The notes below the pieces were generated by a model. The model had not been told where the DNA came from. It worked only from the letters and a program-made list of their open reading frames with translations, and ran no database searches. From positions 1 to 40,981 of the forward strand of contig VRUN01000008.1 in NCBI GenBank assembly GCA_019456075.1: 40,981 nt of DNA, in the 5' to 3' direction. This DNA is from Candidatus Methylomirabilota bacterium. Lineage in GTDB: Bacteria > Methylomirabilota > Methylomirabilia > Methylomirabilales > CSP1-5. Shown here piece after piece: positions 1-40,981 of this stretch (positions are counted from its first letter, which is position 1; every line of letters starts with the position of its first letter). A program made the position numbers and the translations under genes.

Positions 1-246
1 CGGAGCGATAGCTCCCTGACTGCCGGTCTGCCGGATCGGCGCGGTGAGACAGACATTTCGCGCTGTGCCCTCCGCTCGGCTCTGGATCGTCTGAGAACTG
101 ACCACGAAATCGAAATCGAGGAGTTCGAGTGCCGGGTAGGCGCACTGGGGGGCGGCCTGGATGGCTGTCCCCAGGACGAGCAGAGACGCTAACAGCAACA
201 GCGGGATCCTTCGCGGAAAACCTCGATTCACCTCTCGATCGGCCAT
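1..246 (-). CDS. Partial exported protein of unknown function, 5' end only
   Basis: An open minus-strand frame runs from an ATG at 246 off the left edge of the window, giving 82 codons without a stop. The N-terminus has a basic stretch (RRIP at about residues 12-15), then a Leu/Ala-rich hydrophobic core ending near AIQA. This is a classic Sec signal peptide with a likely cleavage after about residue 31. The mature part begins with a Cys-containing segment and has a second Cys near residue 68. A GGA-containing ribosome site sits just ahead of ATG 246; an in-frame ATG at 255 is the alternative start. It follows the large lyase gene by 38 bp on the same strand, so it may be co-transcribed. The family was not recognised and the rest of the gene lies outside the window. 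Confidence 0.6.
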   Translation of the reverse strand, partial: MADREVNRGFPRRIPLLLLASLLVLGTAIQAAPQCAYPALELLDFDFVVSSQTIQSRAEGTARNVCLTAPIRQTGSQGAIAP

Positions 247-284
247 AGCTTCCATGGGCTGAGATGGATGAAATGCTTTGCCGC

Positions 285-3200
285 TCAGGATGACGGCGGC
301 TGCTCCTCCATGAGTTTGACCGTCTGCCCCTGAAGAACGGCTCTGCCCCGCTGATTATTCACTACAATATCGAGGGGGACGATCGGGGTCCCTTTCCCTT
401 TCTGGGAGCGCCGGATCTGGTCTGGCGGTGGGGCCGTGGCCGATAGGCTAAGTTGATCCCCCGTCTCAATCGAAGCTTCCAGCTGCGACACCCTTGCCGT
501 GAGCAGCAGGTGGCCGGGCGAGCTCTCGGCCGAGGCCATCGCCATTGTCCCGACGGCGAGCAGGGGACTCACCTGATGGGGATAGAGGGGACCGAAGAGG
601 ACCTGGGTGGCCCGCACCAGCTCGGGGGTGATCGACTTGGTGAAGGTCTGTTGGCGGGGGGTCGACGGATTGGTGAAGTCGTAGACCGTGGCGGGGACCG
701 CGGGGATTACATCCTGGGCCCACTGCCGGAGCCATGCGAGCTCTGCGGGCGGCGTGGGGAGCAACTCCCCCGCTTTCTTCAGCTTCAGGGTGGCCGTCCC
801 CTCGCAGACGACCGTCCCCTCCTGGTTCACCGCCCGAAGCCGGAGCACGGCTCTCCCGCCCTCCAGGACCTCCTGCACTTCAGCCAGGGGGGTGATGCTG
901 TCCCCGAAATAGACCGGGGCCCGGAAGTGGGCCTCGAGCGCGTCGAGGGTGTAGGCGGGGAGGCGGCGGCCCAGGCTCGCGAGGATGTGGCAGACCGTGA
1001 ACAAGCCGTGGGCGACGAGCCCCCCAAACCGGGACTGCTTGGCATACGCCTGGTCCAGGTGGTAGCGGTTCCGGTCGCCGGAGGCCTTGGCGAAGGCCTG
1101 CACCATCCAGGGACTGACGGTGACGGCATTCCCCTGGAGCTTCTCCCCTGCGAAGACCGCCTCGCCGACCTGTTCCATCCCACCCGGCCTGAGCGCGAGC
1201 AGGAGCCGTTCCCGGGCCACCACATACCGCTCGGCCTCGGTGGGAGTGAGATGGGCGGCCTTGAGGGCCCGCTCCAGTTGCCGGTAGTAGATGCGCGCCG
1301 TCGCCGCATCCACCAGCTCGGCCTGGCCGGTGACCGGGTCGTTGTAAGCGACCGCGCCGAGGTTTCGCTCTTGATCGGCGGTGGCATAGAGCTCGAGGAT
1401 CTCGAGAGCCCGCTCTACCGCGTTGATCCATCGCGCGTTGAACGTCTCCGCCGCCGGCCCCTTGGGTTGGGTAGGTCGCTCGCCGGCGCGTGGCGGATTC
1501 ATCGCGGCGTTGACACCTGCTGCCTGATCCGGTGTGACTATTTTGCCGTGGAAGCCCAAATTGGCGGAGAAGAGGGTCTCCTCTTCGAGCTGCGCGGCAT
1601 CGCTCATGCTATCCACCGCGTCGATATCAGCGGCGGCCGTGGCAGCCACCAGGGCCGACCGGTAGTAGTAAAACCCTTTGGTCTTGGGATCAGACGTCTC
1701 CTCCTTCGCTTGCGCCCCCTCGAGGTCGAGGAAGATCCACATCATCCGCCCGCTGGCGGTGGCGATGGCATAGGCCTCCCGCTCCACGGTCTCTGGCCGG
1801 GTGAGCCGGGCCCCCAGGGCGAGGGAACCGATTGGAAGGCCCACCTCCCGCTCGACGGTAGTGAGGAGCCCCGCCGCATGCCTCACAGCGCGTGGGTGAT
1901 CCACCGCAGGCAGGATGACGGCCTGGACCCGATCCTTGAGGAGCTGGACCAGTTCCTGAAGCTGCTGGGGCGCTTCCAGTCGTTCCAGGTCCATTTGCAT
2001 CGCTACCATCTGGGAGGGGCGCTCCGTCTTTGTCAAAAGCTCAGCCAGCTTTCGCTGGGCCTTCTGCCCATGAGGCCCTCCCCTTCCATCTGCATCCACA
2101 ATTACCATGTCGGCCGACGAGGTAAAGGCGGCCCGCAGGGCGTCGAGATCCTGCCCTGCGACCGTGACCACCGACCGACAGAGCGTCACGGGCCGAGGGA
2201 CGAAGACCAGGGGAGGGAGGATCGGTTGCTCCTCCCGCGCTAGGCGTTCGAGCCGCGCGAAGTCGAAGGGGGAGATGTCGGGGAAAGAGAGGCGCTTTCG
2301 GAGAGGAGAGGGGAACTCCACGGCGTGGCGAGCAATCCCCTCAACGTGCGCGGGATGTACACTCCACTTGCGGTGGATTCCGAGCGCGATGGCCCGGACG
2401 GTGTCTACTTCGGTATCGTCCGCGTTCAACTTGACTGTAATCCCCGTCCCGGCCGCCTTGCCCGTGGCCCGGGCCGCCTCGACCAGTTTCAGGAGCGGGT
2501 AGCGCATGTAGGTGTACTGCTCTTGTTGGACCACGCTCCGGCCCCCGGTGGCCGCCGTGTAGTCGACCACGCCCAGGTTGGCCTCTTCCACCTCGGGGGC
2601 CACCTTTAGGATCTCCTCTGCCGTAAGCACCGCCCCGGGTAGCTCGGTCAACACAAAGATCTTGTGTCTCCCAGTGACCCAGCCCCGCTCCTGCTGTAGG
2701 GCGCGGAGAATCTGGACTGCCACTCGTACGTCCTCCGGCCCTTCCACCTTCGGGAGGTAAATCCCGGCGATGAGATCCCCGATCTCTCGAATCACCTGGA
2801 AGTAGTCCCCGGCTGCCCATTTGGTGCGGAGGTTATTGGGCCGGACCAGGATCATCTGCTCCGGCGGGAACCGGCATTCCGGCTTAACCTGGAAGTGCGC
2901 CCCCTCTCGGATAAACTGCTGCGTGAGCTGGTCCGCCTTCCCTGCTGGCAGGGCATGAGCCTTCAGAAACTCCAGCTCTGCCTCCGAAAGGGTGTGCCCC
3001 CGGAGGGCCCGGACCAGGAGGGTCAGGACGGTGCGGGCAACGTCCTTGCGGGTCGTGGCGACCGCATCTTCCAGGTCGAGGAGGAGGGTGTGGGCCTGGG
3101 ACTGGGCCGCCTTGATCATGAAGTACCAGTTGTCTCCGGGAAAGACGTGCTGGATCGGTCTGGGGGCGTACTCCCAGGCGAGCTGTTGGATGGCCGAATC

Positions 3201-3320
3201 ACGGGTTGCAGCGGAGTTGACCCGTTTCAAGACCTCCCACCGCTCGGCCACCTCGGCCTCGGCCTGCGCCGTATCTCCTCCAAAGGCCGTCACTACGTCG
3301 CTTAAGGCTCGTTCGCTCAT
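285..3320 (-). CDS. Fusion protein: tandem CitE/HpcH (malyl-CoA lyase-like) domains plus MaoC-type hydratase
   Basis: The 1011-residue product combines several enzyme units. Residues about 55-345 form a CitE/HpcH-HpaI beta-barrel. It has LLLDLEDAV near 79, an Arg in LVRPNN near 159, and the metal-binding pair Glu ~225 (LTELPGAV) and Asp ~252 (GVVDYTAATGG). Residues about 372-600 resemble a second CitE unit but lack the Glu-containing loop, so it is probably not catalytic. After a helical linker, residues about 725-870 form a MaoC hot-dog domain carrying the hydratase signature GDRNRYH (~748-754) and FGGLVAHG. The last ~130 residues look like a second, degenerate hot-dog unit. CitE enzymes such as malyl-CoA lyase cleave 3-hydroxyacyl-CoAs, and MaoC enzymes hydrate enoyl-CoAs. 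Together they suggest consecutive steps, for example mesaconyl-CoA to methylmalyl-CoA to glyoxylate plus propionyl-CoA. The substrate is inferred. An AGGAGG site 7 nt ahead of ATG 3320 fixes the start. Confidence 0.82.
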   Translation of the reverse strand: MSERALSDVVTAFGGDTAQAEAEVAERWEVLKRVNSAATRDSAIQQLAWEYAPRPIQHVFPGDNWYFMIKAAQSQAHTLLLDLEDAVATTRKDVARTVLTLLVRALRGHTLSEAELEFLKAHALPAGKADQLTQQFIREGAHFQVKPECRFPPEQMILVRPNNLRTKWAAGDYFQVIREIGDLIAGIYLPKVEGPEDVRVAVQILRALQQERGWVTGRHKIFVLTELPGAVLTAEEILKVAPEVEEANLGVVDYTAATGGRSVVQQEQYTYMRYPLLKLVEAARATGKAAGTGITVKLNADDTEVDTVRAIALGIHRKWSVHPAHVEGIARHAVEFPSPLRKRLSFPDISPFDFARLERLAREEQPILPPLVFVPRPVTLCRSVVTVAGQDLDALRAAFTSSADMVIVDADGRGGPHGQKAQRKLAELLTKTERPSQMVAMQMDLERLEAPQQLQELVQLLKDRVQAVILPAVDHPRAVRHAAGLLTTVEREVGLPIGSLALGARLTRPETVEREAYAIATASGRMMWIFLDLEGAQAKEETSDPKTKGFYYYRSALVAATAAADIDAVDSMSDAAQLEEETLFSANLGFHGKIVTPDQAAGVNAAMNPPRAGERPTQPKGPAAETFNARWINAVERALEILELYATADQERNLGAVAYNDPVTGQAELVDAATARIYYRQLERALKAAHLTPTEAERYVVARERLLLALRPGGMEQVGEAVFAGEKLQGNAVTVSPWMVQAFAKASGDRNRYHLDQAYAKQSRFGGLVAHGLFTVCHILASLGRRLPAYTLDALEAHFRAPVYFGDSITPLAEVQEVLEGGRAVLRLRAVNQEGTVVCEGTATLKLKKAGELLPTPPAELAWLRQWAQDVIPAVPATVYDFTNPSTPRQQTFTKSITPELVRATQVLFGPLYPHQVSPLLAVGTMAMASAESSPGHLLLTARVSQLEASIETGDQLSLSATAPPPDQIRRSQKGKGTPIVPLDIVVNNQRGRAVLQGQTVKLMEEQPPSS

Positions 3321-3466
3321 GCTTCGGCCTCCTAAGACTCAGGATTTCAAGAAGGACCCTGGGCCGTGATCCATGGATTCGGGGACACGCTAGATTCAGT
3401 GAGGGACGGAGACATATGCTAGTGAAGATCTACCCGGGGGTCAAGCAAATTCCCCCGCGGTTGCGA

Positions 3467-3487
3467 TGACCAATGACCGATGACCGA
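3467..3487. repeat. Heptanucleotide array, TGACCGN family
   Basis: Three consecutive 7-bp units of the form TGACCRA run from 3467 to 3487, and a degenerate tail continues into ACGTCGG. The array lies 9 bp before the 48-bp repeat, the same order as at 7129-7217. Confidence 0.75.
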
Positions 3488-3496
3488 CGTCGGTAG

Positions 3497-3544
3497 GGGC
3501 GAGGAGGGGGTTCCTTCCGAGGCAGGCGACATCTGGCTTGCGTC
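3497..3544. repeat. 48-bp dispersed repeat, copy 1
   Basis: The 48 bases from 3497 to 3544 match 7170-7217 exactly and in the same orientation. The shared stretch begins GGGCGAGGAGGGGG and ends CTTGCGTC. Both copies are intergenic and both follow a TGACCGN-type heptamer array. Sequence outside the 48 bp differs between the copies. Confidence 0.85.
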
Positions 3545-3718
3545 TGGCCGGGGTCCCGCCGCCGTAGCGTAGCGCAGGCGGGGGTGGCCCGCATTGGCGA
3601 ATTACAACGCCTATGCGCGCGTAACGTTGCCTCTCCGCATGAAGTCGTCGGAGAATTATGGCGCCTCCGAGGAAGGTCCCTCCGAGCCCCTACTCCCCGT
3701 ACATCGGACCCTCGGCGG

Positions 3719-3746
3719 TGAACCGTGAACAGTGAACCATGAACCA
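3719..3746. repeat. Heptanucleotide array, TGAACCN family
   Basis: Four 7-bp units (TGAACCG, TGAACAG, then TGAACCA twice) run from 3719 to 3746. They end 2 bp before the stop codon of the minus-strand SirB1-like gene. Confidence 0.8.
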
Positions 3747-3748
3747 CA

Positions 3749-4603
3749 TCAATTGTGCACGGCCTGATGCATTTGGAGGTGCCGGAGGTGCTCGGTGATC
3801 GCCTCCCGGTCATCCGCCTCCTCGACAGCGTCCAGATAGTGTCGGAGATCGGCAATGGCGAGGGGGATTTGCTTCATCTTCCCATAGATCAAACCTCGGT
3901 CTCTCACCTCGGTCGGAGAATCAGGATGGATGATCAACAGCCGCTGCACCACTCGAAGCGCCCCTGGGAAATTCTTCCGGCGGAGGTAGCTCCCCTTCAG
4001 GTTGTTCAACATTCTGGCGAGGATCGACCTCTTGGGGGTGGAAGTGAGGAGGCCTCGATGAAAGGCCATCTTTCCCTTGTAAATCTGGTCTAGGGTGCGC
4101 TGGCAGTCCTCTTCGGAAAGGAGGGCTCCTCGGTGGAAAGGATCGATGAGGATTTCCCGGTCTCCGGACTGGTATTTGATGATGAAGTGCCCTGGGAGGC
4201 CGACCCCGACTAGGTGGAGATCGAGGCGCCAGGCGATCTCCATATACAGGATAGAGAGGGTTATGGGAATCCCTTTTCGACGATCGATCACCTCGTTGAG
4301 GAAGCTGTTCTTCGGGTCGTCGTAGTCTTCGGAGTTGCCCCGAAACCCTTCCTCATCGAAGAGATAGCGATTCAGCTCCTCGATCACCGTGACCGGATCG
4401 AGTTCGAGGCTGACCCGATCTTTGACCCGTTCGGCCATCCCCCCGATGCGGCCGAGGTATCCTTCGGTGTCCAGATGGGGGTATTCCTCGGCGGCGATCA
4501 GCAGAGCTGCCTCGGCCAGGTCGATCTGTTCTTCCGCCCGATCAACCATCCTCGCGAACCGGCTCCGGATATGTTGGATCCTCTCTTCTCCCTGGTCCCG
4601 CAT
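3749..4603 (-). CDS. SirB1-family transglutaminase-like protein with C-terminal TPR-like region
   Basis: The protein has 284 residues from ATG 4603. Its centre holds the hallmark of the SirB1/transglutaminase-like family: NSFLNEVIDRRKGIPITLS, then ILYMEIAWRL and GVGLPGHFIIKY, with a DPFHRG segment downstream. The C-terminal third (about 190-275) is helical and resembles tetratricopeptide repeats, as is usual in this family (ALRVVQRLLIIHPDSPTEVRDRGLIY broken by a short loop). The molecular role of the family is not settled; a protein-binding or protease-fold role is inferred from the fold. The start is ATG 4603 because AGGGG lies 5-9 nt ahead; a GTG at 4615 overlapping the upstream stop is the alternative. 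It is the last gene of the mutT-mutY-HAD cassette. Confidence 0.8.
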   Translation of the reverse strand: MRDQGEERIQHIRSRFARMVDRAEEQIDLAEAALLIAAEEYPHLDTEGYLGRIGGMAERVKDRVSLELDPVTVIEELNRYLFDEEGFRGNSEDYDDPKNSFLNEVIDRRKGIPITLSILYMEIAWRLDLHLVGVGLPGHFIIKYQSGDREILIDPFHRGALLSEEDCQRTLDQIYKGKMAFHRGLLTSTPKRSILARMLNNLKGSYLRRKNFPGALRVVQRLLIIHPDSPTEVRDRGLIYGKMKQIPLAIADLRHYLDAVEEADDREAITEHLRHLQMHQAVHN

Positions 4604-4611
4604 TCCCCCCC

Positions 4612-5292
4612 TCACGGAAAAAGGTCCCCCATCAGTGCCGAGTCAAGCTCCTCTAGGCTTTTGACCACGAGATGGGCGGCGGTGAGCGCTTCTGGTGGGT
4701 AAGAGTTGGGAACGGCAACGCACCGCATCCCTGCGGCGGTCGCGGCGGCCACTCCATGGCGGGAGTCCTCGATCACCAGGCACTCTGAGGGTCGCACCGG
4801 ACTGGAAGAGATTAACCGATTCAGCCGGGCCAGGGCGGTGATATAGGCCTCGGGGTGGGGCTTTCCCATGACCACATCCTCTGCGGCCACCACCACTGGG
4901 AAGAATTCCCGCAGGCCGACTTTTCCGAGGATAAACTCGATCTCCTCTCGCAAGGCTCCCGAGGCGATGGCCAGGGGATACTTTTCTGTGGCTTGGCGGA
5001 TGAAGTTTTCGACCCCGGGGAAGAGGCTGACGGCGTCGGGCATGGCGCTGAAGAAATAGCTGGCCTTCCGTTCGGTGAGATCATCCACCATTTCCGGCGT
5101 GAGCGGCCGCCCGTGCTGGGCGAATGCAGTGCGAAGACAATTTCTATCATCCATCGCCAGGTAGGTGTGAGTGTACTCCTCCCAGGTGAGGGGGATTTTT
5201 TTCTCTGCGAGGATTTGCTTGAGTGCCTGGAAGTGGAATCGCTCGGTATCGACGATGACACCATCGAAATCAAAGATGATAGCCCGCAACAT
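4612..5292 (-). CDS. HAD-superfamily hydrolase, beta-phosphoglucomutase/phosphatase type
   Basis: This 226-residue protein has every HAD motif in order. Motif I is DFDGVIVD at residues 8-15 (nucleophile Asp8 and acid/base Asp10). Motif II is the Ser of IASGA near 110. Motif III is the Lys of GKPHPEAY near 143. Motif IV is EDSRHG near 174. A helical cap between motifs I and II places it in subfamily I (PGMB/phosphoglycolate phosphatase-like), which acts on small phosphorylated metabolites. The substrate cannot be read from sequence. An AGGAGGGG stretch precedes the ATG. The stop region abuts the next gene, and mutY ends 58 bp upstream, so co-transcription with the DNA-repair pair is likely and housecleaning of a damaged metabolite is possible. 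Confidence 0.87.
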   Translation of the reverse strand: MLRAIIFDFDGVIVDTERFHFQALKQILAEKKIPLTWEEYTHTYLAMDDRNCLRTAFAQHGRPLTPEMVDDLTERKASYFFSAMPDAVSLFPGVENFIRQATEKYPLAIASGALREEIEFILGKVGLREFFPVVVAAEDVVMGKPHPEAYITALARLNRLISSSPVRPSECLVIEDSRHGVAAATAAGMRCVAVPNSYPPEALTAAHLVVKSLEELDSALMGDLFP

Positions 5293-5350
5293 GGTTACCA
5301 GAGCCCCTCCTCTATGTGCGGTCGGTGGTTGACCAGTCTCGCCAGCGTTC

Positions 5351-6043
5351 CTACCCTCGCCGCCGGTCTCGCTCGCGCATTAACCTGGGGTATGCCCGGC
5401 AGATGTCCGTGAAACAGCAGGTGCTGCACCGGGGATTTTTGGCGGTGCAGACCAGCGCTCCAAAATCCATCAGTGCCTGGTTGAAGGTCCAGGCCTTCCC
5501 CTTTGGGATTAGGTCCGCGCTGAGGCGCCAGAGCCGCCGCTCTGTCTGCGCCGGTCGGGGGGAGAGGCGCTGGATAAAGATCCGAGAAAGGAGACGCTTG
5601 ACGTTGGTATCCAGGATAGGGGTTTCGGTCCCAAAGGCGAAGCTTAAGAGGGCTCCTGCGGTGGAGCGGCCCACCCCCGGGAGGGCCTGCGCCTCCTCGT
5701 AGGTTCTGGGAAATTGGCCCCCATGGCGATGGGTCACGCGGCGGGCCGTCCTGTGGAGGTTCCTCGCCCGGGCGTAATAGCCGAGCCCGTCCCAGGCCTC
5801 TCGCACCTGGCTACGCCTCGCCGACGCCAGCTCCTCCACCGATGGATATCGCTTGAGGAACCTGTCGTAAAAACCGAGAACCCGATCGACCTGGGTCTGC
5901 TGGAGCATGACCTCGGACACGAGGATGTGATACGGATCCTGGGTCTTCCGCCATGGGAGATCCCGCCCGTGGTATCGATACCATCGGAGGAGTCGTTGCT
6001 GAAAGAGACGCTTCAGACCTGGGTCGATCCCCCCTTGCTTCAC
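5351..6043 (-). CDS. mutY: A/G-specific adenine glycosylase, short form lacking the C-terminal domain
   Basis: MutY removes adenine mispaired with 8-oxoguanine. The 230-residue product carries the HhH-GPD core: the catalytic-Glu segment SEVMLQQTQV near residue 43, the hairpin LPGVGRSTAGAL near 125, and the catalytic Asp in ILDTNVKRLL near 145. It ends with the iron-sulfur loop C-x6-C-x2-C-x5-C (about 200-216). Bacterial MutY is usually ~350 residues with a C-terminal NUDIX-like domain that reads 8-oxoguanine; here the protein stops soon after the cluster. The GTG start overlaps the stop of the upstream NUDIX gene, with AGGAGG just ahead, so the two are translationally coupled. Endonuclease III was considered, but LPWR plus the LQQTQV motif favour MutY. 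Confidence 0.85.
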   Translation of the reverse strand: MKQGGIDPGLKRLFQQRLLRWYRYHGRDLPWRKTQDPYHILVSEVMLQQTQVDRVLGFYDRFLKRYPSVEELASARRSQVREAWDGLGYYARARNLHRTARRVTHRHGGQFPRTYEEAQALPGVGRSTAGALLSFAFGTETPILDTNVKRLLSRIFIQRLSPRPAQTERRLWRLSADLIPKGKAWTFNQALMDFGALVCTAKNPRCSTCCFTDICRAYPRLMRERDRRRG

Positions 6044-6450
6044 CCTCCCTCCTGTAAGAGACTTCCTCGTGCGAGCGATTCGATGAGGATCTGGTCCGCC
6101 TCGAGGAAGTCAAAGTGGACAAGCTCATCCCGCCTCGCCCACCGAATGCTCTCAAACTGTCTGTTGCGGAGCTCACCGGTGTAGCCCGGGATGTGAAAGA
6201 CGTAAAGCTCCACTTCTCGGTCTGGGTAGCGGTGCTGAAGGTGGCAGAGGAGGGGTCCGATCTCGGGCTCGATGGCGAGCTCTTCCTCGAATTCCCGGCG
6301 AAGCGATTCTCGTGGGTCCTCCCCGTCCTCGACCTTCCCCCCGGGGAACTCCCACTTGTACTCCCCCCAATCCCCTTTCCGCCGCTGGCAGATCAGGATA
6401 CGCCCCTCTTGGATAAGAATCCCGGCGGTCACCACCATTGGCATCCCCAT
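6040..6450 (-). CDS. mutT: NUDIX hydrolase, MutT-type (probable 8-oxo-dGTP diphosphatase)
   Basis: This is a 136-residue protein with a full NUDIX box: GGKVEDGEDP at about 41-50, followed by ESLRREFEEELAI, matching G-x5-E-x7-REUxEExGU. The N-terminus (VTAGILIQEGRILICQRR) and the WEFPGGK strand are typical of MutT, which hydrolyses 8-oxo-dGTP and so keeps oxidised guanine out of DNA. The stop overlaps the GTG of mutY, giving a coupled pair for 8-oxoguanine defence (the GO system). The start at 6450 has AGGGGG ahead; ATGs at 6444 and 6438 are alternatives. Another NUDIX substrate cannot be excluded, but the pairing with mutY supports this call. Confidence 0.83.
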   Translation of the reverse strand: MGMPMVVTAGILIQEGRILICQRRKGDWGEYKWEFPGGKVEDGEDPRESLRREFEEELAIEPEIGPLLCHLQHRYPDREVELYVFHIPGYTGELRNRQFESIRWARRDELVHFDFLEADQILIESLARGSLLQEGG

Positions 6451-6572
6451 CCCCCTGAAGCGTGAGGCAGGGGGACAGTATCAGATGGTCCTGGGACCGT
6501 CAAGGCTTGGGCCCGTGTTGTCAGCCGCCGCGACCGGCGATCTTGAACGGCGGGGCCGAGGTGAGGGAGCGG

Positions 6573-6601
6573 TTGTCTTGTCGAGTTGTGCCTGCTACGA
6601 T
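6573..6601 (+). promoter_or_regulatory. Putative sigma-70 promoter for the HExxH gene
   Basis: TTGTCT at 6573-6578 and TACGAT at 6596-6601 are separated by 17 bp. Each box matches the consensus at four of six positions. The expected transcript start lies about 23 nt before ATG 6631, which supports that start codon over an upstream TTG at 6586. Confidence 0.4.
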
Positions 6602-6630
6602 GGGTGAACCGGCAAAGGGGGATCTCGCGG

Positions 6631-7119
6631 ATGGGGGTGTGCGAAGAGAAGTTTCCGGTGGCCAGAAAAGTCGGGAGGATCTGCGGTAAAGTCCTGGCCA
6701 GATTCGGGATCGGGAGATTTCGGGGTTACCCGCTGCTTTACGCCCCCATCTATCCCAACGTCGGGGCGGTCCCCGCTGGAATTCTCGGAATGGGGATCGA
6801 TTCCTTCCTGCTATGCAACACCTTCGTCTGGCGGCATCATCTGAAGGGTCGGCAGTGGGCAACCTCTGTTCTCCTACACGAGGTCGCACACCTGCAGGAT
6901 TTCGCGGAGCACCCGTGGCAGCTTCTTCCGCTCGTCCTGTGCCGGATTGGGTCCCTCCACGTCCCCCATGTGCGCGTCCTTCTCTATACCTATTATCTTT
7001 ACCTGGAGGGGAAGGCTAATCTCCGGGCCCTAGAGGAGGGCGCTTCGCCTTTCATTCTCACCGTGAGCTACCTCACGTACCTCCGCGCCTTCCGTAAATC
7101 CCTCCGGGTGCTTCGGTAG
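6631..7119 (+). CDS. Small HExxH-motif protein, putative zinc metallopeptidase-like, function unknown
   Basis: The 162-residue protein has HEVAH at residues 83-87, the zinc-binding and catalytic HExxH pattern, in a helix (VLLHEVAHLQDF). A candidate third ligand is Glu126 in YLEGKANLRALEEG, about 39 residues later, as in gluzincin-type folds. The flanks are hydrophobic and aromatic (about 88-125), so membrane association is possible, but there is no clear signal peptide. The N-terminus contains a GYPLLYAPIYPN segment. No named family was recognised. ATG 6631 is preferred because AAAGGGGG lies upstream and a promoter-like pair ends at 6601. The gene is divergent from mutT. The zinc-enzyme idea rests on the motif alone. 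Confidence 0.65.
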   Translation: MGVCEEKFPVARKVGRICGKVLARFGIGRFRGYPLLYAPIYPNVGAVPAGILGMGIDSFLLCNTFVWRHHLKGRQWATSVLLHEVAHLQDFAEHPWQLLPLVLCRIGSLHVPHVRVLLYTYYLYLEGKANLRALEEGASPFILTVSYLTYLRAFRKSLRVLR

Positions 7120-7128
7120 AACCGCTCA

Positions 7129-7160
7129 CCGACGACCGACGACCGTTATCCGACGACCAA
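7129..7160. repeat. Heptanucleotide array, TGACCGN family (GACGACC variant)
   Basis: About four and a half 7-bp units of the form ACCGACG run from 7129 to 7160, one altered to ACCGTTA. The array starts 9 bp after the stop of the HExxH gene and is followed 9 bp later by copy 2 of the 48-bp repeat. Confidence 0.7.
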
Positions 7161-7169
7161 AACCGCTAA

Positions 7170-7217
7170 GGGCGAGGAGGGGGTTCCTTCCGAGGCAGGC
7201 GACATCTGGCTTGCGTC
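7170..7217. repeat. 48-bp dispersed repeat, copy 2
   Basis: An exact direct copy of 3497-3544. It sits between the end of the HExxH gene and the small minus-strand gene at 7315, directly after a heptamer array, as copy 1 does. It contains no open frame of interest. Confidence 0.85.
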
Positions 7218-7314
7218 GGTTCCGAAGGCATTCGGAAAGCGCAGCCTGGCATAGATCAGGGGAGAGGGGTTCGTCTGCTGCTGACCCGTGGACCGTGGAG
7301 CCCGTGGGTCGCGA

Positions 7315-7620
7315 TCAGCCTTCGGGCAGATCCCCCGCCGGGTCCTTCTTTTCCAGAAACCAGAGGTCAAGGAACCGGTCCCGATACAGGGTATAGATCT
7401 GTCCGTCGGACGCGAGGACTCGGAAATACTCCTTCTGTTCCCTCTGGACGCTCTCCTGAACCCACCGCTCAATTACGTGGACCACGACAATCTGGCCAGC
7501 CGTCGAGGAGTGGAAGGCGCGCGGGGTCTCCTCTCCCTTGGACCCGGCGTAGCTTGAGACCTGAATCGGCTCGGAGATCCCCATCATTTTCCGTGTGAAG
7601 TTCCTGCCCGTCTCTACCAT
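7315..7620 (-). CDS. Small conserved-looking hypothetical protein (possibly DUF6504-like)
   Basis: The 101-residue product has no signal peptide or membrane segment. Residues about 5-40 are polar with an FHSSTAGQ segment. The rest alternates strands rich in Val, Tyr and Trp (VVHVIERWVQES, then EYFRVLASDG and YTLYRDRFLDLWFLEK). That pattern recalls small single-domain proteins of the DUF6504 type, a resemblance recalled from memory only. GGGAGG lies 5 nt before ATG 7620, which makes this a credible gene despite its size. It is transcribed divergently from folC. No function can be assigned. Confidence 0.55.
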   Translation of the reverse strand: MVETGRNFTRKMMGISEPIQVSSYAGSKGEETPRAFHSSTAGQIVVVHVIERWVQESVQREQKEYFRVLASDGQIYTLYRDRFLDLWFLEKKDPAGDLPEG

Positions 7621-7657
7621 GGGTCCCTCCCGGATTCAACAGGCAAAAGGGTTCTCC

Positions 7658-7684
7658 TTGACAGGATCACGGGTGCTATAGTAG
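7658..7684 (+). promoter_or_regulatory. Putative promoter for folC
   Basis: A perfect TTGACA occurs at 7658-7663 about 95 bp before folC, followed by the AT-rich block TATAGTAGTAG (7677-7687). The best-looking -10 (TATAGT) is only 13 bp away, too close. TAGTAG at 7679 (15 bp) or 7682 (18 bp) would be spaced better but matches poorly. The exact -10 is uncertain. Confidence 0.35.
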
Positions 7685-7719
7685 TAGAGCAACCCTCATC
7701 ATCGTCAACGATGATCGCC

Positions 7720-7761
7720 TGAACTATGAACCATGAACCCTGAACCATCCACCATGAACTA
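7720..7761. repeat. Heptanucleotide array overlapping the folC start
   Basis: Six 7-bp units of the TGAACCN family run from 7720 to 7761, one of them altered to TCCACCA. The likely folC start codon, ATG 7754, is formed at the junction of the last two units. No facing inverted partner was seen. Confidence 0.8.
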
Positions 7762-9055
7762 CACTGACGCCCTCGCTTTCCTGGATGGACTTCAGCGCTT
7801 CGGCATGAGGCTCGGGCTGGAGAACATCCGCCGTCTGACGGAGGCCTTTGACCATCCGCAGGCGACCTTTCAGTCGGTTCACGTGGCCGGGACCAACGGG
7901 AAGGGTTCGACTGCCGCCTTCTTGAACGGGATTCTCCGGGCGGCAGGCTTCACGGTCGGCCTCTACACCTCGCCTCATCTTCTGGACTTTCGGGAAAGAA
8001 TCCTGGTGGACGGCCATCCCATCTCTGCGGAGGAATTGGCTGGTCTCACCACCGAGGTCGCCGGTGTCATTGACCGCCTCTTCTCTCTGTCTCCCCTCTC
8101 GTCTCCCACCTTCTTCGAGGCGGCCACAGCCTTGGCATTCCTCCACTTCGCCCGTCGCCGTGTGGGTTGGGGGGTGATCGAGGTTGGTCTGGGTGGCCGC
8201 TCCGATGCAACCAACATCCTCCAGCCGGAGGTCTCGGTCATCACCAACATTGACCTGGAGCACCAGGAACACCTCGGCGACAGCCTAGAGAGCATTGCCG
8301 CGGAAAAGGCAGGAATCATCCGGGACGAGGGATGGGTGGTGAGTGCCGCGGAAGGCGCAGCCCTGGAGGCGGTCGGCCGGATTGCCCGGCAGAAGGGGGC
8401 GCGCTTGATCAGAGTCCGGGAGCAGTATCGGGTAGAACACCTGGGTCGCTCCGAGCAAGGGGAGACCTTCCGGCTCACGGGGCGACTGAGGGAGTACGAT
8501 TCGCTGCAGGTGCCATTGATGGGCAGGCACCAGGTCCTGAACGCGGTCACGGCCGTGGCTGTCGCGGAACTCTTGGAGGAGAAGGGATTCGGGGTGGGCG
8601 AGGCCCGGATACGTGAGGGGCTTGCCGCTGCCCGCTGCCCCGGCCGCCTTCAGTTGATCCCGGCGCGGCCACGGATTCTCGTGGACGGAGCCCACAACCC
8701 GGCAGGCATGAGGGCCCTGCGGGCTTTTCTGGAAGAGGAACAACTCCCAGGTCGCCTGCTGGTCATCTTTGGCGTTCTCAAGGATAAGGCTTGGGAGCGG
8801 ATGCTCGGCCTCTTGACCCCGCTGGTCTCGTCTGTCGTCCTCACCCGTCCCGAGAGCGACCGGGGTGCCGAGCCGAGGGAATTGGCCACTGTCGCCTCGG
8901 GCTACTTTCAGGAGGTTAGGGTGGCTGAAAGCATGGCGGAAGCCTTGGCCATGGCCCGCGCCCTCGCCGCTTCGGATGATACGATCCTCGTCACCGGATC
9001 TCTCTATACCGCCGCCGCCGCCCTGCGCGCGCTCGGATTTACTTCCCTCTTCTGA
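7754..9055 (+). CDS. folC: Bifunctional dihydrofolate synthase / folylpolyglutamate synthase
   Basis: FolC ligates glutamate to dihydropteroate and then extends the polyglutamate tail of folates, using ATP. The 433-residue product shows the Mur-ligase-like fold: the P-loop VAGTNGKGSTAAF near 45-55, YTSPHLLDFRERI near 73-85, the omega-loop-like GLGGRSDATN near 153 (usual families have Leu where Ser is here), and TNIDLEHQEHLG near 173. HQVLNA and the C-terminal domain entry VDGAHNPAGM (near 315) follow. The start is placed at ATG 7754 because the family begins MxYxxALxFL. A further in-frame ATG at 7733 lies inside the heptamer array. There is no clear Shine-Dalgarno site, since the array occupies that position. 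Confidence 0.92.
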   Translation: MNYTDALAFLDGLQRFGMRLGLENIRRLTEAFDHPQATFQSVHVAGTNGKGSTAAFLNGILRAAGFTVGLYTSPHLLDFRERILVDGHPISAEELAGLTTEVAGVIDRLFSLSPLSSPTFFEAATALAFLHFARRRVGWGVIEVGLGGRSDATNILQPEVSVITNIDLEHQEHLGDSLESIAAEKAGIIRDEGWVVSAAEGAALEAVGRIARQKGARLIRVREQYRVEHLGRSEQGETFRLTGRLREYDSLQVPLMGRHQVLNAVTAVAVAELLEEKGFGVGEARIREGLAAARCPGRLQLIPARPRILVDGAHNPAGMRALRAFLEEEQLPGRLLVIFGVLKDKAWERMLGLLTPLVSSVVLTRPESDRGAEPRELATVASGYFQEVRVAESMAEALAMARALAASDDTILVTGSLYTAAAALRALGFTSLF

Positions 9056-9185
9056 CGCAGGCGAGTTTTTAGCGCAGACTTCCCCTGCAGACACGTCACG
9101 CGCCATTGTGAGCAGGACCGTCCCTGAGGGACAGGGAGTCGGGATTGCCCTTCTCCTGGCGCTGCTGCGAGGGGAGTCGGGCTAT

Positions 9186-9563
9186 TTATTTGGACACTTT
9201 CGCTCGGGGAGCGGGGTGGGTCGAGCGAATGGCTCGGAGGAGTGCTCGGTGGTTGACGGGGTTTTGTAGGATGCAGAAGGCGCCAGCTCGGAGGGCCATC
9301 TCTCGATTCTCTCGGGTGGCTTTGTTCATCATCATGATGACGGGCAGTTCGGGAGCGACTTCGTGGATAATGGGAAGTGCATCGCTGCCGTCTACGCCTG
9401 GCAGGTGATAGTCCAAGAGCATCAGGTCAAAATCCTCGGCGAGAAGCGTCGGCACCGCATCCGCGATGGTGTTATGGACCTGGGTGGAGAATCCCTTCGC
9501 CTCCAGGAATCGGGAGAGGGTCTGACACGTATAGTAGTCGTCGTCGACAATAATAATTCGCAC
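9186..9563 (-). CDS. Stand-alone response-regulator receiver domain with degenerate switch residues
   Basis: The 125-residue product is a single receiver domain. The acidic pocket (Asp7-Asp9) and phosphoacceptor Asp51 (LMLLDYHLPG) are present. The conserved Thr/Ser of beta-4 aligns with Met79 (PVIMMMN), and the invariant Lys of beta-5 (normally TKP) aligns with Asn101 (LQNP). These two positions normally carry the phosphorylation switch, so signalling may be atypical or phosphorylation-independent. A GTG at 9563 with GGAGG just ahead is the best start; a longer frame to 9623 adds a tail with no family likeness. It lies 129 bp downstream of the NtrC-type gene on the same strand and probably belongs to that signalling cluster. 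Confidence 0.78.
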   Translation of the reverse strand: MRIIIVDDDYYTCQTLSRFLEAKGFSTQVHNTIADAVPTLLAEDFDLMLLDYHLPGVDGSDALPIIHEVAPELPVIMMMNKATRENREMALRAGAFCILQNPVNHRALLRAIRSTHPAPRAKVSK

Positions 9564-9692
9564 GGTGCCTCCTGTCCGGGTCTCTCGTAGCAAGGAAGGT
9601 GCCAACTGGGAAGGGAGATGCAAAGTAGTGCAATGGCCCGCCCCTGGACGCGACTCGGTAGTCCCCTACCAGCGAGCAGCTGACATTTTGTC

Positions 9693-11081
9693 TCAGCGAC
9701 TGTCCCGGGGTTCCGCGATGTCGATACGGTAGGTTAGAAGCTTGCGGTAAAGGGTCTTGGGATCGATCCCGAGGATCTGCGCTGCCTGTCCCCGGTGCCC
9801 CTCGACCTGTTCCATGACGCGGAGGATGTGCGCCCGCTCTAGCTCCCCGAGGGTGGAGAAGGAGCCGGACGAGGTGCCCCCCCCTGGTGAAGCCCGGTTT
9901 ACCTGGAGGTCTAGGGGGAGATCCTCCGGTTCGATCTGGTCCTTGGGCGAGAGGATCAGCGCCCGACGAATGACGTGCTGGAGCTCCCGGACGTTCCCCG
10001 GCCAGTAGTAGCGGCTGAGGAACTTTATGGCCTCTTGGCTTATGGCCTTCTTGCCCAAAGGGGCGAAGACGTGCAGAAAGTGTCGGGTAAGGATAGGGAC
10101 GTCCTCAGGACGCTCCCGCAGAGGAGGAATGTGGATGGGGATGACATTGACGCGGTAAAAGAGATCTTCTCGGAACCTTCCGCTCTTGACCAGTTCCTGA
10201 AGGTCCTTATTCGTGGCCGAGAGGACCCGGACGTCGACCTGCCGCTCCCGAGTACTTCCAACCCGGAAAAACTGGCCCGTCTCGATGACTCGCAGGAGTT
10301 TTAACTGCATGGCATTGGAGATCTCGCCGATCTCGTCCAGGAGCAGGGTTCCCTTGTCCGCCACCTCGAAGAGACCGAGCTTCGCCGAGTGGGCCCCGGT
10401 GAACGCCCCCTTCTCGTGCCCGAAAAGCTCGCTCTCCAGGATGCTCTCCTGGAGCGCTCCGCAGTTGATGACCAAGAACGGCTTGTCGCCCCGCTTCGAA
10501 TGCTGGTGGATGGCCTTCGCAATGAGTTCTTTGCCGGTCCCGCTCTCCCCAGTGATGAGGACGGAGGAATCGGTCGGCGCGATGCGGACGACCATCTGGA
10601 GGATCTGCCGAATTTTTCCACTCACGGTCACGATCTCGGGAAACGGCTTTTCCTGTCCCAGGCGTGTCTTGAGGTAGATATTCTCTCGGAGGATTTGCTG
10701 CTTTTCGTACGCCTTCTTGACCAGGAGATTGAGCTCGGCGGTCTTGCAGGGCTTCGTAAGATAGGTGTAGGCGCCGAGCTTCATGGCCTCCACGGCAGTC
10801 GGGATGGTTCCGTGTCCGGTGAAAACGATCACTTCAGGCGGCAGGACCCACTTCTTTTTTACCTCCTTGAGAACATCTATCCCCCCGAGCTTGGGCATCT
10901 TGAGATCCAGGATGAGGACATCGAATTCCTGCTCATTGAGCTTCTCCAAGGCCTCCCGCCCATCCGAGGCTACTTCGGTGCTGTGTCCCTCCCGGGCGAG
11001 CTCTGTCTTCAACACCTTGGCGAAGTTCTTCTCGTCATCGGCGATTAGAACCCGGATCTTGCCCTGTCCGGCGCGCATCAT
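9693..11081 (-). CDS. NtrC-family sigma-54-dependent response regulator
   Basis: The 462-residue activator has three domains. A receiver (1-125) carries phosphoacceptor Asp59 (LILDLKMP), Thr88 and Lys110. A AAA+ ATPase (about 150-390) has Walker A GESGTGKE, the sigma-54 contact loop GAFTGA, Walker B LLLDEIGE and the R-finger region FREDLFYRVNV. A Fis-type helix-turn-helix (about 425-455, GHRGQAAQILGIDPKTLYRK) binds enhancer DNA. Such proteins activate sigma-54 RNA polymerase when phosphorylated. The start ATG at 11081 overlaps the TGA of the kinase gene (ATGA), so the pair is translationally coupled. Its target genes are not evident; no convincing -24/-12 promoter was found in the window. Confidence 0.92.
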   Translation of the reverse strand: MMRAGQGKIRVLIADDEKNFAKVLKTELAREGHSTEVASDGREALEKLNEQEFDVLILDLKMPKLGGIDVLKEVKKKWVLPPEVIVFTGHGTIPTAVEAMKLGAYTYLTKPCKTAELNLLVKKAYEKQQILRENIYLKTRLGQEKPFPEIVTVSGKIRQILQMVVRIAPTDSSVLITGESGTGKELIAKAIHQHSKRGDKPFLVINCGALQESILESELFGHEKGAFTGAHSAKLGLFEVADKGTLLLDEIGEISNAMQLKLLRVIETGQFFRVGSTRERQVDVRVLSATNKDLQELVKSGRFREDLFYRVNVIPIHIPPLRERPEDVPILTRHFLHVFAPLGKKAISQEAIKFLSRYYWPGNVRELQHVIRRALILSPKDQIEPEDLPLDLQVNRASPGGGTSSGSFSTLGELERAHILRVMEQVEGHRGQAAQILGIDPKTLYRKLLTYRIDIAEPRDSR

Positions 11082-12640
11082 TCCCTCTCTGTGGTCTGGG
11101 TCTTCGACGCGGGAAGGTGAATCCGGACGACCGTTCCCTTCCCCTCGACCGAATTAATCTCTATCCTGCCCCCGTGGGTCCCCATGATCCCCTCGGCAAT
11201 ATAGAGACCCAGCCCAGCCCCCTTCCCGTGGGGCTTGGTGGTGAAGAAGGGTTCGAAGACCTGTGGCAAGAGGTCGGCGGGGATTCCCCGGCCGCTGTCT
11301 TCGATCTCTACCTGGACCCCGTGAGCCAATCGCGGAGACTGGATCCGCACGGGTGAACCCCTGAAAGCCCGTGCTCCGGGGCCGACCGCCCTGGCCCTAA
11401 TGGTGAGAGTCGCCCCCCGGTCCATGGCCTCGAGAGCGTTTATCAGGAGGGCTAGGAAGGCTTGACGGAGCTCTCCCTCGTTACCCCGAAGCAGCGGGAG
11501 TCCCTCTTCAAAATCCTGGGTGACCGTGACTCCCCCGCTGCGGAGTTGATAGCTGAGGACCCGGAGAATTCCATCGAGTAGGACGCGGAGATCAATGGGC
11601 CGCTGCTCTCCACTCGCCTCTCGACTGAGGTCGGAAAGGCCTGCCAGGATCCCCTTGCATCGGTAGACCTCTTCTTCGATGATCCGAAGGTAAGGGCTCG
11701 AGCCCTCGGCATCCTGCAGGGCCAACGAGGCCCCCTGGCCATGCTTGAGGAGGGCCTCGGCACAGGAAGCAATGGTGGCCATGGGATTGTTCAGTTCGTG
11801 GGTGATGCCGGACGCTAGCTGGCCGATGCCGGCCAACTTTTCGCTGGCGAAGAGTTGCCGCTCTATCCGGCGGCGATCGGTGATGTCCTCAACGAGGGTG
11901 ATCACGTGGGTGACAACTTTCGGGCCGTTCGTGAGGGGGACCTTACTGATCCGGAAGGTTCTCTGGTCACCCTCCAATACCGATTCCTCCTCCATTTGGA
12001 GCGTTGCCCCGGTCTTAAACACCTGGCGAAACTCCTCCTCAATTGGGGTGCGCCGCAAGGAGGGGAGGACCTGAAAGAGATTCCGGCCGATCACCTCTTC
12101 CCGTTTCATGCCCCAGGGAGCAGTCTCGCGAGTCCGGTTCCAGGCCACGATGGTAAAGTTTCGGTCGATGACGTACAGGCCAAGGGGGAGACTGTCCAGG
12201 ATCTTTTGCGTCAGGGCACGCTCTCGCAGGAGGGGTTGTTCGGATAGCAGAAAAAGAGTGCCCCCCTTCCAGGGGGACGCCCGCAAGTGGAGTCCGCCCC
12301 CATCCGACACGAGCTCTACCTGATCGTTTTTCTTGCGGAGCTCCTCGATCAGGGATCGGACCTTTGATCGCAGATGCGGGGGGAAGGCGACACCGAACCC
12401 TTTGCCGGGCGGTTGGCGCCGGGGGAGCCTTAAGAGGGTCCACCACGCCGGATTCGTGGAAAGAATCTTCCCGTGGCGGTCCACGGCTAGGACCCCTACG
12501 CTCAGGCAGGAGAGGAGTGTACTCAGGAAACCCTCCGGTCCCTGTCGATTTGGACGAACATGCCCTTGCGACCTGGTTTTCGGCTTTCGTGCTGTGCCCT
12601 TGGCCACAGGCCTCCCCATGGTGGGGCCTATGATACTCAT
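11078..12640 (-). CDS. Cytosolic PAS-domain sensor histidine kinase
   Basis: The 520-residue protein is a two-component kinase without membrane segments. It has two PAS-like sensor regions (about 37-135 and 140-265, the second ending VEDITDRRRIE). A HisKA domain carries the phospho-acceptor His in GITHELNNPMATI. The HATPase domain has the N box ALLINALEAM, the G1 box EDSGRGIP, the F box FEPFFTTK and the G2 box GAGLGLYIAEG. It most likely phosphorylates the coupled NtrC-type regulator whose start overlaps its stop. The open frame continues to 13234, but that part is antisense to hemB and unlike any kinase. ATG 12640, preceded by GGGGAAG, is therefore preferred; ATG 12619 is also possible. The signal sensed is unknown. 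Confidence 0.88.
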   Translation of the reverse strand: MSIIGPTMGRPVAKGTARKPKTRSQGHVRPNRQGPEGFLSTLLSCLSVGVLAVDRHGKILSTNPAWWTLLRLPRRQPPGKGFGVAFPPHLRSKVRSLIEELRKKNDQVELVSDGGGLHLRASPWKGGTLFLLSEQPLLRERALTQKILDSLPLGLYVIDRNFTIVAWNRTRETAPWGMKREEVIGRNLFQVLPSLRRTPIEEEFRQVFKTGATLQMEEESVLEGDQRTFRISKVPLTNGPKVVTHVITLVEDITDRRRIERQLFASEKLAGIGQLASGITHELNNPMATIASCAEALLKHGQGASLALQDAEGSSPYLRIIEEEVYRCKGILAGLSDLSREASGEQRPIDLRVLLDGILRVLSYQLRSGGVTVTQDFEEGLPLLRGNEGELRQAFLALLINALEAMDRGATLTIRARAVGPGARAFRGSPVRIQSPRLAHGVQVEIEDSGRGIPADLLPQVFEPFFTTKPHGKGAGLGLYIAEGIMGTHGGRIEINSVEGKGTVVRIHLPASKTQTTERE

Positions 12641-12768
12641 GTCTTCCCCGTTTTGCAAGGCGAGGAAGCACTCAGCAAGGGACGGGAAACAGCCCGCCCG
12701 GAAGTATTCAATATTGTTGGGCCCGCGACCGATTGCTGGGAGCTTACCCCTCGAGACATACAGTGACA

Positions 12769-12797
12769 TTGACCCGGTTGGGGCAGTTCGGTATATA
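12769..12797 (+). promoter_or_regulatory. Probable sigma-70 promoter of hemB
   Basis: TTGACC at 12769-12774 and TATATA at 12792-12797 are separated by 17 bp, giving close matches in both boxes. The predicted start lies roughly 45 nt before hemB. The region is the divergent gap between hemB and the histidine kinase. Confidence 0.6.
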
Positions 12798-12847
12798 TAG
12801 AGCGCATCTCGAGGAGCGAAGACCCTCATTTCTTTCGGAGGTTGGAG

Positions 12848-13828
12848 ATGCATTTCCCACAGCAACGCCCCCGGCGGCTTCGGCGGTCGGAAACGATCCG
12901 TCGAATGGTCCGGGAAACGATCCTCCAGGTGGACGATCTCATTATGCCCCTCTTCGTCGTTCGCGGTCGCGGGATCCGAAAGGAGATCCCGCCGATGCCT
13001 GGTAACTATCAGCTCTCGGTGGATCAGCTCATCATTGAGGTGAAGGAGATTGCCGCCCTCGGTATTCCCGCGGTCCTCCTTTTCGGGATCCCGGAGCAGA
13101 AGGATGCGTACGGATCTGAGGCCTATGCCAAGGAGGGGGTCATCCAGCAGGCAGTACGGGCCATTAAAGATTCGGTCTCGGACTTGCTCGTCATTACCGA
13201 CACCTGCCTCTGCGATTATACGAGTCACGGACACTGCGGGGTCGTGGAGGAGGGCACGGTGAAGAACGATCCGACCCTGAAACTCTTGGCGCAGGCGGCC
13301 GTCTCCCAGGCGGAGGCAGGGGCAGACATCGTGGCCCCGTCGGACATGATGGACGGCCGAGTCGCCGCGATTCGAGAGGCTTTGGATACGAGCGGGTTTG
13401 AGGACGTCGCGATCATGTCGTACGCGGCCAAGTACGCTTCGGCTTTCTACGGACCCTTCCGGGTGGCGGCGGACTCAACCCCTCAATTCGGTGATCGGCG
13501 GAGCTATCAGATGGATCCAGCCAATGCCGCAGAGGCCTTGCGCGAGGTGGCCATGGACATCGAGGAGGGGGCTGACATCGTCATGGTGAAACCCGCCCTG
13601 GCCTACCTGGATGTCCTGTGGCGGGTCCGGACCGCGTTTGACGTGCCGGTGGCCGCCTACAATGTGAGTGGAGAATTCGCGATGGTCAAGGCCGCCGCCC
13701 GACTGGGTTGGCTGGAGGAGGAGCGGGCCATGTTTGAGATTCTCACCGCGATCAAACGGGCTGGGGCGGACCTCATTCTCACCTACTTCGCCAAAGACGC
13801 CGCTCAGCGTCTTCGCCGGATCGAATAA
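12848..13828 (+). CDS. hemB: Delta-aminolevulinic acid dehydratase (porphobilinogen synthase)
   Basis: HemB condenses two 5-aminolevulinate molecules to porphobilinogen in tetrapyrrole synthesis. The 326-residue protein shows the RPRRLRR...R and DLIMPLFV N-terminal elements. The active-site zinc cysteines lie in [14 protein letters not shown] near 122-135, so it is the Zn-type rather than the Mg-type enzyme. The Schiff-base lysines are in SYAAKYAS (~198) and [11 protein letters not shown] (~250), and YNVSGEFAM is near the end. ATG 12848 has GGAGG shortly upstream; a TTG at 12842 is less likely. A good promoter lies ahead. hemL follows after 107 bp, so substrate and product steps are paired. 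Confidence 0.95.
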
Positions 13829-13935
13829 TTCCACTGCCCCTCGGTGTGCCCGCCGGCGTTCCACTGAGACCTTTGCGAGAGACGCGCCTCCGCTCATGTG
13901 TCACGCGAGTTGTGCCGCGAAATGCGGAAGAGATC

Positions 13936-15228
13936 ATGAGAAGAAAATCAGCAGACCGCTTTGAAGAGGCGCAGCGATACCTCCCCGGGGGGGTGAACAG
14001 CCCCGTCCGGGCCTTTCAGGCCGTGGGGGGGTCCCCCTTCTTTGTGGACAGAGGGGAAGGCTCAAAGATCTACGATGTGGATGGGAACGTCTACATTGAC
14101 TACGTGGGGTCTTGGGGACCTTTGATCCTGGGGCACGCCCACCCCCAGGTCGTCACGGCACTCAAGAGGGCGGTAGAGCGTGGAACAAGCTATGGGGCTC
14201 CCACAGACCTAGAGGTCACCTTGGCCCGGATGGTGACCGAGGCCCTCCCCTCGGTCGAAATGATCCGTTTCGTGAGCTCGGGGACCGAGGCGGTGATGAG
14301 TGCCCTTCGCGTGGCCCGGGCGTACACCACGCGGGACAAGATCGTGAAGTTCGCAGGCTGCTACCATGGTCATGCCGACAGCCTCTTGGTCAAGGCCGGC
14401 TCAGGGGCCTTGACTCTGGGCGTCCCAAATTCCGCCGGCGTGCCCGAGGCCGTCGCGCAGGAGACCATCACGGTGACGTATAACGATGTGGACCAGGTTC
14501 GTGAGGTCATGGAGGCGGTGGGGAGGGACGTGGCGTGTCTCATTGTGGAGCCGGTGGCAGGCAACATGGGCGTGATTCCCCCGAAGCCCGGGTTTCTCGA
14601 GGGGCTCAGGGAACTGACCCTCAAATACGGATCTCTCTTGATCTTTGACGAGGTGATCACCGGCTTTCGCGTGGGCTACGGAGGGGCGCAAGGGCTGTAC
14701 GGGATTCGCCCTGACCTGACATGTCTCGGAAAGATCATCGGGGGCGGGCTCCCGGTTGGTGCGTATGGGGGACGTCAAGAGATCATGGGGCAGGTCGCTC
14801 CGCTGGGCCCCGTGTATCAGGCCGGAACGCTGTCCGGCAATCCGCTAGCCATGACGGCGGGGATCGAGACTCTCAGCCTCTTGAGGGACGGGGGGGTCTA
14901 CCGCGACCTGGAGGAGCGGGGAAAAACCCTGGCCGATGGGATCGAGGCAGCATATCGGAAAGCCAATCTTTCATGCTGCCTGAACCGGATAGGCTCCATG
15001 TGGACGCTATTCTTTTCGCCGGGTCCGGTGGTGGATGACCGGGACATCGCGCGTGTCGACAGCAAGCGATACGCTGGCTTCTTTGGTGCCATGTTGAGTC
15101 GAGGGATCAGTCTTCCTCCCTCCCAGTTCGAGGCGGCGTTTCTCTCTGCCGCTCATACCATCCAAGATGTCACGGAGACCACTGAGGCGGCCCGGGAGGC
15201 CCTCCAATTGATGGTTGGGAGCGAATAG
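13936..15228 (+). CDS. hemL: Glutamate-1-semialdehyde 2,1-aminomutase
   Basis: This PLP enzyme makes 5-aminolevulinate, the substrate of HemB, from glutamate-1-semialdehyde, showing that the organism uses the C5 pathway. The 430-residue product has [12 protein letters not shown] near 16-27, [15 protein letters not shown] near 115, GCYHGHAD near 142 and the cofactor-contacting [11 protein letters not shown] near 238. The PLP-binding lysine is in [17 protein letters not shown] near 264. The frame extends upstream to a GTG at 13846, but the family begins around residue 1 of [13 protein letters not shown], so ATG 13936 is chosen. It is probably co-transcribed with hemB. A pair of facing heptamer arrays follows the stop. 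Confidence 0.94.
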
Positions 15229-15235
15229 CTTATGA

Positions 15236-15306
15236 GTTCAGGGTTCATGGTTCAGGGTTAAATAGGGAGCGCCGGTTTTGCCATGAACTCTGAACTCTGA
15301 ACCATG
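15236..15306. repeat. Facing pair of heptanucleotide arrays (hairpin-forming)
   Basis: A left arm of three 7-bp units GTTCAKG (15236-15256) faces a right arm of about three units TGAACYM (15284-15304), with a 27-bp spacer. The arms are largely complementary, so RNA or single-stranded DNA could fold into a long hairpin. It fills the gap between hemL and the iron-sulfur protein gene. Confidence 0.78.
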
Positions 15307-15320
15307 ACCGGGGAAATCGG

Positions 15321-16547
15321 TTGACGGAAATGGAGCGCTTGGAGCGTTTCGAACGCCTCATCCATCGCGTAAGCGGGGCTCAAGCGACGGTCGAGACCCC
15401 CCGCTGCCTGCGGCAGCATTCTGGACTTTCAGACTGTCACATCTGTGTGAAGAGCTGCCCAGTCCAGAGTATCGACATCAGCGGGGGGGTCCACGTCATG
15501 AATCACTGTACCGGCTGTGGGGTCTGCCTCACGGTCTGTCCCGTCTCCGCCTTTGATCTCAGCGGGGCGGCAGCAGGGCAGCTCCTCTCCCAGGTGGCTT
15601 CTCTTTTGCGCGAGAACCCCTCCCCGTTTATCACCTGTGAACGAAGTGCCGACGCTGCATCGGCCGATCTCATCCTCCCCTGCCTGGCGCGTCTCGACGA
15701 GACCCTTTTGCTTGGCGGTCTGGCGCTTGGGGCCCAGACACTCTACCTTACCCGGGGGCCTTGCGAGAATTGTCCGTACCTAGAAACGATGCCTCGGTAC
15801 CGGCGGATGCTCGGTCGGATTCACACCTGGGATCGAGTCCTTCCGGGATCTGGGGGGAGGATCGTGGAAGTGGGCGAGGGGAATGGGGATGAGCGCCAGC
15901 GATCGAAGGCTGTGGGCCCCGACCGTCGGGCGTTTTTCACCTGGGTAAGGAGCGAGGGGGTCCAGCTCGTGGCCTCGTTCCTCGACGACTTCTCCCGGGG
16001 CTTTCAGGGCAGGGCGTCCAAAAGGGGTATTTCTCTTCCTCTCCGGAATCGACTGCTTCCCCGCTTTTTCAAGAGGTTGGGGGTTGAGGAGGGGGACGTT
16101 CCCTACGATCCCGAGGCCCCCTTTGCAGAGCTCCTCCTTGACGAGATCAAATGTAACGCCTGTGAGGCCTGTGTTCAGGTCTGCCCCACCGGGGCCATCG
16201 AGCGGGGAGGGGGCGAGGAGACCTTCCGTCTCACCCTGAATGCGGACCGCTGCGTCAACTGCGCTCTCTGCCTGGATGCCTGCATCCCGAATGCCCTGAC
16301 CTACCGGCAGGGGCTATCCCTCAGCGGGGTTGCCTCGGGAGATCACCAGATCCTGGTGGAGAAGGTATATCGCCACTGTGGACGGTGCGAGGGGCGGTTC
16401 CTGGGTGCCGGGGAAGGGGAGTCCCAGGATCTCTGCCCGACCTGCCATTTCCTGGCGGATACCGAAGCATCTGGGGTCGTGCCGCAAGAGCGGACTGGGG
16501 GGACCTGGGAGGGAGAAACGGGAACCAGCAGTGTAGATCGCGAGTGA
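15321..16547 (+). CDS. Multi-cluster iron-sulfur protein: ferredoxin / MvhD-like core / ferredoxin
   Basis: The 408-residue protein has 20 or more cysteines in ordered groups. An N-terminal ferredoxin unit has C39, C42, C46 (with C29 perhaps supplying the fourth ligand) and C63-C66-C69-C73. A central segment (about 100-165) has C106, C121 and C148-x2-C151 and resembles the MvhD/FlpD iron-sulfur subunit of hydrogenase-heterodisulfide reductase systems. A second ferredoxin unit has C278-C281-C284-C288 and C311-C314-C317-C321. A C-terminal pair C353-x2-C356 / C372-x2-C375 looks like a rubredoxin-type or zinc site. There are no membrane segments, so it is a soluble electron carrier. It lies just ahead of nuoA and may feed or draw electrons near complex I; that is inference. 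The start is TTG 15321 (GGGGA upstream) or ATG 15330. Confidence 0.75.
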   Translation: MTEMERLERFERLIHRVSGAQATVETPRCLRQHSGLSDCHICVKSCPVQSIDISGGVHVMNHCTGCGVCLTVCPVSAFDLSGAAAGQLLSQVASLLRENPSPFITCERSADAASADLILPCLARLDETLLLGGLALGAQTLYLTRGPCENCPYLETMPRYRRMLGRIHTWDRVLPGSGGRIVEVGEGNGDERQRSKAVGPDRRAFFTWVRSEGVQLVASFLDDFSRGFQGRASKRGISLPLRNRLLPRFFKRLGVEEGDVPYDPEAPFAELLLDEIKCNACEACVQVCPTGAIERGGGEETFRLTLNADRCVNCALCLDACIPNALTYRQGLSLSGVASGDHQILVEKVYRHCGRCEGRFLGAGEGESQDLCPTCHFLADTEASGVVPQERTGGTWEGETGTSSVDRE

Positions 16548-16589
16548 TGGGAACATGCGACCCCGGAGTGAGTTTGGGCGACATTTCCC

Positions 16590-16617
16590 TTGACACTCGT
16601 CGAAAGTGTGTGATAGT
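16590..16617 (+). promoter_or_regulatory. Putative promoter of the first nuo run
   Basis: A perfect TTGACA at 16590-16595 is followed after 16 bp by GATAGT (16612-16617). The predicted transcript would begin near 16624, about 70 nt before nuoA, leaving room for the leader hairpin at 16660. A TTCACAA at 16629-16635 resembles one half of a Rex site, but no partner stands at the right distance. Confidence 0.5.
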
Positions 16618-16659
16618 AAGTAACGGAATTCACAAGCGCTGAGTCACTTCCAGGACGCG

Positions 16660-16683
16660 ATGCCCTGTGATGGGGCATTTTTA
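16660..16683 (+). terminator. Leader hairpin with T-tract ahead of nuoA (terminator or attenuator)
   Basis: ATGCCC (16660-16665) and GGGCAT (16673-16678) form a short stem with a 7-nt loop, followed by TTTTT. It lies 14 nt before the nuoA start and downstream of the putative promoter. It may end read-through from the iron-sulfur gene or attenuate the nuo transcript. Confidence 0.45.
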
Positions 16684-16696
16684 TTGTTAAGAGGCG

Positions 16697-17056
16697 ATGG
16701 CAGCGGATTACGCATATGTCCTGTTCTTCCTGATCATCGGCGCCCTCTTCGTGGTGTTCAATATTGATATCCTTTCGCGTCTCATCCGACCCTCGAAGCC
16801 AAATCCGACGAAGCTTTCCACCTACGAATGTGGCGAGGACCCTATCGGCGGCCCGTGGCTCCGGATCCACGTTCGGTACTATCTGTTTGCCCTAGTTTTC
16901 ATCATCTTCGCAGTGGAGACGGTCTTCCTCTTTCCCTGGGCGATTGTCTACCGCTCTCTGGGACTCTTCGCTTTTGTCGAGATGATGATCTTCATTGTGA
17001 TCCTCTTGATTGGCCTCGCCTATGCCTGGGCCACGGGGGCGCTCGAGTGGGTCTAG
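16697..17056 (+). CDS. nuoA: NADH-quinone oxidoreductase subunit A, copy 1
   Basis: This 119-residue protein has three membrane helices: an N-terminal helix (about 5-27), then two more at about 60-85 and 93-114. The loop between the first two carries the family signature YECGEDPIG (about 43-51). The VFLFPWAI segment starts the middle of helix 2. NuoA lines the junction between the quinone chamber and the membrane arm of complex I. AAGAGG precedes ATG 16697. It opens run 1, but the usual next gene, nuoB, is absent: a 187-bp gap with repeats leads straight to nuoC. A second nuoA (27869) is clearly divergent from this one. Confidence 0.93.
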   Translation: MAADYAYVLFFLIIGALFVVFNIDILSRLIRPSKPNPTKLSTYECGEDPIGGPWLRIHVRYYLFALVFIIFAVETVFLFPWAIVYRSLGLFAFVEMMIFIVILLIGLAYAWATGALEWV

Positions 17057-17173
17057 TCGTTGTCCGGCCACCGATGACCGACAACTTGGTGCACAGACTT
17101 CGACGAGCGGTTCGGCCGAGCTCACCGTCGAGGCCTCAGTCGAGTCGTTCACGGCAAAACTCGGACCTTCAAT

Positions 17174-17204
17174 CTGTGAACTGTCAACTGTGAACCGTGA
17201 ACCC
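17174..17204. repeat. Heptanucleotide array between nuoA and nuoC
   Basis: Four 7-bp units of the CTGTGAA / CCGTGAA type (a rotated TGAACCN family) run from 17174 to 17201. A trace of the TGACCGN family lies at about 17070-17085. The array sits where nuoB would normally be. Confidence 0.75.
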
Positions 17205-17243
17205 TTCCAATGGTCGTCGATTCACGGTGACTGAGAATTCAAG

Positions 17244-17750
17244 GTGACAGCGGAAGAAATCCTTCAGCAGATTCAATCCCGGTTTTCCGAGGAGATCCGG
17301 ACGGCAGAGGTCCGACGCGGAGAAGCCTGCCTCACTATCAAGGGGGACCGACATTTCGAGATCTGCCGCTTTGTCAAGGAGGAACTGGGCTACGATTACC
17401 TGAACTGCCTGAGCGGCGTAGACTGGCCTGCCGATGAGGAGATGGAGGTGGTGTATGCTGTTTCCTCTTTGAAGCGGCCGGGAAAGATTCTCCTCAGGGT
17501 GCGGGTCCCCCGGAAGGAGCCGTTCCTTCTCTCGGTGGTCCCCCTCTGGAGGACGGCGGACTGGCACGAGCGGGAAGCCTTCGACCTGTTCGGGATTCGC
17601 TTCGAGAACCATCCGGACCTCCGGCGAATCCTCCTCCCCGAGGATTGGATCGGCTATCCCCTCAGGAAAGATTATCAGGATGAGCGGTTCATCGCTTATC
17701 CCTGGGATGACCGAAAGCCCGGAGGGGTACCCCGACCGACGTCGGCGTAG
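17244..17750 (+). CDS. nuoC: NADH-quinone oxidoreductase subunit C
   Basis: NuoC is a 30-kDa-type peripheral subunit of complex I that helps form the quinone-binding module with NuoD and NuoB. The 168-residue product is of usual length for the unfused form. It has LSGVDWPADEEMEVVYAV near 54-71, then the signature region WRTADWHEREAFDLFGIRF (about 115-133), NHPDLRRILLPEDWIGYPLRKDY and the C-terminal proline-containing tail. The GTG start at 17244 is the only reasonable start. NuoD follows after 12 bp. It is the only nuoC in the window although two membrane arms are encoded. Confidence 0.93.
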   Translation: MTAEEILQQIQSRFSEEIRTAEVRRGEACLTIKGDRHFEICRFVKEELGYDYLNCLSGVDWPADEEMEVVYAVSSLKRPGKILLRVRVPRKEPFLLSVVPLWRTADWHEREAFDLFGIRFENHPDLRRILLPEDWIGYPLRKDYQDERFIAYPWDDRKPGGVPRPTSA

Positions 17751-17762
17751 GGAGCACGCGGG

Positions 17763-18905
17763 ATGACGACTGTCAATCTCCAACTCCAGCAGATCAAGGA
17801 ACGCGCCGCCGAGACCATGGAGGAGATGTGGGTCAACATGGGCCCACAGCACCCCTCGACCCACGGCGTCCTGCGCTTGCTGATCAAGTTAGACGGCGAA
17901 GTGGTCCGCGAGTGCATTCCCTACATGGGGTACATGCACCGCTGCCACGAGAAGATCGGAGAAAATCGGTCCTACGTCCAGATCATCCCCTACACCGACC
18001 GCCTCGACTACCTGGCCTCCATGTACAACAATTGGGCCTACTGCCTCGGGTGCGAGCGGCTGATGGAGATCCAGATCCCGGAGCGGGCGGAGTACCTCCG
18101 GATCATCATCGGGGAATTACAACGGATCGCTTCGCACCTCATCTGGCTCGGGACCTTTGGGCTCGACCTCGGCAACTTCACCATCTTCATGTGGTGCTTC
18201 CGCGAGCGCGAGATGGTCCTCGACCTGTTCGAGGCGGTCTCGGGCCAGCGGATCAATTACAGCTTCATGCGGATCGGGGGGCTGGCGCTGGATGTGCCGG
18301 AGGGCTGGCTGGCTGATGTGAAGGCTTTCCTGGCGTGGTTGAAGCCCCGCTTCGCAGAATATGACCGCCTCAGCACCGACAACGTGATCTGGCAGAAGCG
18401 GATCCAGGGCGTGGGGATCCTCAAGCCGGAGGACGCCATAAGCTACGCGGCCTCGGGCCCCATGCTCCGGGGCTCAGGGATCCAGTGGGATCTCCGGCGG
18501 GACGATCCCTACGGGATCTACGATCGCTTTGACTTTGACATTCCCATTGGGACGAGTGGGGATGTCTGGGATCGGTTCTGGGTGCGGCGGCGAGAGATGG
18601 AGGAATCGGTCAAAATCGTGGAGCAGGGCCTCAGGGATATTCCCCCGGGGCCGGTGCTAGCCCCGGTGGCGAAGAAGCTCCGGGCACCGGTCGGGGATAT
18701 CTACTCGCGTGTGGAGTCCCCACGTGGGGAGCTCGGGCACTACCTCATCGCGGACGGGTCTGAGAAACCCTATCGCTACAAGGTCCGGGCCCCGACCTTC
18801 GTGAATCTGTCCGCCCTGCCCGTAATGCTCCCCGGCTGCTTGGTGGCCGATGCGGTAGCCGTCCTGGGGTCGATCGATATCGTCTTGTGCGAGGTGGACC
18901 GCTAA
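17763..18905 (+). CDS. nuoD: NADH-quinone oxidoreductase subunit D (49 kDa)
   Basis: NuoD forms much of the quinone-reduction pocket of complex I, and the family derives from the large subunit of [NiFe] hydrogenases. The 380-residue protein has the MGPQHPSTHGVLRL signature (about 25-38, holding the His of the quinone site), GYMHRCHEKIGENR, and YLASMYNNWAYC (the Tyr loop here reads differently from the hydrogenase metal site). GPMLRGSG and the C-terminal KVRAPTFVNLSAL and GSIDIVLCEVDR complete it. No hydrogenase-type CxxC nickel ligands are present, so it is a quinone reductase subunit. GGGAG precedes the ATG. It is the only nuoD in the window. Confidence 0.95.
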   Translation: MTTVNLQLQQIKERAAETMEEMWVNMGPQHPSTHGVLRLLIKLDGEVVRECIPYMGYMHRCHEKIGENRSYVQIIPYTDRLDYLASMYNNWAYCLGCERLMEIQIPERAEYLRIIIGELQRIASHLIWLGTFGLDLGNFTIFMWCFREREMVLDLFEAVSGQRINYSFMRIGGLALDVPEGWLADVKAFLAWLKPRFAEYDRLSTDNVIWQKRIQGVGILKPEDAISYAASGPMLRGSGIQWDLRRDDPYGIYDRFDFDIPIGTSGDVWDRFWVRRREMEESVKIVEQGLRDIPPGPVLAPVAKKLRAPVGDIYSRVESPRGELGHYLIADGSEKPYRYKVRAPTFVNLSALPVMLPGCLVADAVAVLGSIDIVLCEVDR

Positions 18906-18912
18906 ATGGAAT

Positions 18913-18996
18913 AGCTGTCGGCAGTCAGCGGTCAGTGAATGATTCCTTGAGAGGAGTCAGTTTTTGTGCGGACGGCTGACAGCTGATAGGCTGACA
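18913..18996. repeat. Facing pair of heptanucleotide arrays, AGCNGTC family
   Basis: A left arm of 7-bp units AGCTGTC, GGCAGTC and AGCGGTC (18913-18933) faces a right arm built on GGCTGAC/AGCTGAT (18974-18996). The arms are imperfect inverted copies separated by about 40 bp that include TTTTT. They occupy the nuoD-nuoH gap. Confidence 0.65.
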
Positions 18997-19015
18997 GCGA
19001 GAGGGGTACACCGAG

Positions 19016-20029
19016 GTGATTGGAGGGGTTCTGGAGAGCTTGTACGGGCTGTTCGGGGAGTGGTGGATCATTCCGCGCCTTATCGAGATGTTCGTGGTCG
19101 TGAGCATCATCATCGGCTTTATCTCGGTCGCCGCCATGTTCCTGATCTGGTGGGAGCGGAAGATCAGCGCCCACATCCAGGTCCGATTCGGGCCGATGCG
19201 AGTGGGGGGGTGGCACGGCTGGGCCCAGAGCATCGCTGACGGGATCAAGCTCCTGCTCAAGGAGGACATCATCCCAGCCCGGGCCGATCGGCCGATCTTT
19301 ATCCTGGCGCCGATGGTGGTCTTCGCCTCTGCGTTGGCTGCCTATGTGGTGATTCCGTTTGGCCCCGGGCTTATAGTGCAGGACCTCAACATCGGCATCC
19401 TGTATATCATCGCCATTTCCTCGCTGGCCGTGCTTGGGATCATCATGGCCGGCTGGAGTTCCAACAATAAATACGCCGCGTTGGGAGCGCTCCGGTCGGC
19501 GGCGCAGGCGGTGAGCTATGAGATCCCCCTGATAATTTCCCTGTTGGGCCCCCTCCTCATCGTGGGCTCTTTGAGCATGACGAAGATCGTCGAGGCCCAA
19601 TATGTCCCGTTCATCTTGGTGCAGCCCCTTGCCTTTCTTATTTACTTCACGTGTGCCGTGGCCGAGACGAACCGACTCCCCTTCGATATTCCGGAGGCGG
19701 AGTCAGAGCTCGTGGCGGGGTTCCATGTCGAGTACAGCGGGATGCGCTTTGCCATCTTTTTCATGGCAGAGTACGCCAATATGTTTGTCGTCTGCGCCAT
19801 CGCCACCACCGTCTTTCTTGGAGGATGGAAGGGACCCCTGTTGCCTCCTGTGGCCTGGTTTCTGATCAAGACCTTTTTCCTTCTCTTTGTGATGATGTGG
19901 CTCCGATGGACGCTGACGCGGACCCGAGTTGACCAACTGATGAATGTGGCCTGGAAGGTCCTGTTGCCCCTGGCATTCGTGAACCTGGGCATCACCGGGC
20001 TGGTGATGCTCCTGTACCCCGTGGGGTGA
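19016..20029 (+). CDS. nuoH: NADH-quinone oxidoreductase subunit H, copy 1
   Basis: The 337-residue membrane protein has about eight to nine helices and anchors the peripheral arm, forming the entrance of the quinone chamber and the first proton path. The signatures are WWERKISAHIQVRFGPMRVG (about 45-64), ADGIKLLLKEDI, the GWSSNNKYAALGALRSAAQ loop (~145-163) and the acidic loop NRLPFDIPEAESELVAGFH (~220-238). The GTG start at 19016 is preceded by GAGGGG. It is followed by nuoI after 4 bp, the usual H-I order. A paralogue at 31901 shares the motifs but differs throughout, so the two are old duplicates or separate acquisitions. Confidence 0.94.
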   Translation: MIGGVLESLYGLFGEWWIIPRLIEMFVVVSIIIGFISVAAMFLIWWERKISAHIQVRFGPMRVGGWHGWAQSIADGIKLLLKEDIIPARADRPIFILAPMVVFASALAAYVVIPFGPGLIVQDLNIGILYIIAISSLAVLGIIMAGWSSNNKYAALGALRSAAQAVSYEIPLIISLLGPLLIVGSLSMTKIVEAQYVPFILVQPLAFLIYFTCAVAETNRLPFDIPEAESELVAGFHVEYSGMRFAIFFMAEYANMFVVCAIATTVFLGGWKGPLLPPVAWFLIKTFFLLFVMMWLRWTLTRTRVDQLMNVAWKVLLPLAFVNLGITGLVMLLYPVG

Positions 20030-20033
20030 AGAC

Positions 20034-20561
20034 ATGTGGCGATATCTGCGAGATATTGGCAAAGGCTTCTGGAGCATCCTCCTCTCGATGCAGATCACAC
20101 TGCGCTACCTCTTTACGCGGGCGGTGACGGTCCAGTACCCCGAAGAGAAGCGGGAGCTTCCAACCCGGGCCTTGACCCGACATGTCCTGACCATCGATCT
20201 GGAGTCGAAGGATCTCAAGTGCACCGCCTGCGATATGTGTGCTCGGATCTGTCCCGTGAACTGCATCTACCTGGAGGGCGAGGGGAAGGGAAAAGCGCGC
20301 CGGGCCACGTGGTTTATCATCGACCACAACCTCTGCATGTACTGCAACCTCTGTGTCGAGGTGTGTCCATTTGACGCCATCTCCATGTGGACCGGCCAGT
20401 ATGAACTGGGCGGGTTCAGTCGGACCAATCTGGTCTACGGTTTGGACACGATGACTGCTGACGGCTTCTACCCCACCATTATGACTCCCCGTCCCCCCGC
20501 GGGAGCGGCAGTGAAGGCACCTGCTGCCGCTGGTGCTGGAAAGCAAGAGCGCAAGGGCTGA
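20034..20561 (+). CDS. nuoI: NADH-quinone oxidoreductase subunit I
   Basis: NuoI is the peripheral subunit carrying clusters N6a and N6b that pass electrons toward NuoB. The 175-residue product has an N-terminal amphipathic stretch and two complete [4Fe-4S] motifs: CTACDMCARICP (about 63-74) and CMYCNLCVEVCPFDAI (about 102-117). A short Ala/Pro-rich tail (about 150-175) extends beyond the usual end. It starts 4 bp after nuoH. It is the only nuoI in the window; run 2 goes directly from nuoH to nuoJ. Confidence 0.94.
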   Translation: MWRYLRDIGKGFWSILLSMQITLRYLFTRAVTVQYPEEKRELPTRALTRHVLTIDLESKDLKCTACDMCARICPVNCIYLEGEGKGKARRATWFIIDHNLCMYCNLCVEVCPFDAISMWTGQYELGGFSRTNLVYGLDTMTADGFYPTIMTPRPPAGAAVKAPAAAGAGKQERKG

Positions 20562-20583
20562 CTCCAGAGAGAGGGGAAAAAAA

Positions 20584-21072
20584 GTGCAGGCAGTCTTTTT
20601 CTTTGTCGTGGCGGCCTTTACTGTGGCCACGGCCTTGTTGGTGGTCACGCGACCAAACATCGTCCATTCCGCCGTCGCCCTGATCTTTTCTTTCTGTGGG
20701 GTGGCCGGGATCTATGTGCTCTTGGATGCCGAATTCTTGGGTGCCGTTCAAGTTCTTATCTATGTCGGTGGGATCACCATCTTGCTCCTCTTCGCCATCA
20801 TGCTGACCACGCGGATCGCCACCCGCGTAGATGTCTTTAACGAGCAAATGGGGCTGAGCGCCCTGATCGCCGGGGGGATTACAGCCATCCTCGTGTACGC
20901 CTCTCTCACGGGTATCCAGATCGCCGGTGAGGCCCCCGCACCTGTCGAGACCACACCTGCCCTTGGACGCCTCCTCATGACGACGCATGTCCTTCCGTTT
21001 GAGTTGATCTCTATCCTGCTCCTCGCCGCCATGGTGGGCGCGATTATCCTGGCCCGCCGAGAAAAGGAATAG
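20584..21072 (+). CDS. nuoJ: NADH-quinone oxidoreductase subunit J, copy 1
   Basis: The 162-residue protein has five hydrophobic helices. Helix 3 carries the conserved [18 protein letters not shown] (about 59-76), the site of the pi-bulge that gates proton coupling in complex I. The C-terminal helix ends [15 protein letters not shown], the usual NuoJ ending. GTG 20584 is preferred because AGAGAGGGG stands ahead and the protein then begins with a hydrophobic helix; the frame itself opens earlier and overlaps nuoI. nuoK follows after 4 bp. Confidence 0.92.
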
Positions 21073-21076
21073 CATC

Positions 21077-21385
21077 GTGATTCCGGTGTCTTACTATCTC
21101 GTTCTCGGGGCTGTCCTGTTTGGGATCGGGATGTTTGGCGTCCTGACCCGACGGAATGCTATCGCCATCCTGATGGCTGTTGAGCTCATGCTCAACGCGG
21201 TGAACGTGAACTTTATCGCCTTCTCCCGGTATCTGCCCAACTCGACCCTGGATGGCCAGGTCTTTGCCATCTTTGTTATCGCCGTCGCGGCGGCGGAGGC
21301 GGCGGTCGGACTGGCCATTGTGCTTGGACTCTACCGGAATTTCCATACGGTGAACGTCGACGAAATCAACCTGATGAAATGGTAA
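21077..21385 (+). CDS. nuoK: NADH-quinone oxidoreductase subunit K, copy 1
   Basis: This is a small three-helix subunit of 102 residues, standard for the family. It carries the buried proton-path glutamates: [14 protein letters not shown] near 35-48 and [12 protein letters not shown] near 73-84. The C-terminus ([10 protein letters not shown]) is the typical cytoplasmic tail. The start is GTG 21077 shortly after the nuoJ stop. A facing heptamer-array pair separates it from nuoL. Confidence 0.92.
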
Positions 21386-21390
21386 GGATG

Positions 21391-21452
21391 GTTCACAGTT
21401 CACAGATACAGATATTGATTGCATGATTTTACTGTGAACTGTGAACCGTGAA
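21391..21452. repeat. Facing pair of heptanucleotide arrays between nuoK and nuoL
   Basis: Left units GTTCACA (21391-21404, then one degenerate unit) face right units CTGTGAA, CTGTGAA and CCGTGAA (21432-21452). The arms are complementary and the spacer is about 20-27 bp, so the nascent RNA could form a hairpin ahead of nuoL. Confidence 0.78.
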
Positions 21453-21462
21453 CGAGACGGCT

Positions 21463-23451
21463 ATGATGGAATACATCTGGTTGGTGCCAGCCTTCCCCCT
21501 GCTGGGGGTTATCATCAATGGGCTCTTCGGGCGGACCTATATCCGGGAACGAGCCCACTACGTGGCGGTCCCGGCCGCGGGCCTTTCTTTTATTGTTGCC
21601 CTGCTTATCTCCCGCCAAGTCTTTGCCGGTCAAACCCTCGATGTGAGCCTTTACCCATGGGTCGTGTCGGGGGATTTTGAGGTGCCGTTCGGATTTCTCG
21701 TAGACCCCCTCTCCACCGTCATGATGCTCACGGTCACCTTCGTGGGGCTTCTCATCCATATTTATTCCATTGGGTATATGCACGACGATCCTGGGTACCC
21801 GCGTTTCTTTGCATATCTGAACCTGTTCATGTTCTCCATGCTCATGCTGATCCTGGCCAACAATTATCTCCTCATGTTTTTGGGCTGGGAGGGGGTAGGG
21901 CTCTGTTCGTATCTCTTGATCGGGTTCTGGTATGAGAAGAAGACGGCGACCGATGCGGGGAACAAGGCCTTCATCGTCAACCGTGTGGGGGACGCCGGAT
22001 TTCTGCTGGGGCTATTCTTGATCTGGACGACCTTCGGGACGCTCCAGTACGGGGAGGTCTTTCACCAGGCCGAGGGGCTGCACGGGGTGCTGACCGCGCC
22101 GGCCGGGGGGGGGCTGTCGGTCGTCACCTGGATCACCCTGGCGCTGTTCATCGGGGCCATAGGCAAGAGTGCCCAGCTGCCGCTATACGTCTGGCTCCCC
22201 GACGCCATGGAGGGGCCGACCCCGGTCTCGGCGCTGATCCACGCGGCCACCATGGTGACGGCAGGGATCTATATGGTGGCCCGCTCGAGCCCCCTGTACA
22301 CCCTGGCGCCGTTCAGCTTGGCCGTGGTGGCGTGGGTGGGGGCACTGACTGCCATCTTCGCGGCGACCATCGCCTGCGTCCAGAATGACATCAAGCGGGT
22401 GATCGCGTACTCGACCATCTCACAGCTAGGGTACATGTTCCTGGGGGTGGGGGTGGGGGCCTTTGCGAGCGGCATCTTCCATCTGTACACCCATGCCGCC
22501 TTCAAGGCGTTACTCTTTCTGGGGGCGGGGGCGGTGATTCATGCGCTGCACCACGAGCAGGACATTCAACGGATGGGGGGACTGCGCCCTCACATGCGGG
22601 TCACAGCGTACACGTTTGCCGTGGGGGCGCTGGCGAATGCGGGGATCTTTCCGTTCGCGGGGTTCTGGTCGAAGGACGAGATCCTCTTTGCGGCGTTCAA
22701 CGGGGGCTTTTACGTGCTCTGGTTTCTGGGGCTAGCGGGAGCATTTCTGACCGGCTTTTACATGGCCCGGCTCTACTTCCTCACGTTCGAGGGGGAGTAC
22801 CGGGGCGATCCACACCATGCCCACGACATTCATGACGCCCCGCCCACGATGGGGATTCCCCTCATTGTGCTGGCGGTCTGCTCCGTGGTGGCTGGCTTTG
22901 TCGGGATTCCCCCCGAGCAGGGCCCGTTTCACCAGTTTCTCGCCCCGGTGCTGCACCATGGGGGCGCGGCGCAGGCGGCGGCGCATGGCCTGGCCGTCCC
23001 CATGGCCGTGCTGTCCCTCCTTGTAGCGGGGGCCGGAATCGGGGTGGGGTATCTCTTTTACGTCAGCGTCAGCTGGCGAAACGTCCCGGAGATCTGGGCC
23101 GCGCGGCTCCAGGGACTCTACCGGGTGGTCTATCACAAATATTATGTGGATGAGCTGTTTTGGGCCATCTTTGGTGACGGATTTCTGGGTCTCTCTCGGT
23201 TCACCTCACAGGTGGATGAAAAGGTCGTGGACGGAGCGGTCAACGGAACCGCGGCGGTCACCCTTGGTTTGAGCACCGGTTCCGACTGGGGGGATATGAA
23301 CATTGTCGATGGGCTGGTCAATAAGATCGCCGATGTCATTCAGGGCGGCAGTCGCAGACTCCGGCTGATCCAGACGGGGGTGGTCCAGAACTACATCCTG
23401 GCGATAGCCATCGGGATCTTCCTGATCGCGGGCGTCTATATCATTCTATAG
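21463..23451 (+). CDS. nuoL: NADH-quinone oxidoreductase subunit L, copy 1
   Basis: NuoL is the distal antiporter-like subunit of complex I. The 662-residue protein has about 16 helices, with FLGWEGVGLCSYLLIGFW near 140-157 (helix-5 Glu), the Lys of GAIGKSAQLPLYVWLPDAME near 230, and the discontinuous-helix segment GPTPVSALIHAATMV. The C-terminus forms the long lateral helix and a final anchor helix. Residues about 175-564 are encoded by DNA that matches the second nuoL (33815) exactly, while the first ~170 residues and the lateral-helix tail differ; this copy has the longer tail. ATG 21463 or 21466 is the start; the frame can extend to a GTG at 21448 inside the heptamer array. Confidence 0.94.
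   Translation: MMEYIWLVPAFPLLGVIINGLFGRTYIRERAHYVAVPAAGLSFIVALLISRQVFAGQTLDVSLYPWVVSGDFEVPFGFLVDPLSTVMMLTVTFVGLLIHIYSIGYMHDDPGYPRFFAYLNLFMFSMLMLILANNYLLMFLGWEGVGLCSYLLIGFWYEKKTATDAGNKAFIVNRVGDAGFLLGLFLIWTTFGTLQYGEVFHQAEGLHGVLTAPAGGGLSVVTWITLALFIGAIGKSAQLPLYVWLPDAMEGPTPVSALIHAATMVTAGIYMVARSSPLYTLAPFSLAVVAWVGALTAIFAATIACVQNDIKRVIAYSTISQLGYMFLGVGVGAFASGIFHLYTHAAFKALLFLGAGAVIHALHHEQDIQRMGGLRPHMRVTAYTFAVGALANAGIFPFAGFWSKDEILFAAFNGGFYVLWFLGLAGAFLTGFYMARLYFLTFEGEYRGDPHHAHDIHDAPPTMGIPLIVLAVCSVVAGFVGIPPEQGPFHQFLAPVLHHGGAAQAAAHGLAVPMAVLSLLVAGAGIGVGYLFYVSVSWRNVPEIWAARLQGLYRVVYHKYYVDELFWAIFGDGFLGLSRFTSQVDEKVVDGAVNGTAAVTLGLSTGSDWGDMNIVDGLVNKIADVIQGGSRRLRLIQTGVVQNYILAIAIGIFLIAGVYIIL
21985..23154. repeat. 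1,170-bp stretch shared identically by the two nuoL genes, copy 1
   Basis: Bases 21985-23154 correspond to 34349-35518 at a constant offset of 12,364 bp. Every segment compared was identical, including all overlapping antisense and alternative-frame translations. A shorter identical patch (21881-21931) precedes it, separated by 53 bp of diverged sequence. Both edges are sharp: outside them the genes differ strongly. Confidence 0.9.
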
Positions 23452-23484
23452 ACTGCGATCGCTGAAGGCGGAGGAAGAATCTTC

Positions 23485-25065
23485 ATGGGCGGATTTCCTA
23501 TACTGAGCATCGTGACATTTGTTCCCCTGGCTGGGGCCATTCTCCTCTTGTTCATCCGCCGGGAGCAGGAAAACAAGATCCGGATGGTGAGCCTTCTCGT
23601 TGCGGGGGTGACCTTTCTCATCACATTGGCCCTGCCGCTTTCGTTTGATTTTGCAAGTGCCGAGATGCAGTTCGTCGAGAGGGCCTCTTGGATCCCGGCG
23701 ATCGGGGTAACCTATGTCATGGGGATGGACGGGATCAGCCTCTGGCTGGTCTGTCTCACCGCTCTAATCACACCCATCGCGGTGCTCTGCTCATGGGAGG
23801 CCATCACCGATCGGGTGAAGGAGTATCACGTCTTCATCCTCCTCATACATACGGGGATGATGGGGGTCTTCCTGGCATTGGACTTCTTCCTCTTCTATGT
23901 CTTCTGGGAGGTGGTGTTGGTCCCCATGTACTTTCTCATCGGCATCTGGGGGGCCCCGGAGCGCCGGCTCTACGCGGCCATCAAATTCTTTCTGTACACC
24001 CTCTTCGGCAGCGTGGTGATGCTGCTCGGCATTCTGGCGGTCTACTTCAATGCCGGGGCCCAGACCGGCACGTACACCTTTGATATCCTGGAACTGATGA
24101 AGGTTTCCTATCCGTGGTCTCCCAGCCTCTTCTCATTCCAAAATCTCGTCTGGCTTGCCTTCTTCATCTCCTTCGCCATCAAGGTTCCCATGTTCCCCTT
24201 CCACACATGGCTTCCGGATGCGCACACGGAGGCCCCTACGGCGGGCTCGCTTATCCTGGCGGCTGTCCTGCTGAAGATGGGGACCTACGGTTTCGTCCGA
24301 TTTAGTCTTCCGATGTTTCCCGAAGCCACGCTATACTTTGTTCCCTTTATGGTGACGCTCAGCATTGTCGCTATTATTTATGGGGCGATGGTCTGTCTGG
24401 TTCAGCGCGATATGAAGCGGCTGATCGCCTTCAGTTCAGTGAGTCACATGGGCTTCGTCATGTTGGGGATGTTCGCGCTGAACATGCAGGGCCTTCAGGG
24501 GAGCATCTTGCAAATGGTCAACCACGGCCTCTCCACGGGGGCCCTCTTCTTGATTGTCGGTCTTATTTACGATCGGATTCATTCCCGGATGATTGCCGAT
24601 ATGGGAGGCCTGTCCAGCGTCATGCCGGTCTACGCCACGCTGTTTGCGATTACCATGCTTTCGTCCATCGGCCTGCCCGGGCTCAACGGGTTCATCGGCG
24701 AGTTCCTCATCTTGGTGGGGGCGTTTAAGGTGAGCTGGGTGTGGGCGGTGTTCGCTGTTACCGGAATTGTTCTCGGAGCGGCCTACATGCTCTGGTTGTT
24801 TCAGCGAACGATGTTCGGTCCGGTCGTCCATGAGAGCAACAAGGGGCTGTTAGACCTCAACCTCCGCGAGGCGATGACCCTGATCCCCTTGGTGATTTTG
24901 TTTTTCTGGATCGGACTCTATCCCGCTCCCTTTTTGAAAGCCATGGAGCCCTCAGTCCAAAAGGTGGTGGCACGGCTCGAGGAAGCCCGGAAGGTGGTTG
25001 AGGCACCGCCCCGCATGGCAGTGGCCGAGAAGCCGGGCCGGGCCCGTCACGAGGATCAGAAATGA
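23485..25065 (+). CDS. nuoM: NADH-quinone oxidoreductase subunit M, copy 1
   Basis: NuoM is the middle antiporter-like subunit of complex I. The 526-residue protein has about 14 helices, VMGMDGISLWLV near 77-88 and the key Glu in FYVFWEVVLVPMYFLIGIWG (about 136-155). The Lys of AIKVPMFPFHTWLPDAHTEA is near 235, and VSHMGFVMLG and LSSIGLPGLNGFIGEF follow. The last ~35 residues are a charged, Arg/Glu-rich tail beyond the usual end. GGAGG-like sequence precedes ATG 23485. The stop overlaps the nuoN start (ATGA). It is about as long as the core of the second nuoM but clearly diverged from it. Confidence 0.94.
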   Translation: MGGFPILSIVTFVPLAGAILLLFIRREQENKIRMVSLLVAGVTFLITLALPLSFDFASAEMQFVERASWIPAIGVTYVMGMDGISLWLVCLTALITPIAVLCSWEAITDRVKEYHVFILLIHTGMMGVFLALDFFLFYVFWEVVLVPMYFLIGIWGAPERRLYAAIKFFLYTLFGSVVMLLGILAVYFNAGAQTGTYTFDILELMKVSYPWSPSLFSFQNLVWLAFFISFAIKVPMFPFHTWLPDAHTEAPTAGSLILAAVLLKMGTYGFVRFSLPMFPEATLYFVPFMVTLSIVAIIYGAMVCLVQRDMKRLIAFSSVSHMGFVMLGMFALNMQGLQGSILQMVNHGLSTGALFLIVGLIYDRIHSRMIADMGGLSSVMPVYATLFAITMLSSIGLPGLNGFIGEFLILVGAFKVSWVWAVFAVTGIVLGAAYMLWLFQRTMFGPVVHESNKGLLDLNLREAMTLIPLVILFFWIGLYPAPFLKAMEPSVQKVVARLEEARKVVEAPPRMAVAEKPGRARHEDQK

Positions 25066-26531
25066 CAGGGACCTTCAATCCCGCCGATGTCCTTCACATT
25101 TTGCCAGAGGTCTTTTTGACGGTGGTGGCACTCGGTATTTTGGTCCTCTCTTTTGCTGCGCCGTCGCGGCGAAAGTGGATTGAGATCCTGGCCGTCGTCG
25201 GCGTGGGGGGAACGGCGATTTTGCTGGTTCAGGCTGCCGTTCCATTGTTCCGACCGGGAGGAGAACCTTACGCCGTCTTCAGCGGGATGTACCTGGTGGA
25301 CAAATTCGCCATCTTTTTCAAGGTGGTTTTTCTGGTCGCCACCCTGCTGGTCATCCTGATGTCCATCGATTACCTCCCCCTGATCGGCGTCCCCGTGGGG
25401 GAGTTCTATGCCATCCTGCTCTTTTCGACCCTGGGGATGATGTTCATGGCCTCGGGCGGGAATCTGCTGTCTCTCTATATTGGCCTCGAGACGATGTCCA
25501 TCTGTATCTATATCCTCTGCGGCTTTCTCAAGCAGGACCAAAAGTCGAATGAAGCAGCCCTCAAATACCTGCTCATGGGGGCCTTCTCCTCGGGGGTGAT
25601 CCTCTACGGCATCTCCCTCTTGTACGGACTGACCGGGGCATTAGACCTCAAAGAGGTCGCCGCCAGCATAGCCACAATGGACCTCTCCAATCCTGCCCTC
25701 CTGCTCGCCATGGTGATGCTCACGGCCGGATTCGGATTCAAGATCGCCGCCGTTCCCTTCCATATGTATGTGCCGGATGTCTACGAGGGGGCCCCGACTG
25801 CGGTGACCGCCTTCCTGGCGATTGCCTCCGAGGCGGCTGCGGTGGCGGCGCTGCTCCGGGTCTTCCTCGGGGCCATGCCCCATATCCAGGTGGACTGGAC
25901 CATGCTCTTTTGGATCCTCTCTGTCTTGACCATGACGATCGGCAATATCGTGGCCATGGCCCAGCGGAACATCAAGCGGATGCTGGCATATTCTGGCATC
26001 GCCCACATCGGCTATGTCCTGATCGGCTTCGTGGCGGGTACGGAGCTGGGCATCTCCGCCGTTTTGCTCTACGTCCTCGTGTACGCCTTCATGACGGCGG
26101 GAGCATTTGCGATGGTGATCCTGCTCCACACTGAGACGGTAAAGGGGGACCTCATTGAGGACTTTGCCGGGCTGGGCCAGGTGAAACCCATAGCGGCCGC
26201 GGCGATGTTAGTCTTTCTCCTCTCGTTGACCGGCATCCCCCCCACGGCCGGGTTTGTAGGAAAGTTCTACATCTTCGGTGCTGCGATACATGCGAAGTTT
26301 TACTGGTTAGCCCTGATCGCAGTGATCAATACCGCCATCTCCCTCTTTTATTACATGCGAGTCGCGATGGTGATGTACATGCAGGAGGCGCCCACGGGTT
26401 TGGTCCTGAGTTCCTCGCGCCCCCTCTACTTGGCTTTGGGCTTCGCGGTGCTGGGGACGATGGTCATAGGGATTTATCCCGGCCCGTTTCTGGAGTTAGC
26501 CCGGGCATCGGTCTTTGGTCTCTTGCCATAG
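25062..26531 (+). CDS. nuoN: NADH-quinone oxidoreductase subunit N, copy 1
   Basis: NuoN is the antiporter-like subunit nearest NuoK and NuoJ. The 489-residue protein has about 14 helices, with the family signatures YIGLETMSICIYILCGF (about 146-162, helix-5 Glu), the Lys-containing GFGFKIAAVPFHMYVPDVYE (~224-243), NIKRMLAYSGIAHIGYVLIG and LTGIPPTAGFVGKFYIF near 390. Its ATG lies within the nuoM stop (ATGA), so the two are translationally coupled. It ends run 1; a promoter for atpB begins 6 bp after its stop. Confidence 0.94.
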   Translation: MTGTFNPADVLHILPEVFLTVVALGILVLSFAAPSRRKWIEILAVVGVGGTAILLVQAAVPLFRPGGEPYAVFSGMYLVDKFAIFFKVVFLVATLLVILMSIDYLPLIGVPVGEFYAILLFSTLGMMFMASGGNLLSLYIGLETMSICIYILCGFLKQDQKSNEAALKYLLMGAFSSGVILYGISLLYGLTGALDLKEVAASIATMDLSNPALLLAMVMLTAGFGFKIAAVPFHMYVPDVYEGAPTAVTAFLAIASEAAAVAALLRVFLGAMPHIQVDWTMLFWILSVLTMTIGNIVAMAQRNIKRMLAYSGIAHIGYVLIGFVAGTELGISAVLLYVLVYAFMTAGAFAMVILLHTETVKGDLIEDFAGLGQVKPIAAAAMLVFLLSLTGIPPTAGFVGKFYIFGAAIHAKFYWLALIAVINTAISLFYYMRVAMVMYMQEAPTGLVLSSSRPLYLALGFAVLGTMVIGIYPGPFLELARASVFGLLP

Positions 26532-26536
26532 ACGGC

Positions 26537-26565
26537 TTGACACCCGGAAGCGTCGGGGGTATAAG
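26537..26565 (+). promoter_or_regulatory. Strong sigma-70 promoter of atpB-atpE
   Basis: TTGACA (26537-26542) and TATAAG (26560-26565) are spaced by exactly 17 bp, with one mismatch in total. Transcription would begin near 26572, some 37 nt before atpB. It lies directly after the nuoN stop, so the ATPase pair is likely expressed apart from the nuo runs. Confidence 0.75.
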
Positions 26566-26608
26566 AACTCGATGCTTGCGATGAAGAGCACGTGACTTGA
26601 GGTGAGCG

Positions 26609-27361
26609 GTGGGAGCGATTGAGACACCCCCCCTGATCAGAATTCCGAATTTTATCCCCGGAATCCACGGGAGCTTCATTCCGGATCACATCACCATGAC
26701 GTGGATTGTCATGGCTTTCTTGATTGTCGTGTCGTACCTCGCGACCCGGCGTCTCACCGACGTCCCGGGGCCGGTTCAAAATGTGCTCGAGCAGGTGATA
26801 GAGGCCTTCACCGGGATTCTGGACAGCATCATCGGACATGGGGGACGGCGGTATCTTGCATTGATCGGCACGGCGGGGTTGCTCATTTTTTTTAGTAACA
26901 TTCTCATCCTGATTCCGGGTCTCAGATGCCCGACGGCCAATCTGAACACCACAGCTGCCTTGGCCTTCATCATGGTCGTTTCATACCATTTTTTTGGAGT
27001 CCGCGAGCAGGGTCTCTTGACCTATTTGAAGCATTTCCTCGGACCTGCGGGTGAGCTCCCCAAATTCCTCCTGATCGGTATGGGCTGGATTCTCATACCG
27101 GCCTTTATCTTGGTGGAGATTATCAGCCATCTGGCCCGTCTCGTGTCCCTCTCCTTTCGACTCTTTGGGAATATTTTTGGGGAGGATACAGTGTTCCTCT
27201 TTATTCTGTTTCTGACCACCATTATGTGGCCCATCTACGTAATGACCCCCTTGATTTCAGGACTTGTCATTTTCACCGGATTGATTCAGGCCTTAATCTT
27301 TGTGATGCTATCGACGATGTATATTGCGGGAGCAGTAGAGACTCATCATGCAGAGCATTGA
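26609..27361 (+). CDS. atpB: F-type ATP synthase subunit a
   Basis: Subunit a forms the two half-channels that bring ions to the c-ring of the F0 motor. The 250-residue membrane protein has about six helices. The essential Arg lies in the helix VSLSFRLFGNIFGEDT (Arg near 190), matching Arg210 of E. coli. Other family features are NLNTTAALAF (about 112-121) and the C-terminal FTGLIQALIFVMLSTMYIAGA. The GTG start follows GAGG at a suitable distance. It is paired with atpE and has its own promoter; no atpI/atpZ, b, delta, alpha, gamma, beta or epsilon genes are in the window. Confidence 0.95.
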   Translation: MGAIETPPLIRIPNFIPGIHGSFIPDHITMTWIVMAFLIVVSYLATRRLTDVPGPVQNVLEQVIEAFTGILDSIIGHGGRRYLALIGTAGLLIFFSNILILIPGLRCPTANLNTTAALAFIMVVSYHFFGVREQGLLTYLKHFLGPAGELPKFLLIGMGWILIPAFILVEIISHLARLVSLSFRLFGNIFGEDTVFLFILFLTTIMWPIYVMTPLISGLVIFTGLIQALIFVMLSTMYIAGAVETHHAEH

Positions 27362-27451
27362 GAACGAGGTGAGAAGGTCGAGCGGATTTAGGGAGCAAGA
27401 AGTATCCCGCTTCATAGAGGCAACCTGGAAGTCCAGGAAGGAGGGGCGTGC

Positions 27452-27808
27452 ATGCGATCGAAGTTGACGGGTATCGTACTAGGGGTGTTGGCGGCAGTGG
27501 GCTCGACCACCTTCGTGTGGGCTGCAGAGGCAGGTGCACCGATCGACCAGACATTTTTCTGGGTAACGGTCATGACCGCAGGGTTCGGGATGGCTATTGC
27601 CTCGGCGATGGCCGCCATAGCTCAGTCGAAGGCGATTTCTGCTGCCCTGGACGGGATGGCTCGGCAACCGAATGCCGCGGGACGCATCCAGACCGCGATG
27701 ATCATCGGTTTGGCTCTCATTGAGTCTCTGGCCATCTACGTGCTGTTGATTGCCATGATCCTCCTCTTTGCTAACCCCTTTAGCGGGATCATTGTGGGAG
27801 CGCAATAG
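27452..27808 (+). CDS. atpE: F-type ATP synthase subunit c with N-terminal signal peptide
   Basis: Subunit c forms the rotating ion-carrying ring. The 118-residue product begins with a cleavable-looking signal sequence (about 1-24, ending FVWA), then two helices joined by the polar loop ARQPNAAGR. The ion-binding carboxylate is the Glu of LALIESLAIYVLL in helix 2. Aligning on ARQP puts a Gln in helix 1 (AAIAQSKA) at the position of Gln32 of the Ilyobacter sodium-type ring. Ser follows the Glu and Tyr lies five residues later, also as in that ring; the Thr of the sodium set is replaced by Leu. Sodium coupling is therefore possible but unproven. AGGAGGGG precedes the ATG. A terminator follows. 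Confidence 0.94.
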   Translation: MRSKLTGIVLGVLAAVGSTTFVWAAEAGAPIDQTFFWVTVMTAGFGMAIASAMAAIAQSKAISAALDGMARQPNAAGRIQTAMIIGLALIESLAIYVLLIAMILLFANPFSGIIVGAQ

Positions 27809-27815
27809 ACCAGGG

Positions 27816-27844
27816 GGCCCCGCAGCAGCGGGGCCTTCTCTTTT
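27816..27844 (+). terminator. Intrinsic terminator after atpE
   Basis: An 8-bp perfect GC stem GGCCCCGC / GCGGGGCC with an AGCA loop (27816-27835) is followed by TTCTCTTTT. It ends the atpB-atpE unit 8 bp after the stop codon and before the second nuo run. Confidence 0.85.
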
Positions 27845-27868
27845 GGGAGAGTAAGTACAAATATTCAC

Positions 27869-28300
27869 ATGCTCGTTGAGTACCTTCCCATCCTTCTGTT
27901 CATCGCCGCCGCGGCCCTCTTCGCGGGAGGCTCAATCCTCCTCTCGTCCCTGGCAGGGCCATGGCGCCCCTTCGCAGAAAAGCTCGAACCGTACGAATGC
28001 GGAATGGCGCCGGTGGGTATGGCCCGGGAGCGGTTTTCGGTGAAGTTTTATCTGGTGGCCATGCTGTTTATCATCTTTGATATTGAGATCATCTTTCTGT
28101 TCCCGTGGGCGGTGATCTTCAAGGAGCTCGGATGGTTCGGGTTCTTCGAGATGGGCGGCTTCGTCTTGGTTCTGGTCTTGGGGTTGGCCTATGTCTGGCG
28201 GAAGGGGGGTCTCGAGTGGGACGAGCCGGAACGTGCCGCGGTGGATGGGGAGTCCAGAACGGTCCCAACCGAACAGCGTGCGGGGACAGGATTCAGGTGA
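27869..28300 (+). CDS. nuoA: NADH-quinone oxidoreductase subunit A, copy 2
   Basis: The 143-residue protein has three membrane helices, the loop signature PYECGMAPVG (about 42-51) and FIIFDIEIIFLFPWAV (about 68-83) with the acidic residues of the coupling path. The first ~118 residues align with NuoA. The remaining ~25, Glu/Arg-rich, are an extension absent from copy 1. It opens run 2 and is followed by the fused nuoE-nuoF, not by nuoB. ATG 27869 follows the atpE terminator by 24 bp; no good promoter was recognised in that gap, so some read-through is possible. Confidence 0.92.
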   Translation: MLVEYLPILLFIAAAALFAGGSILLSSLAGPWRPFAEKLEPYECGMAPVGMARERFSVKFYLVAMLFIIFDIEIIFLFPWAVIFKELGWFGFFEMGGFVLVLVLGLAYVWRKGGLEWDEPERAAVDGESRTVPTEQRAGTGFR

Positions 28301-28319
28301 AAGACGAGAGGTAAGGAAA

Positions 28320-30134
28320 GTGACCTCGGCGAAACTCCAACAGGCCTCAGCCGAAATTCTGAAGCGCTATCCCCAGAACCAGAAGCGGTCGGCTCTCCTC
28401 CCTCTCCTGTTCTTGGCCCAGGAGGAACGTGGCTATCTGAGCCCGGAGTCTCTTGAGGAGATTGCACACCTTCTCGAGATGCGCCCTACCGATGTCTGGG
28501 AAACTGCCAGCTTTTACACCATGTTTCATTTTCGACCGATGGGGCGATGCCACATTGAGGTCTGTCACAATCTGTCGTGCACCCTTTTGGGGGCAGAATC
28601 GCTTTTAGATGTTCTGAAGGGGCGCTTGCAGATTCGGGAGGGAGAGACAACCCCGGATGGCCGCTTTAGTTTGGGAACGGCCGAGTGCCTGGCTGCTTGC
28701 GACGGGGCACCGGTCGTGCAGGTCAACGGGTATCACTACGGGCCTCTGAACCGGAGCCAGCTCGAGGAACTCTTGGAGGGGTTTGCACGCGGGGAATTAC
28801 CCGAGAGATACCGGTATCAGCCGTGGGCAGGCCCGCCCTCCCGTGGACCAGAACCCGTCAACACCTTCGAGAGGATCCTCCACCAGCATCTCCTCGACCC
28901 GAGCTACGACGGGCGCATCGAGGCGTATCTCGAAAGAGGGGGCTACCAGGCCCTCCCCAAGGCCGTTCGCGAGTATCGCCCGTCAGAGATCATCGAGATG
29001 GTCAAACGATCCGGCCTTCGGGGGCGGGGGGGTGCCGGCTTTCCAACCGGGGTGAAATGGGGGTTTGTTCCCAAGGATCCTGGAATACCGAAATATCTCC
29101 TCTGCAATGCCGATGAGGGAGAACCCGGAACCTTCAAAGATAGGGAGCTCTTGGAGCGGGACCCCCACCAGGTCCTCGAGGGGATTATCATTGCCAGCTA
29201 CGCCATTGGGTCCGAGACTTCGTATATCTATCTTCGCGGTGAGTTCCTGGAGGCGGTCGCGATCCTGGAACGGGCCCTCCAGGAGGCGTATGCGCACGGC
29301 TTCCTCGGAAAGAAGATCCTGGGAAGCGATTTCAATCTGGATGTCTACCTCCATCGAGGGGCAGGCGCCTATATTTGTGGAGAAGAAACGGCTCTCATCG
29401 AGTCGCTCGAGGGGAAGCGGGGCGAGCCAAGGATCCGGCCCCCCTTTCCGGCGGTGAAGGGCCTCTATCAGTGTCCGACGGTGGTGAACAATGTGGAAAC
29501 GCTCTGCAACATCCCGCATATCATCGTCCGAGGCCCCAAGTGGTTTGCCAGTATGGGGACCCCGAAGAGTACGGGCACCCGGGTTTTCTCGGTGAGTGGT
29601 CACGTCCGCCGCCCGGGGAACTACGAGCTCCCGTTGAACGCCACATTGCGACAGTTGATCTACGAACATGCTGGCGGGATACTCGATGATCGCAGAATCA
29701 AGGCGATCATCCCGGGCGGGAGCTCTGCGCCGACACTCACCGCAGATCACCTGGATGTCGGCCTGGATTTCGAGTCGCTCGCCGCTGCCGGATCGATGGG
29801 AGGTTCAGGGGCTGTCATTGTCCTGGACGAGACCACCTGCATGGTGAAGGTGGGGGAGGTGATCAACCGGTTTTACCACCATGAATCCTGTGGCCAGTGT
29901 ACCCAGTGTCGTGAGGGGACCGCCTGGCTCCACAAGATCCTGAAGCGGATCGAGGACGGGCGGGGGCAGATGGCCGATCTCGAGGTACTCAAGGATGTCT
30001 GTCGCAACATGAAGGGGCAGACAATCTGCGTCTTGAGCGATTCGGCGGCGATGCCCACGGAGAGCTATATGCACTACTTTCGCGAGGAATTCGAGGCACA
30101 CATCCAGCAGGGGCGGTGCCCGTTTCGGGCATAG
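28320..30134 (+). CDS. nuoEF: Fused NADH dehydrogenase subunits E and F
   Basis: This 604-residue protein joins two subunits of the NADH-oxidising tip of complex I. Residues about 1-165 are NuoE, with the [2Fe-2S] ligands CHNLSC (C-x4-C) and CLAAC (C-x3-C). After a linker, residues about 180-604 are NuoF. These carry the FMN/NADH loop GLRGRGGAGFPTG, NADEGEPGTFKDRELLE, the GAYICGEETALIESLEG segment, and the N3 cluster ligands ESCGQCTQCREGT plus the Cys of GQTICVLSD. NuoF takes hydride from NADH; NuoE carries cluster N1a. GTG 28320 is preceded by GAGAGGTAAGGA. The frame also continues upstream over nuoA, but that part is a shadow. No stop or frameshift separates the halves. Confidence 0.93.
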   Translation: MTSAKLQQASAEILKRYPQNQKRSALLPLLFLAQEERGYLSPESLEEIAHLLEMRPTDVWETASFYTMFHFRPMGRCHIEVCHNLSCTLLGAESLLDVLKGRLQIREGETTPDGRFSLGTAECLAACDGAPVVQVNGYHYGPLNRSQLEELLEGFARGELPERYRYQPWAGPPSRGPEPVNTFERILHQHLLDPSYDGRIEAYLERGGYQALPKAVREYRPSEIIEMVKRSGLRGRGGAGFPTGVKWGFVPKDPGIPKYLLCNADEGEPGTFKDRELLERDPHQVLEGIIIASYAIGSETSYIYLRGEFLEAVAILERALQEAYAHGFLGKKILGSDFNLDVYLHRGAGAYICGEETALIESLEGKRGEPRIRPPFPAVKGLYQCPTVVNNVETLCNIPHIIVRGPKWFASMGTPKSTGTRVFSVSGHVRRPGNYELPLNATLRQLIYEHAGGILDDRRIKAIIPGGSSAPTLTADHLDVGLDFESLAAAGSMGGSGAVIVLDETTCMVKVGEVINRFYHHESCGQCTQCREGTAWLHKILKRIEDGRGQMADLEVLKDVCRNMKGQTICVLSDSAAMPTESYMHYFREEFEAHIQQGRCPFRA

Positions 30135-30160
30135 TGCTGAGGGTTGAGGACTGAGGATTC
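30134..30160. repeat. Short heptanucleotide array, GGNNTGA family
   Basis: Three to four 7-bp units (GTGCTGA, GGGTTGA, GGACTGA and a degenerate unit) fill the 35-bp gap between nuoEF and nuoG. It starts at the nuoEF stop codon. No inverted partner was seen. Confidence 0.6.
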
Positions 30161-30169
30161 GGATTAGCC

Positions 30170-31819
30170 ATGAGCGAGGAGACGCCAAAGCTCGTAACGC
30201 TCACTGTTGACGGCCGACCGGTCCAGGTGGCACCCGGAACCATGATCATCCAGGCGGGGGAGCAGCTCGGGATTGAGATCCCCTATTACTGCTATCACCC
30301 TGGGCTCCCCATCGAGGGGGTCTGTCGGATGTGTCTCGTTGAGGTGGAGAAGGCCCCGAAGCTTCTCATTGCCTGTGCGACACCGGTGACGGAAGGGATG
30401 GTTGTCCATACCCAGACACCGCATGTGGAGGAGGCCAGGCGGGGGGTCCTGGAGTTCTATCTGCTCAACCATCCCTTGGATTGTCCGATTTGCGACAAAG
30501 GAGGGGAGTGCCCCCTTCAGGACTACACCCTGCGTTACGGCCCCGGGGCTTCTCGGACGCTCGAGGACAAGATTCACCGCGACAAGCACCGCGTCATCGG
30601 CCCGCATATCGTCTTCGATGCCGAGCGGTGCATCCTCTGCACCCGGTGCGTGCGATTCTGCCGGGATATCGTGGGGACCGGTGAGTTGGGGGTCGGGTAC
30701 CGGGCGGACAGGGCGGAGATCATCCTCTTTCCGGGGAAGGAACTGGATAACGCGTATTCAGGCAACGTCATCGACCTCTGCCCGGTGGGGGCCCTGACCA
30801 GCAAGCCATACCGGTTCACATCTCGGCCATGGGACCTCGTCAAGCAGGTGGAGAGTACCTGTCCGGCCTGCAGTCGGGGCTGTAGCATCGTGTTGGACGT
30901 TCGCCATCTGCGGGAGGGGGGAGAGGAGGTCCTCCGGGTCCGCCCGAGGCATAACCCGGAGGTGAACGGGTACTGGATGTGTGACGAGGGACGGTTTGAT
31001 GCCTATCCTCGACGCGGGCAGACCGCCTTGAAAGGTCCCCTCGTGCGAAGGGGAGAGGCCCAGGTACCGGTGACCTGGGACGAAGCGATCTCCATCCTCG
31101 TGGAGCGACTGCGGGGGATCCTCGACCAGCACGGGCCGCAAGCCATCGGAGGGCTACTTTCCACGTGGCTGACGACTGAGGAACTCTACGCCACCGGGTC
31201 CTTCCTCCGGCAGGTCATTGAGACGCCCCACCTCGATTACCGTGTGAGTCCCGTCCAGACGCAGGAGCGGGACGAGGCGGAAGATCATCTCCTCAGGCGA
31301 ACGGACAAGAGTCCGAATACCCAAACGGCCAAGTTGATGAACCTTGGTCCCGGCCCGGAAGGGTTGGGGACGCGCGCAATGCTCGAGGCTGCGACCACGG
31401 GGAGCCTCAAGGCCCTCCTTCTGTTTGAGGTAGACCCCTGGGAGGAGCCGACCCTCGGAGAAGAACTGGAGAAGTTCATGGACCGCATTGATCTTCTGGC
31501 GATTTGGGCGGTCCGGGAGTCGCCTGTGACATCTCGGGCCCACCTGGTCTTTCCCGCTCTGGGTTATGCAGAGAAGGAGGGGACCATCATTAACTTTGGC
31601 GGTCGGATCCAACGCCTTCGGAGGGCCATCGACTCAAAGGAAAAAATCGTGCCCGTGGGGGAAGTCCTCAGACAGGTAGCGGTCGGGCTCGGCCGCCCCG
31701 TGATTCCTTTGACTCCGGGTGAGATCTGGCAACGCTTGGCAGAGGAGCATCCTGCCTTCAACGGTATCCAGTACGAAGCTATTGGATCGCTCGGTGTCCC
31801 GATACACGATGACCGATGA
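30170..31819 (+). CDS. nuoG: NADH-quinone oxidoreductase subunit G, shortened form
   Basis: NuoG carries most of the iron-sulfur relay of the peripheral arm. The 549-residue protein has an N-terminal [2Fe-2S] domain (CYHPGLPIEGVCRMC and a later Cys, about 40-68) and a His-Cys cluster (HPLDCPICDKGGECPLQD, ~103-120). Two [4Fe-4S] motifs follow (CILCTRCVRFCRD and CPVG, ~155-205), then STCPACSRGCSI near 225, which could hold the extra N7-type cluster. The molybdopterin-oxidoreductase-like part is abbreviated: the usual bacterial NuoG is roughly 750-900 residues. It begins MSEE at ATG 30170. The last four codons and the stop lie within a heptamer array. It is the only nuoG in the window. Confidence 0.92.
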   Translation: MSEETPKLVTLTVDGRPVQVAPGTMIIQAGEQLGIEIPYYCYHPGLPIEGVCRMCLVEVEKAPKLLIACATPVTEGMVVHTQTPHVEEARRGVLEFYLLNHPLDCPICDKGGECPLQDYTLRYGPGASRTLEDKIHRDKHRVIGPHIVFDAERCILCTRCVRFCRDIVGTGELGVGYRADRAEIILFPGKELDNAYSGNVIDLCPVGALTSKPYRFTSRPWDLVKQVESTCPACSRGCSIVLDVRHLREGGEEVLRVRPRHNPEVNGYWMCDEGRFDAYPRRGQTALKGPLVRRGEAQVPVTWDEAISILVERLRGILDQHGPQAIGGLLSTWLTTEELYATGSFLRQVIETPHLDYRVSPVQTQERDEAEDHLLRRTDKSPNTQTAKLMNLGPGPEGLGTRAMLEAATTGSLKALLLFEVDPWEEPTLGEELEKFMDRIDLLAIWAVRESPVTSRAHLVFPALGYAEKEGTIINFGGRIQRLRRAIDSKEKIVPVGEVLRQVAVGLGRPVIPLTPGEIWQRLAEEHPAFNGIQYEAIGSLGVPIHDDR

Positions 31820-31887
31820 CCGTTATCCGATGACCGTCAAGAATCAAAAGGCTCATTTTCGGTCGTCGGTCGTCGGTCAACGGTCAT
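31810..31887. repeat. Facing pair of heptanucleotide arrays, TGACCGN family
   Basis: Four left units (TGACCGA, TGACCGT, TATCCGA, TGACCGT; 31810-31837) face four right units (CGGTCGT twice, CGGTCAA, CGGTCAT; 31860-31887) across a 22-bp spacer. The arms are largely complementary. The nuoG stop codon lies in the left arm and the nuoH start follows the right arm by 13 bp. Confidence 0.82.
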
Positions 31888-31900
31888 CAGGCAGGAGATG

Positions 31901-32875
31901 ATGGGCTTCTTGCTCGCCGCCGTCTTCAAGATTGCTTTGGTCATGGGCTTGGTCCTCCTCGCGGTGGCGTATCTTACGTTGCTCGAGCGGAAGGTGATCG
32001 GTGATATCCAAGTCCGCTTCGGCCCCTCCAGGGTTGGCCCGTTCGGACTGCTACAACCCATCGCCGATGGGATCAAACTCCTCTTCAAGGAGGACATTGT
32101 TCCCACCAACGCCGACCGGTTCATCTTTATCTTCGCCCCCGCTGTCAGCTTCATCCCGGCCCTGATCGTCTTCGCCGTAATCCCCTTTGGGCCGTCGTTT
32201 GTGATCACCGATATAAACGTCGGGCTCCTCTACGTTTTTGCGGTGGGATCGCTGGGGGTGTACGGGATTGTGCTGGCCGGCTGGGCTTCGAACAGTAAAT
32301 ACTCCCTCCTCGGGGGTTTGCGCTCTGCGGCCCAGATGGTGAGCTACGAACTCAGCTTGGGGCTCTCGGTCCTGGGCGTCGTGATGATGACCGGGTCGCT
32401 GAGTCTAGTCGATATCGTCGAAGCCCAAGGGGGAAACTGGTACGGGATTTTCCCCAAGTGGAATGTCATTCCCCAGTTTCTCGGTTTCGTCATCTTCATG
32501 ATCAGCAGCAATGCCGAACTCAACCGGGCCCCCTTCGACCTGCCAGAAGCGGAGACGGAGCTCGTCGCCGGGTTCCACACCGAGTATAGCTCCATGAAGT
32601 TCGCCATGTTCTTTTTGGCAGAGTACGCCAACATGATCGCTGTCTCTGCACTTGCGACCACCCTGTTTTTGGGTGGATGGCAGGGGCCTCTCTTACCCCC
32701 TGTGGTCTGGTTCCTCCTCAAGGTTTTCGGTTTCATCTTCCTCTTTATCTGGGTCCGTGCCACCCTTCCCCGGTTCCGATACGACCAGCTGATGGGCTTC
32801 GGCTGGAAGGTCCTGCTCCCCCTGGCCTTGGCCAACGTGATGTTCACGGCGGCGGCGATCCTCATCCTCGCCTGA
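31901..32875 (+). CDS. nuoH: NADH-quinone oxidoreductase subunit H, copy 2
   Basis: This is a second NuoH of 324 residues, the membrane anchor at the quinone chamber. It keeps [20 protein letters not shown] (about 27-46), [14 protein letters not shown], the [19 protein letters not shown] loop (~127-145) and the acidic loop [19 protein letters not shown] (~208-226). The motifs match copy 1, but the surrounding sequence differs widely and the nucleotide tracts are not shared, in contrast to nuoL. AGGAG stands 5 nt before ATG 31901; the ATG at 31898 is immediately upstream. Unlike copy 1 it is followed by nuoJ rather than nuoI. Confidence 0.94.
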
Positions 32876-32884
32876 GGTGATGGG

Positions 32885-33400
32885 ATGGAGTGGGCGCTCT
32901 TTCTAACCTTTGCTCTCTTGGCTGGTGCGGCAGCGGTGGGGATGGTGTTGCAGCGGAGTCCGATTTACAGCGCCCTCTGCTTGATCCTCACGTTCTTCGC
33001 CCAAGCGGGGCTCTACGTTCTCCTCCATGCCCAGCTGATCGCCTTCGTGCACATCATCGTGTATGCCGGGGCCATTATGGTCCTCTTCCTTTTTGTTATC
33101 ATGCTGCTCGATCTTCGGCCCGAGGACCACCCTCCGGTGCGGTTTGGTCAGGCCGGGATGCTTCTTGGGTTGATCTTGGCGGCACTCCTCCTGGCCGAGC
33201 TGGCCCTGGGTATAGGCCCCAGGATCATCCTCGGATCCCAGGGCTCCTATGATCTGGAGACACTCAGGATGCTCGGAAATACCCAAGCGGTAGGGCGGAT
33301 CCTCTTTCGCGAGTACCTGGTCCCCTTTGAGTTGACATCGTTAATTCTTCTCACCGCCATGATTGGGGCGATGGTCCTGGCCAAACGCAGGCCGGAGTAG
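32885..33400 (+). CDS. nuoJ: NADH-quinone oxidoreductase subunit J, copy 2
   Basis: The 171-residue membrane protein has five helices. The gating helix contains [20 protein letters not shown] (about 57-76), and the C-terminus [14 protein letters not shown] is the normal ending. A soluble loop (about 110-145) differs from copy 1. ATG 32885 lies 9 bp after the nuoH stop, with GAGG nearby. The nuoK start follows 7 bp after the stop. Confidence 0.93.
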
Positions 33401-33407
33401 AGGGTTC

Positions 33408-33710
33408 ATGGTTCCTCTGTGGGCGTACCTCCTTCTGAGCGGCTTCCTCTTCATCGTAGGGGTAGTTGGGGTGGCTACCCGACGTAACGCCCTCATTATC
33501 TTTATGTCCATCGAGCTGATGCTGAACGCGGTCAATCTGACTTTCGTCGCCTTTTCCCGTTTCCTCCACTCCCTGGATGGGCACGTCTTTGTCTTTTTTG
33601 TCATGACCGTGGCCGCGGCAGAAGTGGTCGTGGGCTTGGCGATCATCATTGCCCTCTTTCGAAACATGGAGACGGTGAACGTGGACGAGATCCATCTGTT
33701 GAAGGGATAA
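33408..33710 (+). CDS. nuoK: NADH-quinone oxidoreductase subunit K, copy 2
   Basis: This 100-residue three-helix protein has the proton-path glutamates in [14 protein letters not shown] (about 33-46) and [15 protein letters not shown] (about 69-83), and the tail [13 protein letters not shown] 33408 is chosen because the protein then has standard length and GGAGTAGAGGG precedes it; the frame opens 45 nt earlier within nuoJ. It is followed by an array pair in the same position as after copy 1, although the sequences of the two pairs are not copies of each other. Confidence 0.92.
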
Positions 33711-33715
33711 GAACG

Positions 33716-33801
33716 GTTCAGAGTTCATAGTTCATGGTTCACGGTAACAGCCAAAACCGGTTCTATCTTTTATCTGTGAACCGTGAACTGAGAACTGTGA
33801 A
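33716..33801. repeat. Facing pair of heptanucleotide arrays between nuoK and nuoL, copy 2
   Basis: The left arm has five units (GTTCAGA, GTTCATA, GTTCATG, GTTCACG, GTAACAG; 33716-33750). The right arm has four units (CTGTGAA, CCGTGAA, CTGAGAA, CTGTGAA; 33774-33801). The arms are complementary over most of their length around a 23-bp spacer. The array occupies the same gap as the pair at 21391-21452. Confidence 0.82.
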
Positions 33802-33814
33802 CGAGGGATTTTCC

Positions 33815-35743
33815 ATGGAAAATCTCATCTGGTTGGTGCCGACATTCCCCTTGGCGGGTTTTCTCGTGAACATTTTTCTCGGACGGCGACTCGCCCGTCT
33901 CTGGGTCAGTTGGGTGGCCTGCGGCGCGATGGGGATCTCGTTCGGCGTGAGTCTCGGCCTTTTCTTCCACCTCATAAACCTTGCTCCTCACCTCAGACAC
34001 CTGGAGCAGGAACTCTTCACCTGGATCCGGATCGCGGATTTCAAGGCTGCCGCGGGCTTTCTCCTCGACCCGCTCTCAGCGGTGATGATTCTGGTGGTGA
34101 CTGGGGTCGGGTTTCTCATCCACGTCTATTCGATCGGCTACATGGGGGAGGATCGTGATTTCGCCAGGTTTTTTGCGTACCTCAACCTCTTTGCCTTCTT
34201 CATGCTCCTCTTGGTCCTGGCGAATAACTATCTCCTCCTGTTCGTGGGCTGGGAGGGGGTAGGGCTCTGTTCGTATCTCTTGATCGGGTTCTGGTTCGAA
34301 AGGCCGGCCGCGGCCAGCGCGGCCCAGAAGGCTTTTGTCGTCAACCGCGTGGGGGACGCCGGATTTCTGCTGGGGCTATTCTTGATCTGGACGACCTTCG
34401 GGACGCTCCAGTACGGGGAGGTCTTTCACCAGGCCGAGGGGCTGCACGGGGTGCTGACCGCGCCGGCCGGGGGGGGGCTGTCGGTCGTCACCTGGATCAC
34501 CCTGGCGCTGTTCATCGGGGCCATAGGCAAGAGTGCCCAGCTGCCGCTATACGTCTGGCTCCCCGACGCCATGGAGGGGCCGACCCCGGTCTCGGCGCTG
34601 ATCCACGCGGCCACCATGGTGACGGCAGGGATCTATATGGTGGCCCGCTCGAGCCCCCTGTACACCCTGGCGCCGTTCAGCTTGGCCGTGGTGGCGTGGG
34701 TGGGGGCACTGACTGCCATCTTCGCGGCGACCATCGCCTGCGTCCAGAATGACATCAAGCGGGTGATCGCGTACTCGACCATCTCACAGCTAGGGTACAT
34801 GTTCCTGGGGGTGGGGGTGGGGGCCTTTGCGAGCGGCATCTTCCATCTGTACACCCATGCCGCCTTCAAGGCGTTACTCTTTCTGGGGGCGGGGGCGGTG
34901 ATTCATGCGCTGCACCACGAGCAGGACATTCAACGGATGGGGGGACTGCGCCCTCACATGCGGGTCACAGCGTACACGTTTGCCGTGGGGGCGCTGGCGA
35001 ATGCGGGGATCTTTCCGTTCGCGGGGTTCTGGTCGAAGGACGAGATCCTCTTTGCGGCGTTCAACGGGGGCTTTTACGTGCTCTGGTTTCTGGGGCTAGC
35101 GGGAGCATTTCTGACCGGCTTTTACATGGCCCGGCTCTACTTCCTCACGTTCGAGGGGGAGTACCGGGGCGATCCACACCATGCCCACGACATTCATGAC
35201 GCCCCGCCCACGATGGGGATTCCCCTCATTGTGCTGGCGGTCTGCTCCGTGGTGGCTGGCTTTGTCGGGATTCCCCCCGAGCAGGGCCCGTTTCACCAGT
35301 TTCTCGCCCCGGTGCTGCACCATGGGGGCGCGGCGCAGGCGGCGGCGCATGGCCTGGCCGTCCCCATGGCCGTGCTGTCCCTCCTTGTAGCGGGGGCCGG
35401 AATCGGGGTGGGGTATCTCTTTTACGTCAGCGTCAGCTGGCGAAACGTCCCGGAGATCTGGGCCGCGCGGCTCCAGGGACTCTACCGGGTGGTCTATCAC
35501 AAATATTATGTGGATGAGTTCTATCAAGATTGGGTCGTGGGTCCCCTCGACCGCCTAGCGTTTTTTCTCTGGCGGGGGTTTGACGTGGCCGTGGTGGACG
35601 GGGCCGTAAATGGGGTAGCCCGATTGATGGAGATGGGAAGTTGGGGGCTCCGGCGGATCCAGACCGGGGTGGTCTTCAACTACGTCCTCTCTATTCTTGT
35701 CGGTGTCGTCATCTTCTTGGGTTATCTGGTCTGGGGGAGGTAG
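33815..35743 (+). CDS. nuoL: NADH-quinone oxidoreductase subunit L, copy 2
   Basis: This second distal antiporter-like subunit has 642 residues. It has VGWEGVGLCSYLLIGFW near 145-161, GAIGKSAQLPLYVWLPDAME near 235-254 and the same core as copy 1. Residues about 179-568 come from the 1,170-bp stretch shared exactly with 21985-23154. The N-terminal ~178 residues and the last ~74 differ: here the lateral helix and anchor are shorter (VVGPLDRLAFFLWRGFD in place of a longer amphipathic segment). ATG 33815 follows GAGGG and lies 13 bp after the array; the frame extends further upstream through the array but without family likeness. nuoM starts 3 bp after the stop. Confidence 0.94.
   Translation: MENLIWLVPTFPLAGFLVNIFLGRRLARLWVSWVACGAMGISFGVSLGLFFHLINLAPHLRHLEQELFTWIRIADFKAAAGFLLDPLSAVMILVVTGVGFLIHVYSIGYMGEDRDFARFFAYLNLFAFFMLLLVLANNYLLLFVGWEGVGLCSYLLIGFWFERPAAASAAQKAFVVNRVGDAGFLLGLFLIWTTFGTLQYGEVFHQAEGLHGVLTAPAGGGLSVVTWITLALFIGAIGKSAQLPLYVWLPDAMEGPTPVSALIHAATMVTAGIYMVARSSPLYTLAPFSLAVVAWVGALTAIFAATIACVQNDIKRVIAYSTISQLGYMFLGVGVGAFASGIFHLYTHAAFKALLFLGAGAVIHALHHEQDIQRMGGLRPHMRVTAYTFAVGALANAGIFPFAGFWSKDEILFAAFNGGFYVLWFLGLAGAFLTGFYMARLYFLTFEGEYRGDPHHAHDIHDAPPTMGIPLIVLAVCSVVAGFVGIPPEQGPFHQFLAPVLHHGGAAQAAAHGLAVPMAVLSLLVAGAGIGVGYLFYVSVSWRNVPEIWAARLQGLYRVVYHKYYVDEFYQDWVVGPLDRLAFFLWRGFDVAVVDGAVNGVARLMEMGSWGLRRIQTGVVFNYVLSILVGVVIFLGYLVWGR
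34349..35518. repeat. 1,170-bp stretch shared identically by the two nuoL genes, copy 2
   Basis: This is the counterpart of 21985-23154 (offset 12,364 bp, same orientation). Identity starts within the codons for RVGDAG and ends at the codons for YYVDE. The small separate patch 34245-34295 also matches copy 1. Direct repeats of this size could recombine and delete the 12.4 kb between them. Confidence 0.9.
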
Positions 35744-35746
35744 GGG

Positions 35747-37426
35747 ATGCCGCTTTTGAGTCTGATCACCTTTCTTCCTGTGGTGGGGACCCTCGGCCTC
35801 TTGATCATTCCCCGGCGACGGCGGAACCTAATTTTCTGGGGTGCCCTGGGCACTTCGGTCCTCACGTTTCTCGTCTCCCTCAGGCTCTATACGGGATTTG
35901 AACTGGGAGTCGGGGAGATGCAATTCGTCGAGGCGGCGGCCTGGATTCCGAGCCTCGGGATCCAATACAAACTCGGTGTTGATGGGATTAGCCTCTTTCT
36001 CGTCCTCTTGACCACATTCCTCACGCCGCTCACCATCCTCGCCTCTTCAGGTATTAAACACCGGATGAAGGAGTACATGGTGGCCATGCTCCTGCTCGAG
36101 ACGGGCATGATCGGGGTCTTCCTTGCCTTGGATCTGGTCCTCTTCTATGTTTTTTGGGAGGGCACGCTGATTCCTATGTACTTCATCATCGGGATATGGG
36201 GCGGGCCCAGACGGATCTATGCCACGATGAAGTTTGTTCTCTACACGATGGCCGGTTCGCTCTTGATGCTCGTGGCCATTATTGCAGTGGCCTGGCTCCA
36301 CGGCCGGGCGGGAGGGGGTCCCACCTTTGATCTCACGGTCCTGATGAATGCTGAGATCCCTCCCGCGATCCAATTCTGGCTCTTCCTCGCCTTTGCCCTC
36401 GCCTTTGCCATCAAGGTTCCCCTCTTTCCGTTTCATACCTGGCTCCCGGACGTTCATGTAGAAGCCCCCACAGCGGGGAGCGTGCTTCTGGCCGGGGTCC
36501 TCCTGAAGATGGGAACCTACGGCTTTCTCCGTTTTGCGCTCCCCCTGTTCCCCCAGGCCACCGTGACCTTCCTCCCCTGGATCTCGGGACTCGCCCTCGT
36601 GGGGATCATCTACGGGGCGTGGGTGGCAATGGTGCAGCCTGATCTGAAGAGTCTCGTGGCGTATTCCAGTGTGAGCCACCTGGGTTTCGTGGTGCTGGGG
36701 ATCTTTGCGCTGAACGGAGAGGGGATCGCCGGATCTGTTCTTCAGATGGTCAACCACGGTCTTTCCACCGGGGCTCTCTTCCTTCTCGTCGGGATGATCT
36801 ATGAACGACGCCATAGCCGGATGATTACCGACTTCGGCGGCCTCTTCCGCGTGGTCCCGGTGTTTGCCGGGATGTTCCTCCTCGTGGCCCTCTCCTCCAT
36901 CGGTCTGCCGGGCTTGAATGGATTCGTGGGAGAGTTCCTGATCCTCTTGGGGACCTTCCGGGTGCATCCGGTATACGGCATTGTCGCGGTGACGGGGATC
37001 ATCTGGGCGGCCTGGTATATGCTTGCCATGATCCGCCGAGTCCTCTTTGGTCCTGTCATTCATCAAGAGAACGCAGGCCTCTCAGATCTCAACTGGACCG
37101 AGCGGATCGTCCTGATCCCCATCATTATCCTGATCGTGTGGATCGGCGTGTATCCCACCCCCTTCCTTCGCCGGATGGAGGCCTCGGTCGAGCGCGTTAT
37201 CGTCCAGGTCGAGCGCCGCCAATCGGTTCACAGTTCAGGGTTCACAGTTCAGGGAAAAAGAGCAATGAACGCTGAAACATCTTCCATGAACCATAAACCA
37301 TCCATCATGAACCCCTCCCCCGCTCATGGTTCAGAGTTCGTGGTTCATGGCAGAGGCGCAATTCACGGGCTATCCATGAACCCTGAACTATCAACTCTGA
37401 ACCGCGAAGCGAGGAGGCAGAGGTGA
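35747..37426 (+). CDS. nuoM: NADH-quinone oxidoreductase subunit M, copy 2, with repeat-encoded C-terminal tail
   Basis: The core (about residues 1-490) is a normal NuoM. It has KLGVDGISLFLV near 75-86, FYVFWEGTLIPMYFIIGIWG near 133-152 (key Glu), AIKVPLFPFHTWLPDVHVEA near 222, VSHLGFVVLGIFALNGEG and LSSIGLPGLNGFVGEF. Residues about 494-556 are encoded by heptanucleotide arrays (37226-37411) and show biased Ser, Asn, Met and His content, unlike any NuoM. The repeats have thus replaced or displaced the original stop, or the frame simply runs through them by chance. The stop overlaps the GTG of nuoN. Confidence 0.93.
   Translation: MPLLSLITFLPVVGTLGLLIIPRRRRNLIFWGALGTSVLTFLVSLRLYTGFELGVGEMQFVEAAAWIPSLGIQYKLGVDGISLFLVLLTTFLTPLTILASSGIKHRMKEYMVAMLLLETGMIGVFLALDLVLFYVFWEGTLIPMYFIIGIWGGPRRIYATMKFVLYTMAGSLLMLVAIIAVAWLHGRAGGGPTFDLTVLMNAEIPPAIQFWLFLAFALAFAIKVPLFPFHTWLPDVHVEAPTAGSVLLAGVLLKMGTYGFLRFALPLFPQATVTFLPWISGLALVGIIYGAWVAMVQPDLKSLVAYSSVSHLGFVVLGIFALNGEGIAGSVLQMVNHGLSTGALFLLVGMIYERRHSRMITDFGGLFRVVPVFAGMFLLVALSSIGLPGLNGFVGEFLILLGTFRVHPVYGIVAVTGIIWAAWYMLAMIRRVLFGPVIHQENAGLSDLNWTERIVLIPIIILIVWIGVYPTPFLRRMEASVERVIVQVERRQSVHSSGFTVQGKRAMNAETSSMNHKPSIMNPSPAHGSEFVVHGRGAIHGLSMNPELSTLNREARRQR
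37226..37411. repeat. Large cluster of four heptanucleotide arrays inside the 3' end of nuoM copy 2
   Basis: Four sub-arrays alternate in direction: GTTCACA/GTTCAGG units (37226-37253), TGAACCA-type units (37266-37314), GTTCATG-type units (37329-37349) and TGAACYN units (37377-37411). Each reverse pair could fold into a hairpin. It is the longest cluster in the window and lies within an open reading frame. Confidence 0.82.
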
Positions 37427-38880
37427 GCGTGACCGGTACGCAGCTGGATTGGGGAGGGATGGCCCCTTTCCTCCTCCTCACGGCGACCGCCCTGGGGACG
37501 CTCTTGCTCGACCTGTTCCTCTCCCCGCGACATCGGGTCCGGCTCGCGTATTTGGGACTGACGGGGTTGCTGATTACGATGGCGTTACTGGTCCACGGGT
37601 TTGGTGGACAGGAGCGGGTGGTGGCGGAGATGCTCATTGTCGATGACTTCTCCCGATTCTTTCATCTCGTGTTCCTGCTTATTGCGGCTCTCACCATCTT
37701 GGTCTCGGTCAAGAGCGTGGAGCAGGAGGGAACGCACCAGGGTGAGTACTACACCCTGGTTCTCTTCGCGACCCTAGGCATGATGGTGATGGCCTCGGCA
37801 GCAGATCTCATCATGGTCTTCTTGGGTCTTGAGGCTCTCTCCATCCCCCTCTATATCCTGTCTGGATTCCTCCGAGGGGATGTACGATCTAATGAATCTG
37901 CGCTCAAGTATCTTCTCTTGGGCGCCTTTGCCTCGGCCTTTCTCCTGTATGGGATCGCCTTTCTTTACGGAGCTGTGGGTAGTACTCGACTGAAGAGCAT
38001 CGCTGCCCATCTGGGCCACGGCGCGGCCTGGGAGAACCCCCTGGTCTTCTTAGGGGTCGGCCTCCTTCTGGTGGGCCTTGCCTTCAAAGTCGCCGCGGTC
38101 CCCTTCCACATGTGGTTGCCGGATGTCTATGAGGGAGCCCCGACGCCCGTTACCGCTTTTATGATTGCGGGGACGAAGGCGGCGGCCTTTTCCGCACTCC
38201 TGCGAGTCTTCGGAACCGCGCTGTCCCCGCTCCCCCCCGAATGGATTCCCCCCCTGTGGGTGGTTGCCCTCCTCACCATGGGGGTGGGGAATATCGCCGC
38301 TCTGACGCAGCAGAGCATTAAGCGGATGCTGGCCTACAGCTCTATCGCCCACGCCGGCTATCTCTTGGTGGCCGTAGTGGCCGGTACGAGCCGCGGATTT
38401 TCCAGTATCCTTTTTTACCTCGTCGTCTACGCCTTCATGAACCTGGGAGCCTTCGCCGTGATTATCGCGCTGGCCCGGCAGGGGGAAGAGAGTCCGACCC
38501 TTTCCTCGTATGCCGGATTGGGCTTCCGCCATCCCGTGTTGGCCTTCAGTATGGCGGTGTTTATGTTTTCGCTGGCAGGTCTCCCGCCCACCGGGGGATT
38601 CATGGGAAAGTTTTATATCTTCAGTGCTGCGGTGGAGGCCGATTATGTGGGCCTGGTGATTATCGCCGTTGTGTGTAGTCTGATCTCCGTCTTTTTCTAC
38701 CTCCGGGTCGTGGTGGTGATGTACATGGAGGAACCACGGGAAGGGCATTCGAGTCCAGTACTTTCCCCCGCCATCTTGGTCACCCTATTTCTCGCGACGG
38801 CGGCGATACTACAGTTAGGGCTCCTCCCGGCGGGGGTGTGGGATCTGGCGGTCCGGTCGGTCCAAAGTTTTTGGGGGTAA
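37423..38880 (+). CDS. nuoN: NADH-quinone oxidoreductase subunit N, copy 2
   Basis: The 485-residue protein has about 14 helices. Signatures are VFLGLEALSIPLYILSGFLR (about 128-147, helix-5 Glu), the Lys-bearing GLAFKVAAVPFHMWLPDVYE (about 208-227), SIKRMLAYSSIAHAGYLLVA and LAGLPPTGGFMGKFYIF near 385. The GTG start overlaps the nuoM stop and follows GAGGCAGAG; its upstream region is heptamer-array sequence. It ends run 2 and is followed after 6 bp by rex. It differs throughout from the first nuoN. Confidence 0.94.
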   Translation: MSVTGTQLDWGGMAPFLLLTATALGTLLLDLFLSPRHRVRLAYLGLTGLLITMALLVHGFGGQERVVAEMLIVDDFSRFFHLVFLLIAALTILVSVKSVEQEGTHQGEYYTLVLFATLGMMVMASAADLIMVFLGLEALSIPLYILSGFLRGDVRSNESALKYLLLGAFASAFLLYGIAFLYGAVGSTRLKSIAAHLGHGAAWENPLVFLGVGLLLVGLAFKVAAVPFHMWLPDVYEGAPTPVTAFMIAGTKAAAFSALLRVFGTALSPLPPEWIPPLWVVALLTMGVGNIAALTQQSIKRMLAYSSIAHAGYLLVAVVAGTSRGFSSILFYLVVYAFMNLGAFAVIIALARQGEESPTLSSYAGLGFRHPVLAFSMAVFMFSLAGLPPTGGFMGKFYIFSAAVEADYVGLVIIAVVCSLISVFFYLRVVVVMYMEEPREGHSSPVLSPAILVTLFLATAAILQLGLLPAGVWDLAVRSVQSFWG

Positions 38881-38886
38881 AGGCGG

Positions 38887-39558
38887 ATGAAGCGAGAGAG
38901 GGGGGAGCGGCCGATCAAGCCTCGAATCCCTGAGAAGACGGTCACCCGCCTGAGTATCTACCTCAGGTGTGTAGAGGCCTTCATCGCCGATGGGATGAGC
39001 ACCGTCTCTTCCCAGCAGTTGGCTGAGCGCTTCGGGTTGAACTCTGCCCTGGTTCGCAAGGATTTAGCGTACTTTGGTCAGTTCGGGGTTCGGGGTCTCG
39101 GATACTACACCGAAGGGCTCAAGCAGAATCTGGAGCGAATCCTGGGACTCAACCAGGAGTGGGGGGTGGCCTTGGTGGGTCTAGGGAACCTAGGCTCCGC
39201 CCTCTTGAATTACCGGGGCTTTCAGCAGCGGGGGTTTCGCATATCCGTGGTCTTCGATACCGACGCCAGCAAGGTGGGCCGGCGGATTGGCAGCATCCCT
39301 GTCTGCCACGTAGAGAAGATCGTCCCCATCCTCAAGCGGCGGAGGATCAAGATGGGAATCATCACGGTTCCCGCAGGGGCGGCCCAGGCCGTCGCCGATC
39401 AGTTGGTGACTACAGGGATAAATGCCATCCTCAACTTCGCCCCGACCCAACTTACGGTTCCCAAGGGGGTCAAGGTACAGAACGTGGACCTCTCCGTCAT
39501 GCTCAAGACCTTGAGCTTCTATACCAGCCGGTCTTCCCGCGTCACCCGAGCCCGCTAG
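38887..39558 (+). CDS. rex: Redox-sensing transcriptional repressor Rex
   Basis: Rex represses respiratory and fermentative genes and leaves DNA when NADH rises. The 223-residue protein has an N-terminal winged helix (about 15-85) with IPEKTVTRLSIYLR, SSQQLAERFGLN and the recognition segment ALVRKDLAYFGQFGVRGLGY. A Rossmann domain follows, with the dinucleotide loop VALVGLGNLGSALLNYRGF (about 97-115) and a C-terminal swapped helix near ILNFAPTQL. AGGCGG precedes ATG 38887. It lies 6 bp after nuoN, so it is expressed with complex I, consistent with feedback control of NADH dehydrogenase. No clear Rex operator was found in the window. Confidence 0.94.
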   Translation: MKRERGERPIKPRIPEKTVTRLSIYLRCVEAFIADGMSTVSSQQLAERFGLNSALVRKDLAYFGQFGVRGLGYYTEGLKQNLERILGLNQEWGVALVGLGNLGSALLNYRGFQQRGFRISVVFDTDASKVGRRIGSIPVCHVEKIVPILKRRRIKMGIITVPAGAAQAVADQLVTTGINAILNFAPTQLTVPKGVKVQNVDLSVMLKTLSFYTSRSSRVTRAR

Positions 39559-39562
39559 AGAA

Positions 39563-39669
39563 AGCTGTCAGCAACTAGCAATCGGCTATCAGCAATATGG
39601 ACCGCAGCGGTCAGCCATCAACTCGTGGGCTTCGGAGCTCACTGCTGAAAGCGGACAGCTGACTGCTTG
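39563..39669. repeat. Heptanucleotide arrays, AGCNRTC family, between rex and the ubiD-family gene
   Basis: Left units AGCTGTC, AGCAACT, AGCAATC, GGCTATC and AGCAATA (39563-39597) continue in degenerate form to about 39619. Right units CTGCTGA, AAGCGGA, CAGCTGA and CTGCTTG (39642-39669) run the other way. The arms are partly complementary. They fill the gap between two convergent genes, where a bidirectional terminator would be expected. Confidence 0.68.
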
Positions 39670-39679
39670 AGGTGGGCAC

Positions 39680-40981
39680 CTATAAAATGCTGTGTAGACT
39701 CTTCCCCTTCGTGGCTAAAGCGTCCACCTTTTTGGTCACCTCGGGGTCCTCGATAAGCGGGGGGGCGTGATGGGACTTCAGCCGCGCATCGATGATCAGG
39801 GCCTTCCGGCATCCCCAGTGCTTGTGCTCGATAAAGTTTCCGACCCCATGGATGTCATGGGAAGGATTCGACCGGGTAAAGGTCACCCAAATGAAGTTTC
39901 TCAAGTTCCTCGCGGTGAATTCGGCATCATCCACAAGGACGATGAGGGTGATGCCTTCGAGGTTACACCGCTCGTCGAGAAAGCTCGTGAACGCGTGCAG
40001 TTCCATTTCGGCCTTGTCGTAATTGGAGAATGGCGGTCCCTGGACGACGACGATCCCGGGCATGGCGAGGGCACATTCGGAATAACCCCCTGGCAGCATG
40101 AAATTCTCCGGGATTCTTCTCGCCAGCTCCCGCTTCTTGCTGCCCGCCGCAGCAATGACGAGTTTGGATCCGGCATTCAGTCCTGTTCCCGAGTAGTCGA
40201 GCGTATCGATGGTCGTCCGGGTTTGGAAGTGAAGATCCCGCGTCCAGTCAACCCGCTCCAAGGCGTGCCCGAGGAACTGTTCGATCTGATGGACATCGAG
40301 GTCGGGGTTGTCTTCCCCCGCAACGATGAAAAGGTACTTTGCGAGGGAGCACTGGCCAAAACCGAGCAGGGCATTTGCGATGGTCAGAATTTCCTGGGGA
40401 ATCCGCTCACCATAAGGAACGTACCGCTCGCTGCCGATCGCGAGAAGAAGAGGGTGGACACCGGCGGCGTCCACCGCGTGGATGGCCTTGACGCCGGGGA
40501 TTTCTACGGGAACCATTGGTTGCGTGATTTCGTGGATGAGCTGCCCAAAGGAGGTGTCCTCCTGAGGTGGACGGCCGACCACGGTGAAGGGCCAGATGGC
40601 GTCCTTGCGATGATGGACTTTCTGAAGCTCGAGGACGGGAAAATCGTGGGTGAGGCTGTAGTATCCCAGGTGATCGCCGAAGGGTCCCTCCGGGAGCGTT
40701 TTCTTGGGATCGATGGTCCCGGTGATGCAGAAGTCCGCATCCGCCGAGATGACAAAGCCGTCCCGCACCGTGTACCGAAATCGGCGGCCACCGAGCATGC
40801 CAGCGAAAAGCAGCTCTGTGAGCCCCTCAGGCAGAGGCATGACCGCGGCAAAGGTATGCGCCGGGGGTCCACCCACAAAAATGCTTGCCTTCAGGCGTTC
40901 ACCGCGGCGAATAGCTGCTGCATGGTGGACGCCAATTCCGCGGTGAGTCTGGTAGTGGAGCCCGACCTCCTTTCCCACCTG
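39680..40981 (-). CDS. UbiD-family decarboxylase, N-terminus beyond the window
   Basis: UbiD enzymes use prenylated FMN to (de)carboxylate aromatic or unsaturated acids. The frame is open to the right edge, so the 434 codons seen are the C-terminal part. Features are the LHYQTHRG segment at the edge, FVGGPPAHTFAAVMPLPEG, and the active-site block PEGPFGDHLGYYS, in which the Glu and Asp would be two of the three catalytic acid/base residues. SERYVPYGERIPQE and a C-terminal ARNLRNFIWVTFTRSNPSHD region follow. The catalytic Arg should lie upstream, outside the window. The length and the GTG near 40978 should not be taken as the start. The substrate is unknown: ubiquinone-pathway UbiD and aromatic-degradation paralogues look alike here. 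It converges on rex. Confidence 0.85.
   Translation of the reverse strand, partial: QVGKEVGLHYQTHRGIGVHHAAAIRRGERLKASIFVGGPPAHTFAAVMPLPEGLTELLFAGMLGGRRFRYTVRDGFVISADADFCITGTIDPKKTLPEGPFGDHLGYYSLTHDFPVLELQKVHHRKDAIWPFTVVGRPPQEDTSFGQLIHEITQPMVPVEIPGVKAIHAVDAAGVHPLLLAIGSERYVPYGERIPQEILTIANALLGFGQCSLAKYLFIVAGEDNPDLDVHQIEQFLGHALERVDWTRDLHFQTRTTIDTLDYSGTGLNAGSKLVIAAAGSKKRELARRIPENFMLPGGYSECALAMPGIVVVQGPPFSNYDKAEMELHAFTSFLDERCNLEGITLIVLVDDAEFTARNLRNFIWVTFTRSNPSHDIHGVGNFIEHKHWGCRKALIIDARLKSHHAPPLIEDPEVTKKVDALATKGKSLHSIL

Follow-up and report, generated by a model that had tools for sequence, protein, structure and literature searches.

The window, the whole stretch of 40,981 nucleotides that was analysed, comes from a Candidatus Methylomirabilota (NC10) bacterium of the CSP1-5 type. 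On its minus strand, at 285-3320, lies an ORF of 1011 amino acids with an ATG start; its Pfam matches are to HpcH_HpaI (E 1.2e-30, spread over three stretches) and to MaoC (4.1e-14). The original prediction had placed a 1011-residue protein of four units here: an active-looking CitE domain, an apparently inactive CitE-like domain, a MaoC domain with an intact hydratase motif, and a degenerate hot-dog. The ORF is as described and all four units are present, but a CitE-type lid carrying a presumed catalytic Asp, which follows the degenerate barrel and precedes the MaoC domain, had been overlooked. The parts are as follows.

285..3320, minus strand: whole ORF, 1011 aa, Mcl-lid-MaoC fusion (ORF list, Pfam, orthologues)
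3165..3320, minus strand: N-terminal helical extension, residues 1-52 (helices in the model; conserved in orthologues)
2322..3164, minus strand: barrel 1, a CitE/Mcl TIM barrel, residues 53-333, with D82, E84, D85, R160, E226 and D253 intact (profile alignment; literature mapping from PMC3832036)
2187..2321, minus strand: linker, residues 334-378, with no lid after barrel 1 (secondary structure of the model)
1488..2186, minus strand: barrel 2, a degenerate CitE-like unit, residues 379-611, with Q442, T507 and G535 at the Arg/Glu/Asp positions (profile alignment, conservation)
1191..1427, minus strand: CitE/Mcl-type lid, residues 632-710, a helix, a beta-hairpin and a helix (alignment, model, conservation)
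1308..1310, minus strand: codon of D671, presumed catalytic lid Asp, the equivalent of Mcl Asp299 (orthologue conservation, lid alignment, model)
771..1160, minus strand: catalytic MaoC hot-dog, residues 721-850, with D749/H754 (Pfam, PDB profile matches, residues)
306..668, minus strand: second, degenerate hot-dog, residues 885-1005 (model, Foldseek, conservation)

The protein is an unbroken single-chain fusion in six of the seven genomes of the genus (G000, the window's own, to G006), with 79-99% identity in the five others; the seventh, G002, contains only pieces of a split copy. Remoter fused relatives occur in three other NC10 genomes (G027, 66% identity; G016 and G023, 38%), and named records assign the fusion group to NC10/Methylomirabilota. 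Because fused orthologues are found in five further genomes of the genus and purifying selection acts on all of the segments (among near orthologues, dN is far lower than dS), the fusion is not a chance product.

Elsewhere in the window, the ORF list shows two partly redundant complex I gene sets at 17244-38880, in which the nuoH, J, L, M and N types each occur twice. Between the sets lie an ATP synthase a-subunit-like ORF (26609-27361) and a fused nuoE-nuoF-like ORF (28191-30134). The two nuoL-like genes share an exactly identical 1170-bp stretch, at 21985-23154 and 34349-35518, flanked by sequence that is 62-84% alike; either gene conversion has taken place recently or the identity is an artefact of assembly.

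Barrel 1 is the unit that is complete at the active site. Its profile, compared with the PDB, finds the malyl/beta-methylmalyl-CoA lyase of M. extorquens first (5ugr, 7.5e-31), and also the Mcl proteins of R. sphaeroides (4l9y, 5.6e-24) and C. aurantiacus (4l7z, 4.9e-22); the best match to a citrate lyase CitE is far weaker (5.7e-12). The top Foldseek match of the model is likewise Mcl 4l9y. In the 4l9y alignment, Arg76, Glu141 and Asp168 correspond to R160, E226 and D253 of barrel 1, and the positions of Asp42, Glu44 and Asp45 of the R. sphaeroides enzyme are filled by D82, E84 and D85; the fusion has all seven of the residues that PMC3832036 lists for the catalytic site. Judged by its sequence, barrel 1 is closest to the beta-methylmalyl-CoA lyases. 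A 30- to 40-residue insertion after the sixth strand is a feature of the Mcl family and has been called MCL-specific (PMC3832036). The full insertion is absent from barrel 1, which in the alignment is about 20 residues shorter than 5ugr at this point.

A different lyase reaction can be considered here, namely that of a citramalyl-CoA lyase, with the other half of the protein serving as an itaconyl-CoA or mesaconyl-C4-CoA hydratase and the pair yielding pyruvate and acetyl-CoA, as in itaconate breakdown or the second 3-hydroxypropionate cycle. The NCBIfam models RipC/Ccl (NF038242) and citE (TIGR01588) do register on the fusion, at 76 and 104 bits, but these scores are far under the curated cut-offs of 375 and 443. 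Barrel 1 also matches the citramalyl-CoA lyase 8khl at only 5.4e-4, against 7.5e-31 for Mcl, and the genomic context consists of Ccr, mutase and PHB genes. We therefore give this assignment only a slim chance.

The second barrel still matches Mcl (1.8e-11), having lost the Arg, Glu and Asp of the active site. An AlphaFold2 model of the full chain (mean pLDDT 82, pTM 0.84) contains a single lid, composed of a helix (634-652), a hairpin (656-660/667-671) that ends in D671, and a second helix (672-687). Its secondary structure places this lid after unit 2, and there is none after barrel 1. Mcl enzymes are trimers or hexamers whose neighbouring subunits swap lids. In Mcl, the lid is formed by C-terminal helices joined by a beta-hairpin and carries the catalytic Asp; each active site is closed by the lid of a neighbouring subunit, which supplies that residue (PMC3832036). 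When the fusion lid is aligned with CitE lids, D671 falls on the lid Asp in an alignment that is statistically weak (hhalign probability 9.5), and a profile built from the lid alone retrieved no solved lid from the PDB. Residues 632-710 were also considered as a malate-synthase C-terminal domain; this assignment was rejected, since the malate synthase models fail and a lid, being shorter, agrees with the secondary structure.

Conservation differs between the parts of the lyase tandem. Identity to the relative L045 is 89% for barrel 1, 91% for the lid and 73% for barrel 2; for the Omnitrophota relative L048, the corresponding values are 60%, 62% and 32%. In Elusimicrobiota relatives, unit 2 is shortened and the lid is retained. 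The lid equals barrel 1 in conservation and barrel 2 falls far behind, a pattern which suggests that the dead barrel has been kept as a lid donor for barrel 1. Furthermore, because barrel 1 lacks a lid, and barrel 2 lacks an active site but has one, the best reading of the tandem is a pseudo-dimer made by fusion, whose live unit borrows the lid and D671 of the dead unit. By analogy with Mcl, that lid would close the active site of barrel 1 in the same chain. The original prediction had described this unit as apparently inactive, and its likely role as lid donor had not been foreseen. Compared with Mcl1 (4l9y, 4l7z, 5ugr), the fusion has the same barrel fold, all of the catalytic and Mg-site residues, a lid with Asp, and the same pathway context. 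It differs in its tandem barrels with one dead, in a sole lid that follows the dead barrel, in the incomplete MCL-specific insertion, and in the fused hydratase.

The first hot-dog carries the hydratase motif (D749/H754), and on residue inspection the D-x4-H motif was not found in the second hot-dog, which had been predicted to be degenerate. Among several double hot-dog matches, Foldseek returns the mesaconyl-CoA hydratase MeaC, 8hgn (E 2.4e-11, TM (target) 0.57); 8hgn is absent from the PDB profile matches of the MaoC half at E 0.01. MeaC/Mch (8hgn) and the fusion share the double hot-dog fold and the proposed reaction. However, MeaC does not match the hydratase half by sequence, and its catalytic Asn226/His231 lie in the second (C-terminal) hot-dog, whereas D749/H754 lie in the first. 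On these grounds, we place the hydratase half outside the known MeaC/Mch family. The closest relatives of the MaoC half by sequence are generic (R)-specific enoyl-CoA hydratases, and the closest solved relatives of its first hot-dog, 5cpg and 1iq6, differ in being single hot-dog, stand-alone enzymes for crotonyl-type substrates. The haloarchaeal Mch of the methylaspartate cycle has two hydratase domains, the first of which is homologous to the one-domain (R)-hydratases (PMC5592240). From this published description, its two-domain architecture can be likened to that of the fusion's hydratase half, from which it differs in being encoded by a separate gene. Against plasmids, the MaoC half and barrel 1 give distant matches only.

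The resemblance to (R)-specific hydratases, together with the absence of MeaC-type features from the MaoC half, would suit a protein in which a beta-methylmalyl/malyl-CoA lyase is joined to a crotonyl-CoA/(R)-3-hydroxybutyryl-CoA hydratase, so that the two halves serve non-consecutive steps of the same pathway. In the host genome, however, that hydration step is already served by a stand-alone MaoC protein (G000:C32:33165-33509) and by an enoyl-CoA hydratase beside Hbd in a PHB cluster. In addition, pairing with the lyase fits consecutive steps better, and no other Mch candidate was identified by searches made without a dedicated model. This arrangement is unlikely, though the likeliest of the alternatives. 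For the hydratase half, hydration of mesaconyl-CoA is the preferred reading.

The PHB/EMC cluster on contig C32 of the host genome includes an SDR of the acetoacetyl-CoA reductase/FabG kind, a PhaR-like gene, 3-hydroxybutyryl-CoA dehydrogenase, enoyl-CoA hydratase, class III PhaC, thiolase, an acyl-CoA mutase and an acyl-CoA dehydrogenase. Ccr scores above its family cut-off in G001, G003, G005, G006, G016, G023 and G027; the host copy is split across the ends of two contigs, and G004 is without Ccr. In G027 and G029, ccr, an acyl-CoA dehydrogenase gene and a mutase gene stand in a row. The order in G023 is ccr, a FabH-like gene, acyl-CoA dehydrogenase and a mutase gene running off the contig, and the fusion begins another contig; in G016, a mutase gene ends directly upstream of the fusion relative. 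A clear orthologue (46-49% identity) of the acyl-CoA dehydrogenase that is encoded beside a giant Elusimicrobiota relative is present in 8 of 10 fusion genomes versus 2 of 31 others, G003 being without a clear one. The co-occurrence with the fusion gives Fisher p values, which ignore shared ancestry, of 1.9e-5 for the acyl-CoA dehydrogenase and 0.002 for Ccr. Both are found without the fusion in G029 and G013. The mutases may be either Ecm or Mcm; annotated plasmid records, consulted to place them as Ecm, say only methylmalonyl-CoA mutase family.

Throughout G000-G006, every PF03328 (HpcH/HpaI) match falls in the fusion or in its split paralogue, and no credible isocitrate lyase was found in the genus save a fragment in G004. 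Malate synthase occurs in G001, G002, G004 and G005 only, PF01274 not having been found in G000, G003 or G006. That gap, and membership of the CitE/Mcl/malate synthase superfamily, could be taken to mean that the fusion is a malate-synthase-like enzyme or a malyl-CoA lyase for glyoxylate assimilation, with an attached hydratase of unrelated function. The fusion does not pass the malate synthase models, however (12.3 bits for TIGR01344 and 17.1 for PF01274, under their cut-offs), the four genomes with malate synthase have the fusion or its split copy as well, and relatives are fused to Ccr. We regard such a role as very improbable.

The split paralogue was examined at L034 5283-10379, where a MaoC ORF is followed by a two-barrel lyase ORF and then an MFS transporter. 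Each of the two enzyme ORFs has its own copy of the lid region, the picture to be expected had the fusion been duplicated in tandem and the duplicate then cut back at either side. In this paralogue (G001 C7, G000 C32), the lyase ORF retains all of the barrel-1 catalytic residues and the lid Asp; in the lid relic of the MaoC ORF, the Asp is kept and only the residues that follow it are changed. Near-copies of residues 918-1008, in the second hot-dog, lie at two contig ends of the host genome (C32:78738-79007 and C77:51194-51466), which puts the split paralogue at a break in the assembly.

Outside NC10, relatives are embedded in much larger chains. Two of 248 Elusimicrobiota genomes searched encode a lyase-led giant chain of 2162-2172 aa as a single ORF:

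L051 5989-12477: Elusimicrobiota giant ORF
L175 4815-11333: Elusimicrobiota giant ORF

In these proteins, the lyase and lid are followed by 3-hydroxyacyl-CoA dehydrogenase, an MDR domain resembling Ccr, a stretch weakly similar to epimerases, and the MaoC pair. Upstream of each is a mutase gene, and L175 also has an acyl-CoA dehydrogenase gene downstream. One of 237 Omnitrophota genomes searched has a 2640-aa chain consisting of the whole 1011-aa unit, full-length and 45% identical over the best segment, and then Ccr, whose 342 bits are somewhat under the family cut-off of 379. The ORFs that follow encode acyl-CoA dehydrogenases, and then an AMP-ligase, a dehydrogenase and two mutase domains. 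In all, four consecutive Omnitrophota ORFs of 2640, 1727, 3472 and 2173 aa (L048 3814-11736; same contig 22898-52967, L144 and L145) share similar leader-like N-terminal regions and similar C-terminal regions; the first three contain ethylmalonyl-CoA-type enzyme domains and the fourth looks carboxyltransferase-like. The sparse distribution outside NC10 suggests transfer. These genomes are metagenome bins, for which a binning error is possible, but each fusion is one open frame.

Together, these observations point to a covalent two-step enzyme that would end the ethylmalonyl-CoA pathway, by which two-carbon units are assimilated. The MaoC half would hydrate mesaconyl-CoA, and barrel 1, its active site closed by the lid and D671 of the dead unit, would then cleave beta-methylmalyl-CoA to glyoxylate and propionyl-CoA; barrel 1 may also join acetyl-CoA and glyoxylate to give malyl-CoA. 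The intermediate could be channelled between the two sites. We consider it probable that the protein is a mesaconyl-CoA hydratase/beta-methylmalyl-CoA lyase of this pathway with a dead unit as lid donor. The original prediction of successive mesaconyl-CoA hydration and methylmalyl-CoA cleavage has good support from context, since Ccr, mutase and acyl-CoA dehydrogenase co-occur with the fusion, mutase genes adjoin its relatives and some relatives are fused to Ccr, and it agrees with the Mcl-like barrel 1; it is weakened by a hydratase half that is not MeaC/Mch. Nothing in the analysis refuted it.

The view that this exact domain order is not known to have been characterised agrees with the open-licence literature, in which we found no description of such a fusion. 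NC10 bacteria of the CSP1-5 type are reported to have the Calvin cycle and no serine pathway (PMC6094997, PMC10406867); by word search, glyoxylate is unmentioned in either paper and ethylmalonyl in PMC10406867. What is new is the covalent arrangement with its unusual live/dead pair; the chemistry and the folds are already known. The balance tips slightly towards the broader view that this is an undescribed hydratase/lyase in which a dead unit survives only as a lid donor, and the small member of a multienzyme series that extends to chains of more than 2000 aa in Elusimicrobiota and Omnitrophota. If so, the last two steps of the ethylmalonyl-CoA route would be filled in for uncultured NC10 methylotrophs, and the fusion would be a naturally occurring example of an oligomeric enzyme with swapped lids rebuilt as one live and one dead unit in a single chain. 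The giant relatives, in turn, would represent a metabolic pathway carried in chains the size of polyketide synthases.

Follow-up and report, generated by a model that had tools for sequence, protein, structure and literature searches.

What are the tandem arrays with a strict 7-bp period that occupy the intergenic gaps of this respiratory locus, and how did they come to be there? The window, by which we mean the whole stretch of DNA that was analysed, is contig C100 (40,981 bp, GC content of 60%) of a 1.78-Mb assembly in 102 contigs, referred to below as G000. An earlier note on this DNA had described the arrays in at least twelve gaps, and had pointed to their abundance inside one respiratory locus.

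Detection of period-7 arrays

Self-matches at lag 7 were counted in the window and in 100 order-2 Markov simulations. Stretches matching at 16 or more of 21 positions were found 11 times (simulated mean 0.08, maximum 2), and those matching at 15 or more were found 16 times (simulated mean 0.48, maximum 3). TRF and the lag scan agreed on the positions of the arrays, which fall in 11 gaps or gene ends, namely 3320-3749, 7119-7733, 15228-15321, 17056-17244, 18905-19016, 21385-21448, 30134-30170, 31819-31898, 33710-33810, 37224-37408 (within an open frame, at its 3' end), and 39558-39680. The exact period described in the earlier note is thus confirmed, with 11 places instead of twelve or more, and the families it had named were right (TGAACNN, TGACCGA/CGAYGAC, GCTGACN/GTCAGC, and one TGAGG array). 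Lag-7 matches at 8625 and 39081 are intragenic and chance-like. No Rfam model reached its gathering score in the window.

The excess at this period, for which a genome-wide autocorrelation had been proposed, is also seen outside the window. Across 872 kb of G000, lag 7 gave 123 non-coding and 22 coding matches, whereas every other lag from 4 to 13 gave 0-6 non-coding matches each; this sample is about half of the genome, mostly array-carrying contigs, which biases the absolute density upward. The sequence TGAACNNTGAACNNTGAAC is present in 85 copies across the whole genome, with none for the reversed control. Array matches amounted to 28-70 per strand in six other genomes of the genus and 37/37 in the genome labelled f2, ranged from 2 to 104 in total within genus g6, and were absent from family f7 as sampled at class level. 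Six further species of the genus, each assembled independently, have the same architecture, and so do isolates in culture, among them Geomonas edaphica and Algoriphagus algorifonticola, so assembly error, which the earlier note had named as a finding that would refute the arrays, is not the source. The period-7 arrays are real, intergenic, and spread genome-wide, and are not tied to respiratory genes.

Architecture, polarity, and unit sequence

What had been overlooked in the earlier note is that most of the arrays are facing arms of inverted-repeat elements with a fixed polarity. An F1 element consists of (GTTCANN)n G, an unconserved centre of 15-60 nt, and C (NNTGAAC)n, the right array being the reverse complement of the left. 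Elements are about 60-150 bp long, with 2-6 tandem heptads at each end, and are grouped by heptad word into F1 (GTTCANN, or TGAACNN), F2 (CGAYGAC), F3 (GTCAGCN, or GCTGACN), F4 (GTCCAAN, or TTGGACN), F5 (GTGATTR), and rarer others. The 872 kb hold 49 inverted array pairs of all families, a list that includes a few long-range rows joining arms of neighbouring elements. Among neighbouring F1 array pairs at most 250 bp apart, 28 of 33 were facing, with (GTTCANN)n followed by (TGAACNN)n and a centre that mostly measured 22-60 nt, and three had the opposite order.

This polarity holds in larger samples. The order GTTCA-then-TGAAC was counted 270 times against one reverse case in 35 genomes of the order (overlapping registers counted), and six families over about 1.8 Mb of the genus gave 109 against 0 within 80 bp. 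In named loci of other phyla, F1 gave 13 against 0 when the hits used for fetching were left out, and the non-F1 families gave few cases, two of them reversed. Since either order of the arms folds into an equally good hairpin, the fixed polarity points to sequence-specific ends or to a shared ancestry. The arms have a sharp inner edge, GTTCA-[CGT]-[AG]-G (GTTCABRG), and F1 elements showed neither conservation past this edge nor a GTAG-type foot.

Each position of the core TGAAC is conserved in 87-98% of 462 F1 units. Positions 6 and 7 vary almost freely, except that A is seldom found at position 6 and T seldom at position 7. Likeness at position 7 is 0.59 within an arm, 0.42 between the arms of an element, and 0.31 between elements. 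Facing units match no better than non-facing ones, and the variable dinucleotides do not covary across the stem; the arms are homogenised along themselves and not across it. Hairpin-templated copying was rejected, as the variable dinucleotides of facing units resemble each other no more than those of other pairs. A cassette of stops in all three frames, with one TGA per 7 bp, was likewise rejected, because the TGA of F2 is in the opposite arm and F4 contains no stop. The features found in the window are listed in Table 1.

Table 1. Heptad arms and elements in the window, with their state in related genomes
Position	Feature	Parts	Comparison or method
3464..3487	F2 left arm (CGATGACCAATGACCGATGACCG)	Partner arm lost or separated	Complete F2 pair in orthologous gap of G001
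3718..3744	F1 right arm, 4 units (GTGAACCGTGAACAGTGAACCATGAAC)	Without left arm	TRF, lag scan
7121..7158	F2 left arm (CCGACGACCGACGACCG...)	Single	TRF, lag scan
7716..7763	F1 right arm	Directly upstream of folC-like gene	F1 units at orthologous place in G001
15234..15260	F1 left arm	Complete element	GTGRTTR-family element in this gap in G001
15281..15309	F1 right arm	Partner of 15234..15260	
17069..17203	Composite gap	F2 units 17069-17085; 60-bp insert remnant 17096-17123; F1 right arm 17169-17203	F2 in G001
18914..18998	F3 element	GTCAGC left arm 18914-18935; GCTGAC right arm 18968-18998	Same family in G001
21391..21453	F1 element	Left arm 21391-21405; right arm 21431-21453	F4 (GTCCAAA/TTTGGAC) in G001
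30134..30156	TGAGG heptad array	Single arm	TGAGG/TGAGT units in G001; GTCAGC in G006
31807..31885	F2 element	Left arm 31807-31836; right arm 31859-31885	F2 in G001, G006
33714..33802	F1 element	Left arm 33714-33744; right arm 33774-33802	F1 in G001, G006, L178
37224..37404	Two consecutive F1 elements	Left 37224-37254, right 37286-37312; left 37324-37350, right 37374-37404	3' end of second nuoM frame
39563..39666	F3 element	Past last cluster gene	No element in G001

The complex I genes at window 16697-39558 are present in duplicate, with two copies each of nuoH, nuoJ, nuoK, nuoL, nuoM, and nuoN, and the second nuoM is absent from G001. Its open frame (35747-37426) crosses two F1 elements, giving a predicted C-terminal tail of about 65 repeat-derived residues, and its homologues align only to about residue 478. 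Elsewhere in G000, tRNA-like genes lie between two F1 elements at C37:2805-3034 and C4:8191-8342.

Genomic placement and turnover at orthologous gaps

Arrays occur at 1.71 per kb of gap between co-directional genes, 0.59 between convergent genes, and 0.44 between divergent genes, and none was found in the 28 divergent gaps shorter than 400 bp. About 40% of the co-directional gaps of 100-200 bp in the sampled half of G000 carry an array. In several species, the stop codon of clpB and that of the gene upstream of nadD sit within arrays.

Thirteen operon gaps were compared across seven species of the genus (G000-G006). Most are occupied in most species, with the family differing; the gap between ctpA and the next gene, for example, holds GTGATTR in G000 and G004, GTCAGC in G003, G005, and G006, and GCTRGNA in G001 and G002. 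Between the window and G001, the family differs in the gaps starting at 15228, 17056, and 21385 and is unchanged in those at 31819 and 33710 (Table 1), and the last also keeps part of the centre (AACAGC, kept in both G001 and G006). Over 107 kb, G003 and G006 share 97.0% identity; with flanks intact, four sites switch family, and further sites were gained or lost. At C134:3348, this pair shows a switch from F4 to F3, as judged by eye. Between G005 and G001 (about 95% identity), six switches and about four presence/absence cases were found among 24 anchored places, which include some coding false hits. At one clean empty site, G001 reads CCCAACAG-TA-GATCGAG where G005 carries a whole F2 element, and no target-site duplication was seen there. 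Some otherwise equal elements of close relatives differ by single heptads in their arms. The wording "spreading or maintained element" in the earlier note was fair, as arrays appear, disappear, and change at orthologous gaps.

The Candidatus Methylomirabilota record nzgw238 (JAHFDE010000190.1) aligns collinearly to window 30561-33858, with a nucleotide identity of 77%, and the lineage of G000 is probably Methylomirabilota-like. The named relative L178 has an F3 element between F2-arm remnants at the place of the window's F2 element (31807..31885), an arrangement such as nested insertion would leave.

Dispersal and associated repeats

In G004, a 98-bp F1 element comprising both arms and the centre is present at C64 and, with 88% identity, at C115, and the flanks are unrelated. 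Three F2 elements (C102, C69, and C52) have arms, centre, and some outer sequence in common; being alike beyond the arms, they suggest that a larger repeat may account for part of the F2 dispersal. For most F1 centres, the sampled half of G000 contains no second, related sequence, and G006 holds no other full copy of its newly switched F3 element.

Other repeats adjoin the F2 arms. A 48-bp sequence (GGGCGAGGAGGGGGTTCC...TTGCGTC) is found in two copies of 100% identity at window 3497-3544 and 7170-7217, both adjacent to an F2 arm. It recurs at least twice more in the sampled genome (C56, C66), which marks it as a second dispersed repeat. A 60-bp sequence (CGGACTTCGGCGAGCTC...) is found with 97-100% identity at about eight places in G000, including C102:22396-22455, C96, C56, C69, C45, and C91, and a remnant lies near window 17096-17123. 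In the cases read, it sits inside F2 right arms and is preceded by GGTCGTCGG; it seems to be a small element targeting F2 heptads.

Origin of the elements

Observed directly are the paired arms, the fixed polarity, the sharp inner edge, the unit of a core plus two free positions, and the co-directional placement, together with fast gain, loss, and replacement at orthologous gaps, arms changing in 7-bp steps, and, in at least one case, a whole element present again at a site with no relation to the first. The best reading, to which we give a probability of roughly 0.5, is that these are non-coding, non-autonomous, dispersing inverted-repeat elements whose multi-heptad ends are recognised by a putative protein. 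Such a sequence-specific DNA-binding or transposing protein would read the heptads as multi-site ends, and the same putative protein would move or copy the element, in many cases into one already in place. The centre would then drift fast, with 7-bp slippage keeping the arms tandem, and selection would purge insertions into promoters and spare those between cotranscribed genes. An RHH/omega-like heptad-binding protein was considered as a candidate.

Against the reading as dispersing elements stands that no transposase was found. The Y1 (HUH) transposase profile PF01797 is absent from the array-rich genomes G000, G004, G029, and G032 (assemblies 68-93% complete), and a RAYT/Y1 mobiliser was rejected as not required, given these carriers without it. 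The lack of a visible target duplication, the mostly unique F1 centres, the G006 F3 element that has no source copy in its genome, and the F2 likeness beyond the arms also weigh against this reading. Against mobility, whole-gap replacement could result from recombination with close strains, and the two G004 copies could in principle stem from an ancient duplication followed by rearrangement.

The main rival holds that the arrays are binding sites with 7-bp spacing for nucleoid-associated or regulatory proteins, maintained by selection and not by mobility, the families corresponding to different proteins. Three heptads correspond to two helical turns. A 5-nt core with two free positions resembles a protein site, the polarity is fixed, and the same gaps are reoccupied across the genus, all of which this explanation would accommodate. 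For the paired sites of Geobacter metallireducens, regulator binding has been proposed by Aklujkar (PMC2700814). However, gaps between cotranscribed genes are not the usual territory of regulators and short divergent gaps lack the arrays, family swaps between 97%-identical genomes would need the binding protein to change too, and a whole element was copied into unrelated flanks. We consider the binding-site explanation rather unlikely.

According to another explanation, which we find improbable, the arrays arose on the spot by 7-bp replication slippage and template switching across a hairpin, without any movement, and the 7-bp unit stems from the polymerase itself. A polymerase origin of the unit was proposed by Mrazek for bacterial heptanucleotide repeats, as far as its citation in PMC4679880 and PMC4692102 conveys. 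The single-heptad differences among close relatives, the heptad excess in unrelated bacteria, and the uniqueness of most centres are in line with it. Local generation, however, predicts both polarities, against the 270:1 and 109:0 counted, and it leaves the same core TGAAC at about 100 sites and across many phyla, as well as whole-family switches in place, to be accounted for. Slippage followed by neutral decay would moreover spread changes evenly, so the limitation of changes to positions 6 and 7 speaks against it, in agreement with the earlier note's view that simple slippage is insufficient; nor are facing units copied from one another.

The least probable explanation, that the arrays are intercistronic RNA hairpins for transcript stability, processing, or termination with a sequence that is free while the stem forms, fits the inverted arms in co-directional gaps, the sites kept though the family changes, and the suggested effect of cyanobacterial STRR hairpins on transcripts (PMC2670836), yet in 73 elements oriented by transcription the sense strand had no excess of G-U (105) over A-C (98) mismatches, sense and antisense folds were alike (p = 0.17), the variable bases lack covariation across the stem, and the opposite polarity, which folds equally well, is unused. 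Selection on the RNA strand was rejected on the two strand tests, and the lack of strand bias together with the lack of covariation lends support neither to an RNA hairpin nor to hairpin-templated copying.

Comparison with known repeats

The earlier note knew the heptameric STRRs of cyanobacteria as the only analogue, but paired sites have been published for G. metallireducens and Xanthomonas, and heptamers for Beggiatoaceae. In G. metallireducens, paired tandem hepta- and octanucleotide sites were described as putative regulator sites of classes 1-3 (Aklujkar 2009, PMC2700814). Like the present elements, they are 7- or 8-nt tandem pairs on opposite strands at variable distance, dispersed and intergenic, and in the proBA gap G. 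sulfurreducens has a different element, similar to the family differences reported here (PMC2700814). Their words are different (octamers GTTGCTYN and TCTCCGTS, heptamer MTYCTGA), with 8-24 pairs each, and were read as unique to that genome (PMC2700814), whereas our elements comprise several heptad families with a measured strict polarity, switch family at orthologous gaps, and extend over many phyla. Two opposite-strand tandem arrays close to each other, in a fixed convergent orientation, mark paired sites of the Geobacter/Xanthomonas type and are found here.

The GGGAATC heptads of Xanthomonas, mostly of four units, form 70-75 convergent pairs per genome, and the Nostoc word is GGGGAYT (PMC4692102). 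The Xanthomonas pairs are also mostly in co-directional gaps and rarely in divergent ones, and sister species use the same gaps with changed length and sequence (PMC4692102). In contrast to the several words without G runs that replace one another here, Xanthomonas and Nostoc each have one G-rich, quadruplex-forming word per genome, for which copy dispersal was not reported (PMC4692102). Cyanobacterial STRRs, intergenic 7-bp tandem repeats, can form hairpins, as between the hup genes (PMC2670836). They have other words and filamentous cyanobacterial hosts, and fixed polarity and family switching are not described for them in the literature covered (PMC2670836). The TAACTGA heptamers of Beggiatoaceae are abundant and intergenic in distant lineages, but are direct repeats just upstream of start codons without paired arms, with one inverted case in 170 sets (PMC4679880).

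REP/BIME sequences and MITEs are likewise dispersed, intergenic, non-autonomous palindromes or inverted-repeat elements, but share their sequence within a family, and REPs go with a Y1 transposase (PMC2817692, PMC2229807). The elements described here are short and non-coding with terminal inverted repeats, as MITEs are, yet differ in their unconserved centres and tandem-heptad ends, in not requiring Y1, and in that no target duplication was seen. Shared internal sequence, another MITE trait, was found for one F1 pair (G004) and three F2 copies, and not for most F1 centres. In the literature covered, with few subscription journals, nothing was found on heptad elements in Methylomirabilota or uniting the known cases.

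Occurrence in other bacteria

A facing pattern of 3+3 units (30 fixed bases) was found in at least 119 stretches, against a chance expectation of about 1e-5 in 257 Gb by our own arithmetic. The matches listed come from Planctomycetota, Geobacteraceae and other former Deltaproteobacteria, Bacteroidota, Acidobacteriota, Betaproteobacteria, Verrucomicrobiota, Chloroflexota, Calditrichia, and others, including cultured isolates. Further heptad families are present in these loci. GTTCANN pairs were found in Geobacter/Geomonas loci, while the published Geobacter classes use other words. In viral contigs, which may include misassigned host DNA, the facing period-7 pattern occurred in 81 stretches, against 14 for the opposite polarity, nine for period 8, and four for period 6. 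Within the order, G026 (L388, 5440-5520 and 15679-15850) has few F1 arrays and carries facing heptad pairs of GTGTTGA and TCAGC. Related genomes vary in array number, which is high in G017, G020, G022, and G029 and low in G024, G028, and G034.

We tentatively propose that there may be one large class of mobile inverted-repeat elements in many phyla, with tandem-heptad ends read by a putative enzyme, of which the Geobacter, Xanthomonas, and hairpin-forming STRR repeats would be local families; the ends could be re-coded from one word to another, with position, polarity, and architecture constant. For the present organism, the occupancy of short co-directional gaps means that the elements shape a good share of the non-coding DNA, and even some gene ends. 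Scattered observations of intergenic heptad repeats in bacteria go back decades, and no account of their origin has gained acceptance. With the polarity, the unit of a core plus free positions, the presence in many phyla, and the replacement of families taken together, their origin becomes a testable question about an element and an enzyme.
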